Shown: piece after piece, positions 1 to 64,000 of the stretch
How positions within the stretch are numbered: the stretch's first letter is position 1
Layout of the letters: each line of letters opens with the position of its first letter
Translations under genes and position numbers: made by a program
Notes under the pieces: model-generated
What the model was told of the DNA's origin: nothing
Databases searched by the model: none
Seen by the model: the letters and a program-made list of their open reading frames with translations, nothing else
Assembly (NCBI GenBank): GCA_963920705.1
Contig: CAWUCO010000080.1
Location: forward strand, 620,001-684,000
DNA length: 64,000 nucleotides
Source of the DNA: Odiellus spinosus
Taxonomy: Eukaryota > Arthropoda > Arachnida > Opiliones > Phalangiidae
Direction: 5' to 3'

Positions 1-597
1 AGATTCACAAATTTCCCAAGTATGATTCACAAATTTCCCAAGTATAGATTCACAAATTTCCCATGTATAGATTCACAAATTTCACATGTATAGATTCACA
101 AATTTCCCATGAATAGATTCACAAATTTCCCAAGTATAGATTCACAAATTTCCCAAGTATAGATTCACAAATATCCCAAGTATAGATTCACAAATATCCC
201 AAGTATAGATTCACAAATTTCCCATGTATAGATTCACAAATTTCCCAAGTATAGATTCACAAATTTCCCAAGTATAGATTCACAAATTTCAGAAGTATAG
301 ATTCACAAATTTCCCAAGTATGATTCACAAATTTCCCAAGTATAGATTCACAAATTTCTCAAGTATAGATTCACAAATTTCCCACGTATAGATTCACAAA
401 TTTCCCATGTATAGATTCACAAATTTCCCAAGTATAGATTCACAAATTTCCCAAGTATAGATTCACAAATTTCCCAAGTATAGATTCACAAATATCCCAA
501 GTATAGATTCACAAATTTCCCATGTATAGATTCACAAATTTCCCATGAAAGATTCACAAATTTCCCAAGTATAGATTCACAAATTTCCCAAGTATGA

Positions 598-2960
598 TTC
601 AAAAATTTCCCAAGCATAGATTCACAAATTTCCCAAGTATAGATTCACAAATTCTCCCAAATATAGATTCACAAATTTCCCAAATATAGATTCACAAATT
701 TCCCAAGTATAGATTCACAAATATTCCAAGTATAGATTCACAAATTTTCCATGTATAGATTCACAAATTTCCCATGCATAGATTCACAAATTTCCCAAGT
801 ATAGATTCACAAATTTCCCAAGTATGATTCAAAAATTTCCCAAGTATAGATTCACAAATTTCCCAAGTATAGATTCACAAATTTTCCCAAATATAGATTC
901 ACAAATTTCTCAAGTATAGATTCACAAATTTCCCACGTATAAATTCACAAATTTCCCACGTATAGATTCACAAATTTCCCATGTATAGATTCACAAATTT
1001 CCCAAGTATGATTCACAAATTTCCCAAGTATAGATTCACAAATTTCCTCAGTATAGATTCACAAATTTCCCAATTATAGATTCACAAATTTCCAGAGTAT
1101 AGATTCACAAATTTCCAGAGTATAGATTCACAAATTTCCCAAGTATAGATTCACAAATATCCCAAGTATAGATTCACAAATTTCCCATGTATAGATTCAC
1201 AAATTTCCCATGTATAGATTCACAAATTTCCCAAGTATAGATTCTCAAATTTCCCAAGTATGATTCAAAAATTTCCCAAGTATAGATTCACAAATTTCCC
1301 AAGTATAGATTCACAAATTTCCCAAGTATAGATTCACGAATTTCCCAAGAATAGATTCACAAATTTCTCAACTATAGATTCACAAATTTCCCAAGTATAG
1401 ACTAACATATTTCCCAAGTATAGATTCACAAATTTCCCATGTATAGATTCACAAATTTCCCAAGTATAGATTCACAAATTTCCCAATTATGATTCTAAAA
1501 TTTCCCAAGTATAGATTCACAAATTTCCCAAGAATAGATTCACAAATTTTCCCAAGTATAGATTCACAAATTTCAAAAGTATAGACTAACATATTTCCGA
1601 AGTATAGATTCACAAATTTCTCAAGTATAGATTCACAAATTTCCCAAGTATAGACTAACATATTTCCGAAGTATAGATTCACAAATTTCCCAATTATAGA
1701 TTCACAAATTTCCCAAGTATAGATTCACAAATTTTCCAAATATAGATTCACAAATTTTCCTTGTATAGATTCACAAATTTCCCAAGTATAGATTCACAAA
1801 TTTCAGAAGTATAGATTCACAAATTTTCCTAGTATAGATCCACAAATTTCCCAAGTATAGATCCACAAATTTCCCAAGTATAAATCCACAAATTTTTCAA
1901 GTATAGATTCACAAATTTCCCAAGTATAGATTCACAAATTTCCCAAGTATAAATTCACAAATTTCCCAAGTATGATTCAAAAATTTCCCAAGCATAGATT
2001 CACAAATTTCCCAAGTATAGATTCACAAATTTCCCAAGTATGATTCAAAAATTTCCCAAGCATAGATTCACAAATTTCCCAAGTATAGATTCACAAATTT
2101 TCCCAAATATAGATTCACAAATTTCCCAAATATAGATTCACAAATTTCCCAAGTATAGATTCACAAATATTCCAAGTATAGATTCACAAATTTCCCATGC
2201 ATAGATTCACAAATTTCCCAAGTATAGATTCACAAATTTCCCAAGTATGATTCAAAAATTTCCCAAGTATAGATTCACAAATTTCCCAAGTATAGATTCA
2301 CAAATTTTCCCAAATATAGATTCACAAATTTCTCAAGTATAGATTCACAAATTTCCCACGTATAAATTCACAAATTTCACATGTATAGATTCACAAATTT
2401 CCCATGTATAGATTCACAAATTTCCCAAGTATGATTCACAAATTTCCCAAGTATAGATTCACAAATTTCCTCAGTATAGATTCACAAATTTCCCAATTAT
2501 AGATTCACAAATTTCCAGAGTATAGATTCACAAATTTCCAGAGTATAGATTCACAAATTTCCCAAGTATAGATTCACAAATTTCCCATGTATAGATTCAC
2601 AAATTTCCCATGTATAGATTCACAAATTTCCCAAGTATAGATTCACAAATTTGCCAAGTATGATTCAAAAATTTCCCAAGTATAGATTCACAAATTTCCC
2701 AAGTATAGATTCACAAATTTCCCAAGTATAGATTCACGAATTTCCCAAGAATAGATTCACAAATTTCTCAACTATAGATTCACAAATTTCCCAAGTATAG
2801 ACTAACATATTTCCCAAGTATAGATTCACAAATTTCCCATGTATAGATTCACAAATTTCCCAAGTATAGATTCACAAATTTCCCAATTATGATTCTAAAA
2901 TTTCCCAAGTATAGATTCACAAATTTCCCAAGAATAGATTCACAAATTTCAAAAGTATAG
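598..2960 (+). repeat. Duplicated block of about 1.4 kb
   Basis: Two similar segments, roughly 598-1560 and 2040-2960, share rare variants in the same order. GATTCTAAAA occurs at 1491 and 2891, and GATTCACGAA at 1331 and 2731; both pairs are exactly 1,400 bp apart. Upstream, CATGCATAG (773 and 2196) is 1,423 bp apart and CAAGCATAG (611 and 2057) is 1,446 bp apart. The offset thus changes in steps of 23 bp, so single monomers were gained or lost after duplication. Both copies carry a doubled CCAGAG monomer. The stretch between them (about 1560-2040) is satellite rich in GATCC and GACTAACAT variants. Confidence 0.85.
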
Positions 2961-4214
2961 ATTCACAAATTTCTCAAGTATAGATTCACAAATTTCCCAA
3001 GTATAGACTAACATATTTCCGAAGTATAGATTCACAAATTTCCCAATTATAGATTCACAAATTTCCCAAGTATAGATTCACAAATTTTCCAAATTTAGAT
3101 TCACAAATTTTCCTTGTATAGATTCACAAATTTCCCAAGAATAGATTCACAAATTTCCCAAGTATAGATTCACAAATTTCCCAAGTATAGATTCACAAAC
3201 TTCTCAAGTATAGATTCACAAATTTCCCAAGTATAGACTAACATATTTCCCAAGTATAGATTCACAAATTTCCCAAGTATAGATTCACAAATTTTTCAAA
3301 TATAGATTCACAAATTTTCCATGTATAGATTCACAACTTTCCCAAGTATAGATTCACAAATTTTCCAAATATAGATTCACAAATTTTCCAAATATAGATT
3401 CACAAATTTCCCAAGTATAGATTGACAAATTTCCCAAGTATAAATCCACAAATTTCTCAAGAATAGATTCACAAATTTCCCAAGCATAGATTCACAAATT
3501 TTCCAAATATAGATTCACAAATTTTCCAAGTATAGATTCACAAATTTTCCTAGTATAGATCCACAAATTTCCCATGTATAGATTCACAAATTTCCCATGT
3601 ATAGATTCACAAATTTCCGAAGTATAGATTCACAAATTTCCCAAGTATGATTCAAAAATTTCCCAAGTATAGATTCACAAATTTCCCAAGAATAGATTCA
3701 CAAATTTTCCCAAGTATAGATTCACAAATTTCCCAAGTATAGATTCACAAATTTCCCAAGTATAGGTTCACAAATTTCTCAAGTATAGATTCACAAATTT
3801 CCCAAGTATAGACTAACATATTTACGAAATATAGATTCACAAATTTCCCAATTATAGATTCACAAATTTCCCAAGTATAGATTCACAAATTTTCCAAATA
3901 TAGATTCACAAATTTTCCATGTATAGATTCACAAATTTCCCAAGTATAGATTCACAAATTTCAGAAGTATAGATTCACAAATTTCCCAAGTATAGATTCA
4001 CAAATTTCCCACGTATAGATTCACAAATTTCCCATGTATAGATTCACAAATTTCCCATGTATAGATTCACAAATTTCCCAAGTATGATTCACAAATTTCC
4101 CAAGTATAGATTCACAAATTTCCCCTGTATAGATTCACAAATTTCCCAATTATAGATTCACAAATTTCCAGAGTATAGATTCACAAATTTCCCAAGTATA
4201 GATTAACAAATTTC

Positions 4215-5085
4215 CCAAGTATAGATTCACAAATATCCCAAGTATAGATTCACAAATTTCCCATGTATAGATTCACAAATTTCCCATGTATAGATTCACA
4301 AATTTCCCAAGTATAGATTCACAAATTTACCAAGTATGATTCAAAAATTTCCCAAGTATAGATTCACAAATTTCCCAAGTATAGATTCACAAATTTCCCA
4401 AGTATAGATTCACAAATTTCCCAAGAATAGATTCACAAATTTCTCAAGTATAGATTCACAAATTTCCAAAGTATAGACTAACATATTTCCCAAGTATAGA
4501 TTCACAAATTTCCCAAGTATAGATTCACAAATTTCCCAAGTATGATTCAAAAATTTCCCAAGTATAGATTCACAAATTTCCCAAGTATAGGTTCACAAAT
4601 TTCTCAAGTATAGATTCACAAATTTCCCAAGTATAGACTAACATATTTACGAAGTATAGATTCACAAATTTCACAATTATAGATTCACAAATTTCCCAAG
4701 TATAGATTCACAAATTTTCCAAATATAGATTCACAAATTTTCCATGTATAGATTCACAAATTTCCCAAGTATAGATTCACAAATTTCCCAAGTATAGATT
4801 CACAAATATCCCAAGTATAGATTCACAAATTTCCCATGTATAGATTCACAAATTTCCCATGTATAGATTCACAAATTTCCCAAGTATAGATTCACAAATT
4901 TACCAAGTATGATTCAAAAATTTCCCAAGTATAGATTCACAAATTTCCCAAGTTTAGACTCACAAATTTCCCAAGTATAGATTCACAAATTTCCCAAGAA
5001 TAGATTCACAAATTTCTCAAGTATAGATTCACAAATTTCCAAAGTATAGACTAACATATTTCCCAAGTATAGATTCACAAATTTC
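4215..5085 (+). repeat. 573-bp tandem duplication
   Basis: The rare monomer with TTTACCAAG occurs at about 4328 and 4901, and the rare CCAAAG monomer preceding GACTAACAT occurs at 4466 and 5039. Both pairs are 573 bp apart (25 monomers minus 2 bp, from 22-bp monomers in the unit). The first copy is about 4215-4787. The second begins near 4788 and stops matching near 5085. The second copy has private changes (for example GTTTAGACTC near 4950), so it is not brand new. Confidence 0.8.
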
Positions 5086-6229
5086 CCATGTATAGATTCA
5101 CAAATTTCCCAAGTATAGATTCACAAATTTCCCAAGTATGATTCAAAAATTTCCCAAGTATAGATTCACAAATTTCCCAAGAATAGATTCACAAATTTTC
5201 CCAAGTATAGATTCACAAATTTCCCAAGTATAGATTCAAAAATTTCCCAAGTATAGATTCACAAATTTCTCAAGTATAGATTCACAAATTTCCCAAGTAT
5301 AGACTAACATATTTCCGAAGTATAGATTCACAAATTTCCCTATTATAGATTCAAAAATTTCCCAAGTATAGATTCACAAATTTTCCATGTATAGATTCAC
5401 AAATTTCCCAAGTATAGATTCACAAATTTCAGAAGTATAGATTCACAAATTTCCCAAGTATGATTCACAAATTTCCCAAGTATAGGTTCACAAATTTCTC
5501 AAGTATAGATTCACAAATTTCCAACGTATAGATTCACAAATTTCCCATGTATAGATTCACAAATTTCCCATGTATAGATTCACAAATTTCCCAAGTATGA
5601 TTCACAAATTTCCCAAGTATAGATTCACAAATTTCCCCAGTATAGATTCACAAATTTCCCAATTATAGATTCACAAATTTCCAGAGTATAGATTCACAAA
5701 TTTCCCAAGTATAGATTCACAAATTTCCCAAGTATAGATTCACAAATATCCCAAGTATAGATTCACAAATTTCCCATGTATAGATTCACAAATTTCCCAA
5801 GTATAGATTCACAAATTTCCCAAGTATGATTCAAAAATTTCCCAAGTATAGATTCACAAATTTCCCAAGTATGATTCAAAAATTTCCCAAGTATAGATTC
5901 ACAAATTTCCGAAGTATAGATTCACAAATTTTCCCAAATATAGATTCACAAATTTCCCAAGTATAGATTCACAAATTTCCCAAGAATAGATTCACAAATT
6001 TCTCAAGTATAGATTCACAAATTTCCCAAGTATAGACTAACATATTTCCCAAGTATAGATTCACAAATTTCCCAAGTATAGATTCACAAATTTTCCTAAT
6101 ATAGATTCACAAATTTTCCATATATAGATTCACAACTTTCCCAAGTATAGATTCACAAATTTCCCAAGTATAGACTAACATATTTCCGAAGTATAGATTC
6201 ACAAATTTCCCAATTATAGATTCACAAAT

Positions 6230-8192
6230 TTCCCAAGTATGGATTCACAAATTTTCCAAATATAGATTCACAAATTTTCCATGTATAGATTAACAAATTT
6301 CAGAAGTATAGATTCACAAATTTCCCAAGTATGATTCACAAATTTCCCAAGTATAGATTCACAAATTTCTCAAGTATAGATTCACAAATTTCCCACGTAT
6401 AGATTCACAAATTTCCCACGTATAGATTCACAAATTTCCCAAGTATAGATTCACAAATTTCTCAAGTATAGATTCACAAATTTCCCAAGTATAGACTAAT
6501 ATATTTCCCAAGTATAGATTCACAAATTTCCCAATTATAGATTCACAAATTTCCCAAGTATAGATTCACAAATTTTCCAAATATAGATTCACAAATTTTC
6601 CGTGTATAGATTCACAAATTTCCCAAGTATAGATTCACAAATTTCAGAAGTATAGATTCACAAATTTCCCAAGTATAGATTCACAAATATCCCAAGTATA
6701 GATTCACAAATTTCCCATGTATAGATTCACAAATTTCCCAAGTATAGATTCACAAATTTCCCAAGTATGATTCAAAAATTTCCCAAGTATAGATTCACAA
6801 ATTTCCGAAGTATAGATTCACAAATTTTCCCAAATATAGATTCACAAATTTCCCAAGTATAGATTCACAAATTTCCCAAGAATAGATTCACAAATTTCTC
6901 AAGTATAGATTCACAAATTTCCCAAGTATTGACTAACATATTTCCCAAGTATAGACTAACATATTTCCGAAGTATAGATTCACAAATTTCCCAAGTATAG
7001 ATTCACAAATTTCCCAAGTATAGACTAATATATTTCCCAAGTATAGATTCACAAATTTACCAATTATAGATTCACAAATTTCCCAAGTATAGATTCACAA
7101 ATTTTCCAAATATAGATTCACAAATTTTCCATGTATAGATTCACAAATTTCCCAAGTATAGATTCACAAATTTCAGAAGTATAGATTCACAAATTTCCCA
7201 AGTATGATTCACAAATTTCCCAAGTATAGATTCACAAATTTCCCATGTATAGATTCACAAATTTCACATGTATAGATTCACAAATTTCCCATGAATAGAT
7301 TCACAAATTTCCCAAGTATGATTCAAAAATTTCCCAAGTATAGATTCACAAATTTCCCAAGTATAGATTCACAAATTTTCCCAAGTATAGATTCACAAAT
7401 TTCCCAAGTATAGATTCACAAATTTCCCAAGTATAGATTCACAAATTTTCCTAGTATAGATCCACAAATTTCCCAAGTATAGATCCACAAATTTCCCAAG
7501 TATAAATCCACAAATTTTTCAAGTATAGATTCACAAATTTCCCAAGTATAGTTTCACAAATTTTCCAAATATAGATTCACAAATTTTCCAAGTATAGATC
7601 CACAAATTTCCCAAGTATAGATCCACAAATTTCCCTAGTATAGATCCACAAATTTCCCAAGTATAGATTCACAAATTTCCCAAGTATAGATTTACAAATT
7701 TCCCAAGTATAGATTCACAAATTTTCCAAATATAGATTCACAAATTTTCCAAATATAGATTCACAAATTTCCCAAGTTTGATTGACAAATTTCCCAAGTA
7801 TAAATCCACAAATTTCTCAAGAATAGATTCACAAATTTCCCAAGTATGGATTCACAAATTTTCCAAATATAGATTCACAAATTTTCCATGTATAGATTAA
7901 CAAATTTCAGAAGTATAGATTCACAAATTTCCCAAGTATGATTCACAAATTTCCCAAGTATAGATTCACAAATTTCTCAAGTATAGATTCACAAATTTCC
8001 CACGTATAGATTCACAAATTTCCCACGTATAGATTCACAAATTTCCCAAGTATAGATTCACAAATTTCTCAAGTATAGATTCACAAATTTCCCAAGTATA
8101 GACTAATATATTTCCCAAGTATAGATTCACAAATTTCCCAATTATAGATTCACAAATTTCCCAAGTATAGATTCACAAATTTTCCAAATATA
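6230..8192 (+). repeat. Near-dispersed duplication, offset 1,607 bp
   Basis: The segment at about 6230-6585 recurs at 7837-8192. Shared markers are TATGGATTC (6238 and 7845) and GATTAAC (6288 and 7895), both 1,607 bp apart, followed by the same order of CAGAAG, TATGATTCAC, CTCAAG, two CCCACG monomers and GACTAATAT. DNA between the copies is ordinary satellite with GATCC, TTTTTCAAG and AAGTTTGATTG variants. The offset is 70 monomers minus 3 bp. Confidence 0.8.
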
Positions 8193-9397
8193 GATTCACA
8201 AATTTCCCAAGTTTGATTGACAAATTTCCCAAGTATAAATCCACAAATTTCTCAAGAATAGATTCACAAATTTCCCAAGTATAGATTCACAAATTTTCCA
8301 AATACAGATTCACAAATTTTCCAAGTATAGATTCACAAATTTCCCAAGTATAGATTCACAAATTTTCCTAGTATAGATCCACAAATTTCCCATGTATAGA
8401 TTCACAAATTTCCCATGTATAGATTCACAAATTTCCGAAGTATAGATTCACAAATTTCCCAAGTATGATTCAAAAAATTCCCAAGTATAGATTCACAAAT
8501 TTCCCAAGAATAGATTCACAAATTTCCCAAGAATAGATTCACAAATTTTCCCAAGCATAGATTCACAAATTTCTCAAGTATAGATTCACAAATTTCCCAA
8601 GTATAGACTAACATATTTCCGAAGTATAGATTCACAAATTTCCCAATTATAGATTCACAAATTTCCCAAGTATAGATTCACAAATTTTCCAAATATAGAT
8701 TCACAAATTTTCCATCTATAGATTCACAAATTTCCCAAGTATAGATTCACAAATTTCAGAAGTATAGATTCACAAATTTCCCAAGTATGATTCACAAATT
8801 TCCCAAGTATAGATTCACAAATTTCTCAAGTATAGATTCACAAATTTCCCACGTATAGATTCACAAATTTCCCATGTATAGGTTCACAAATTTCCCATGT
8901 ATAGATTCACAAATTTCCCAAGTATGATTCACAAATTTCCCAAGTATAGATTCACAAATTTCCTCAGTATAGATTCACAAATTTCCCAATTATAGATTCA
9001 CAAATTTCCAGAGTATAGATTCACAAATTTCCCAAGTATAGACTAACATATTTCCGAAGTATAGATTCACAAATTTCCCAAGTATAGATTCACAAATTTC
9101 TCAAGTATAGATTCACAAATTTCCCAAGTATAGACTAATATATTTCCCAAGTATAGATTCACAAATTTCCCAATTATAGATTCACAAATTTCCCAAGTAT
9201 AGATTCACAAATTTTCCAAATATAGATTCACAAATTTTCCATGTATAGATTCACAAATTTCCCAAGTATAGATTCACAAATTTCAGAAGTATAGATTCAC
9301 AAATTTCCCAAGTATGATTCACAAATTTCCCAAGTATAGATTCACAAATTTCCCATGTATAGATTCACAAATTTCACATGTATAGATTCACAAATTT

Positions 9398-9673
9398 CCC
9401 ATGAATAGATTCACAAATTTCCCAAGTATGATTCAAAAATTTCCCACGTATAGATTCACAAATTTCCCAAGTATAGATTCACAAATTTTCCCAAGTATAG
9501 ATTCACAAATTTCCCAAGTATAGATTCACAAATTTCCCATGAATAGATTCACAAATTTCCCAAGTATGATTCAAAAATTTACCAAGTATAGATTCACAAA
9601 TTTCCCAAGTATAGATTCACAAATTTTCCCAAGTATAGATTCACAAATTTCCCAAGTATAGATTCACAAATTT
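9398..9673 (+). repeat. 138-bp tandem duplication (six monomers)
   Basis: The CCCATGAATAG monomer begins at 9398 and again at 9536, exactly 138 bp (6 x 23) later. Each copy has one 22-bp TATGATTCAAAA monomer and one 24-bp TTTTCCCAAG monomer, which cancel in length. Copy 1 has CCCACG where copy 2 has TACCAAG. The same six-monomer doublet, including the CCCACG variant, recurs at 38371 and 38509, making it a useful marker of a long-range duplication. Confidence 0.85.
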
Positions 9674-9984
9674 CCCAAGTATAGATTCACAAATTTTCCT
9701 AGTATAGATCCACAAATTTCCCAAGTATAGATCCACAAATTTCCCAAGTATAAATCCACAAATTTTTCAAGTATAGATTCACAAATTTCCCAAGTATAGA
9801 TTCACAAATTTCCCAAGTATAGATTCACAAATTTTCCTAGTATAGATCCACAAATTTCCCAAGTATAGATCCACAAATTTCCCAAGTATAAATCCACAAA
9901 TTTTTCAAGTATAGATCCACAAATTTCCCAAGTATAGATACACAAATTTCCCTAGTATAGATCCACAAATTTCCCAAGTATAGA

Positions 9985-11480
9985 TTCACAAATTTCCCAA
10001 GTATAGATTTACAAATTTCCCAAGTATAGATTCACAAATTTTCCAAATATAGATTCACAAATTTTCCAAATATAGATTCACAAATTTCCCAAGTATAGAT
10101 TGACAAATTTCCCAAGTATAAATCCACAAATTTCTCAAGAATAGATTCACAAATTTCCTCAGTATAGATTCACAAATTTCCCAATTATAGATTCACAAAT
10201 TTCCAGAGTATGGATTCACAAATTTCCCAAGTATAGATTCACAAATTTCCCAAGTATAGATTCACAAATATCCCAAGTATAGATTCACAAATTTCCCATG
10301 TATAGATTCACAAATTTCCCATGTATAGATTCACAAATTTCCCAAGTATGATTCAAAAATTTCCCAAGTATAGATTCACAAATTTCCCAAGTATAGATTC
10401 ACAAATTTCCCAAGTATAGATTCACAAATTTCCCAAGAATAGATTCACAAATTTCCCATGTATAGATTTACAAATTTCCCAATTATAGATTCACAAATTT
10501 CCAGAGTATAGATTCACAAATTTCCCAAGTATAGATTCACAAATTTCCCAAGTATAGATTCACAAATTTCCCATGTATAGATTCACAAATTTCCCAATTA
10601 TAGATTCACAAATTTCCAGAGTATAGATTCACAAATTTCCCAAGTATAGATTCACAAATTTCCCAAGTATAGATTCACAAATATCCCAAGTATAGATTCA
10701 CAAATTTCCCGTGTATAGATTCACAAATTTCCCAAGTATAGATTCACAAATTTCCCAAGTATGATTCAAAAATTTCCCAAGTATAGATTCACAAATTTCC
10801 GAAGTATAGATTCACAAATTTTCCCAAATATAGATTCACAAATTTCCCAAGTATAGATTCACAAATTTCCCTAGAATAGATTCACAAATTTCTCAAGTAT
10901 AGATTCACAAATTTCCCAAGTATAGACTAACATATTTCCCAAGTATAGATTCACAAATTTCCCAAGTATAGATTCACAAATTTTCCAAATATAGATTCAC
11001 AAATTTTCCATGTATAGATTTACAACTTTCCCAAGTATAGATTCACAAATTTTCCAAATATAAATTCACAAATTTCCCAAGTATAGATTCACAAATTTCC
11101 CAAGTATAGATTTACAAATTTCCCAAGTATAGATTCACAAATTTTCCAAATATAGATTCACAAATTTTCCAAATATAGATTCACAAATTTCCCAAGTATA
11201 GATTGACAAATTTCCCAAGTATAAATCCACAAATTTCTCAAGAATAGATTCACAAATTTCCTCAGTATAGATTCACAAATTTCCCAATTATAGATTCACA
11301 AATTTCCAGAGTATGGATTCACAAATTTCCCAAGTATAGATTCACAAATTTCCCAAGTATAGATTCACAAATATCCCAAGTATAGATTCACAAATTTCCC
11401 ATGTATAGATTCACAAATTTCCCATGTATAGATTCACAAATTTCCCAAGTATGATTCAAAAATTTCCCAAGTATAGATTC
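9985..11480 (+). repeat. 1,103-bp offset duplication
   Basis: The segment at about 9985-10380 recurs at about 11088-11480. Both run GATTTAC, two TTCCAAATAT monomers, GATTGAC, AAATCCAC, CTCAAGAATAG, CCTCAG, CCCAATTAT and then CCAGAG followed by the rare TATGGATTC. TATGGATTC begins at 10209 and 11312, 1,103 bp apart (48 monomers minus 1 bp). The second copy lies inside the 874-bp duplication, so it gave rise to a third copy of TATGGATTC at 12186. Confidence 0.8.
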
Positions 11481-12548
11481 ACAAATTTCTCAAGTATAGA
11501 TTCACAAATTTCCCACGTATAGATTCACAAATTTCCCATGTATAGATTCACAAATTTCCCATGTATAGATTCACAAATTTCCCAAGTATAGATTCACAAA
11601 TTTCCCAAGTATAGATTCACAAATTTTCCATGTATAGATTCACAAATTCACCAAGTATAGATTCACAAATTTCAGAAGTATAGATTCACAAATTTTCCCA
11701 AATATAGATTCACAAATTTCCCAAGTATAGATTCACAAATTTCCCTAGAATAGATTCACAAATTTCTCAAGTATAGATTCACAAATTTCCCAAGTATAGA
11801 CTAACATATTTCCCAAGTATAGATTCACAAATTTCCCAAGTATAGATTCACAAATTTTCCAAATATAGATTCACAAATTTTCCATGTATAGATTTACAAC
11901 TTTCCCAAGTATAGATTCACAAATTTTCCAAATATAAATTCACAAATTTCCCAAGTATAGATTCACAAATTTCCCAAGTATAGATTTACAAATTTCCCAA
12001 GTATAGATTCACAAATTTTCCAAATATAGATTCACAAATTTTCCAAATATAGATTCACAAATTTCCCAAGTATAGATTGACAAATTTCCCAAGTATAAAT
12101 CCACAAATTTCTCAAGAATAGATTCACAAATTTCCTCAGTATAGATTCACAAATTTCCCAATTATAGATTCACAAATTTCCAGAGTATGGATTCACAAAT
12201 TTCCCAAGTATAGATTCACAAATTTCCCAAGTATAGATTCACAAATATCCCAAGTATAGATTCACAAATTTCCCATGTATAGATTCACAAATTTCCCATG
12301 TATAGATTCACAAATTTCCCAAGTATGATTCAAAAATTTCCCAAGTATAGATTCACAAATTTCTCAAGTATAGATTCACAAATTTCCCACGTATAGATTC
12401 ACAAATTTCCCATGTATAGATTCACAAATTTCCCATGTATAGATTCACAAATTTCCCAAGTATAGATTCACAAATTTCCCAAGTATAGATTCACAAATTT
12501 TCCATGTATAGATTCACAAATTCACCAAGTATAGATTCACAAATTTCA
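10801..12548 (+). repeat. 874-bp tandem duplication (38 monomers)
   Basis: Two adjacent copies, 10801-11674 and 11675-12548, are 874 bp each, exactly 38 x 23. Markers at this spacing are CCCTAGAA (10869 and 11743) and TATGGATTC (11312 and 12186). The left junctions differ: copy 1 is entered from TTCCGAAG and copy 2 from TTCAGAAG, so the exchange point lies at GAAG inside a monomer. Copy 2 exits through TTCAGAAG at 12549, as predicted by unequal crossover. Within this the sequence is close to identical by eye, suggesting a recent event. Confidence 0.88.
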
Positions 12549-14352
12549 GAAGTATAGATTCACAAATTTCCCAAGTATGATTCACAAATTTCCCAAGTAT
12601 AGATTCACAAATTTCTCAAGTATAGATTCACAAATTTCCCACGTATAGATTCACAAATTTCCCATGTATAGATTCACAAATTTCCCAAGTATATATTCAC
12701 AAATTTCCCAAGTATATATTCACAAATTTCCCAAGTATAGATTCACAAATATCCCAAGTATAGATTCACAAATTTCCCATGTATAGATTCACAAATTTCC
12801 CATGCATAGATTCACAAATTTCCCAAGTATAGATTCACAAATTTCCCAAGTATGATTCAAAAATTTCCCAAGTATAGATTCACAAATTTCCCAAGTATAG
12901 ATTCACAAATTTCCCAAGTATAGATTTACAAATTTCCCAAGTATAGATTCACAAATTTCCCAAGTATAGATTCACAAATTTCTCAAGTATAGATTCACAA
13001 ATTTCCCAAGTATAGACTAATATATTTCCCAAGTATAGATTCACAAATTTCCCAATTATAGATTCACAAATTTCCCAAGTATAGATTCACAAATTTCCCA
13101 ATTATAGATTCACAAATTTCCCAAGTATAGATTCACAAATTTCCCAAGTATAGATTCACAAATTTCTCAAGTATAGATTCACAAATTTCCCAAGTATAGA
13201 CTAATATATTTCCCAAGTATAGATTCACAAATTTCCCAAGTATAGATTCACAAATTTCCCAAGTATAGATTCACAAATTTTCCCAAGTATAGATTCACAA
13301 ATTTCCCAAGTATAGATTCACAAATTTCCCAAGTATAGATTCACAAATTTTCCTAGTAAGATCCAAAAATTTCCCAAGTATAGATCCACAAATTTCCCAA
13401 GTATAAATCCACAAATTTTTCAAGTATAGATTCACAAATTGCCCAAGTATAGATTCACAAATTTTCCAAATATAGATTCACAAATTTTCCAAGTATAGAT
13501 CCATAAATTTCCGAAGTATAGATCCACAAATTTCCCTAGTATAGATCCACAAATTTCCCAAGTATAGATTCACAAATTTCCCAAGTATAGATTTACAAAT
13601 TTCCCAAGTATAGATTCACAAATTTTCCAAATATAGATTCACAAATTTTCCAAATATAGATTCACAAATTTCCCAAGTATAGATTGACAAATTTCCCAAG
13701 TATAAATCCACAAATTTCTCAAGAATAGATTCACAAATTTCCCAAGTATAGATTCACAAATTTTCCAAATATAGATTCACAAATTTTCCAAGTATAGATT
13801 CACAAATTTCCCAAGTATAGATTCACAAATTTTCCTAGTATAGATCCACAAATTTCCCATGTATAGATTCACAAATTTCCCATGTATAGTTTCACAAATT
13901 TCCGAAGTATAGATTCACAAATTTCCCAAGTATGATTCAAAAAATTCCCAAGTAAAGATTCACAAATTTCCCAAGAATAGATTCACAAATTTTCCCAAGT
14001 ATAGATTCACAAATTTCCCAAGTATAGATTCACAAATTTCTCAAGTATAGATTCAAAAATTTCCCAAGTATAGACTAACATATTTCCGAAGTATAGATTC
14101 ACAAATTTCCCAATTATAGATTCACAAATTTCCCAAGTATAGATTCACAAATTTCCCAAGTATAGATTCACAAATTTCAGAAGTATAGATTCAAAAATTT
14201 CCCAAGTATGATTCACAAATTTCCCAAGTATAGATTCACAAATTTCTCAAGTATAGATTCACAAATTTCCCACGTATAGATTCACAAATTTCCCATGTAT
14301 AGATTCACAAATTTCCCATGTATAGATTCACAAATTTCCCAAGTATGATTCA
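12549..14352 (+). repeat. Satellite segment with TAGTAAG and AGTAAAG markers
   Basis: Gene-free satellite. It runs CAGAAG, CTCAAG, CCCACG, CATGCATAG, GATTTAC and two GACTAATATATTT monomers (about 13018 and 13198), then the 22-bp TAGTAAGATCC monomer at 13354. It continues with GATCC and TTTTTCAAG variants, TAGTTTCAC (about 13888) and AGTAAAGATTC (about 13953). The same order appears twice more at about 42.4-44.1 kb and 44.9-46.6 kb, so this looks like the single-copy counterpart of a region that was tandemly doubled there. Confidence 0.75.
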
Positions 14353-16236
14353 CAAATTTCCCAAGTATAGATTCACAAATTTCCTCAGTATAGATTCACA
14401 AATTTCCCAATTATAGATTCACAAATTTCCAGAGTATAGATTCACAAATTTCCCATGTATAGATTCACAAATTTCCCATGTATAGATTCACAAATTTCCC
14501 AAGTATAGATTCACAAATTTCCCAAGTATGATTCAAAAATTTCCCAAGTATAGATTCACAAATTTCCCAAGTATAGATTCACAAATTTCCCAAGTATAGA
14601 TTCACAAATTTCCCAAGAATAGATTCACAAATTTCTCAAGTATAGATTCACAAATTTCCCAAGTATAGACTAACATATTTCCCAAGTATAGATTCACAAA
14701 TTTCCCATGTATAGATTCACAAATTTCCCAAGTATAGATTCACAAATTTCCCAAGTATGATTCAAAAATTTCCCAAGTATAGATTCACAAATTTCCCAAG
14801 AATAGATTCACAAATTTTCCCAAATATAGATTCACAAATTTTCCATGTATATATTCACAAATTTCCCAAGTATAGATTCACAAATTTCAGAAGTATAGAT
14901 TCACAAATTTTCCTAGCATAGATCCACAAATTTCCCAAGTATAGATCCACAAATTTCCCAAGTATAAATCCACAAATTTTTCAAGTATAGATTCACAAAT
15001 TTCCCAAGTATAGATACACAAATTTTCCAAATATAGATTCACAAATTTTCCAAGTATAGATTTACAAATTTCCCAATTATAGATCCACGAATTTCCCTAG
15101 TATAGATCCACAAATTTCCCAAGTATAGATTCACAAATTTCCCAAGTATAGATTTACAAATTTCCCAAGTATAGATTCACAAATTTCCCAAGTATAGATT
15201 CACAAATTTCCCAAATATAAATTCACAAATTTCCCAAGTATAAATTCACAAATTTCCCAAGTATAAATTCACAAATTTCCCATGTATAGATTCACAAATT
15301 TCCCAAGTATAGATTCACAAATTTCCTCAGTATAGATTCACAAATTTCCCAATTATAGATTCACAAATTTCCAGAGTATAGATTCACAAATTTCCCATGT
15401 ATAGATTCACAAATTTCCCATGTATAGATTCACAAATTTCCCAAGTATAGATTCACAAATTTCCCAAGTATGATTCAAAAATTTCCCAAGTATAGATTCA
15501 CAAATTTCCCAAGTATAGATTCACAAATTTCCCAAGTATAGATTCACAAATTTCCCAAGAATAGATTCACAAATTTCTCAAGTATAGATTCACAAATTTC
15601 CCAAGTATAGACTAACATATTTCCCAAGTATAGATTCACAAATTTCCCATGTATAGATTCACAAATTTCCCAAGTATAGATTCACAAATTTCCCAAGTAT
15701 GATTCAAAAATTTCCCAAGTATAGATTCACAAATTTCCCAAGAATAGATTCACAAATTTTCCCAAATATAGATTCACAAATTTTCCATGTATATATTCAC
15801 AAATTTCCCAAGTATAGATTCACAAATTTCAGAAGTATAGATTCACAAATTTTCCTAGCATAGATCCACAAATTTCCCAAGTATAGATCCACAAATTTCC
15901 CAAGTATAAATCCACAAATTTTTCAAGTATAGATTCACAAATTTCCCAAGTATAGATACACAAATTTTCCAAATATAGATTCACAAATTTTCCAAGTATA
16001 GATTTACAAATTTCCCAAGTATAGATCCACAAATTTCCCTAGTATAGATCCACAAATTTCCCAAGTATAGATTCACAAATTTCCCAAGTATAGATTTACA
16101 AATTTCCCAAGTATAGATTCACAAATTTCCCAAGTATAGATTCACAAATTTCCCAAATATAAATTCACAAATTTCCCAAGTATAAATTCACAAATTTCCC
16201 AAGTATAAATTCACAAATTTCCCATGTATAGATTCA
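14353..16236 (+). repeat. 942-bp tandem duplication
   Basis: CCTCAG occurs at 14383 and 15325, and TAGCATAGATCC at 14914 and 15856; both pairs are 942 bp apart (41 monomers minus 1 bp, from one net 22-bp monomer). Copies are about 14353-15294 and 15295-16236. Each contains CCAGAG, CCCATG, TATGATTCAAAA, GACTAACAT, TTTTCCCAAATAT, CAGAAG, TAGCATAG, several GATCC monomers and a run of TATAAATTC monomers. Differences are few: copy 1 has CCCAATTAT and GATCCACGAA near 15075 where copy 2 has CCCAAGTAT and GATCCACAAA. Confidence 0.87.
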
Positions 16237-18960
16237 CAAATTTCCCAAGTATAGATTCACAAATTTCCCAAATATAGATTCACAAATTTCCCAAGAATAG
16301 ATTCACAAATTTCCCAAGTATAGATTCACAAATTTCTCAAGTATAGATTCACAAATTTCCCAAGTATAGACTAACATATTTCCCAAGTATAGATTCACAA
16401 ATTTCCCAAGTATAGATTCACAAATTTCCCAAGTATAGATTCACAAATTTCCCAAGTATAGATTCACAAATTTCTCAAGTATAGATTCACAAATTTCCCA
16501 CGTATAGATTCACAAATTTCCCATGTATAGATTCACAAATTTCCCAAGTATGATTCACAAATTTCCCAAGTATAGATTCACAAATTTCCCCAGTATAGAT
16601 TCACAAATTTCCCAATTATAGATTCACAAATTTCCAGAGTATAGATTCACAAATTTCCCAAGTATAGATTCACAAATTTCCCAAGTATAGATTCACAAAT
16701 ATCCCAAGTATAGATTCACAAATTTCCCATGTATAGATTCACAAATTTGCCAAGTATAGATTCACAAATTTCCCAAGTATGATTCAAAAATTTCCCAAGT
16801 ATAGATTCACAAATTTCCCAAGTATAGATTCACAAATTTTCCCAAATATAGATTCACAAATTTCCCAAGTATAGATTCACAAATTTCCCAAGAATAGATT
16901 CACAAATTTCTCAAGTATAGATTCACAAATTTCCCAAGTATAGACTAACATATTTCCCAAGTATAGATTCACAAACTTCCCAAGTATAGATTCACAAATT
17001 TTCCAAATATAGATTCACAAATTTCCCATGTATAGATTCACAAATTTCCCAAGTATAGATTCACAAATTTCCCAAGAATAGATTCACAAATTTTCCCAAG
17101 TATAGATTCACAAATTTCCCAAGTATAGATTCACCAATTTCCCAAGTATAGATTCATAAATTTCTCAAGTATAGATTCACAAATTTCCCAAGTATAGACT
17201 AACATATTTCCCAAGTATAGATTCACAAATTTCCCAATTATAGATTCACAAATTTCCCAAGTATAGATTCACAAATTTCCCAAGTATAGATTCACAAATT
17301 TCCCAAGAATAGATTCACAAATTTCTCAAGTATAGATTCACAAATTTCCCAAGTATAGACTAACATATATCCCAAGTATAGATTCACAAATTTCCCATGT
17401 ATAGATTCACAAATTTCCCAAGTATGATTCAAAAATTTCCCAAGTATAGATTCACAAATTTCCCAAGAATAGATTCACAAATTTTCCCAAATATAGATTC
17501 ACAAATTTTCCATGTATATATTCACAAATTTCCCAAGTATAGATTCACAAATTTCAGAAGTATAGATTCACAAATTTTCCTAGCATAGATCCACAAATTT
17601 CCCAAGTATAGATCCACAAATTTCCCAAGTATAAATCCACAAATTTTTCAAATATAGATTCACAAATTTCCCAAGTATAGATTCACAAATTTCCCAAATA
17701 TAAATTCACAAATTTCCCAAGTATAAATTCACAAATTTCCCAAGTATAAATTCACAAATTTCCCATGTATAGATTCACAAATTTCCCAAGTATAGATTCA
17801 CAAATTTCCCAAATATAGATTCACAAATTTCCCAAGAATAGATTCACAAATTTCCCAAGTATAGATTCACAAATTTCTCAAGTATAGATTCACAAATTTC
17901 CCAAGTATAGACTAACATATTTCCCAAGTATAGATTCACAAATTTCCCAAGTATAGATTCACAAATTTCCCAAGTATAGATTCACAAATTTCCCAAGTAT
18001 AGATTCACAAATTTCTCAAGTATAGATTCACAAATTTCCCACGTATAGATTCACAAATTTCCCATGTATAGATTCACAAATTTCCCAAGTATGATTCACA
18101 AATTTCCCAAGTATAGATTCACAAATTTCCCCAGTATAGATTCACAAATTTCCCAATTATAGATTCACAAATTTCCAGAGTATAGATTCACAAATTTCCC
18201 AAGTATAGATTCACAAATTTCCCAAGTATAGATTCACAAATATCCCAAGTATAGATTCACAAATTTCCCATGTATAGATTCACAAATTTCCCATGTATAG
18301 ATTCACAAATTTGCCAAGTATAGATTCACAAATTTCCCAAGTATGATTCAAAAATTTCCCAAGTATAGATTCACAAATTTCCCAAGTATAGATTCACAAA
18401 TTTTCCCAAATATAGATTCACAAATTTCCCAAGTATAGATTCACAAATTTCCCAAGAATAGATTCACAAATTTCTCAAGTATAGATTCACAAATTTCCCA
18501 AGTATAGACTAACATATTTCCCAAGTATAGATTCACAAACTTCCCAAGTATAGATTCACAAATTTTCCAAATATAGATTCACAAATTTCCCATGTATAGA
18601 TTCACAAATTTCCCAAGTATAGATTCACAAATTTCCCAAGAATAGATTCACAAATTTTCCCAAGTATAGATTCACAAATTTCCCAAGTATAGATTCACCA
18701 ATTTCCCAAGTATAGATTCATAAATTTCTCAAGTATAGATTCACAAATTTCCCAAGTATAGACTAACATATTTCCCAAGTATAGATTCACAAATTTCCCA
18801 ATTATAGATTCACAAATTTCCCAAGTATAGATTCACAAATTTCCCAAGTATAGATTCACAAATTTCCCAAGAATAGATTCACAAATTTCTCAAGTATAGA
18901 TTCACAAATTTCCCAAGTATAGACTAACATATATCCCAAGTATAGATTCACAAATTTCCC
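15672..18960 (+). repeat. Tandem duplication of 1,541-1,725 bp with monomer gain and loss
   Basis: A block at about 15672-17390 recurs at 17397-18960. The offset changes along the pair: 1,725 bp at TATGATTCAAAA (15698, 17423) and TAGCATAG (15856, 17581); 1,541 bp at CCCAAATATAAATTC (16152, 17693) and CCCCAG (16588, 18129); 1,564 bp at AAACTTCCC (16976, 18540). The steps are 184 bp (eight monomers lost in copy 2) and 23 bp (one extra CCCATG monomer in copy 2 near 18265). All three offsets are exact multiples of 23. Confidence 0.85.
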
Positions 18961-20641
18961 ATGTATAGATTCACAAATTTCCCAAGTATGATTCAAAAAT
19001 TTCCCAAGTATAGATTCACAAATTTCCCAAGAATAGATTCACAAATTTTCCCAAATATAGATTCACAAATTTTCCATGTATATATTCACAAATTTCCCAA
19101 GTATAGATTCACAAATTTCAGAAGTATAGATTCACAAATTTCCCAAATATAAATTCACAAATTTCCCAAGCATAAATTCACAAATTTCCCAAGTATAAAT
19201 TCACAAATTTCCCATGTATAGATTCACAAATTTCCCAAGTATAGATTCACAAATTTCCCAAATATAGATTCACAAATTTCCCAAGAATAGATTCACAAAT
19301 TTCCCAAGTATAGATTCACAAATTTCCCAAGTATAGACTAACATATTTCCCAAGTATAGATTCACAAATTTCCCAAGTATAGATTCACAAATTTCCCAAG
19401 TATAGATTCTCAAATTTCCCAAGTATAGATTCACAAATTTCCCACGTATAGATTCACAAATTTCCCATGTATAGATTCACAAATTTCCCATGTATAGATT
19501 CACAAATTTCCCAAGTATGATTCACAAATTTCCCAAGTATAGATTCACAAATTTCCCCAGTATAGATTCACAAATTTCCCAAGTATAGACTAACATATTT
19601 CCCAAGTATAGATTCACAAACTTCCCAAGTATAGATTCACAAATTTTCCAAATATAGATTCACAAATTTCCCATGTATAGATTCACAAATTTCCCAAGTA
19701 TAGATTCACAAATTTCCCAAGAATAGATTCACAAATTTTCCCAAGTATAGATTCACAAATTTCCCAAGTATAGATTCACCAATTTCCCAAGTATAGATTC
19801 ATAAATTTCTCAAGTATAGATTCACAAATTTCCCAAGTATAGACTAACATATTTCCCAAGTATAGATTCACAAATTTCCCAATTATAGATTCACAAATTT
19901 CCCAAGTATAGATTCACAAATTTCCCAAGTATAGATTCACAAATTTCCCAAGAATAGATTCACAAATTTCTCAAGTATAGATTCACAAATTTCCCAAGTA
20001 TAGACTAACATATATCCCAAGTATAGATTCACAAATTTCCCATGTATAGATTCACAAATTTCCCAAGTATGATTCAAAAATTTCCCAAGTATAGATTCAC
20101 AAATTTCCCAAGAATAGATTCACAAATTTTCCCAAATATAGATTCACAAATTTTCCATGTATATATTCACAAATTTCCCAAGTATAGATTCACAAATTTC
20201 AGAAGTATAGATTCACAAATTTCCCAAATATAAATTCACAAATTTCCCAAGCATAAATTCACAAATTTCCCAAGTATAAATTCACAAATTTCCCATGTAT
20301 AGATTCACAAATTTCCCAAGTATAGATTCACAAATTTCCCAAATATAGATTCACAAATTTCCCAAGAATAGATTCACAAATTTCCCAAGTATAGATTCAC
20401 AAATTTCCCAAGTATAGACTAACATATTTCCCAAGTATAGATTCACAAATTTCCCAAGTATAGATTCACAAATTTCCCAAGTATAGATTCTCAAATTTCC
20501 CAAGTATAGATTCACAAATTTCCCACGTATAGATTCACAAATTTCCCATGTATAGATTCACAAATTTCCCATGTATAGATTCACAAATTTCCCAAGTATG
20601 ATTCACAAATTTCCCAAGTATAGATTCACAAATTTCCCCAG
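18480..20641 (+). repeat. 1,081-bp tandem duplication (47 monomers)
   Basis: Adjacent copies, about 18480-19560 and 19561-20641, are offset by exactly 1,081 bp (47 x 23). Markers are AAACTTCCC (18540 and 19621), CCCAAATATAAATTC (19142 and 20223) and CCCCAG (19555 and 20636). The central parts look identical over long stretches by eye. Relative to the block at 17.4 kb, both copies lack five monomers (115 bp) that include the TAGCATAGATCC monomer, so that deletion came before this duplication. Confidence 0.88.
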
Positions 20642-23430
20642 TATAGATTCACAAATTTCCCAATTATAGATTCACAAATTTCCAGAGTATAGATTCACAA
20701 ATTTCCCAAGTATAGATTCACAAATTTCCCAAGTATAGACTAACATATTTCCCAAGTATAGATTCACAAATTTCCCAATTATAGATTCACAAATTTCCCA
20801 AGTATAGATTCACAAATTTTCCAAATATAGATTCACAAATTTCCCATGTATAGATTCACAAATTTCCCATGTATAGATTCACAAATTTCCCAAGTATGAT
20901 TCACAAATTTCCCAAGTATAGATTCACAAATTTCCCCAGTATAGATTCACAAATTTCCCAATTATAGATTCACAAATTTCCAGAGTATAGATTCACAAAT
21001 TTCCCAAGTATAGATTCACAAATTTCCCAATTATAGATTCACAAATTTCCCAAGTATAGATTCACAAATTTCAGACGTATAGATTCACAAATTTCCCACG
21101 TATAGATTCACAAATTTCCCATGTATAGATTCACAAATTTCCCATGTATAGATTCACAAATTTCCCAAGTATGATTCACAAATTTCCCAAGTATAGATTC
21201 ACAAATTTCCCCAGTATAGATTCACAAATTTCCCAATTATAGATTCACAAATTTCCAGAGTATAGATTCACAAATTTCCCAAGTATAGATTCACAAATTT
21301 TCCAAATATAAATTCACAAATTTTCCAAATATAGACTAACATATTTCCCAAGTATAGATTCACAAATTTCCCAAGTATAGATTCACAAATTTCCCAAGTA
21401 TAGATTCACAAATTTCCCAAGTATAGATTCACAAATTTTCCAAATATAGATTCACAAATTTCCCAAGTATAGATTCACAAATTTCCCAAGTATAGATTCA
21501 CAAATTTCCCATGTATAGATTCACAAATTTCCCATGTATAGATTCACAAATTTCCCAAGTATAGATTCACAAATTTTCCAAGTATAGATTCACAAATTTC
21601 CCATGTATAGATTCACAAATTTCCCATGTATAGATTCACAAATTTCCCAAGTATAGATTCACAAATTTCCCAAGTATAGATTCACAAATTTTCCAAATAT
21701 AAATTCACAAATTTTCCAAATATAGATTCACAAATTTCCCAAGTATAGACTAACATATTTCCCAAGTATAGATTCACAAATTTCCCAAGTATAGACTAAC
21801 ATATTTCCCAAGTATAGATTCACAAATTTCCCAATTATAGATTCACAAATTTCCCAAGTATAGATTCACAAATTTTCCAAATATAGATTCACAAATTTTC
21901 CATGTATAGATTCACAAATTTCCCAAGTATAGATTCACAAATTTCAGAAGTATAGATTCACAAATTTCCCACGTATAGATTCACAAATTTCCCATGTATA
22001 GATTCACAAATTTCCCATGTATAGATTCACAAATTTCCCAAGTATGATTCACAAATTTCCCAAGTATAGATTCACAAATTTCCCCAGTATAGATTCACAA
22101 ATTTCCCAATTATAGATTCACAAATTTCCAGAGTATAGATTCACAAATTTCCCAAGTATAGATTCACAAATTTTCCAAATATAAATTCACAAATTTTCCA
22201 AATATAGATTCACAAATTTCCCAAGTATAGACTAACATATTTCCCAAGTATAGATTCACAAATTTCCCAAGTATAGATTCACAAATTTCCCAAATATAGA
22301 TTCACAAATTTCCCAAATATAGATTCACAAATTTCCCATGTATAGATTCACAAATTTCCCAAGTATAGATTCACAAATTTCCCAAGTATAGATTCACAAA
22401 TTTCCCAAATATAGATTCACAAATTTCCCAAGAATAGATTCACAAATTTCCCAAGTATAGATTCACAAATTTCCCAAGTATAGATTCACAAATTTCTCAA
22501 GTATAGATTCACAAATTTCCCAAGTATAGACTAACATATTTCCCAAGTATAGATTCACAAATTTCCCAAGTATAGATTCACAAATTTCCCAAGTATAGAT
22601 TCACAAATTTCCCAAGTATGATTCAAAAATTTCCCAAGTATAGATTCACAAATTTCCCAAGTATAGATTCACAAATTTTCCCAAATATAGATTCACAAAT
22701 TCCCCAAGTATAGATTCACAAATTTCCCAAGAATAGATTCACAAATTTCTCAAGTATAGATTCACAAAGTTCCCAAGTATAGACTAACATATTTCCCAAG
22801 TATAGATTCACAAACTTCCCAAGTAGAGATTCACAAATTTTCCAAATATAGATTCACAAATTTCCCATGTATAGATTCACAAATTTCCCAAGTATAGATT
22901 CACAAATTTCCCAAGTATGATTCAAAAATTTCCCAAGTATAGATTCACAAATTTCCCAAGTATAGATTCACCAATTTCCCAAGTATAGATTCATAAATTT
23001 CTCAAGTATAGATTCACAAATTTCCCAAGTATAGACTAACATATTTCCCAAGTATAGATTCACAAATTTCCCAATTATAGATTCACAAATTTCCCAAGTA
23101 TAGATTCACAAATTTTCCAAATATAGATTCACAAATTTTCCGTGTATAGATTCACAAATTTCCCAAGTATAGATTCACAAATTTCCCACGTATAGATTCA
23201 CAAATTTCCCATGTATAGATTCACAAATTTCCCATGTATAGATTCACAAATTTCCCAAGTATGATTCACAAATTTCCCAAGTATAGATTCACAAATTTCC
23301 CCAGTATAGATTCACAAATTTCTAAATTATAGATTCACAAATTTCCAGAGTATAGATTCACAAATTTCCCAAGTATGGATTCACAAATTTTCCAAATATA
23401 AATTCACAAATTTTCCAAATATAGATTCAC
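20642..23430 (+). repeat. Cluster of CCCCAG cassettes
   Basis: A cassette recurs here: CCCATG monomers, a 22-bp TATGATTCAC monomer, CCCAAG, CCCCAG, CCCAATTAT, CCAGAG. CCCCAG starts at 20636, 20934, 21209, 22082 and 23299. Spacings are 298, 275, 873 and 1,217 bp: the first three are 23n-1 and the last 23n-2, matching the net count of 22- and 24-bp monomers between them. Between cassettes are TTCCAAATATAAATTC pairs, GACTAACAT monomers and CACCAATTTCCC (about 22970). No GATCC monomer was seen between about 17.65 and 24.7 kb. Confidence 0.8.
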
Positions 23431-23499
23431 AAATTTCCCAAGTATAGACTAACATATTTCCCAAGTATAGTTTCACAAATTTCCCAAGTATAGATTCAC

Positions 23500-26180
23500 A
23501 AATTTCAGAAGTATAGATTCACAAATTTCCCAAGTATGATTCACAAATTTCCCAAGAATAGATTCACAAATTTCTCAAGTATAGATTCACAAATTTCCCA
23601 CGTATAGATTCACAAATTTCCCATGTATAGATTCACAAATTTCCCATGTATAGATTCACAAATTTCCCAAGTATAGATTCACAAATTTCCCAAGTATAGA
23701 TTCACAAATTTTCCATGTATAGATTCACAAATTCACCAAGTATAGATTCACAAATTTCAGAAGTATAGATTCACAAATTTCCCAAGTATGATTCACAAAT
23801 TTCCCAAGTATAGATTCACAAATTTCTCAAGTATAGATTCACAAATTTCCCACGTATAGATTCACAAATTTCCCATGTATAGATTCACAAATTTCCCAAG
23901 TATAGATTCACAAATTTCCCAAGTATAGATTCACAAATTTCCCAAGTATAGATTCACAAATATCCCAAGTATAGATTCAAAAATTTCCCAAGTATAGATT
24001 CACAAATTTCCCAAGTATAGATTCACAAATTTCCCAAGTATAGATTTACAAATTTCCCAAGTATAGATTCACAAATTTCCCAAGTATAGATTCACAAATT
24101 TCCCATGCATAGATTCACAAATTTCCCAAGTATAGATTCACAAATTTCCCAAGTATGATTCAAAAATTTCCCAAGTATAGATTCACAAATTTCCCAAGTA
24201 TAGATTCACAAATTTCCCAAGTATAGATTTACAAATTTCCCAAGTATAGATTCACAAATTTCCCAAGTATAGATTCACAAATTTCTCAAGTATCGATTCA
24301 CAAATTTCCCAAGTATAGACTAATATATTTCCCAAGTATAGATTCTCAAATTTCCCAATTATAGATTCACAAATTTCCCAAGTATAGATTCACAAATTTT
24401 CCAAATATAGATTCACAAATTTTCCATGTATAGATTCACAAATTTCCCAAGTATAGATTCACAAATTTCAGAAGTATGGATTCACAAATTTCCCAAGTAT
24501 GATTCACAAATTTCCCAAGTATAGATTTACAAATTTCCCATGTATAGATTCACAAATTTCACATGTATAGATTCACAAATTTCCCATGAATAGATTCACA
24601 AATTTCCCAAGTATGATTCAAAAATTTCCCAAGTATAGATTCACAAATTTCCCAAGTATAGATTCACAAATTTTCCCAAGCATAGATTCACAAATTTCCC
24701 AAGTATAGATTCACAAATTTCCCAAGTATAGATTCACAAATTTTCCTAGTATAGATCCACAAATTTCCCAAGTATAGATCCACAAATTTCCCAAATATAA
24801 ATCCACAAATTTTTCAAGTATAGATTCACAAATTTCCCAAGTATAGATTCACAAATTTTCCAAATATAGATTCACAAATTTTCCAAGTATAGATCCACAA
24901 ATTTCCCAAGTATAGATCCACAAATTTCCCTAGTATAGATCCACAAATTTCCCAAGTATAGAATCACAAATTTCCCAAGTATAGATTTACAAATTTCCCA
25001 AGTATAGATTCACAAATTTTCCAAATATAGATTCACAATTTTTTCCAAATATAGATTCACAAATTTCCCAAGTATGATTCAAAAATTTCCCAAGTATAGA
25101 TTCACAAATTTCCCAAGTATAGATTCACAAATTTCCCAAGTATAGATTTACAAATTTCCCAAGTATAGATTCACAAATTTCCCAAGTATAGATTCACAAA
25201 TTTCTCAAGTATAGATTCACAAATTTCCCAAGTATAGACTAATATATTTCCCAAGTATAGATTCACAAATTTCCCAATTATAGATTCACAAATTTCCCAA
25301 GTATAGATTCACAAATTTTCTAAATATAGATTCACAAATTTTCCATGTATAGATTCACAAATTTCCCAAGTATAGATTCACAAATTTCAGAAGTATGGAT
25401 TCACAAATTTCCCAAGTATGATTCACAAATTTCCCAAGTATAGATTCACAAATTTCCCATGTATAGATTCACAAATTTCACATGTATAGATTCACAAATT
25501 TCCCATGAATAGATTCACAAATTTCCCAAGTATGATTCAAAAATTTCCCAAGTATAGATTCACAAATTTCCCAAGTATAGATTCACAAATTTCCCAAGTA
25601 TAGATTCACAAATTTTAGGAGTATAGATTCACAAATTTCCCAAGTATGATTCACAAATTTCCCAAGAATAGATTCACAAATTTCTCAAGTATAGATTCAC
25701 AAATTTCCCACGTATAGATTCACAAATTTCCCATGTATAGATTCACAAATTTCCCATGTATAGATTCACAAATTTCCCAAGTATAGATTCACAAATTTCC
25801 CAAGTATAGATTCACAAATTTTCCATGTATAGATTCACAAATTCACCAAGTATAGATTCACAAATTTCAGAAGTATAGATTCACAAATTTCCCAAGTATG
25901 ATTCACAAATTTCCCAAGTATAGATTCACAAATTTCTCAAGTATAGATTCACAAATTTCCCACGTATAGATTCACAAATTTCCCATGTATAGATTCACAA
26001 ATTTCCCAAGTATAGATTCACAAATTTCCCAAGTATAGATTCACAAATTTCCCAAGTATAGATTCACAAATATCCCAAGTATAGATTCAAAAATTTCCCA
26101 AGTATAGATTCACAAATTTCCCAAGTATAGATTCACAAATTTCCCAAGTATAGATTTACAAATTTCCCAAGTATAGATTC
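23500..26180 (+). repeat. 2,110-bp offset duplication
   Basis: The segment at about 23505-24070 recurs at 25617-26180. Both run TATGATTCAC, CCCAAGAATAG, CTCAAG, CCCACG, CCCATG twice, TTTTCCATG, CACCAAG, CAGAAG, then AATATCCCAAG followed by GATTCAAAAATTT (the AATATCCC marker at about 23961 and 26071). The right copy is entered through a unique monomer, AATTTTAGGAGTATAG at about 25611, which looks like a join inside a monomer. Confidence 0.75.
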
Positions 26181-28411
26181 ACAAATTTCCCAAGTATAGA
26201 TTCACAAATTTCTCAAGTATAGATTCACAAATTTCCCAAGTATAGACTAATATATTTCCCAAGTATAGATTCACAAATTTCCCAATTATAGATTCACAAA
26301 TTTCCCAAGTATAGATTCACAAATTTTCCAAATATAGATTCACAAATTTTCCATGTATAGATTCACAAATTTCCCAAGTATAGATTCACAAATTTCAGAA
26401 GTATGGATTCACAAATTTCCGAAGTATGATTCACAAATTTCCCAAGTATAGATTTACAAATTTCCCATGTATAGATTCACAAATTTCACATGTATAGATT
26501 CACAAATTTCCCATGAATAGATTCACAAATTTCCCAAGTATGATTCAAAAATTTCCCAAGTATAGATTCACAAATTTCCCAAGTATAGATTCACAAATTT
26601 TCCCAAGCATAGATTCACAAATTTCCCAAGTATAGATTCACAAATTTCCCAAGTATAGATTCACAAATTTTCCTAGTATAGATCCACAAATTTCCCAAGT
26701 ATAGATCCACAAATTTCCCAAATATAAATCCACAAATTTTTCAAGTATAGATTCACAAATTTCCCAAGTATAGATTCACAAATTTTCCAAATATAGATTC
26801 ACAAATTTTCCAAGTATAGATCCACAAATTTCCCAAGTATAGATTCACAAATTTCCCAAGTATAGATTTACAAATTTCCCAAGTATAGATTCACAAATTT
26901 CCCAAGTATAGATTCACAAATTTCCCATGCATAGATTCACAAATTTCCCAAGTATAGATTCACAAATTTCCCAAGTATGATTCAAAAATTTCCCAAGTAT
27001 AGATTCACAAATTTCCCAAGTATAGATTCACAAATTTCCCAAGTATAGATTCACAAATTTCCCAAGTATAGATTCACAAATTTCTCAAGTATAGATTCAC
27101 AAATTTCCCAAGTATAGACTAATATATTTCCCAAGTATAGATTCACAAATTTCCCAATTATAGATTCACAAATTTCCCAAGTATAGATTCACAAATTTTC
27201 CAAATATAGATTCACAAATTTTCCATGTATAGATTCACAAATTTCCCAAGTATAGATTCACAAATTTCAGAAGTATGGATTCACAAATTTCCGAAGTATG
27301 ATTCACAAATTTCCCAAGTATAGATTTACAAATTTCCCATGTATAGATTCACAAATTTCACATGTATAGATTCACAAATTTCCCATGAATAGATTCACAA
27401 ATTTCCCAAGTATGATTCAAAAATTTCCCAAGTATAGATTCACAAATTTCCCAAGTATAGATTCACAAATTTTCCCAAGCATAGATTCACAAATTTCCCA
27501 AGTATAGATTCACAAATTTCCCAAGTATAGATTCACAAATTTTCCTAGTATAGATCCACAAATTTCCCAAGTATAGATCCACAAATTTCCCAAATATAAA
27601 TCCACAAATTTTTCAAGTATAGATTCACAAATTTCCCAAGTATAGATTCACAAATTTTCCAAATATAGATTCACAAATTTTCCAAGTATAGATCCACAAA
27701 TTTCCCAAGTATAGATCCACAAATTTCCCTAGTATAGATCCACAAATTTCCCAAGTATAGATTCACAAATTTCCCAAGTATAGATTTACAAATTTCCCAA
27801 GTATAGATTCACAAATTTTCCAAATATAGATTCACAATTTTTTCCAAATATAGATTCACAAATTTCCCAAGTATGATTCAAAAATTTCCCAAGTATAGAT
27901 TCACAAATTTCCCAAGTATAGATTCACAAATTTCCCAAGTATAGATTTACAAATTTCCCAAGTATAGATTCACAAATTTCCCAAGTATAGATTCACAAAT
28001 TTCTCAAGTATAGATTCACAAATTTCCCAAGTATAGACTAATATATTTCCCAAGTATAGATTCACAAATTTCCCAATTATAGATTCACAAATTTCCCAAG
28101 TATAGATTCACAAATTTTCTAAATATAGATTCACAAATTTTCCATGTATAGATTCACAAATTTCCCAAGTATAGATTCACAAATTTCAGAAGTATGGATT
28201 CACAAATTTCCCAAGTATGATTCACAAATTTCCCAAGTATAGATTCACAAATTTCCCATGTATAGATTCACAAATTTCACATGTATAGATTCACAAATTT
28301 CCCATGAATAGATTCACAAATTTCCCAAGTATGATTCAAAAATTTCCCAAGTATAGATTCACAAATTTCCCAAGTATAGATTCACAAATTTCCCAAGTAT
28401 AGATTCACAAA
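24440..28411 (+). repeat. 2,799-bp offset duplication
   Basis: Three marker pairs are exactly 2,799 bp apart: AAGCATAG (24680 and 27479), CACAATTTTTTCC (25034 and 27833, the only two copies seen) and ATTTTAG (25612 and 28411). A third, related copy of the left part lies between, with AAGCATAG at 26607, 872 bp before 27479. The 26.6 and 27.5 kb copies share CCGAAGTATGATTC (26419 and 27291), which the 24.5 kb copy lacks. The two long copies part company just after ATTTTAG, where one continues GAGTATAG and the other TAGTATAGATCC. Confidence 0.82.
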
Positions 28412-31400
28412 TTTTAGTAGTATAGATCCACAAATTTCCCAAGTATAGATCCACAAATTTCCCAAGTATAAATCCACAAATTTTCCAAATATAGATTCAC
28501 AAATTTTCCAAGTATAGATCCACAAATTTCCCAAGTATAGATCCAAAAATTTCCCTAGTATAGATCCACAAATTTCCCAAGTATAGATTCACAAATTTCC
28601 CAAGTATAGATTTACAAATTTCCCAAGTATAGATTCACAAATTTTCCAAATATAGATTCACAAATTTTCCAAATATAGATTCACAAATTTCCCAAGTATA
28701 GATTGACAAATTTCCCAAGTATAAATCCACAAATTTCTCAAGAATAGATTCACAAATTTCCCAAGTATAGATTCACAAATTTTCCAAATATAGATTCACA
28801 AATTTTCCAAGTATAGATTCACAAATTTCCCAAGTATAGATTCACAAATTTTCCTAGTATAGATCCACAAATTTCCCATGTATAGATTCACAAATTTCCC
28901 ATGTATAGTTTCACAAATTTCCGAAGTATAGATTCACAAATTTCCCAAGTATGATTCAAAAAATTCCCAAGTATAGATTCACAAATTTCCCAATAATAGA
29001 TTCACAAATTTTCCCAAGTATAGATTCAAAAAATTCCCAAGTATAGATTCACAAATTTCCCAAGAATAGATTCACAAATTTTCCCAAGTATAGATTCACA
29101 AATTTCCCAAGTATAGATTCACAAATTTCCCAAGTATAGATCCACAAATTTCCCTAGTATAGATCCACAAATTTCCCAAGTATAGATTCACAAATTTCCC
29201 AAGTATAGATTTACAAATTTCCCAAGTATAGATTCACAAATTTTCCAAATATAGATTCTCAAATTTTCCAAATATAGATTCACAAATTTCCCAAGTATAG
29301 ATTGACAAATTTCCCAAGTATAAATCCACAAATTTCTCAAGAATAGATTCACAAATTTCCCAAGTATAGATTCACAAATTTTCCAAATATAGATTCACAA
29401 ATTTTCCAAGTATAGATTCACAAATTTCCCAAGTATAGATTCACAAATTTTCCTAGTATAGATCCACAAATTTCCCATGTATAGATTCACAAATTTCCCA
29501 TGTATAGTTTCACAAATTTCCGAAGTATAGCTTCACAAATTTCCCAAGTATGATTCAAAAAATTCCCAAGTATAGATTCACAAATTTCCCAAGAATAGAT
29601 TCACAAATTTTCCCAAGTATAGATTCACAAATTTCTCAAGTATAGATTCACAAATTTCCCAAGTATAGACTAACATATTTCCGAAGTATAGATTTACAAA
29701 TTTCCCAAGTATAGATTCACAAATTTCTCAAGTATAGATTCACAAATTTCCCAAGTATAGACTAATATATTTCCCAAGTATAGATTCACAAATTTCCCAA
29801 TTATAGATTCACAAATTTCCCAAGTATAGATTCACAAATTTTCCAAATATAGATTCACAAATTTTCCAGGTATAGATTCACAAATTTCCCAAGTATAGAT
29901 TCACAAATTTCAGAAGTATAGATTCACAAATTTCAGAAGTATAGATTCACAAATTTCCCAAGTATGATTCACAAATTTCCCAAGTATAGATTCACAAATT
30001 TCACATGTATAGATTCACAAATTTCCCATGAATAGATTCACAAATTTCCCAAGTATGATTCAAAAATTTCCCAAGTATAGATTCACAAATTTCCCAAGTA
30101 TAGATTCACAAATTTTCCCAAGTATAGATTCACAAATTTCCCAAGTATAGATTCACAAATTTTCCAAATATAGATTCACAAATTTTCCAAGTATAGATCC
30201 ACAAATTTCCCAAGTATAGATCCACAAATTTCCCTAGTATAGATCCACAAATTTCCCAAGTATAGATTCACAAATTTCCCAAGTATAGATTTACAAATTT
30301 CCCAAGTATAGATTCACAAATTTTCCAAATATAGATTCACAAATTTTCCAAATATAGATTCACAAATTTCCCAAGTATAGATTGACAAATTTCCCAAGTA
30401 TAAATCCACAAATTTCTCAAGAATAGATTCACAAATTTCCCAAGTATAGATTCACAAATTTTCCAAATATAGATTCACAAATTTTCCAAGTATAGATTCA
30501 CAAATTTCCCAAGTATAGATTCACAAATTTTCCTAGTATAGATCCACAAATTTCCCATGTATAGATTCACAAATTTCCCATGTATAGTTTCACAAATTTC
30601 CGAAGTATAGATTCACAAATTTCCCAAGTATGATTCAAAAAATTCCCAAGTATAGATTCACAAATTTCCCAAGAATAGATTCACAAATTTTCCCAAGTAT
30701 AGATTCACAAATTTCCCAAGTATAGATTCACAAATTTCTCAAGTATAGATTCACAAATTTCCCAAGTATAGACTAACATATTTCCGAAGTATAGATCCAC
30801 AAATTTCCCAAGTATAGATCCACAAATTTCCCAAGTATAAATCCACAAATTTTTCAAGTATAGATTCACAAATTTCCCAAGTATAGATTCACAAATTTTC
30901 CAAATATAGATTCACAAATTTTCCAAGTATAGATCCACAAATTTCCCAAGTATAGATCCAAAAATTTCCCTAGTATAGATCCACAAATTTCCCAAGTATA
31001 GATTCACAAATTTCCCAAGTATAGATTTACAAATTTCCCAAGTATAGATTCACAAATTTTCCAAATATAGATTCACAAATTTTCCAAATATAGATTCACA
31101 AATTTCCCAAGTATAGATTGACAAATTTCCCAAGTATAAATCCACAAATTTCTCAAGAATAGATTCACAAATTTCCCAAGTATAGATTCACAAATTTTCC
31201 AAATATAGATTCACAAATTTTCCAAGTATAGATTCACAAATTTCCCAAGTATAGTTTCACAAATTTCCGAAGTATAGATTCACAAATTTCCCAAGTATAG
31301 ATTTACAAATTTCCCAAGTATAGATTCACAAATTTTCCAAATATAGATTCACAAATTTTCCAAATATAGATTCACAAATTTCCCAAGTATAGATTGGAAA

Positions 31401-34400
31401 ATTTCCGAAGTATAAATCCACAAATTTCTCAAGAATAGATTCACAAATTTCCCAAGTATAGATTCACAAATTTTCCTAGTATAGATCCACAAATTTCCCA
31501 TGTATAGATTCACAAATTTCCCATGTATAGTTTCACAAATTTCCGAAGTATAGATTCACAAATTTCCCAAGTATGATTCAAAAAATTCCCAAGTATAGAT
31601 TCACAAATTTCCCAAGAATAGATTCACAAATTTTCCCAAGTATAGATTCAAAAAATTCCCAAGTATAGATTCACAAATTTCCCAAGAATAGATTCACAAA
31701 TTTTCCCAAGTATAGATTCACAAATTTCCCAAGTATAGATTTACAAATTTCCCAAGTATAGATCCACAAATTTCCCTAGTATAGATCCACAAATTTCCCA
31801 AGTATAGATTCACAAATTTCCCAAGTATAGATTTACAAATTTCCCAAGTATAGATTCACAAATTTTCCAAATATAGATTCTCAAATTTTCCAAATATAGA
31901 TTCACAAATTTCCCAAGTATAGATTGACAAATTTCCCAAGTATAAATCCACAAATTTCTCAAGAATAGATTCACAAATTTCCCAAGTATAGATTCACAAA
32001 TTTTCCAAATATAGATTCACAAATTTTCCAAGTATAGATTCACAAATTTCCCAAGTATAGATTCACAAATTTCCCATGTATAGTTTCACAAATTTTCCCA
32101 AGTATAGATTCAAAAAATTCCCAAGTATAGATTCACAAATTTCCCAAGAATAGATTCACAAATTTTCCCAAGTATAGATTCACAAATTTCCCAAGTATAG
32201 ATTCACAAATTTCCCAAGTATAGATCCACAAATTTCCCTAGCATAGATCCACAAATTTCCCAAGTATAGATTCACAAATTTCCCAAGTATAGATTTACAA
32301 ATTTCCCAAGTATAGATTCACAAATTTTCCAAATATAGATTCTCAAATTTTCCAAATATAGATTCACAAATTTCCCAAGAATAGATTCACAAATTTCCCA
32401 AGTATAGATTCACAAATTTTCCAAATATAGATTCACAAATTTTCCAAGTATAGATTCACAAATTTCCCAAGTATAGTTTCACAAATTTCCGAAGTATAGA
32501 TTCACAAATTTCCCAAGTATAGATTTACAAATTTCCCAAGTATAGATTCACAAATTTTCCAAATATAGATTCACAAATTTTCCAAATATAGATTCACAAA
32601 TTTCCCAAGTATAGATTGGCAAATTTCCCAAGTATAAATCCACAAATTTCTCAAGAATAGATTCACAAATTTCCCAAGTATAGATTCACAAATTTTCCTA
32701 GTATAGATCCACAAATTTCCCATGTATAGATTCACAAATTTCCCATGTATAGTTTCACAAATTTCCGAAGTATAGATTCACAAATTTCCCAAGTATGATT
32801 CAAAAAATTCCCAAGTATAGATTCACAAATTTCCCAAGAATAGATTCACAAATTTTCCCAAGTATAGATTCAAAAAATTCCCAAGTATAGATTCACAAAT
32901 TTCCCAAGAATAGATTCACAAATTTTCCCAAGTATAGATTCACAAATTTCCCAAGTATAGATTCACAAATTTCCCAAGTATAGATCCACAAATTTCCCTA
33001 GTATAGATCCACAAATTTCCCAAGTATAGATTCACAAATTTCCCAAGTATAGATTCACAAATTTTCCAAATATAGATTCTCAAATTTTCCAAATATAGAT
33101 TCACAAATTTCCCAAGTATAGATTGACAAATTTCCCAAGTATAAATCCACAAATTTCTCAAGAATAGATTCACAAATTTCCCAAGTATAGATTCACAAAT
33201 TTTCCAAATATAGATTCACAAATTTTCCAAGTATAGATTCACAAATTTCCCAAGTATAGATTCACAAATTTCCCATGTATAGTTTCACAAATTTCCGAAG
33301 TATAGCTTCACAAATTTCCCAAGTATGATTCAAAAAATTCCCAAGTATAGATTCACAAATTTCCCAAGTATAGATTCACAAATTTCCCAAGAATAGATTC
33401 ACAAATTTCTCAAGTATAGATTCACAAATTTCCCAAGTATAGACTAACATATTTCCGAAGTATAGATTCACAAATTTCCCAATTATAGATTCACAAATTT
33501 CCCAAGTATAGATTCACAAATTTTCCAAATATAGATTCACAAATTTTCCATGTATAGATTCACAAATTTCCCAAGTATAGATTCACAAATTTCAGAAGTA
33601 TAGATTCACAAATTTCCCAAGTATGATTCACAAATTTCCCAAGTATGATTCACAAATTTCCCAAGTATAGATTCACAAATTTCACATGTATAGATTCACA
33701 AATTTCCCATGAATAGATTCACAAATTTCCCAAGTATGATTCAAAAATTTCCCAAGTATAGATTCACAAATTTCCCAAGTATAGATTCACAAATTTTCCC
33801 AAGTATAGATTCACAAATTTCCCAAGTATAGATTCACAAATTTTCCAAATATAGATTCACAAATTTTCCAAGTATAGATCCACAAATTTCCCAAGTATAG
33901 ATCCACAAATTTCCCTAGTATAGATCCACAAATTTCCCAAGAATAGATTCACAAATTTCCCAAGTATAGATTTACAAATTTCCCAAGTATAGATTCACAA
34001 ATTTTCCAAATATAGATTCACAAATTTTCCAAATATAGATTCACAAATTTCCCAAGTATAGATTGACAAATTTCCCAAGTATAAATCCACAAATTTCTCA
34101 AGAATAGATTCACAAATTTCCCAAGTATAGATTCACAAATTTTCCAAATATAGATTCACAAATTTTCCAAGTATAGATTCACAAATTTCCCAAGTATAGA
34201 TTCACAAATTTTCCTAGTATAGATCCACAAATTTCCCATGTATAGATTCACAAATTTCCCATGTATAGTTTCACAAATTTCCGAAGTATAGATTCACAAA
34301 TTTCCCAAGTATGATTCAAAAAATTCCCAAGTATAGATTCACAAATTTCCCAAGAATAGATTCACAAATTTTCCCAAGTATAGATTCACAAATTTCCCAA

Positions 34401-36800
34401 GTATAGATTCACAAATTTCTCAAGTATAGATTCACAAATTTCCCAAGTATAGACTAACATATTTCCGAAGTATAGATCCACAAATTTCCCAAGTATAGAT
34501 CCACAAATTTCCCTAGTATAGATCCACAAATTTCCCAAGTATAGATTCACAAATTTCCCAAGTATAGATTCACAAATTTTCCAAATATAGATTCACAAAT
34601 TTTCCAAATATAGATTCACAAATTTCCCAAGTATAGATTGACAAATTTCCCAAGTATAAATCCACAAATTTCTCAAGAATAGATTCACAAATTTCCCAAG
34701 TATAGATTCACAAATTTTCCAAATATAGATTCACAAATTTTCCAAGTATAGATTCACAAATTTCCCAAGTATAGATTCACAAATTTTCCTAGTATAGATC
34801 CACAAATTTCCCATGTATAGATTCACAAATTTCCCATGTATAGTTTCACAAATTTATGAAGTATAGATTCACAAATTTCCCAAGTATGATTCAAAAAATT
34901 CCCAAGTATAGATTCACAAATTTCCCAAGAATAGATTCACAAATTTTCCCAAGTATAAATTCACAAATTTCCCAAGTATAGATTCACAAATTTCTCAAGT
35001 ATAGATTCACAAATTTCCCAAGTATAGACTAACATATTTCCGAAGTATAGATTCACAAATTTCCCAAGTATAGATTCACAAATTTCCCAAGTATAGACTA
35101 ATATATTTCCCAAGTATAGATTCACAAATTTACCAATTATAGATTCACAAATTTCCCAAGAATAGATTCACAAATTTTCCAAATATAGATTCACAAATTT
35201 TCCATGTATAGATTCACAAATTTCCCAAGTATAGATTCACAAATTTCAGAAGTATAGATTCACAAATTTCCCAAGTATGATTCACAAATTTCCCAAGTAT
35301 AGATTCACAAATTTCCCATGTATAGATTCACAAATTTCACATGTATAGATTCACAAATTTCCCATGAATAGATTCACAAATTTCCCAAGTATGATTCAAA
35401 AATTTCCCAAGTATAGATTCACAAATTTCCCAAGTATAGATTCACAAATTTTCCCAAGTATAGATTCACAAATTTCCCAAGTATAGATTCACAAATTTCC
35501 CAAGTATAGATTCACAAATTTTCCTAGTATAGATCCACAAATTTCCCAAGTATAGATCCACAAATTTCCCAAGTATAAATCCACAAATTTTTCAAGTATA
35601 GATTCACAAATTTCCCAAGTATAGATTCACAAATTTTCCAAATATAGATTCACAAATTTTCCAAGTATAGATCCACAAATTTCCCAAGTATAGATCCACA
35701 AATTTCCCTAGTATAGATCGACAAATTTCCCAAGTATAGATTCACAAATTTCCCAAGTATAGATTTACAAATTTCCCATGTATAGATTCACAAATTTTCC
35801 AAATATAGATTCACAAATTTTCCAAATATAGATTCACAAATTTCCCAAGTTAGATTGACAAATTTCCCAAGTATAAATCCACAAATTTCTCAAGAATAGA
35901 TTCACAAATTTCCCAAGTATAGATTCACAAATTTTCCAAATACAGATTCACAAATTTTCCAAGTATAGATTCACAAATTTCCCAAGTATAGATTCACAAA
36001 TTTTCCTAGTATAGATCCACAAATTTCCCATGTGTAGATTCACAAATTTCCCATGTATAGTTTCACAAATTTCCGAAGTATAGATTCACAAATTTCCCAA
36101 GTATGATTCAAAAAATTCCCAAGTATAGATTCACAAATTTCCCAAGAATAGATTCACAAATTTTCCCAAGTATAGATTCACAAATTTCCCAAGTATAGAT
36201 TTACAAATTTCCCAAGTATAGATTCACAAATTTTCCAAATATAGATTCACAAATTTTCCAAATATAGATTCACAAATTTCCCAAGTATAGATTGACAAAT
36301 TTCCCAAGTATAAATCCACAAATTTCTCAAGAATAGATTCACAAATTTCCCAAGTATAGATTCACAAATTTTCCAAATATAGATTCACAAATTTTCCAAG
36401 TATAGATTCACAAATTTCCCAAGTATAGATTCACAAATTTTCCTAGTATAGATCCACAAATTTCCCATGTATAGATTCACAAATTTCCCATGTATAGTTT
36501 CACAAATTTATGAAGTATAGATTCACAAATTTCCCAAGTATGATTCAAAAAATTCCCAAGTATAGATTCACAAATTTCCCAAGAATAGATTCACAAATTT
36601 TCCCAAGTATAAATTCACAAATTTCCCAAGTATAGATTCACAAATTTCTCAAGTATAGATTCACAAATTTCCCAAGTATAGACTAACATATTTCCGAAGT
36701 ATAGATTCACAAATTTCCCAAGTATAGATTCACAAATTTCCCAAGTATAGATTCACAAATTTCCCAAGTATAGACTAATATATTTCCCAAGTATAGATTC
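28411..36800 (+). repeat. GATCC/TAGTTT satellite domain
   Basis: Gene-free satellite dominated by GATCCAC, GATTTAC, GATTGAC, AAATCCAC, TTCCTAGTAT, TTTTCCCAAG and CCCATGTATAGTTTC monomers. CATG-linked TAGTTT monomers occur at about 28906, 29505, 30585, 31528, 32081, 32750, 33280, 34266, 34841, 36058 and 36495, defining blocks of about 0.44-1.2 kb. Another unusual form here is TATGATTCAAAAAATTCCC. CCAGAG monomers, common elsewhere, are missing from about 23.4 to 39.1 kb. The domain is built from many overlapping duplications, of which the clearest are listed separately. Confidence 0.8.
31155..33570 (+). repeat. 1,222-bp tandem duplication
   Basis: TAGTTTCAC following CCCAAG occurs at 31252 and 32474, the rare GATTGG core at 31392 and 32614, and TAGTTT following CCCATG at 31528 and 32750; all pairs are 1,222 bp apart. 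Further right, GATTCTC occurs at 31876 and 33075, offset 1,199 bp, that is one 23-bp monomer fewer in copy 2. Copies are about 31155-32376 and 32377-33570. In copy 1 the GATTGG monomer reads GATTGGAAAA and in copy 2 GATTGGCAAA. Confidence 0.8.
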
Positions 36801-37600
36801 ACAAATTTACCAATTATAGATTCACAAATTTCCCAAGTATAGATTCACAAATTTTCCAAATATAGATTCACAAATTTTACATGTATAGATTCACAAATTT
36901 CCCAAGTATAGATTCACAAATTTCAGAAGTATAGATTCACAAATTTCCCAAGTATGATTCACAAATTTCCCAAGTATAGATTCACAAATTTCCCATGTAT
37001 AGACTCACAAATTTCACATGTATAGATTCACAAATTTCCCATGAATAGATTCACAAATTTCCCAAGTATGATTCAAAAATTTCCCAAGTATAGATTCACA
37101 AATTTCCCAAGTATAGATTCACAAATTTTCCCAAGTATAGATTCACAAATTTCCCAAGTATAGATTCACAAATTTCCCAAGTATAGATTCACAAATTTTC
37201 CTAGTATAGATCCACAAATTTCCCAAGTATAGATCCACAAATTTCCCAAGTATAAATCCACAAATTTTTCAAGTATAGATTCACAAATTTCCCAAGTATA
37301 GATTCACAAATTTTCCAAATATAGATTCACAAATTTTCCAAGTATAGATCCACAAATTTCCCAAGTATAGATCCACAAATTTCCCTAGTATAGATCCACA
37401 AATTTCCCAAGTATAGATTCACAAATTTCCCAAGTATAGATTTACAAATTTCCCAAGTATAGATTCACAAATTTTCCAAATATAGATTCACAAATTTTCC
37501 AAATATAGATTCACAAATTTCCCAAGTATAGATTGACAAATTTCCCAAGTATAAATCCACAAATTTCTCAAGAATAGATTCACAAATTTCCCAAGTATAG
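34560..37600 (+). repeat. 1,654-bp tandem duplication
   Basis: GATTGAC occurs at 34636 and 36290, TAGTTT at 34841 and 36495, and the unusual AATTTATGAAG at 34851 and 36505, all 1,654 bp apart (72 monomers minus 2 bp). To the right, TACCAATTATAG occurs at 35131 and 36808, offset 1,677 bp, so copy 2 gained one 23-bp monomer. Copies are about 34560-36213 and 36214-37600. Copy 1 has private changes: GATCGAC near 35717 and AAGTTAGATTG near 35848. This pair sits across the proposed boundary between the two super-repeat units. Confidence 0.83.
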
Positions 37601-38370
37601 ATTCACAAATATCCCAAGTATAGATTCACAAATTTCCCATGTATAGATTCACAAATTTCCCAAGTATAGATTCACAAATTTCCCAAGTATGATTCAAAAA
37701 TTTCCCAAGTATAGATTCACAAATTTCCGAAGTATAGATTCACAAATTTTCCCAAATATAGATTCACAAATTTCCCAAGTATAGATTCACAAATTTCCCT
37801 AGAAAAGATTCACAAATTTCTCAAGTATAGATTCACAAATTTCCCAAGTATAGACTCACAAATTTCCGAAGTATAGATTCACAAATTTCCTAAGTATAGA
37901 TTCACAAATTTCTCAAGTATAGATTCACAAATTTCCCACGTATAGATTCACAAATTTCCCATGTATAGATTCACAAATTTCCCATGTATAGATTCACAAA
38001 TTTCCCAAGTATAGATTCACAAACTTCCCAAGTATAGATTCACAAATTTTCCATGTATAGATTCACAAATTCACCAAGTATAGATTCACAAATTTCAGAA
38101 GTATAGATTCACAAACTTCCCAAGTATGATTCACAAATTTCCCAAGTATAGATTCACAAATTTCTCAAGTATAGATTCACAAATTTCCCACGTATAGATT
38201 CAAAAATTTCCCATGTATAGATTCACAAATTTCCCAAGTATATATTCACAAATTTCCCAAGTATAGATTCACAAATTTCCCAAGTATAGATTCACAAATA
38301 TCCCAAGTATAGATTCACAAATTTCCCATGTATAGATTCACAAATTTCACATGTATACATTCACAAATTT

Positions 38371-38646
38371 CCCATGAATAGATTCACAAATTTCCCAAGT
38401 ATGATTCAAAAATTTCCCACGTATAGATTCACAAATTTCCCAAGTATAGATTCACAAATTTTCCCAAGTATAGATTCACAAATTTCCCAAGTATAGATTC
38501 ACAAATTACCCATGAATAGATTCACAAATTTCCCAAGTATGATTCAAAAATTTCCCAAGTATAGATTCACAAATTTCCCAAGTATAGATTCACAAATTTT
38601 CCCAAGTATAGATTCACAAATTTCCCAAGTATAGATTCACAAATTT
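38371..38646 (+). repeat. 138-bp tandem duplication, counterpart of 9.4 kb
   Basis: CATGAATAG monomers start at 38371 and 38509, exactly 138 bp apart, with the same monomer order as at 9398/9536, including TATGATTCAAAA followed by CCCACG in the first copy. The second copy differs from the 9.5-kb one by AATTACCCATG in place of AATTTCCCATG. A duplication within a duplication at both sites implies that the 138-bp event is older than the long-range one. Confidence 0.82.
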
Positions 38647-41600
38647 CCCAAGTATAGATTCACAAATTTTCCTAGTATAGATCCACAAATTTCCCAAGTA
38701 TAGATCCACAAATTTCCCAAGTATAAATCCACAAATTTTTCAAGTATAGATTCACAGATTTCCCAAGTATAGATTCACAAATTTCCCAAGTATAGATTCA
38801 CAAATTTTCCTAGTATAGATCCACAAATTTCCCAAGTATAGATCCACAAATTTCCCAAGTATAAATCCACAAATTTCCCAAGTATAGATCCACAAATTTC
38901 CCTAGTATAGATCCACAAATTTCCCAAGTATAGATTCACAATTTTCCCAAGTATAGATTTACAAATTTCCCAAGTATAGATTCACAAATTTTCCAAATAT
39001 AGATTCACAAATTTTCCAAATATAGATTCACAAATTTCCCAAGTATAGATTGACAAATTTCCCAAGTATAAATCCACAAATTTCTCAAGAATAGATTCAC
39101 AAATTTCCTCAGTATAGATTCACAAATTTCCCAATTATAGATTCACAAATTTCCAGAGTATAGATTCACAAATTTCCCAAGTATAGATTCAATAATTTCC
39201 CAAGTATAGATTCACAAATATCCCAAGTATAGATTCACAAATTTCCCATGTATAGATTCACAAATTTCCCATGTATAGATTCACAAATTTCCCAAGTATG
39301 ATTCAAAAATTTCCCAAGTATAGATTCACAAATTTCCCAAGTATAGATTCACAAATTTCCCAAGTATAGATTCACAAATTTCCCAAGAATAGATTCACAA
39401 ATTTCCCATGTATAGATTCACAAATTTCCCAATTACAGATTCACAAATTTCCAGAGTATAGATTCACAAATTTCCCAAGTATAGATTCACAAATTTCCCA
39501 AGTATAGATTCACAAATATCCCAAGTATAGATTCACAAATTTCCCGTGTATAGATTCACAAATTTCCCAAGTATAGATTCACAAATTTCCCAAGTATGAT
39601 TCAAAAATTTCCCAAGTATAGATTCACAAATTTCCGAAGTATAGATTCACAAATTTTCCCAAATATAGATTCACAAATTTCCCAAGTATAGATTCACAAA
39701 TTTCCCTAGAATAGATTCACAAATTTCTCAAGTATATATTCACAAATTTCCCAAGTATAGACTAACATATTTCCCAAGTATAGATTCACAAATTTCCCAA
39801 GTATAGATTCACAAATTTTCCAAATATAGATTCACAAATTTTCCATGTATAGATTTACAACTTTCCCAAGTATAGATTCACAAATTTTCCAAATATAAAT
39901 TCACAAATTTCCCAAGTATAGATTCACAAATTTCTCAAGTATAGATTCACAAATTTCCCAAGTATAGACTAACATATTTCCGAAGTATAGATTCACAAAT
40001 TTCCCAATTATAGATTCACAAATTTCCCAAGTATGGATTCACAAATTTTCCACATATAGATTCACAAATTTCAGAAGTATAGATTCACAAATTTCCCAAG
40101 TATGATTCACAAATTTCCCAAGTATAGATTCACAAATTTCTCAAGTATAGATTCACAAATTTCCCACGTATAGATTCACAAATTTCCCATGTATAGATTC
40201 ACAAATTTCCCATGTATAGATTCACAAATTTCCCAAGTATAGATTCACAAATTTCCCAAGTATAGATTCACAAATTTTCCATGTATAAATTCACAAATTC
40301 ACCAAGTATAGATTCACAAATTTCAGAAGTATAGATTCACAAATTTCCCAAGTATGATTCACAAATTTCCCAAGTATAGATTCACAAATTTCTCAAGTAT
40401 AGATTCACAAATTTCCCACGTATAGATTCACAAATTTCCCATGTATAGATTCACAAATTTCCCAAGTACAGATTCACAAATTTCCCAAGTATAGATTCAC
40501 AAATTTCCCAAGTATAGATTCACAAATATCCCAAGTATAGATTCACAAATTTCCCATGTATAGATTCACAAATTTCCCATGCATAGATTCACAAATTTCC
40601 CAAGTATAGATTCACAAATTTCCCAAGTATGATTCAAAAATTTCCCAAGTATAGATTCACAAATTTCCCACGTATAGATTCACAAATTTCCCAAGTATAG
40701 ATTTACAAATTTCCCAAGTACAGATTCACAAATTTCCCAAGTATAGATTCACAAATTTCTCAAGTATAGATTCACAAATTTCCCAAGTATAGACTAATAT
40801 ATTTCCCAAGTATAGATTCACAAATTTCCCAATTATAGATTCACAAATTTCCCAAGTATAGATTCACAAATTTTCCAAATATAGATTCACAAATTTTCCA
40901 TGTATAGATTCACAAATTTCCCAAGTATAGATTCACAAATTTCAGAAGTATGGATTCACAAATTTCCCAAGTATGATTCACAAATTTCCCAAGTATAGAT
41001 TCACAAATTTCCCATGTATAGATTCACAAATTTCACATGTATAGATTCACAAATTTCCCATGAATAAATTCACAAATTTCCCAAGTATGATTCAAAAATT
41101 TCCCAAGTATAGATTCACAAATTTCCCAAGTATAGATTCACAAATTTTCCCAAGTATAGATTCACAAATTTCCCAAGTATAGATTCACAAATTTCCCAGT
41201 ATAGATTCACAAATTTTCCTAGTATAGATCCACAAATTTCCCAAGTATAGATCCACAAATTTCCCAAGTATAAATCCACAAATTTTTCAAGTATAGATTC
41301 ACAAATTTCCCAAGTATAGATTCACAAATTTTCCAAATATAGATTCACAAATTTTCCAAGTATAGATCCACAAATTTCCCAAGTATAGATCCACAAATTT
41401 CCCTAGTATAGATCCACAAATTTCCCAAGTATAGATTCACAAATTCCCCAAGTATAGATTTACAAATTTCCCAAGTATAGATTCACAAATTTTCCAAATA
41501 TAGATTCACAAATTTTCCAAATATAGATTCACAAATTTCCCAAGTATAGATTGACAAATTTCCCAAGTATAAATCCACAAATTTCTCAAGAATAGATTCA

Positions 41601-41789
41601 CAAATTTCCCAAGTATAGATTCACAAATATCCCAAGTATAGATTCACAAATTTCCCATGTATAGATTCACAAATTTCCCAAGTATAGATTCACAAATTTC
41701 CCAAGTATGATTCAAAAATTTCCCAAGTATAGATTCACAAATTTCCGAAGTATAGATTCACAAATTTTCCCAAATATAGATTCACAAAT

Positions 41790-44700
41790 TTCCCAAGTAT
41801 AGATTCACAAATTTCCCTAGAATAGATTCACAAATTTCTCAAGTATAGATTCACAAATTTCCCAAGTATAGACTAACATATTTCCCAAGTATAGATTCAC
41901 AAATTTCCCAAGTATAGATTCACAAATTTTACAAATATAGATTCACAAATTTTCCATGTATAGATTCACAACTTTCCCAAGTATAGATTCACAAATTTTC
42001 CAAATATAAATTCACAAATTTCCCAAGTATAGATTCACAAATTTCTCAAGTATAGATTCACAAATTTCCCAAGTATAGACTAACATATTTCCGAAGTATA
42101 GATTCACAAATTTCCCAATTATAGATTCACAAATTTCCCAAGTATGGATTCACAAATTTTCCAAATATAGATTCACAAATTTCAGAAGTATAGATTCACA
42201 AATTTCCCAAGTATGATTCACAAATTTCCTAAGTATAGATTCACAAATTTCTCAAGTATAGATTCACAAATTTCCCACGTATAGATTCACAAATTTCCCA
42301 TGTATAGATTCACAAATTTCCCATGTATAGATTCACAAATTTCCCAAGTATAGATTCACAAACTTCCCAAGTATAGATTCACAAATTTTCCATGTATAGA
42401 TTCACAAATTCACCAAGTATAGATTCACAAATTTCAGAAGTATAGATTCACAAATTTCCCAAGTATGATTCACAAATTTCCCAAGTATAGATTCACAAAT
42501 TTCTCAAGTATAGATTCACAAATTTCCCACGTATAGATTCACAAATTTCCCATGTATAGATTCACAAATTTCCCAAGTATATATTCACAAATTTCCCAAG
42601 TATAGATTCACAAATTTCCCAAGTATAGATTCACAAATATCCCAAGTATAGATTCACAAATTTCCCATGTATAGATTCACAAATTTCCCATGCATAGATT
42701 CACAAATTTCCCAAGTATAGATTCACAAATTTCCCAAGTATGATTCAAAAATTTCCCAAGTATAGATTCACAAATTTCCCAAGTATAGATTCACAAATTT
42801 CCCAAGTATAGATTTACAAATTTCCCAAGTATAGATTCACAAATTTCCCAAGTATAGATTCACAAATTTCTCAAGTATAGATTCACAAATTTCCCAAGTA
42901 TAGACTAATATATTTCCCAAGTATAGATTCACAAATTTCCCAATTATAGATTCACAAATTTCCCAAGTATAGATTCACAAATTTCCCAATTATAGATTCA
43001 CAAATTTCCCAAGTATAGATTCACAAATTTCCCAAGTATAGATTCACAAATTTCTCAAGTATAGATTCACAAATTTCCCAAGTATAGACTAATATATTTC
43101 CCAAGTATAGATTCACAAATTTCCCAAGTATAGATTCACAAATTTCCCAAGTATAGATTCACAAATTTTCCCAAGTATAGATTCACAAATTTCCCAAGTA
43201 TAGATTCACAAATTTCCCAAGTATAGATTCACAAATTTTCCTAGTAAGATCCAAAAATTTCCCAAGTATAGATCCACAAATTTCCCAAGTATAAATCCAC
43301 AAATTTTTCAAGTATAGATTCACAAATTTCCCAAGTATAGATTCACAAATTTTCCAAATATAGATTCACAAATTTTCCAAGTATAGATCCACAAATTTCC
43401 CAAGTATAGATCCACAAATTTCCCTAGTATAGATCCACAAATTTCCCAAGTATAGATTCACAAATTTCCCAAGTATAGATTTACAAATTTCCCAAGTATA
43501 GATTCACAAATTTTCCAAATATAGATTCACAAATTTTTCAAATATAGATTCACAAATTTCCCAAGTATAGATTGACAAATTTCCCAAGTATAAATCCACA
43601 AATTTCTCAAGAATAGATTCACAAATTTCCCAAGTATAGATTCACAAATTTTCCAAATATAGATTCACAAATTTTCCAAGTATAGATTCACAAATTTCCC
43701 AAGTATAGATTCACAAATTTTCCTAGTATAGATCCACAAATTTCCCATGTATAGATTCACAAATTTCCCATGTATAGTTTCACAAATTTCCGAAGTATAG
43801 ATTCACAAATTTCCCAAGTATGATTCAAAAAATTCCCAAGTAAAGATTCACAAATTTCCCAAGAATAGATTCACAAATTTTCCCAAGTATAGATTCACAA
43901 ATTTCCCAAGTATAGATTCACAAATTTCCCAAGTATAGATTCACAAATTTCTCAAGTATAGATTCAAAAATTTCCCAAGTATAGACTAACATATTTCCGA
44001 AGTATAGATTCACAAATTTCCCAATTATAGATTCACAAATTTCCCAAGTATAGATTCACAAATTTTCCAAATATAGATTCACAAATTTTCCATGTATAGA
44101 TTCACAAATTCACCAAGTATAGATTCACAAATTTCAGAAGTATAGATTCACAAATTTCCCATGCATAGATTCACAAATTTCCCATGCATAGATTCACAAA
44201 TTTCCCAAGTATAGATTCACAAATTTCCCAAGTATGATTCAAAAATTTCCCAAGTATAGATTCACAAATTTCCCTAGAATAGATTCACAAATTTCTCAAG
44301 TATAGATTCACAAATTTCCCAAGTATAGACTAACATATTTCCCAAGTATAGATTCACAAATTTCCCAAGTATAGATTCACAAATTTTACAAATATAGATT
44401 CACAAATTTTCCATGTATAGATTCACAACTTTCCCAAGTATAGATTCACAAATTTTCCAAATATAAATTCACAAATTTCCCAAGTATAGATTCACAAATT
44501 TCTCAAGTATAGATTCACAAATTTCCCAAGTATAGACTAACATATTTCCGAAGTATAGATTCACAAATTTCCCAATTATAGATTCACAAATTTCCCAAGT
44601 ATGGATTCACAAATTTTCCAAATATAGATTCACAAATTTCAGAAGTATAGATTCACAAATTTCCCAAGTATGATTCACAAATTTCCTAAGTATAGATTCA

Positions 44701-46600
44701 CAAATTTCTCAAGTATAGATTCACAAATTTCCCACGTATAGATTCACAAATTTCCCATGTATAGATTCACAAATTTCCCATGTATAGATTCACAAATTTC
44801 CCAAGTATAGATTCACAAACTTCCCAAGTATAGATTCACAAATTTTCCATGTATAGATTCACAAATTCACCAAGTATAGATTCACAAATTTCAGAAGTAT
44901 AGATTCACAAATTTCCCAAGTATGATTCACAAATTTCCCAAGTATAGATTCACAAATTTCTCAAGTATAGATTCACAAATTTCCCACGTATAGATTCACA
45001 AATTTCCCATGTATAGATTCACAAATTTCCCAAGTATATATTCACAAATTTCCCAAGTATAGATTCACAAATTTCCCAAGTATAGATTCACAAATATCCC
45101 AAGTATAGATTCACAAATTTCCCATGTATAGATTCACAAATTTCCCATGCATAGATTCACAAATTTCCCAAGTATAGATTCACAAATTTCCCAAGTATGA
45201 TTCAAAAATTTCCCAAGTATAGATTCACAAATTTCCCAAGTATAGATTCACAAATTTCCCAAGTATAGATTTACAAATTTCCCAAGTATAGATTCACAAA
45301 TTTCCCAAGTATAGATTCACAAATTTCTCAAGTATAGATTCACAAATTTCCCAAGTATAGACTAATATATTTCCCAAGTATAGATTCACAAATTTCCCAA
45401 TTATAGATTCACAAATTTCCCAAGTATAGATTCACAAATTTCCCAATTATAGATTCACAAATTTCCCAAGTATAGATTCACAAATTTCCCAAGTATAGAT
45501 TCACAAATTTCTCAAGTATAGATTCACAAATTTCCCAAGTATAGACTAATATATTTCCCAAGTATAGAATCACAAATTTCCCAAGTATAGATTCACAAAT
45601 TTCCCAAGTATAGATTCACAAATTTTCCCAAGTATAGATTCACAAATTTCCCAAGTATAGATTCACAAATTTCCCAAGTATAGATTCACAAATTTCCCAA
45701 GTATAGATTCACAAATTTTCCAAATATACATTCACAAATTTTCCTAGTAAGATCCAAAAATTTCCCAAGTATAGATCCACAAATTTCCCAAGTATAAATC
45801 CACAAATTTTTCAAGTATAGATTCACAAATTTCCCAAGTATAGATTCACAAATTTTCCAAATATAGATTCACAAATTTTCCAAGTATAGATCCACAAATT
45901 TCCCAAGTATAGATCCACAAATTTCCCTAGTATAGATCCACAAATTTCCCAAGTATAGATTCACAAATTTCCCAAGTATAGATTTACAAATTTCCCAAGT
46001 ATAGATTCACAAATTTTCCAAATATAGATTCACAAATTTTTCAAATATAGATTCACAAATTTCCCAAGTATAGATTGACAAATTTCCCAAGTATAAATCC
46101 ACAAATTTCTCAAGAATAGATTCACAAATTTCCCAAGTATAGATTCACAAATTTTCCAAATATAGATTCACAAATTTTCCAAGTATAGATTCACAAATTT
46201 CCCAAGTATAGATTCACAAATTTTCCTAGTATAGATCCACAAATTTCCCATGTATAGATTCACAAATTTCCCATGTATAGTTTCACAAATTTCCGAAGTA
46301 TAGATTCACAAATTTCCCAAGTATGATTCAAAAAATTCCCAAGTAAAGATTCACAAATTTCCCAAGAATAGATTCACAAATTTTCCCAAGTATAGATTCA
46401 CAAATTTCCCAAGTATAGATTCACAAATTTCCCAAGTATAGATTCACAAATTTCTCAAGTATAGATTCAAAAATTTCCCAAGTATAGACTAACATATTTC
46501 CGAAGTATAGATTCACAAATTTCCCAATTATAGATTCACAAATTTCCCAAGTATAGATTCACAAATTTTCCAAATATAGATTCACAAATTTTCCATGTAT
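41790..46600 (+). repeat. Tandem duplication of about 2.5 kb
   Basis: CCCTAGAA (41815, 44272), TTTTACAAAT (41927, 44384) and CACAACTTTCCC (near 41971, 44428) are each 2,457 bp apart. From TAGTAAGATCC (43242, 45745) to TAGTTT (43775, 46278) the offset is 2,503 bp. The 46-bp step is two extra monomers in copy 2 near 45700, one carrying the unusual ATATACATTC. Copies are about 41790-44255 and 44256-46600. The left junction of copy 2 is at about 44260, where a TATGATTCAAAA context meets CCCTAGAATAG. The copies look almost identical by eye. Confidence 0.88.
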
Positions 46601-46842
46601 AGATTCACAAATTTCTCAAGTATAGATTCACAAATTTCAGAAGTATAGATTCAAAAATTTCCCAAGTATGATTCACAAATTTCCCAAGTATAGATTCACA
46701 AATTTCTCAAGTATAGATTCACAAATTTCCCACGTATAGATTCACAAATTTCCCATGTATAGATTCACAAATTTCCCATGTATAGATTCACAAATTTCCC
46801 AAGTATGATTCACAAATTTCCCAAGTATAGATTCACAAATTT

Positions 46843-49160
46843 CCTCAGTATAGATTCACAAATTTCCCAATTATAGATTCACAAATTTCCAGAGTATAGA
46901 TTCACAAATTTCCCATGTATAGATTCACAAATTTCCCATGTATAGATTCACAAATTTCCCAAGTATAGATTCACAAATTTCCCAAGTATGATTCAAAAAT
47001 TTCCCAAGTATAGATTCACAAATTTCCCAAGTATAGATTCACAAATTTCCCAAGAATAGATTCACAAATTTCTCAAGTATAGATTCACAAATTTCCCAAG
47101 TATAGACTAACATATTTCCCAAGTATAGATTCACAAATTTCCCATGTATAGATTCACAAATTTCCCAAGTATAGATTCACAAATTTCCCAAGTATGATTC
47201 AAAAATTTCCCAAGTATAGATTCACAAATTTCCCAAGAATAGATTCACAAATTTTCCCAAATATAGATTCACAAATTTTCCATGTATATATTCACAAATT
47301 TCCCAAGTATAGATTCACAAATTTCAGAAGTATAGATTCACAAATTTTCCTAGCATAGATCCACAAATTTTCCAAGTATAGATCCACAAATTTCCCAAGT
47401 ATAAATCCACAAATTTTTCAAGTATAGATTCACAAATTTCCCAAGTATAGATACACAAATTTTCCAAATATAGATTCACAAATTTTCCAAGTATAGATTT
47501 ACAAATTTCCCAAGTATAGATCCACAAATTTCCCTAGTATAGATCCACAAATTTCCCAAGTATAGATTCACAAATTTCCCAAGTATAGATTTACAAATTT
47601 CCCAAGTATAGATTCACAAATTTCCCAAGTATAGATTCACAAATTTCCCAAATATAAATTCACAAATTTCCCAAGTATAAATTCACAAATTTCCCAAGTA
47701 TAAATTCACAAATTTCCCATGTATAGATTCACAAATTTCCCAAGTATAGATTCACAAATTTCCTCAGTATAGATTCACAAATTTCCCAATTATAGATTCA
47801 CAAATTTCCAGAGTATAGATTCACAAATTTCCCATGTATAGATTCACAAATTTCCCATGTATAGATTCACAAATTTCCCTAGTATAGATTCACAAATTTC
47901 CCAAGTATGATTCAAAAATTTCCCAAGTATAGATTCACAAATTTCCCAAGTATAGATTCACAAATTTCCCAAGTATAGATTCACAAATTTCCCAAGAATA
48001 GATTCACAAATTTCTCAAGTATAGATTCACAAATTTCCCAAGTATAGACTGACATATTTCCCAAGTATAGATTCACAAATTTCCCATGTATAGATTCACA
48101 AATTTCCCAAGTATAGATTCACAAATTTCCCAAGTATGATTCAAAAATTTCCCAAGTATAGATTCACAAATTTCCCAAGAATAGATTCACAAATTTTCCT
48201 AGCATAGATCCACAAATTTTCCAAGTATAGATCCACAAATTTCCCAAGTATAAATCCACAAATTTTTCAAGTATAGATTCACAAATTTCCCAAGTATAGA
48301 TACACAAATTTTCCAAATATAGATTCACAAATTTTCCAAGTATAGATTTACAAATTTCCCAAGTATAGATCCACAAATTTCCCTAGTATAGATCCACAAA
48401 TTTCCCAAGTATAGATTCACAAATTTCCCAAGTATAGATTTACAAATTTCCCAAGTATAGATTCACAAATTTCCCAAGTATAGATTCACAAATTTCCCAA
48501 ATATAAATTCACAAATTTCCCAAGTATAAATTCACAAATTTCCCAAGTATAAATTCACAAATTTCCCATGTATAGATTCACAAATTTCCCAAGTATAGAT
48601 TCACAAATTTCCTCAGTATAGATTCACAAATTTCCCAATTATAGATTCACAAATTTCCAGAGTATAGATTCACAAATTTCCCATGTATAGATTCACAAAT
48701 TTCCCATGTATAGATTCACAAATTTCCCTAGTATAGATTCACAAATTTCCCAAGTATGATTCAAAAATTTCCCAAGTATAGATTCACAAATTTCCCAAGT
48801 ATAGATTCACAAATTTCCCAAGTATAGATTCACAAATTTCCCAAGAATAGATTCACAAATTTCTCAAGTATAGATTCACAAATTTCCCAAGTATAGACTG
48901 ACATATTTCCCAAGTATAGATTCACAAATTTCCCATGTATAGATTCACAAATTTCCCAAGTATAGATTCACAAATTTCCCAAGTATGATTCAAAAATTTC
49001 CCAAGTATAGATTCACAAATTTCCCAAGAATAGATTCACAAATTTTCCTAGCATAGATCCACAAATTTTCCAAGTATAGATCCACAAATTTCCCAAGTAT
49101 AAATCCACAAATTTTTCAAGTATAGATTCACAAATTTCCCAAGTATAGATTCACAAATTT
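46843..49160 (+). repeat. 849-bp tandem array, about three copies
   Basis: TAGCATAGATCC starts at 47351, 48200 and 49049, exactly 849 bp apart each time. The rare GACTGACATATTT core, seen nowhere else in the window, occurs at 48047 and 48896, also 849 bp apart, and CCTCAG occurs at 47762 and 48611. The preceding CCTCAG at 46843 is 919 bp upstream (40 monomers minus 1 bp), so that copy is about three monomers longer. The third copy breaks off soon after 49130, where the TAGATACAC and following GATCC monomers are missing. Confidence 0.88.
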
Positions 49161-49179
49161 CCCAAGTATAGATTTACAA

Positions 49180-49480
49180 ATTTCCCAAGTATAGATTCAC
49201 AAATTTCCCAAGTATAGATTCACAAATTTCCCAAATATAAATTTCCCAACTATAAATTCACAAATTTCCCAAGTATAAATTCACAAATTTCCCATGTATA
49301 GATTCACAAATTTCCCAAGTATAGATTTACAAATTTCCCAAGTATAGATTCACAAATTTCCCAAGTATAGATTCACAAATTTCCCAAATATAAATTTCCC
49401 AACTATAAATTCACAAATTTCCCAAGTATAAATTCACAAATTTCCCATGTATAGATTCACAAATTTCCCAAGTATAGATT
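49180..49480 (+). repeat. 153-bp tandem duplication carrying a 15-bp truncated monomer
   Basis: A monomer lacking eight core bases (TATAAATTTCCCAAC, 15 bp) occurs twice, with TAAATTTCCC starting at 49238 and 49391. The 153-bp spacing equals six full monomers plus the 15-bp one. The deletion therefore arose once and was copied in a local duplication. This is the only place in the window where I noticed a monomer shortened this strongly. Confidence 0.87.
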
Positions 49481-49719
49481 CACAAATTTCCCAAATATAG
49501 ATTCACAAATTTCCCAAGAATAGATTCACAAATTTCCCAAGTATAGATTCACAAATTTCCCAAGTATAGATTCACAAATTTCCCAAGTATAGACTAACAT
49601 ATTTCCCAAGTATAGATTCACAAATTTCCCAAGTATAGATTCACAAATTTCCCAAGTATAGATTCACAAATTTCCCAAGTATAGATTCACAAATTTCTCA
49701 AGTATAGATTCACAAATTT

Positions 49720-49993
49720 CCCACGTATATATTCACAAATTTCCCATGTATAGATTCACGAATTTCCCATGTATAGATTCACAAATTTCCCAAGTATGAT
49801 TCACAAATTTCCCAAGTATAGATTCACAAATTTCCCCAGTATAGATTCACAAATTTCCCACGTATATATTCACAAATTTCCCATGTATAGATTCACGAAT
49901 TTCCCATGTATAGATTCACAAATTTCCCAAGTATGATTCACAAATTTCCCAAGTATAGATTCACAAATTTCCCCAGTATAGATTCACAAATTT
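49720..49993 (+). repeat. 137-bp tandem duplication with private variants
   Basis: CCCACGTATATATTC followed by CCCATG and GATTCACGAATTT occurs at 49720 and 49857, 137 bp apart (six monomers, one of them the 22-bp TATGATTCAC). The paired variants CGTATATATTC and CACGAATTT are not linked this way elsewhere, so the doublet is a clean local event. Confidence 0.85.
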
Positions 49994-51229
49994 CCCAATT
50001 ATAGATTCACAAATTTCCAGAGTATAGATTCACAAATTTCCCAAGTATAGATTCACAAATTTCCCAAGTATAGATTCACAAATATCCCAAGTATAGATTC
50101 ACAAATTTCCCATGTATAGATTCACAAATTTCCCATGTATAGATTCACAAATTTCCCAAGTATAGATTCACAAATTTCCCAAGTATGATTCAAAAATTTC
50201 CCAAGTATAGATTCACAAATTTCCCAAGTATAGATTCACAAATTTTCCCAAATATAGATTCACAAATTTCCCAAGTATAGATTCACAAATTTCCCAAGAA
50301 TAGATTCACAAATTTCTCAAGTATAGATTCACAAATTTCCCAAGTATAGACTAACATATTTCCCAAGTATAGATTCACAAACTTCCCAAGTATAGATTCA
50401 CAAATTTTCCAAATATAGATTCACAAATTTCCCATGTATAGATTCACAAATTTCCCAAGTATAGATTCACAAATTTCCCAAGAATAGATTCACAAATTTT
50501 CCCAAGTATAGATTCACAAATTTCCCAAGTATAGATTCACCAATTTCCCAAGTATAGATTCATAAATTTCTCAAGTATAGATTCACAAATTTCCCAAGTA
50601 TAGACTAACATATTTCCCAAGTATAGATTCACAAATTTCCCAATTATAGATTCACAAATTTCCCAAGTATAGATTCACAAATTTTCCAAATATAGATTCA
50701 CAAATTTTCCATGTATAGATTCACAAATTTCCCAAGTATAGATTCACAAATTTCAGAAGTATAGATTCACAAATTTCCCACGTATAGATTCACAAATTTC
50801 CCATGTATAGATTCACAAATTTCCCATGTATAGATTCACAAATTTCCCAAGTATGATTCACAAATTTCCCAAGTATAGATTCACAAATTTCCTCAGTATA
50901 GATTCACAAATTTCCCAATTATAGATTCACAAATTTCCAGAGTATAGATTCACAAATTTCCCATGTATAGATTCAGAAATTTCCCATGTATAGATTCACA
51001 AATTTCCCAAGTATAGATTCACAAATTTCCCAAGTATGATTCAAAAATTTCCCAAGTATAGATTCACAAATTTCCCAAGTATAGATTCACAAATTTCCCA
51101 AGTATAGATTCACAAATTTCCCAAGAATAGATTCAAAAATTTCTCAAGTATAGATTCACAAATTTCCCAAGTATAGACTAACATATTTCCCAAGTATAGA
51201 TTCACAAATTTCCCAAGTATGATTCAAAA

Positions 51230-52750
51230 ATTTCCCAAGTGTAGATTCACAAATTTCCCAAGAATAGATTCACAAATTTTCCCAAATATAGATTCACAAA
51301 TTTTCCATGTATATATTCACAAATTTCCCAAGTATAGATTCACAAATTTCAGAAGTATAGATTCACAAATTTTCCTAGCATAGATCCACAAATTTCCCAA
51401 GTATAGATCCACAAATTTCCCAAGTATAAATCCACAAATTTTTCAAGTATAGATTCACAAATTTCCCAAGTATGGATACACAAATTTTCCAAATATAGAT
51501 TCACAAATTTTCCAAGTATAGATTTACAAATTTCCCAAGTATAGATCCACAAATTTCCCTAGTATAGATCCACAAATTTCCCAAGTATAGATTCACAAAT
51601 TTCCCAAGTATAGATTTACAAATTTCCCAAGTATAGATTCACAAATTTCCCAAGTATAGATTCACAAATTTCCCAAATATAAATTCACAAATTTCCCAAG
51701 TATAAATTCACAAATTTCCCAAGTATAAATTCACAAATTTCCCATGTATAGATTCACAAATTTCCCAAGTATAGATTCACAAATTTCCCAAATATAGATT
51801 CACAAATTTCCCAAGAATAGATTCACAAATTTCCCAAGTATAGATTCACAAATTTCTCAAGTATAGATTCACAAATTTCCCAAGTATAGACTAACATATT
51901 TCCCAAGTATAGATTCACAAATTTCCCAAGTATAGATTCACAAATTTCCCAAGTATAGATTCACAAATTTCCCAAGTATAGATTCACAAATTTCTCAAGT
52001 ATAGATTCACAAATTTCCCACGTATAGATTCACAAATTTCCCATGTATAGATTCACAAATTTCCCATGTATAGATTCACAAATTTCCCAAGTATGATTCA
52101 CAAATTTCCCAAGTATATATTCACAAATTTCCCCAGTATAGATTCACAAATTTCCCAATTATAGATTCACAAATTTCCAGAGTATAGATTCACAAATTTC
52201 CCAAGTATAGATTCACAAATTTCCCAAGTATAGATTCACAAATATCCCAAGTATAGATTCACAAATTTCCCAAGAATAGATTCACAAATTTCTCAAGTAT
52301 AGATTCACAAATTTCCCAAGTATAGACTAACATATTTCCCAAGTATAGATTCACAAATTTCCCATGTATTGATTCACAAATTTCCCAAGTATGATTCAAA
52401 AATTTCCCAAGTATAGATTCACAAATTTCCCAAGAATAGATTCACAAATTTTCCCAAATATAGATTCACAAATTTTCCATGTATATATTCACAAATTTCC
52501 CAAGTATAGATTCACAAATTTCAGAAGTATAGATTCACAAATTTTCCTAGCATAGATCCACAAATTTCCCAAGTAGAGATCCACAAATTTCCCAAGTATA
52601 AATCCACAAATTTTTCAAGTATAGATTCACAAATTTCCCAAGTATAGATACACAAATTTTCCAAATATAGATTCACAAATTTTCCAAGTATAGATTTACA
52701 AATTTCCCAAGTATAGATCCACAAATTTCCCTAGTATAGATTCACAAATT
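51230..52750 (+). repeat. 1,172-bp offset duplication
   Basis: TAGCATAGATCC starts at 51376 and 52548, 1,172 bp apart (51 monomers minus 1 bp). Both copies have the surrounding order TTTTCCCAAATAT, TTTTCCATGTATATATTC, CAGAAG, TAGCATAG, GATCC monomers, TAGATACAC and GATTTAC. The first continues into three TATAAATTC monomers after GATCC monomers; the second is shortened at that point. No GATCC monomer was seen from about 52.75 to 61.14 kb. Confidence 0.8.
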
Positions 52751-53759
52751 TCCCAAGTATAGATTCACAAATTTCCCAAATATAAATTCACAAATTTCCC
52801 AAGTATAAATTCACAAATTTCCCAAGTATAAATTCACAAATTTCCATGGATAGATTCACAAATTTCCCAAGTATAGATTCACAAATTTCCCAAATATAGA
52901 TTCACAAATTTCCCAAGAATAGATTCACAAATTTCCCAAGTATAGATTCACAAATTTCTCAAGTATAGATTCACAAATTTCCCAAGTATAGACTAACATA
53001 TTTCCCAAGTATAGATTCACAAATTTCCCAAGTATAGATTCACAAATTTCCCAAGTATAGATTCACAAATTTCCCAAGTATAGATTCACAAATTTCTCAA
53101 GTATAGATTCACAAATTTCCCACGTATAGATTCACAAATTTCCCATGTATAGATTCACAAATTTCCCATGTATAGATTCACAAATTTCCCAAGTATGATT
53201 CACAAATTTCCCAAGTATAGATTCACAAATTTCCCCAGTATAGATTCACAAATTTCCCAATTATAGATTCACAAATTTCCAGAGTATAGATTCACAAATT
53301 TCCCAAGTATAGATTCACAAATTTCCCAATTATAGATTCACAAATATCCCAAGTATAGATTCACAAATTTCCCATGTATAGATTCACAAATTTCCCATGT
53401 ATAGATTCACAAATTTCCCAAGTATAGATTCACAAATTTCCCAAGTATGATTCAAAAATTTCCCAAGTATAGATTCACAAATTTCCCAAGTATAGACTAA
53501 CAAATTTCCCAATTATAGATTCACAAATTTCCCAAGTATAGATTCACAAATTTTCCAAATATAGATTCACAAATTTTCCATGTATAGATTCAAAAATTTC
53601 CCAAGTATAGATTCACAAATTTCAGAAGTATAGATTCACAAATTTCCCACGTATAGATTCACAAATTTCCCATGTATAGATTCACAAATTTCCCATGTAT
53701 AGATTCACAAATTTCCCAAGTATGATTCACAAATTTCCCAAGTATAGATTCACAAATTT

Positions 53760-56700
53760 CCCCAGTATAGATTCACAAATTTCCCAATTATAGATTCACA
53801 AATTTCCAGAGTATAGATTCACAAATTTCCCAAGTATAGATTCACAAATTTTCCAAATATAAATTCACAAATTTTCCAAATATAGATTCACAAATTTCCC
53901 AAGTATAGACTAACATATTTCCCAAGTATAGATTCACAAATTTCCCAAGTATAGATTCACAAATTTCCCAAGTATAGATTCACAAATTTTCCAAATATAG
54001 ATTCACAAATTTCCCAAGTATAGATTCACAAATTTCCCAAGTATAGATTCACAAATTTCCCATGTATAGATTCACAAATTTCCCATGTATAGATTCACAA
54101 ATTTCCCAAGTATAGATTCACAAATTTTCCAAGTATAGATTCACAAATTTCCCATGTATAGATTCACAAATTTCCCATGTATAGATTCACAAATTTCCCA
54201 AGTATAGATTCACAAATTTTCCAAATATAAATTCACAAATTTTCCAAATATAGATTCACAAATTTCCCAAGTATAGACTAACATATTTCCCAAGTATAGA
54301 TTCACAAATTTCCCAAGTATAGACTAACATATTTCCCAAGTATAGATTCACAAATTTCCCAATTATAGATTCACAAATTTCCCAAGTATAGATTCACAAA
54401 TTTTCCAAATATAGATTCACAAATTTTCCATGTATAGATTCACAAATTTCCCAAGTATAGATTCACAAATTTCAGAAGTATAGATTCACAAATTTCCCAC
54501 GTATAGATTCACAAATTTCCCATGTATAGATTCACAAATTTCCCATGTATAGATTCACAAATTTCCCAAGTATGATTCACAAATTTCCCAAGTATAGATT
54601 CACAAATTTCCCCAGTATAGATTCACAAATTTCCCAATTATAGATTCACAAATTTCCAGAGTATAGATTCACAAATTTCCCAAGTATAGATTCACAAATT
54701 TTCCAAATATAAATTCACAAATTTTCCAAATATAGATTCACAAATTTCCCAAGTATAGACTAACATATTTCCCAAGTATAGATTCACAAATTTCCCAAGT
54801 ATAGATTCACAAATTTCCCAAGTATAGATTCACAAATTTTCCAAATATAGATTCACAAATTTCCCAAGTATAGATTCACAAATTTCCCAAGTATAGATTC
54901 ACAAATTTCCCATGTATAGATTCACAAATTTCCAATGTATAGATTCACAAATTTCCCAAGTATAGATTCACAAATTTCCCAAGTATAGATTCACAAATTT
55001 CCCAAATATAGATTCACAAATTTCCCAAATATAGATTCACAAATTTCCCATGTATAGATTCACAAATTTCCCAAGTATAGATTCACAAATTTCCCAAGTA
55101 TAGATTCACAAATTTCCCAAATATAGATTCACAAATTTCCCAAGAATAGATTCACAAATTTCCCATGTATAGATTCACAAATTTCCCAAGTATAGATTCA
55201 CAAATTTCTCAAGTATAGATTCACAAATTTCCCAAGTATAGACTAACATATTTCCCAAGTATAGATTCACAAATTTCCCAAGTATAGACTAACATATTTC
55301 CCAAGTATAGATTCACAAATTTCCCAAGTATAGATTCACAAATTTCCCAAGTATAGATTCACAAATTTCCCAATTATAGATTCACAAATTTCCCAAGTAT
55401 AGATTCACAAATTTTCCAAATATAGATTCACAAATTTTCCATGTATAGATTCACAAATTTCCCAAGTATAGATTCACAAATTTCAGAAGTATAGATTCAC
55501 AAATTTCCCACGTATAGATTCACAAATTTCCCATGTATAGATTCACAAATTTCCCATGTATAGATTCACAAATTTCCCAAGTATGATTCACAAATTTCCC
55601 AAGTATAGATTCACAAATTTCCCCAGTATAGATTCACAAATTTCCCAATTATAGATTCACAAATTTCCAGAGTATAGATTCACAAATTTCCCAAGTATAG
55701 ATTCACAAATTTTCCAAATATAAATTCACAAATTTTCCAAATATAGATTCACAAATTTCCCAAGTATAGACTAACATATTTCCCAAGTATAGATTCACAA
55801 ATTTCCCAAGTATAGATTCACAAATTTCCCAAGTATAGATTCACAAATTTTCCAAATATAGATTCACAAATTTCCCAAGTATAGATTCACAAATTTCCCA
55901 AGTATAGATTCACAAATTTCCCATGTATAGATTCACAAATTTCCCATGTATAGATTCACAAATTTCCCAAGTATAGATTCACAAATTTTCCAAGTATAGA
56001 TTCACAAATTTCCCATGTATAGATTCACAAATTTCCCATGTATAGATTCACAAATTTCCCAAGTATAGATTCACAAATTTTCCAAATATAAATTCACAAA
56101 TTTTCCAAATATAGATTCACAAATTTCCCAAGTATAGACTAACATATTTCCCAAGTATAGATTCACAAATTTCCCAAGTATAGACTAACATATTTCCCAA
56201 GTATAGATTCACAAATTTCAGAATTATAGATTCACAAATTTCCCAAGTATAGATTCACAAATTTTCCAAATATAGATTCACAAATTTTCCATGTATAGAT
56301 TCACAAATTTCCCAAGTATAGATTCACAAATTTCAGAAGTATAGATTCACAAATTTCCCACGTATAGATTCACAAATTTCCCATGTATAGATTCACAAAT
56401 TTCCCATGTATAGATTCACAAATTTCCCAAGTATGATTCACAAATTTCCCAAGTATAGATTCACAAATTTCCCCAGTATAGATTCACAAATTTCCCAATT
56501 ATAGATTCACAAATTTCCAGAGTATAGATTCACAAATTTCCCAAGTATAGATTCACAAATTTTCCAAATATAAATTCACAAATTTTCCAAATATAGATTC
56601 ACAAATTTCCCAAGTATAGACTAACATATTTCCCAAGTATAGATTCACAAATTTCCCAAGTATAGATTCACAAATTTCCCAAGTATAGATTCACAAATTT

Positions 56701-59700
56701 TCCAAATATAGATTCACAAATTTCCCAAGTATAGATTCACAAATTTCCCAAGTATAGATTCACAAATTTCCCATGTATAGATTCACAAATTTCCAATGTA
56801 TAGATTCACAAATTTCCCAAGTATAGATTCACAAATTTCCCAAGTATAGATTCACAAATTTCCCAATTATAGATTCACAAATTTCCCAAATATAGATTCA
56901 CAAATTTCCCATGTATAGATTCACAAATTTCCCAAGTATGGATTCACAAATTTCCCAAGTATAGATTCACAAATTTCCCAAATATAGATTCACAAATTTC
57001 CCAAGAATAGATTCACAAATTTCCCATGTATAGATTCACAAATTTCCCAAGTATAGATTCACAAATTTCTCAAGTATAGATTCACAAATTTCCCAAGTAT
57101 AGACTAACATATTTCCCAAGTATAGATTCACAAATTTCCCAAGTATAGACTAACATATTTCCCAAGTATAGATTCACAAATTTCCCAAGTATAGATTCAC
57201 AAATTTCCCAAGTATAGATTCACAAATTTTCCAAATATAGATTCACAAATTTCCCAAGTATAGATTCACAAATTTCCCAAGTATAGATTCACAAATTTCC
57301 CATGTATAGATTCACAAATTTCCCATGTATAGATTCACAAATTTCCCAAGTATAGATTCACAAATTTTCCAAGTATAGATTCACAAATTTCCCATGTATA
57401 GATTCACAAATTTCCCATGTATAGATTCACAAATTTTCCATGTATAGATTCACAAATTTCCCAAGTATAGATTCACAAATTTCAGAAGTATAGATTCACA
57501 AATTTCCCACGTATAGATTCACAAATTTCCCATGTATAGATTCACAAATTTCCCATGTATAGATTCACAAATTTCCCAAGTATGATTCACAATTTTCCCA
57601 AATATAGATTCACAAATTTCCCAAGTATAGATTCACAAATTTCTCAAGTATAGATTCACAAATTTCCCAAGTATAGACTAACATATTTCCCAAGTATAGA
57701 TTCACAAACTTCCCAAGTATAGATTCACAAATTTTCCAAATATAGATTCACAAATTTCCCATGTATAGATTCACAAATTTCCCAAGTATAGATTCACAAA
57801 TTTCCCAAGAATAGATTCACAAATTTTCCCAAGTATGGATTCACAAATTTCCCAAGTATAGATTCACCAATTTCCCAAGTATAGATTCATAAATTTCTCA
57901 AGTATAGATTCACAAATTTCCCAAGTATAGACTAACATATTTCCCAAGTATAGATTCACAAATTTCCCAATTATAGATTCACAAATTTCCCAAGTATAGA
58001 TTCACAAATTTTCCAAATATAGATTCACAAATTTTCCATGTATAGATTCACAAATTTCCCAATTATAGATTCACAAATTTCAGAAGTATAGATTCACAAA
58101 TTTCCCACGTATAGATTCACAAATTTCCCATGTATAGATTCACAAATTTCCCATGTATAGATTCACAAATTTCCCAAGTATGATTCACAAATTTCCCAAG
58201 TATAGATTCACAAATTTCCCCAGTATAGATTCACAAATTTCCCAATTATAGATTCACAAATTTCCAGAGTATAGATTCACAAATTTCCCAAGTATAGATT
58301 CACAAATTTTCCAAATATAAATTCACAAATTTTCCAAATATAGATTCACAAATTTCCCAAGTATAGACTAACATATTTCCAAAGCATAGATTCACAAATT
58401 TCCCAAGTATAGATTCACAAATTTCCCAAGTATAGATTCACAAATTTTCCAAATATAGATTCACAAATTTCCCAAGTATAGATTCACAAATTTCCCAAGT
58501 ATAGATTCACAAATTTCCCATGTATAGATTCACAAATTTCCCATGTATAGATTCACAAATTTCCCAAGTATAGATTCACAAATTTCCCAAGTATAGATTC
58601 ACAAATTTTCCAAATATAAATTCACAAATTTTCCAAATATTGATTCACAAATTTCCCAAGTATAGACTAACATATTTCCCAAGTATAGATTCACAAATTT
58701 CCCAAGTATAGACTAACATATTTCCCAAGTATAGATTCACAAATTTCCCAATTATAGATTCACAAATTTCCCAAGTATAGATTCACAAATTTCCCAAGTA
58801 TAGATTCACAAATTTTCCAAATATAGATTCACAAATTTTCCATGTATAGATTCACAAATTTCCCAAGTATAGATTCACAAATTTCAGAAGTATAGATTCA
58901 CAAATTTCCCACGTATAGATTCACAAATTTCCCATGTATAGATTCACAAATTTCCCATGTATAGATTCACAAATTTCCCAAGTATGATTCACAAATTTCC
59001 CAAGTATAGATTCACAAATTTCCCCAGTATAGATTCACAAATTTCCCAATTATAGATTCACAAATTTCCAGAGTATAGATTCACAAATTTCCCAAGTATA
59101 GATTCACAAATTTTCCAAATATAAATTCACAAATTTTCCAAATATAGATTCACAAATTTCCCAAGTATAGACTAACATATTTCCCAAGTATAGATTCACA
59201 AATTTCCCAAGTATAGATTCACAAATTTCCCAAGTATAGATTCACAAATTTTCCAAATATAGATTCACAAATTTCCCAAGTATAGATTCACAAATTTCCC
59301 AAGTATAGATTCACAAATTTCCCATGTATAGATTCATAAATTTCCCATGTATAGATTCACAAATTTCCCAAGTATAGATTCACAAATTTTCCAAGTATAG
59401 ATTCACAAATTTCCCATGTATAGATTCACAAATTTCCCATGTATAGATTCACAAATTTCCCAAGTATAGATTCACAAATTTTCCAAATATAAATTCACAA
59501 ATTTTCCAAATATAGATTCACAAATTTCCCAAGTATAGACTAACATATTTCCCAAGTATAGATTCACAAATTTCCCAAGTATAGACTAACATATTTCCCA
59601 AGTATAGATTCACAAATTTCCCAATTATAGATTCACAAATTTCCCAAGTATAGATTCACAAATTTTCCAAATATAGATTCACAAATTTTCCATGTATAGA

Positions 59701-62700
59701 TTCACAAATTTCCCAAGTATAGATTCACAAATTTCAGAAGTATAGATTCACAAATTTCCCACGTATAGATTCACAAATTTCCCATGTATAGATTCACAAA
59801 TTTCCCATGTATAGATTCACAAATTTCCCAAGTATGATTCACAAATTTCCCAAGTATAGATTCACAAATTTCCCCAGTATAGATTCACAAATTTCCCAAT
59901 TATAGATTCACAAATTTCCAGAGTATAGATTCACAAATTTCCCAAGTATAGATTCACAAATTTTCCAAATATAAATTCACAAATTTTCCAAATATAGATT
60001 CACAAATTTCCCAAGTATAGACTAACATATTTCCCAAGTATAGATTCACAAATTTCCCAAGTATAGATTCACAAATTTCCCAAGTATAGATTCACAAATT
60101 TTCCAAATATAGATTCACAAATTTCCCAAGTATAGATTCACAAATTTCCCAAGTATAGATTCACAAATTTCCCATGTATAGATTCACAAATTTCCCATGT
60201 ATAGATTCACAAATTTCCCATGTATAGATTCACAAATCTCCCAAGTATAGATTCACAAATTTCCCAAGTATAGATTCACAAATTTCCCAAATATAGATTC
60301 ACAAATTTCCCAAATATAGATTCACAAATTTCCCATGTATAGATTCACAAATTTCCCAAGTATAGATTCACAAATTTCCCAAGTATAGATTCACAAATTT
60401 CCCAAATATAGATTCACAAATTTCCCAAGAATAGATTCACAAATTTCCCAAGTATAGATTCACAAATTTCCCAAGTATAGATTCACAAATTTCCCAAGTA
60501 TAGATTCACAAATTTCTCAAGTATAGATTCACAAATTTCCCAAGTATAGACTAACATATTTCCCAAGTATAGATTCACAAATTTCCCAAGTATAGATTCA
60601 CAAATTTCCCAAGTATAGATTCACAAATTTCCCAAGTATGATTCAAAAATTTCCCAAGTATAGATTCACAAATTTTCCCAAATATAGATTCACAAATTTC
60701 CCAAGTATAGATTCACAAATTTCCCAAGAATAGATTCACAAATTTCTCAAGTATAGATTCACAAATTTCCCAAGTATAGACTAACATATTTCCCAAGTAT
60801 AGATTCACAAACTTCCCAAGTAGAGATTCACAAATTTTCCAAATATAGATTCACAAATTTCCCATGTATAGATTCACAAATTTCCCAAGTATAGATTCAC
60901 AAATTTCCCAAGTATGATTCAAAAATTTCCCAAGTATAGATTCACAAATTTCCCAAGAATAGATTCACAAATTTTCCCAAGTATAGATTCACAAATTTCC
61001 CAAGTATAGATTCACCAATTTCCCAAGTATAGATTCATAAATTTCTCAAGTATAGATTCACAAATTTCCCAAGTATAGACTAACATATTTCCCAAGTATA
61101 GATTCACAAATTTCCCAATTATAGATTCACAAATTTCCCAAGTATAGATCCACAAATTTCCCAAGTATAAATCCACAAATTTTTCAAGTATAGATTCACA
61201 AATTTCCCAAGTATAGATACACAAATTTTCCAAATATAGATTCACAAATTTTCCAAGTATAGATTTACAAATTTCCCAAGTATAGATCCACAAATTTCCC
61301 TAGTATAGATCCACAAATTTCCCTAGTATAGATCCACAAATTTCCCAAGTATAGATTCACAAATTTCCCAAGTATAGATTTACAAATTTCCCAAGTATAG
61401 ATTCACAAATTTCCCAAGTATAGATTCACAAATTTCCCAAATATAAATTCACAAATTTCCCAAGTATAAATTCACAAATTTCCCAAGTATAAATTCACAA
61501 ATTTCCCATGTATAGATTCACAAATTTCCCAAGTATAGAATCACAAATTTCCCAAATATAGATTCACAAATTTCCCAAGAATAGATTCACAAATTTCCCA
61601 AGTATAGATTCACAAATTTCTCAAGTATAGATTCACAAATTTCCCAAGTATAGACTAACATATTTCCCAAGTATAGATTCACAAATTTCCCAAGTATAGA
61701 TTCACAAATTTCCCAAGTATAGATTCACAAATTTCCCAAGTATAGATTCACAAATTTCTCAAGTATAGATTCACAAATTTCCCACGTATAGATTCACAAA
61801 GTTCCCATGTATAGATTCACAAATTTCCCATGTATAGATTCACAAATTTCCCAAGTATGATTCACAAATTTCCCAAGTATAGATTCACAAATTTCCCCAG
61901 TATAGATTCACAAATTTCCCAATTATAGATTCACAAATTTCCAGAGTATAGATTCACAAATTTCCCAAGTATAGATTCACAAATTTCCCAAGTATAGATT
62001 CACAAATATCCCAAGTATAGATTCACAAATTTCCCATGTATAGATTCACAAATTTCCCATGTATAGATTCACAAATTTCCCAAGTATAGATTCACAAATT
62101 TCCCAAGTATGATTCAAAAATTTCCCAAGTATAGATTCACAAATTTCCCAAGTATAGATTCACAAATTTTCCCAAATATAGATTCACAAATTTCCCAAGT
62201 ATAGATTCACAAATTTCCCAAGAATAGATTCACAAATTTCCCAAGTATAGACTAACATATTTCCCAAGTATAGATTCACAAACTTCCCAAGTATAGATTC
62301 ACAAATTTTCCAAATATAGATTCACAAATTTCCCATGTATAGATTCACAAATTTCCCAAGTATAGATTCACAAATTTCCCAAGAATAGATTCACAAATTT
62401 TCCCAAGTATGGATTCACAAATTTCCCAAGTATAGATTCACCAATTTCCCAAGTATAGATTCATAAATTTCTCAAGTATAGATTCACAAATTTCCCAAGT
62501 ATAGACTAACATATTTCCCAAGTATAGATTCACAAATTTCCCAATTATAGATTCACAAATTTCCCAAGTATAGATTCACAAATTTTCCAAATATAGATTC
62601 ACAAATTTTCCATGTATAGATTCACAAATTTCCCAAGTATAGATTCACAAATTTCAGAAGTATAGATTCACAAATTTCCCACGTATAGATTCACAAATTT

Positions 62701-64000
62701 CCCATGTATAGATTCACAAATTTCCCATGTATATATTCACAAATTTCCCAAGTATGATTCACAAATTTCCCAAGTATAGATTCACAAATTTCCCCAGTAT
62801 AGATTCACAAATTTCCCAATTATAGATTCACAAATTTCCAGAGTATAGATTCACAAATTTCCCAAGTATAGATTCACAAATTTTCCAAATATAAATTCAC
62901 AAATTTTCCAAATATAGATTCACAAATTTCCCAAGTATAGACTAACATATTTCCAAAGCATAGATTCACAAATTTCCCAAGTATAGATTCACAAATTTCC
63001 CAAGTATAGATTCACAAATTTTCCAAATATAGATTCACAAATTTCCCAAGTATAGATTCACAAATTTCCCAAGTATAGATTCACAAATTTCCCATGTATA
63101 GATTCACAAATTTCCCATGTATAGATTCACAAATTTCCCAAGTATAGATTCACAAATTTCCCAAGTATAGATTCACAAATTTTCCAAATATAAATTCACA
63201 AATTTTCCAAATATTGATTCAAAAATTTCCCAAGTATAGACTAACATATTTCCCAAGTATAGATTCACAAATTTCCCAAGTATAGACTAACATATTTCCC
63301 AAGTATAGATTCACAAATTTCCCAATTATAGATTCACAAATTTCCCAAGTATAGATTCACAAATTTTCCAAATATAGATTCACAAATTTTCCATGTATAG
63401 ATTCACAAATTTCCCAAGTATAGATTCACAAATTTCAGAAGTATAGATTCACAAATTTCCCACGTATAGATTCACAAATTTCCCATGTATAGATTCACAA
63501 ATTTCCCATGTATAGATTCACAAATTTCCCAAGTATGATTCACAAATTTCCCAAGTATAGATTCACAAATTTCCCCAGTATAGATTCACAAATTTCCCAA
63601 TTATAGATTCACAAATTTCCAGAGTATAGATTCACAAATTTCCCAAGTATAGATTCACAAATTTTCCAAATATAAATTCACAAATTTTCCAAATATAGAT
63701 TCACAAATTTCCCAAGTATAGACCAACATATTTCCCAAGTATAGATTCACAAATTTCCCAAGTATAGATTCACAAATTTCCCAAGTATAGATTCACAAAT
63801 TTTCCAAATATAGATTCACAAATTTCCCAAGTATAGATTCACAAATTTCCCAAGTATAGATTCACAAATTTCCCATGTATAGATTCACAAATTTCCCATG
63901 TATAGATTCACAAATTTCCCAAGTATAGATTCACAAATTTTCCAAGTATAGATTCACAAATTTCCCATGTATAGATTCACAAATTTCCCATGTATAGATT
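53760..64000 (+). repeat. Cassette region with an 850-bp higher-order repeat
   Basis: CCCCAG starts at 53760, 54610, 55621, 56471, 58218, 59022, 59872, 61895, 62792 and 63573. Spacings are 850, 1011, 850, 1747, 804, 850, 2023, 897 and 781 bp. All are 23n-1 except 897, which is 23 x 39. The 850-bp unit (36 monomers of 23 bp and one of 22 bp) appears three times: 53760-54609, 55621-56470 and 59022-59871. They share the same order of TTCCAAATATAAATTC, GACTAACAT, CCCATG pairs, TTTTCCAAG, CAGAAG and CCCACG. The copies are not contiguous but alternate with longer or shorter versions, so this is a mosaic higher-order array. Confidence 0.85.

What the first reader, a model, noticed from the sequence alone, without database searches (positions are those of the whole stretch)
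7000..64000. Colinear super-repeat of about 30 kb hidden in a simple satellite
Rare variant monomers recur in the same order in 7-23 kb and 36.8-64 kb. Pairs (left, right, offset): TACCAATTATAG 7058/36808 (about 29.75 kb); CCCACG in the CATGAATAG doublet 9443/38416 (28,973); CCCGTG 10708/39543 and CCCTAGAA 10869/39704 (both 28,835); TAGTAAG 13354/43242 (29,888); TAGCATAG 15856/47351 (31,495). The offset drifts upward as local duplications expand the right unit. It implies segmental duplication of tens of kb within the array, on top of monomer-scale and kb-scale turnover. That the order survives so much local change is the striking part.
Basis: seen in the sequence. Interest (0 to 1): 0.8.

Follow-up and report, generated by a model that had tools for sequence, protein, structure and literature searches.

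The report
Large nested duplications inside satellite DNA
A very monotonous stretch of repeated 23-letter DNA in what is probably an arthropod genome holds a duplicated segment, roughly 15 to 21 thousand letters long, whose rare spelling variants keep the same order in both copies, which suggests that such DNA grows by copying long pieces of itself.

Summary
The whole window is a 23-bp head-to-tail satellite. All six marker pairs are at the stated coordinates. Aligning the monomer strings gives a long broken off-diagonal, 6,976-28,400 against 36,726-73,611: 663 aligned monomers, 0.53% difference, 32 gaps. Right-hand blocks of up to 4 kb, shuffled, never reach its in-window score (0 of 200 each; 8-kb blocks 11 of 200). 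Three marker words occur 3, 3 and 2 times in the whole 443-Mb genome, all within 39 kb.

There is no fixed 30-kb unit: offsets run 28.8 to 45.7 kb and partial further rounds follow. Younger duplications (0.04-0.09% different) lie on top, one of them adjacent and 9.2 kb long. This is multi-scale satellite turnover of a known kind, unusually legible. Assembly error cannot be excluded without reads.

The parts
1..64000 (+). 23-bp satellite, consensus AGATTCACAAATTTCCCAAGTAT; part of an array seen in every stretch sampled from contig base 1 to 891 kb of a 902.5-kb contig, one strand
6976..28400 (+). left copy of the long duplication (homology to the 35.0-kb copy of block A starts at about 6,953)
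36726..64000 (+). right copy as far as the window end; the alignment continues to 73,611 in window coordinates (contig 693,611)
35026..35898 (+). extra copy of block A (6,953-7,825), offset 28,073
12349..22573 (+). left member of a second chain wholly inside the window, offsets 32.3-34.0 kb (partner 44,694-55,285)
   Evidence: 7,856 bp aligned, 33 differences, 18 gaps;
44694..55285 (+). right member of that chain
41801..46508 (+). young duplication of about 2.46 kb inside the right copy (41,801-44,005 and 44,258-46,508; 2 differences in 2,205 bp)
   Evidence: 6 of 9 pieces of the 110-monomer right gap at 43,891-46,416 have a near copy in the same unit
53517..64000 (+). block F (counterpart of 21-22.5 kb) in several local copies, with some E-like sequence at 61-62 kb; the offset jumps from about 35 to 44 kb here
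207..9429 (+). right copy of a young adjacent duplication of about 9.2 kb; left copy at window coordinates -9,568 to 137
   Evidence: 9,177 bp aligned, 4 differences, 5 gaps
49216..49253 (+). the only monomers in the window off the 22-24 bp length (a 21-mer and a 17-mer), repeated at 49,369-49,406
   Evidence: also the 15-bp rows

Best explanation
The window is part of a large non-coding satellite array that grows and shrinks by copying blocks of whole monomers within itself, at scales from one 23-bp monomer to more than 10 kb. Here a segment of probably 15-20 kb or more was duplicated; the copies then took point changes and many smaller in-register duplications and deletions, so rare variants keep their order while their distances differ. 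The most likely machinery is homologous exchange between misaligned sister chromatids (unequal exchange), or replication-coupled repair that re-copies part of the array. Shown here: order, near-register, divergence, nesting, decay with distance. Inferred: the machinery, and that one long event rather than several made the copy. The confidence given is for real in-register copying within the array; the one-long-event step alone I would put near 0.6.
For: Colinearity beyond block-shuffle, permutation and parse-free controls. The copies share three marker words found only here in the 443-Mb genome, although the satellite has at least 433,594 near-matches there. Register: of 6,534 monomers in 150 kb 11 are not 22-24 bp long, one of them the cut monomer at the end; the other 10 reduce by eye to about four events and their copies. 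Orientation: no reverse-strand consensus 12-mers in the window; reverse fraction 0.00 in the sampled stretches. Ages: 0.53% and 0.42% for the long copy, 0.09% and 0.04% for the 2.46-kb and 9.2-kb duplications. Decay: 419 of 592 half-kb pieces have a near copy in the 150 kb, 342 of the 419 within 12 kb; reversed controls 0 of 592. Pieces from nine stretches elsewhere on the contig match the left copy at the same threshold in 0 of 234 cases.
Against: The small-cap arrays hold fewer near copies (0.41-0.68 of pieces) than the real array (0.73), which weights that comparison against small caps; the eight 10.1-kb arrays that were matched to 0.70-0.74 reach at most 505 pairs. Larger caps were run with more substitutions per event (up to 8). 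The observed chain has more gaps (32) than all but one of the 96 arrays. Eight-kb block shuffles reach the score in 11 of 200 (19 of 200 with the region to 75 kb). The end of the left copy (28.4-35 kb) shows no counterpart after 73.6 kb at the thresholds used. Register is looser elsewhere: 38 of 432 and 23 of 435 monomers are not 22-24 bp in the stretches at 0-10 and 100-110 kb of the contig. Gaps are whole monomers by construction of the alignment, and the divergences come from alignments chosen for similarity, so they are minimum values.
Confidence: 0.8

Rival explanations
1. Assembly artefact: two haplotypes of the same array region, or a mis-joined repeat, were laid end to end, giving a false tandem copy.
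For: The contig starts inside the array, and the satellite also lies at the starts of contigs C8 and C16, so the assembly breaks in this satellite. Alleles of a satellite could look like this: same order, 0.5% difference, block gaps (inference). The 9.2-kb pair is nearly identical (0.044%).
Against: Nested copies at many offsets, a shortened third round (D, F, G at 74-79 kb) and further D/E copies at 92-109 kb would need several such errors. Not decisive without reads.
Confidence: 0.12
2. Stepwise build-up: no event longer than about 10 kb; several adjacent duplications of 5-10 kb happened to keep the order. (This is a variant within real in-register copying, so its odds overlap with those of the best explanation.)
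For: A 9.2-kb event is directly visible. Eight-kb block shuffles reach it in 11 of 200.
Against: The match of simulated to real arrays is imperfect (see the best explanation).
Confidence: 0.25
3. Rolling-circle copies from extrachromosomal circles of the satellite, put back into the array.
For: Would also give head-to-tail, in-register copies. Extrachromosomal circles from plant satellites have been surveyed (PMC2543021; only the listing and abstract start were seen).
Against: Copies are local: three marker words occur only within 39 kb in the whole genome and similarity falls with distance. Reinsertion from circles would be expected to scatter copies (inference).
Confidence: 0.06
4. No real super-repeat: equal order arises because the same few variants recur everywhere.
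Against: Reversed-order, block-shuffle, permutation and exact-word controls and the genome-wide rarity of three marker words.
Confidence: 0.02

Closest known systems
Higher-order repeats (HORs) and evolutionary layers of human alpha-satellite centromeres (PMC11062924; listing and passages seen)
   Same: Variant monomers copied together; layers of different age; array edges more divergent than the interior (here mean distance to consensus 0.117 at the sampled left end and 0.16-0.21 from 865 kb on, against 0.045-0.062 in the other stretches).
   Different: Monomer 23 bp instead of about 171 bp; no single regular HOR period in the 150 kb; chromosomal role unknown.
Variant telomeric repeat arrays of Arabidopsis with HORs (PMC11406999; passages seen)
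   Same: Very short unit; variant units used as markers; [quoted passage not shown]
   Different: Those are arrays at chromosome ends (recalled to be much shorter; length not checked); here the array is near 0.9 Mb and copied blocks reach 10 kb and more.
Unequal crossover model of repeated DNA (Smith 1976; recalled, seen only as a citation)
   Same: Neutral in-register exchange makes and reshapes repeats (recalled).
   Different: To fit the present chain my version of it needs event sizes reaching past 10 kb.
Crossover-built domains of alpha-satellite HOR arrays (PMC2853522; abstract seen)
   Same: Crossovers that homogenise and expand arrays into domains and sub-domains.
   Different: Human HOR arrays with regular units.

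Membership tests
Satellite DNA | Long head-to-tail tandem array, abundant in the genome | tested here: met
   2,788 monomers in the window; satellite in all stretches sampled from 1 to 891 kb of the contig; 433,594 near-matches genome-wide
Satellite DNA | Non-coding | tested here: met
   Read directly from the consensus, no call: TAG on + and TGA on - once per 23 bp, which falls in every frame because 23 is not a multiple of 3
Higher-order repeat array (alpha-satellite sense) | Groups of variant monomers repeated together | tested here: met
Higher-order repeat array (alpha-satellite sense) | Regular unit repeated with a constant period over the array | tested here: not met
   Rare-monomer autocorrelation in 150 kb: best lag 351 monomers with 4.3% match, many other weak lags, no regular ladder seen among the 30 listed. 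Local kb-scale runs do exist
Tandem segmental duplication | Adjacent copies of a multi-kb segment, colinear | tested here: met
   9.2-kb pair, copies 69 bp apart; the long pair is colinear
Tandem segmental duplication | End of the first long copy matched at the end of the second | tested here: inconclusive
   28.4-35 kb shows no counterpart after 73.6 kb
Centromeric satellite | Binds the centromeric histone, lies at centromeres | not testable with these tools
   no chromatin or cytogenetic data

The most novel reading that the evidence does not exclude
In this array whole-block duplication and deletion happen at a rate of the same order as point substitution (gaps to differences 5:4, 18:33, 32:80, 1:2 and 1:13 in the five pairs measured), at sizes from one monomer to well over 10 kb and nearly always in 23-bp register. 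A simple satellite would then be a readable record of dated copying events, usable to measure the size law of exchange.
Probability: 0.4. Interest if true: 0.5.

Novelty: new member of a known kind. Interest (0 to 1): 0.38.

Why it matters
Short-period satellites are often treated as featureless. Here rare variants act as natural markers, so order, relative age and size of individual copying events can be read from one assembly. That would make the size distribution of exchange in satellite DNA measurable in an array with a 23-bp unit, outside the primate and plant arrays where such structure is best known (the last clause is from the papers listed and from recall).

Tried and rejected
A first self-alignment with loose gap costs joined nearly everything to everything and was discarded; stricter costs were used from then on. 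Single rare monomers as markers were too few for a test (5 of 7, permuted maximum 6). A fixed higher-order period was looked for and not found. Reverse-strand copies were looked for and not seen. The species was not identified: the COX1 frame on contig C286 reads with the invertebrate mitochondrial code and TTAGG-type words are present, from which I infer an arthropod. Seven paper searches listed no title or abstract start that names a 23-bp satellite like this one; the listed papers were not read through, so this is no proof that none exists. The simulations cover one size law (log-uniform), an independent starting array and 8 or 12 arrays per setting.
Full report
What the window is. All 64 kb are one tandem array of a 23-bp unit (TRF: 2,786 copies, 91% matches), which my parser cuts into 2,788 pieces of 188 kinds. 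The window is bases 620,001-684,000 of contig C90 (902.5 kb) in a genome of 443,074,358 bases and 286 contigs. Satellite was found in every stretch sampled from base 1 to 891 kb, on one strand; the last 2.5 kb of the contig are not satellite and hold frames with reverse transcriptase and endonuclease domains, a LINE-like element. Genome-wide there are 127,732 forward and 305,862 reverse near-matches to a 34-base satellite word, which at one per 23 bp means about 10 Mb or more (inference).

Check of the observation. The 12 marker positions are exact. I fetched flanks so that 150 kb (window coordinates -39,999 to 110,000) could be compared with itself as a string of 6,534 monomers. Apart from one near-diagonal path that spans the whole stretch at offsets of 1.4-1.9 kb at its ends (row 0), the best alignment is 6,976-28,400 with 36,726-73,611: 33 blocks, 663 aligned monomers (593 identical), 15,226 bp with 80 differences (0.53%). 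Its offsets go 29,750, 28,973, 28,950, 28,835, 30,348, 29,382, 29,888, then 32.3-35.0 kb, then 42.2-45.7 kb. A second path inside the window pairs 12,349-22,573 with 44,694-55,285 (7,856 bp, 33 differences, 18 gaps). Other strong alignments lie outside the finding, for example within -34 to -14 kb; among 15-kb chunks the pair -10/5 kb scores highest (756), then 5/35 kb (485), -40/-25 kb (313) and 20/65 kb (271).

Controls. Score of 0-33 kb against 34-64 kb: 608; reversed order: 17.6; right part shuffled in blocks of 253 bp to 4 kb: 0 of 200 each; 8-kb blocks: 11 of 200. With the region to 75 kb: 619.7, and for the six block sizes 0, 0, 0, 0, 1 and 19 of 200. Words present exactly twice in the window, copies at least 10 kb apart, left in 5-30 kb and right in 34-64 kb: 21 of 23 (3 monomers) and 27 of 31 (4 monomers) colinear, permuted maxima 11 and 14; single monomers 5 of 7, maximum 6, not decisive. 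Exact 92-, 115- and 161-mers of the same kind: 17 of 22, 16 of 21 and 17 of 20 runs colinear, permuted maxima 12, 11 and 11. Whole-genome exact searches: a 40-base word with TACCAATTATAG occurs 3 times, at window -2,193, 7,053 and 36,803; a 28-base word with TAGTAAG 3 times, at 13,348, 43,236 and 45,739; a 40-base word with CCCGTG twice, at 10,679 and 39,514.

Anatomy. Mapping the 150 kb on the left copy shows one block order (pieces at cost 9 or less; block names are mine): A (7.0) at 35.0, 36.8, 40.8; B (10.0-10.5) at 39.0-39.3; C (12.3-13.5) at 40.1, 42.3-43.4, 44.5-46; D (14.2-15.7) at 46.7-48.5 and 51; E (18) at 49.6-50; F (21.4-22) at 54-64, with D/E-like pieces at 61-61.7; G (23-28) at 66.9-73. 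Then come a short third round (D 74.2-74.6, F 76.4-76.8, G 79.0-79.4) and D/E copies at 92-98 and 104-109 kb. Nine stretches elsewhere on the contig gave 0 of 234 pieces at the same threshold (two stretches came as near as 10.9); reversed pieces gave none of 407. The pair -9,568 to 137 and 207 to 9,429 is an adjacent duplication with 4 differences in 9,177 bp, so block A exists in a further copy left of the window.

Order of events. Divergence is 0.42-0.53% for the long copy, 0.09% for the 2.46-kb duplication in the right copy and 0.04% for the 9.2-kb duplication; a pair at 83-94 kb has 0.40%. Of the 14 gaps of 20 monomers or more in the long chain, 10 are filled mostly by pieces with a near copy in the same unit and 4 are not; 58 of 86 twelve-monomer pieces in all (my sums; no control was run for this count). 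Gaps total 944 monomers on the right and 270 on the left (my sums).

Mechanism. Copies are in direct orientation and nearly in register: 10 internal monomers of 6,534 are not 22-24 bp long, and by eye they go back to about four events and their copies. Register is looser elsewhere on the contig: 38 of 432 and 23 of 435 monomers at 0-10 and 100-110 kb. Near copies are mostly close: of 592 half-kb pieces 419 have a copy, 342 of those within 12 kb, none beyond 100 kb; reversed controls 0 of 592. This fits homologous in-register exchange or repair between sister chromatids; no assay for that is available here, so the machinery is inferred. The observed chain has more gaps than all but one of the 96 arrays. 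An event of more than 10 kb, probably 15-20 kb or more, is favoured; a 30-kb event is not required.

Limits. No reads were available, so false duplication by the assembler stays open. The tail of the left copy (28.4-35 kb) is not matched after 73.6 kb. Alignments were chosen for similarity. The contig could not be fetched whole.

Comparison. Human alpha-satellite arrays show higher-order repeats, layers and saltatory amplification; unequal crossing over is named as a cause, and for one new HOR variant other mechanisms are implicated (PMC11062924, passages). Variant telomeric repeats in Arabidopsis form higher-order repeats, explained there by slippage and unequal crossing over (PMC11406999, passages). 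A Drosophila study ascribes higher-order repeats to unequal exchanges (PMC12400953, passages). The present array is the same kind of thing with a 23-bp unit and irregular, long copying events: a new member of a known kind.

Noticed in passing
window -9,568 to 137 and 207 to 9,429 (contig C90:610,432-629,429): Adjacent duplication of about 9.2 kb with 4 differences in 9,177 bp and 5 whole-monomer gaps.
   Followed up: yes
L030-L032 (1 kb each at C90:865,001, 880,001, 890,001) and L009 (C90:1-10,000): Sampled ends of the array are divergent; from about 865 kb another sub-family (AGATCCAAAAATGTCCCCAGTAG) appears, whose places in a capped list are all on C90 and C137.
   Followed up: partly
L009 and L010 (C90:1-10,000 and 100,001-110,000): Many monomers off the 22-24 bp length (38 of 432 and 23 of 435), unlike the window (4 of 2,788, apart from cut ends).
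   Followed up: no
contig C8:210-3,113: Many listed places of the satellite recur with a shift of 1,469 bp, suggesting a kb-scale higher-order unit in another array (read from the list).
   Followed up: no
L024 (C90:900,001-902,500): Frames of a LINE-like element (reverse transcriptase and endonuclease domains) beyond the array.
   Followed up: no
L001-L006 (C1 about 701-703 kb): Another tandem repeat with a unit near 20 bp (GGACAAGGATATGTTAATCG-like); CATGAATAG words there are about 103 or 206 bp apart.
   Followed up: no
contig C17, several places: COX1-like matches with TGA and TAG codons inside, probably mitochondrial DNA copied to the nucleus.
   Followed up: no
   Followed up: no
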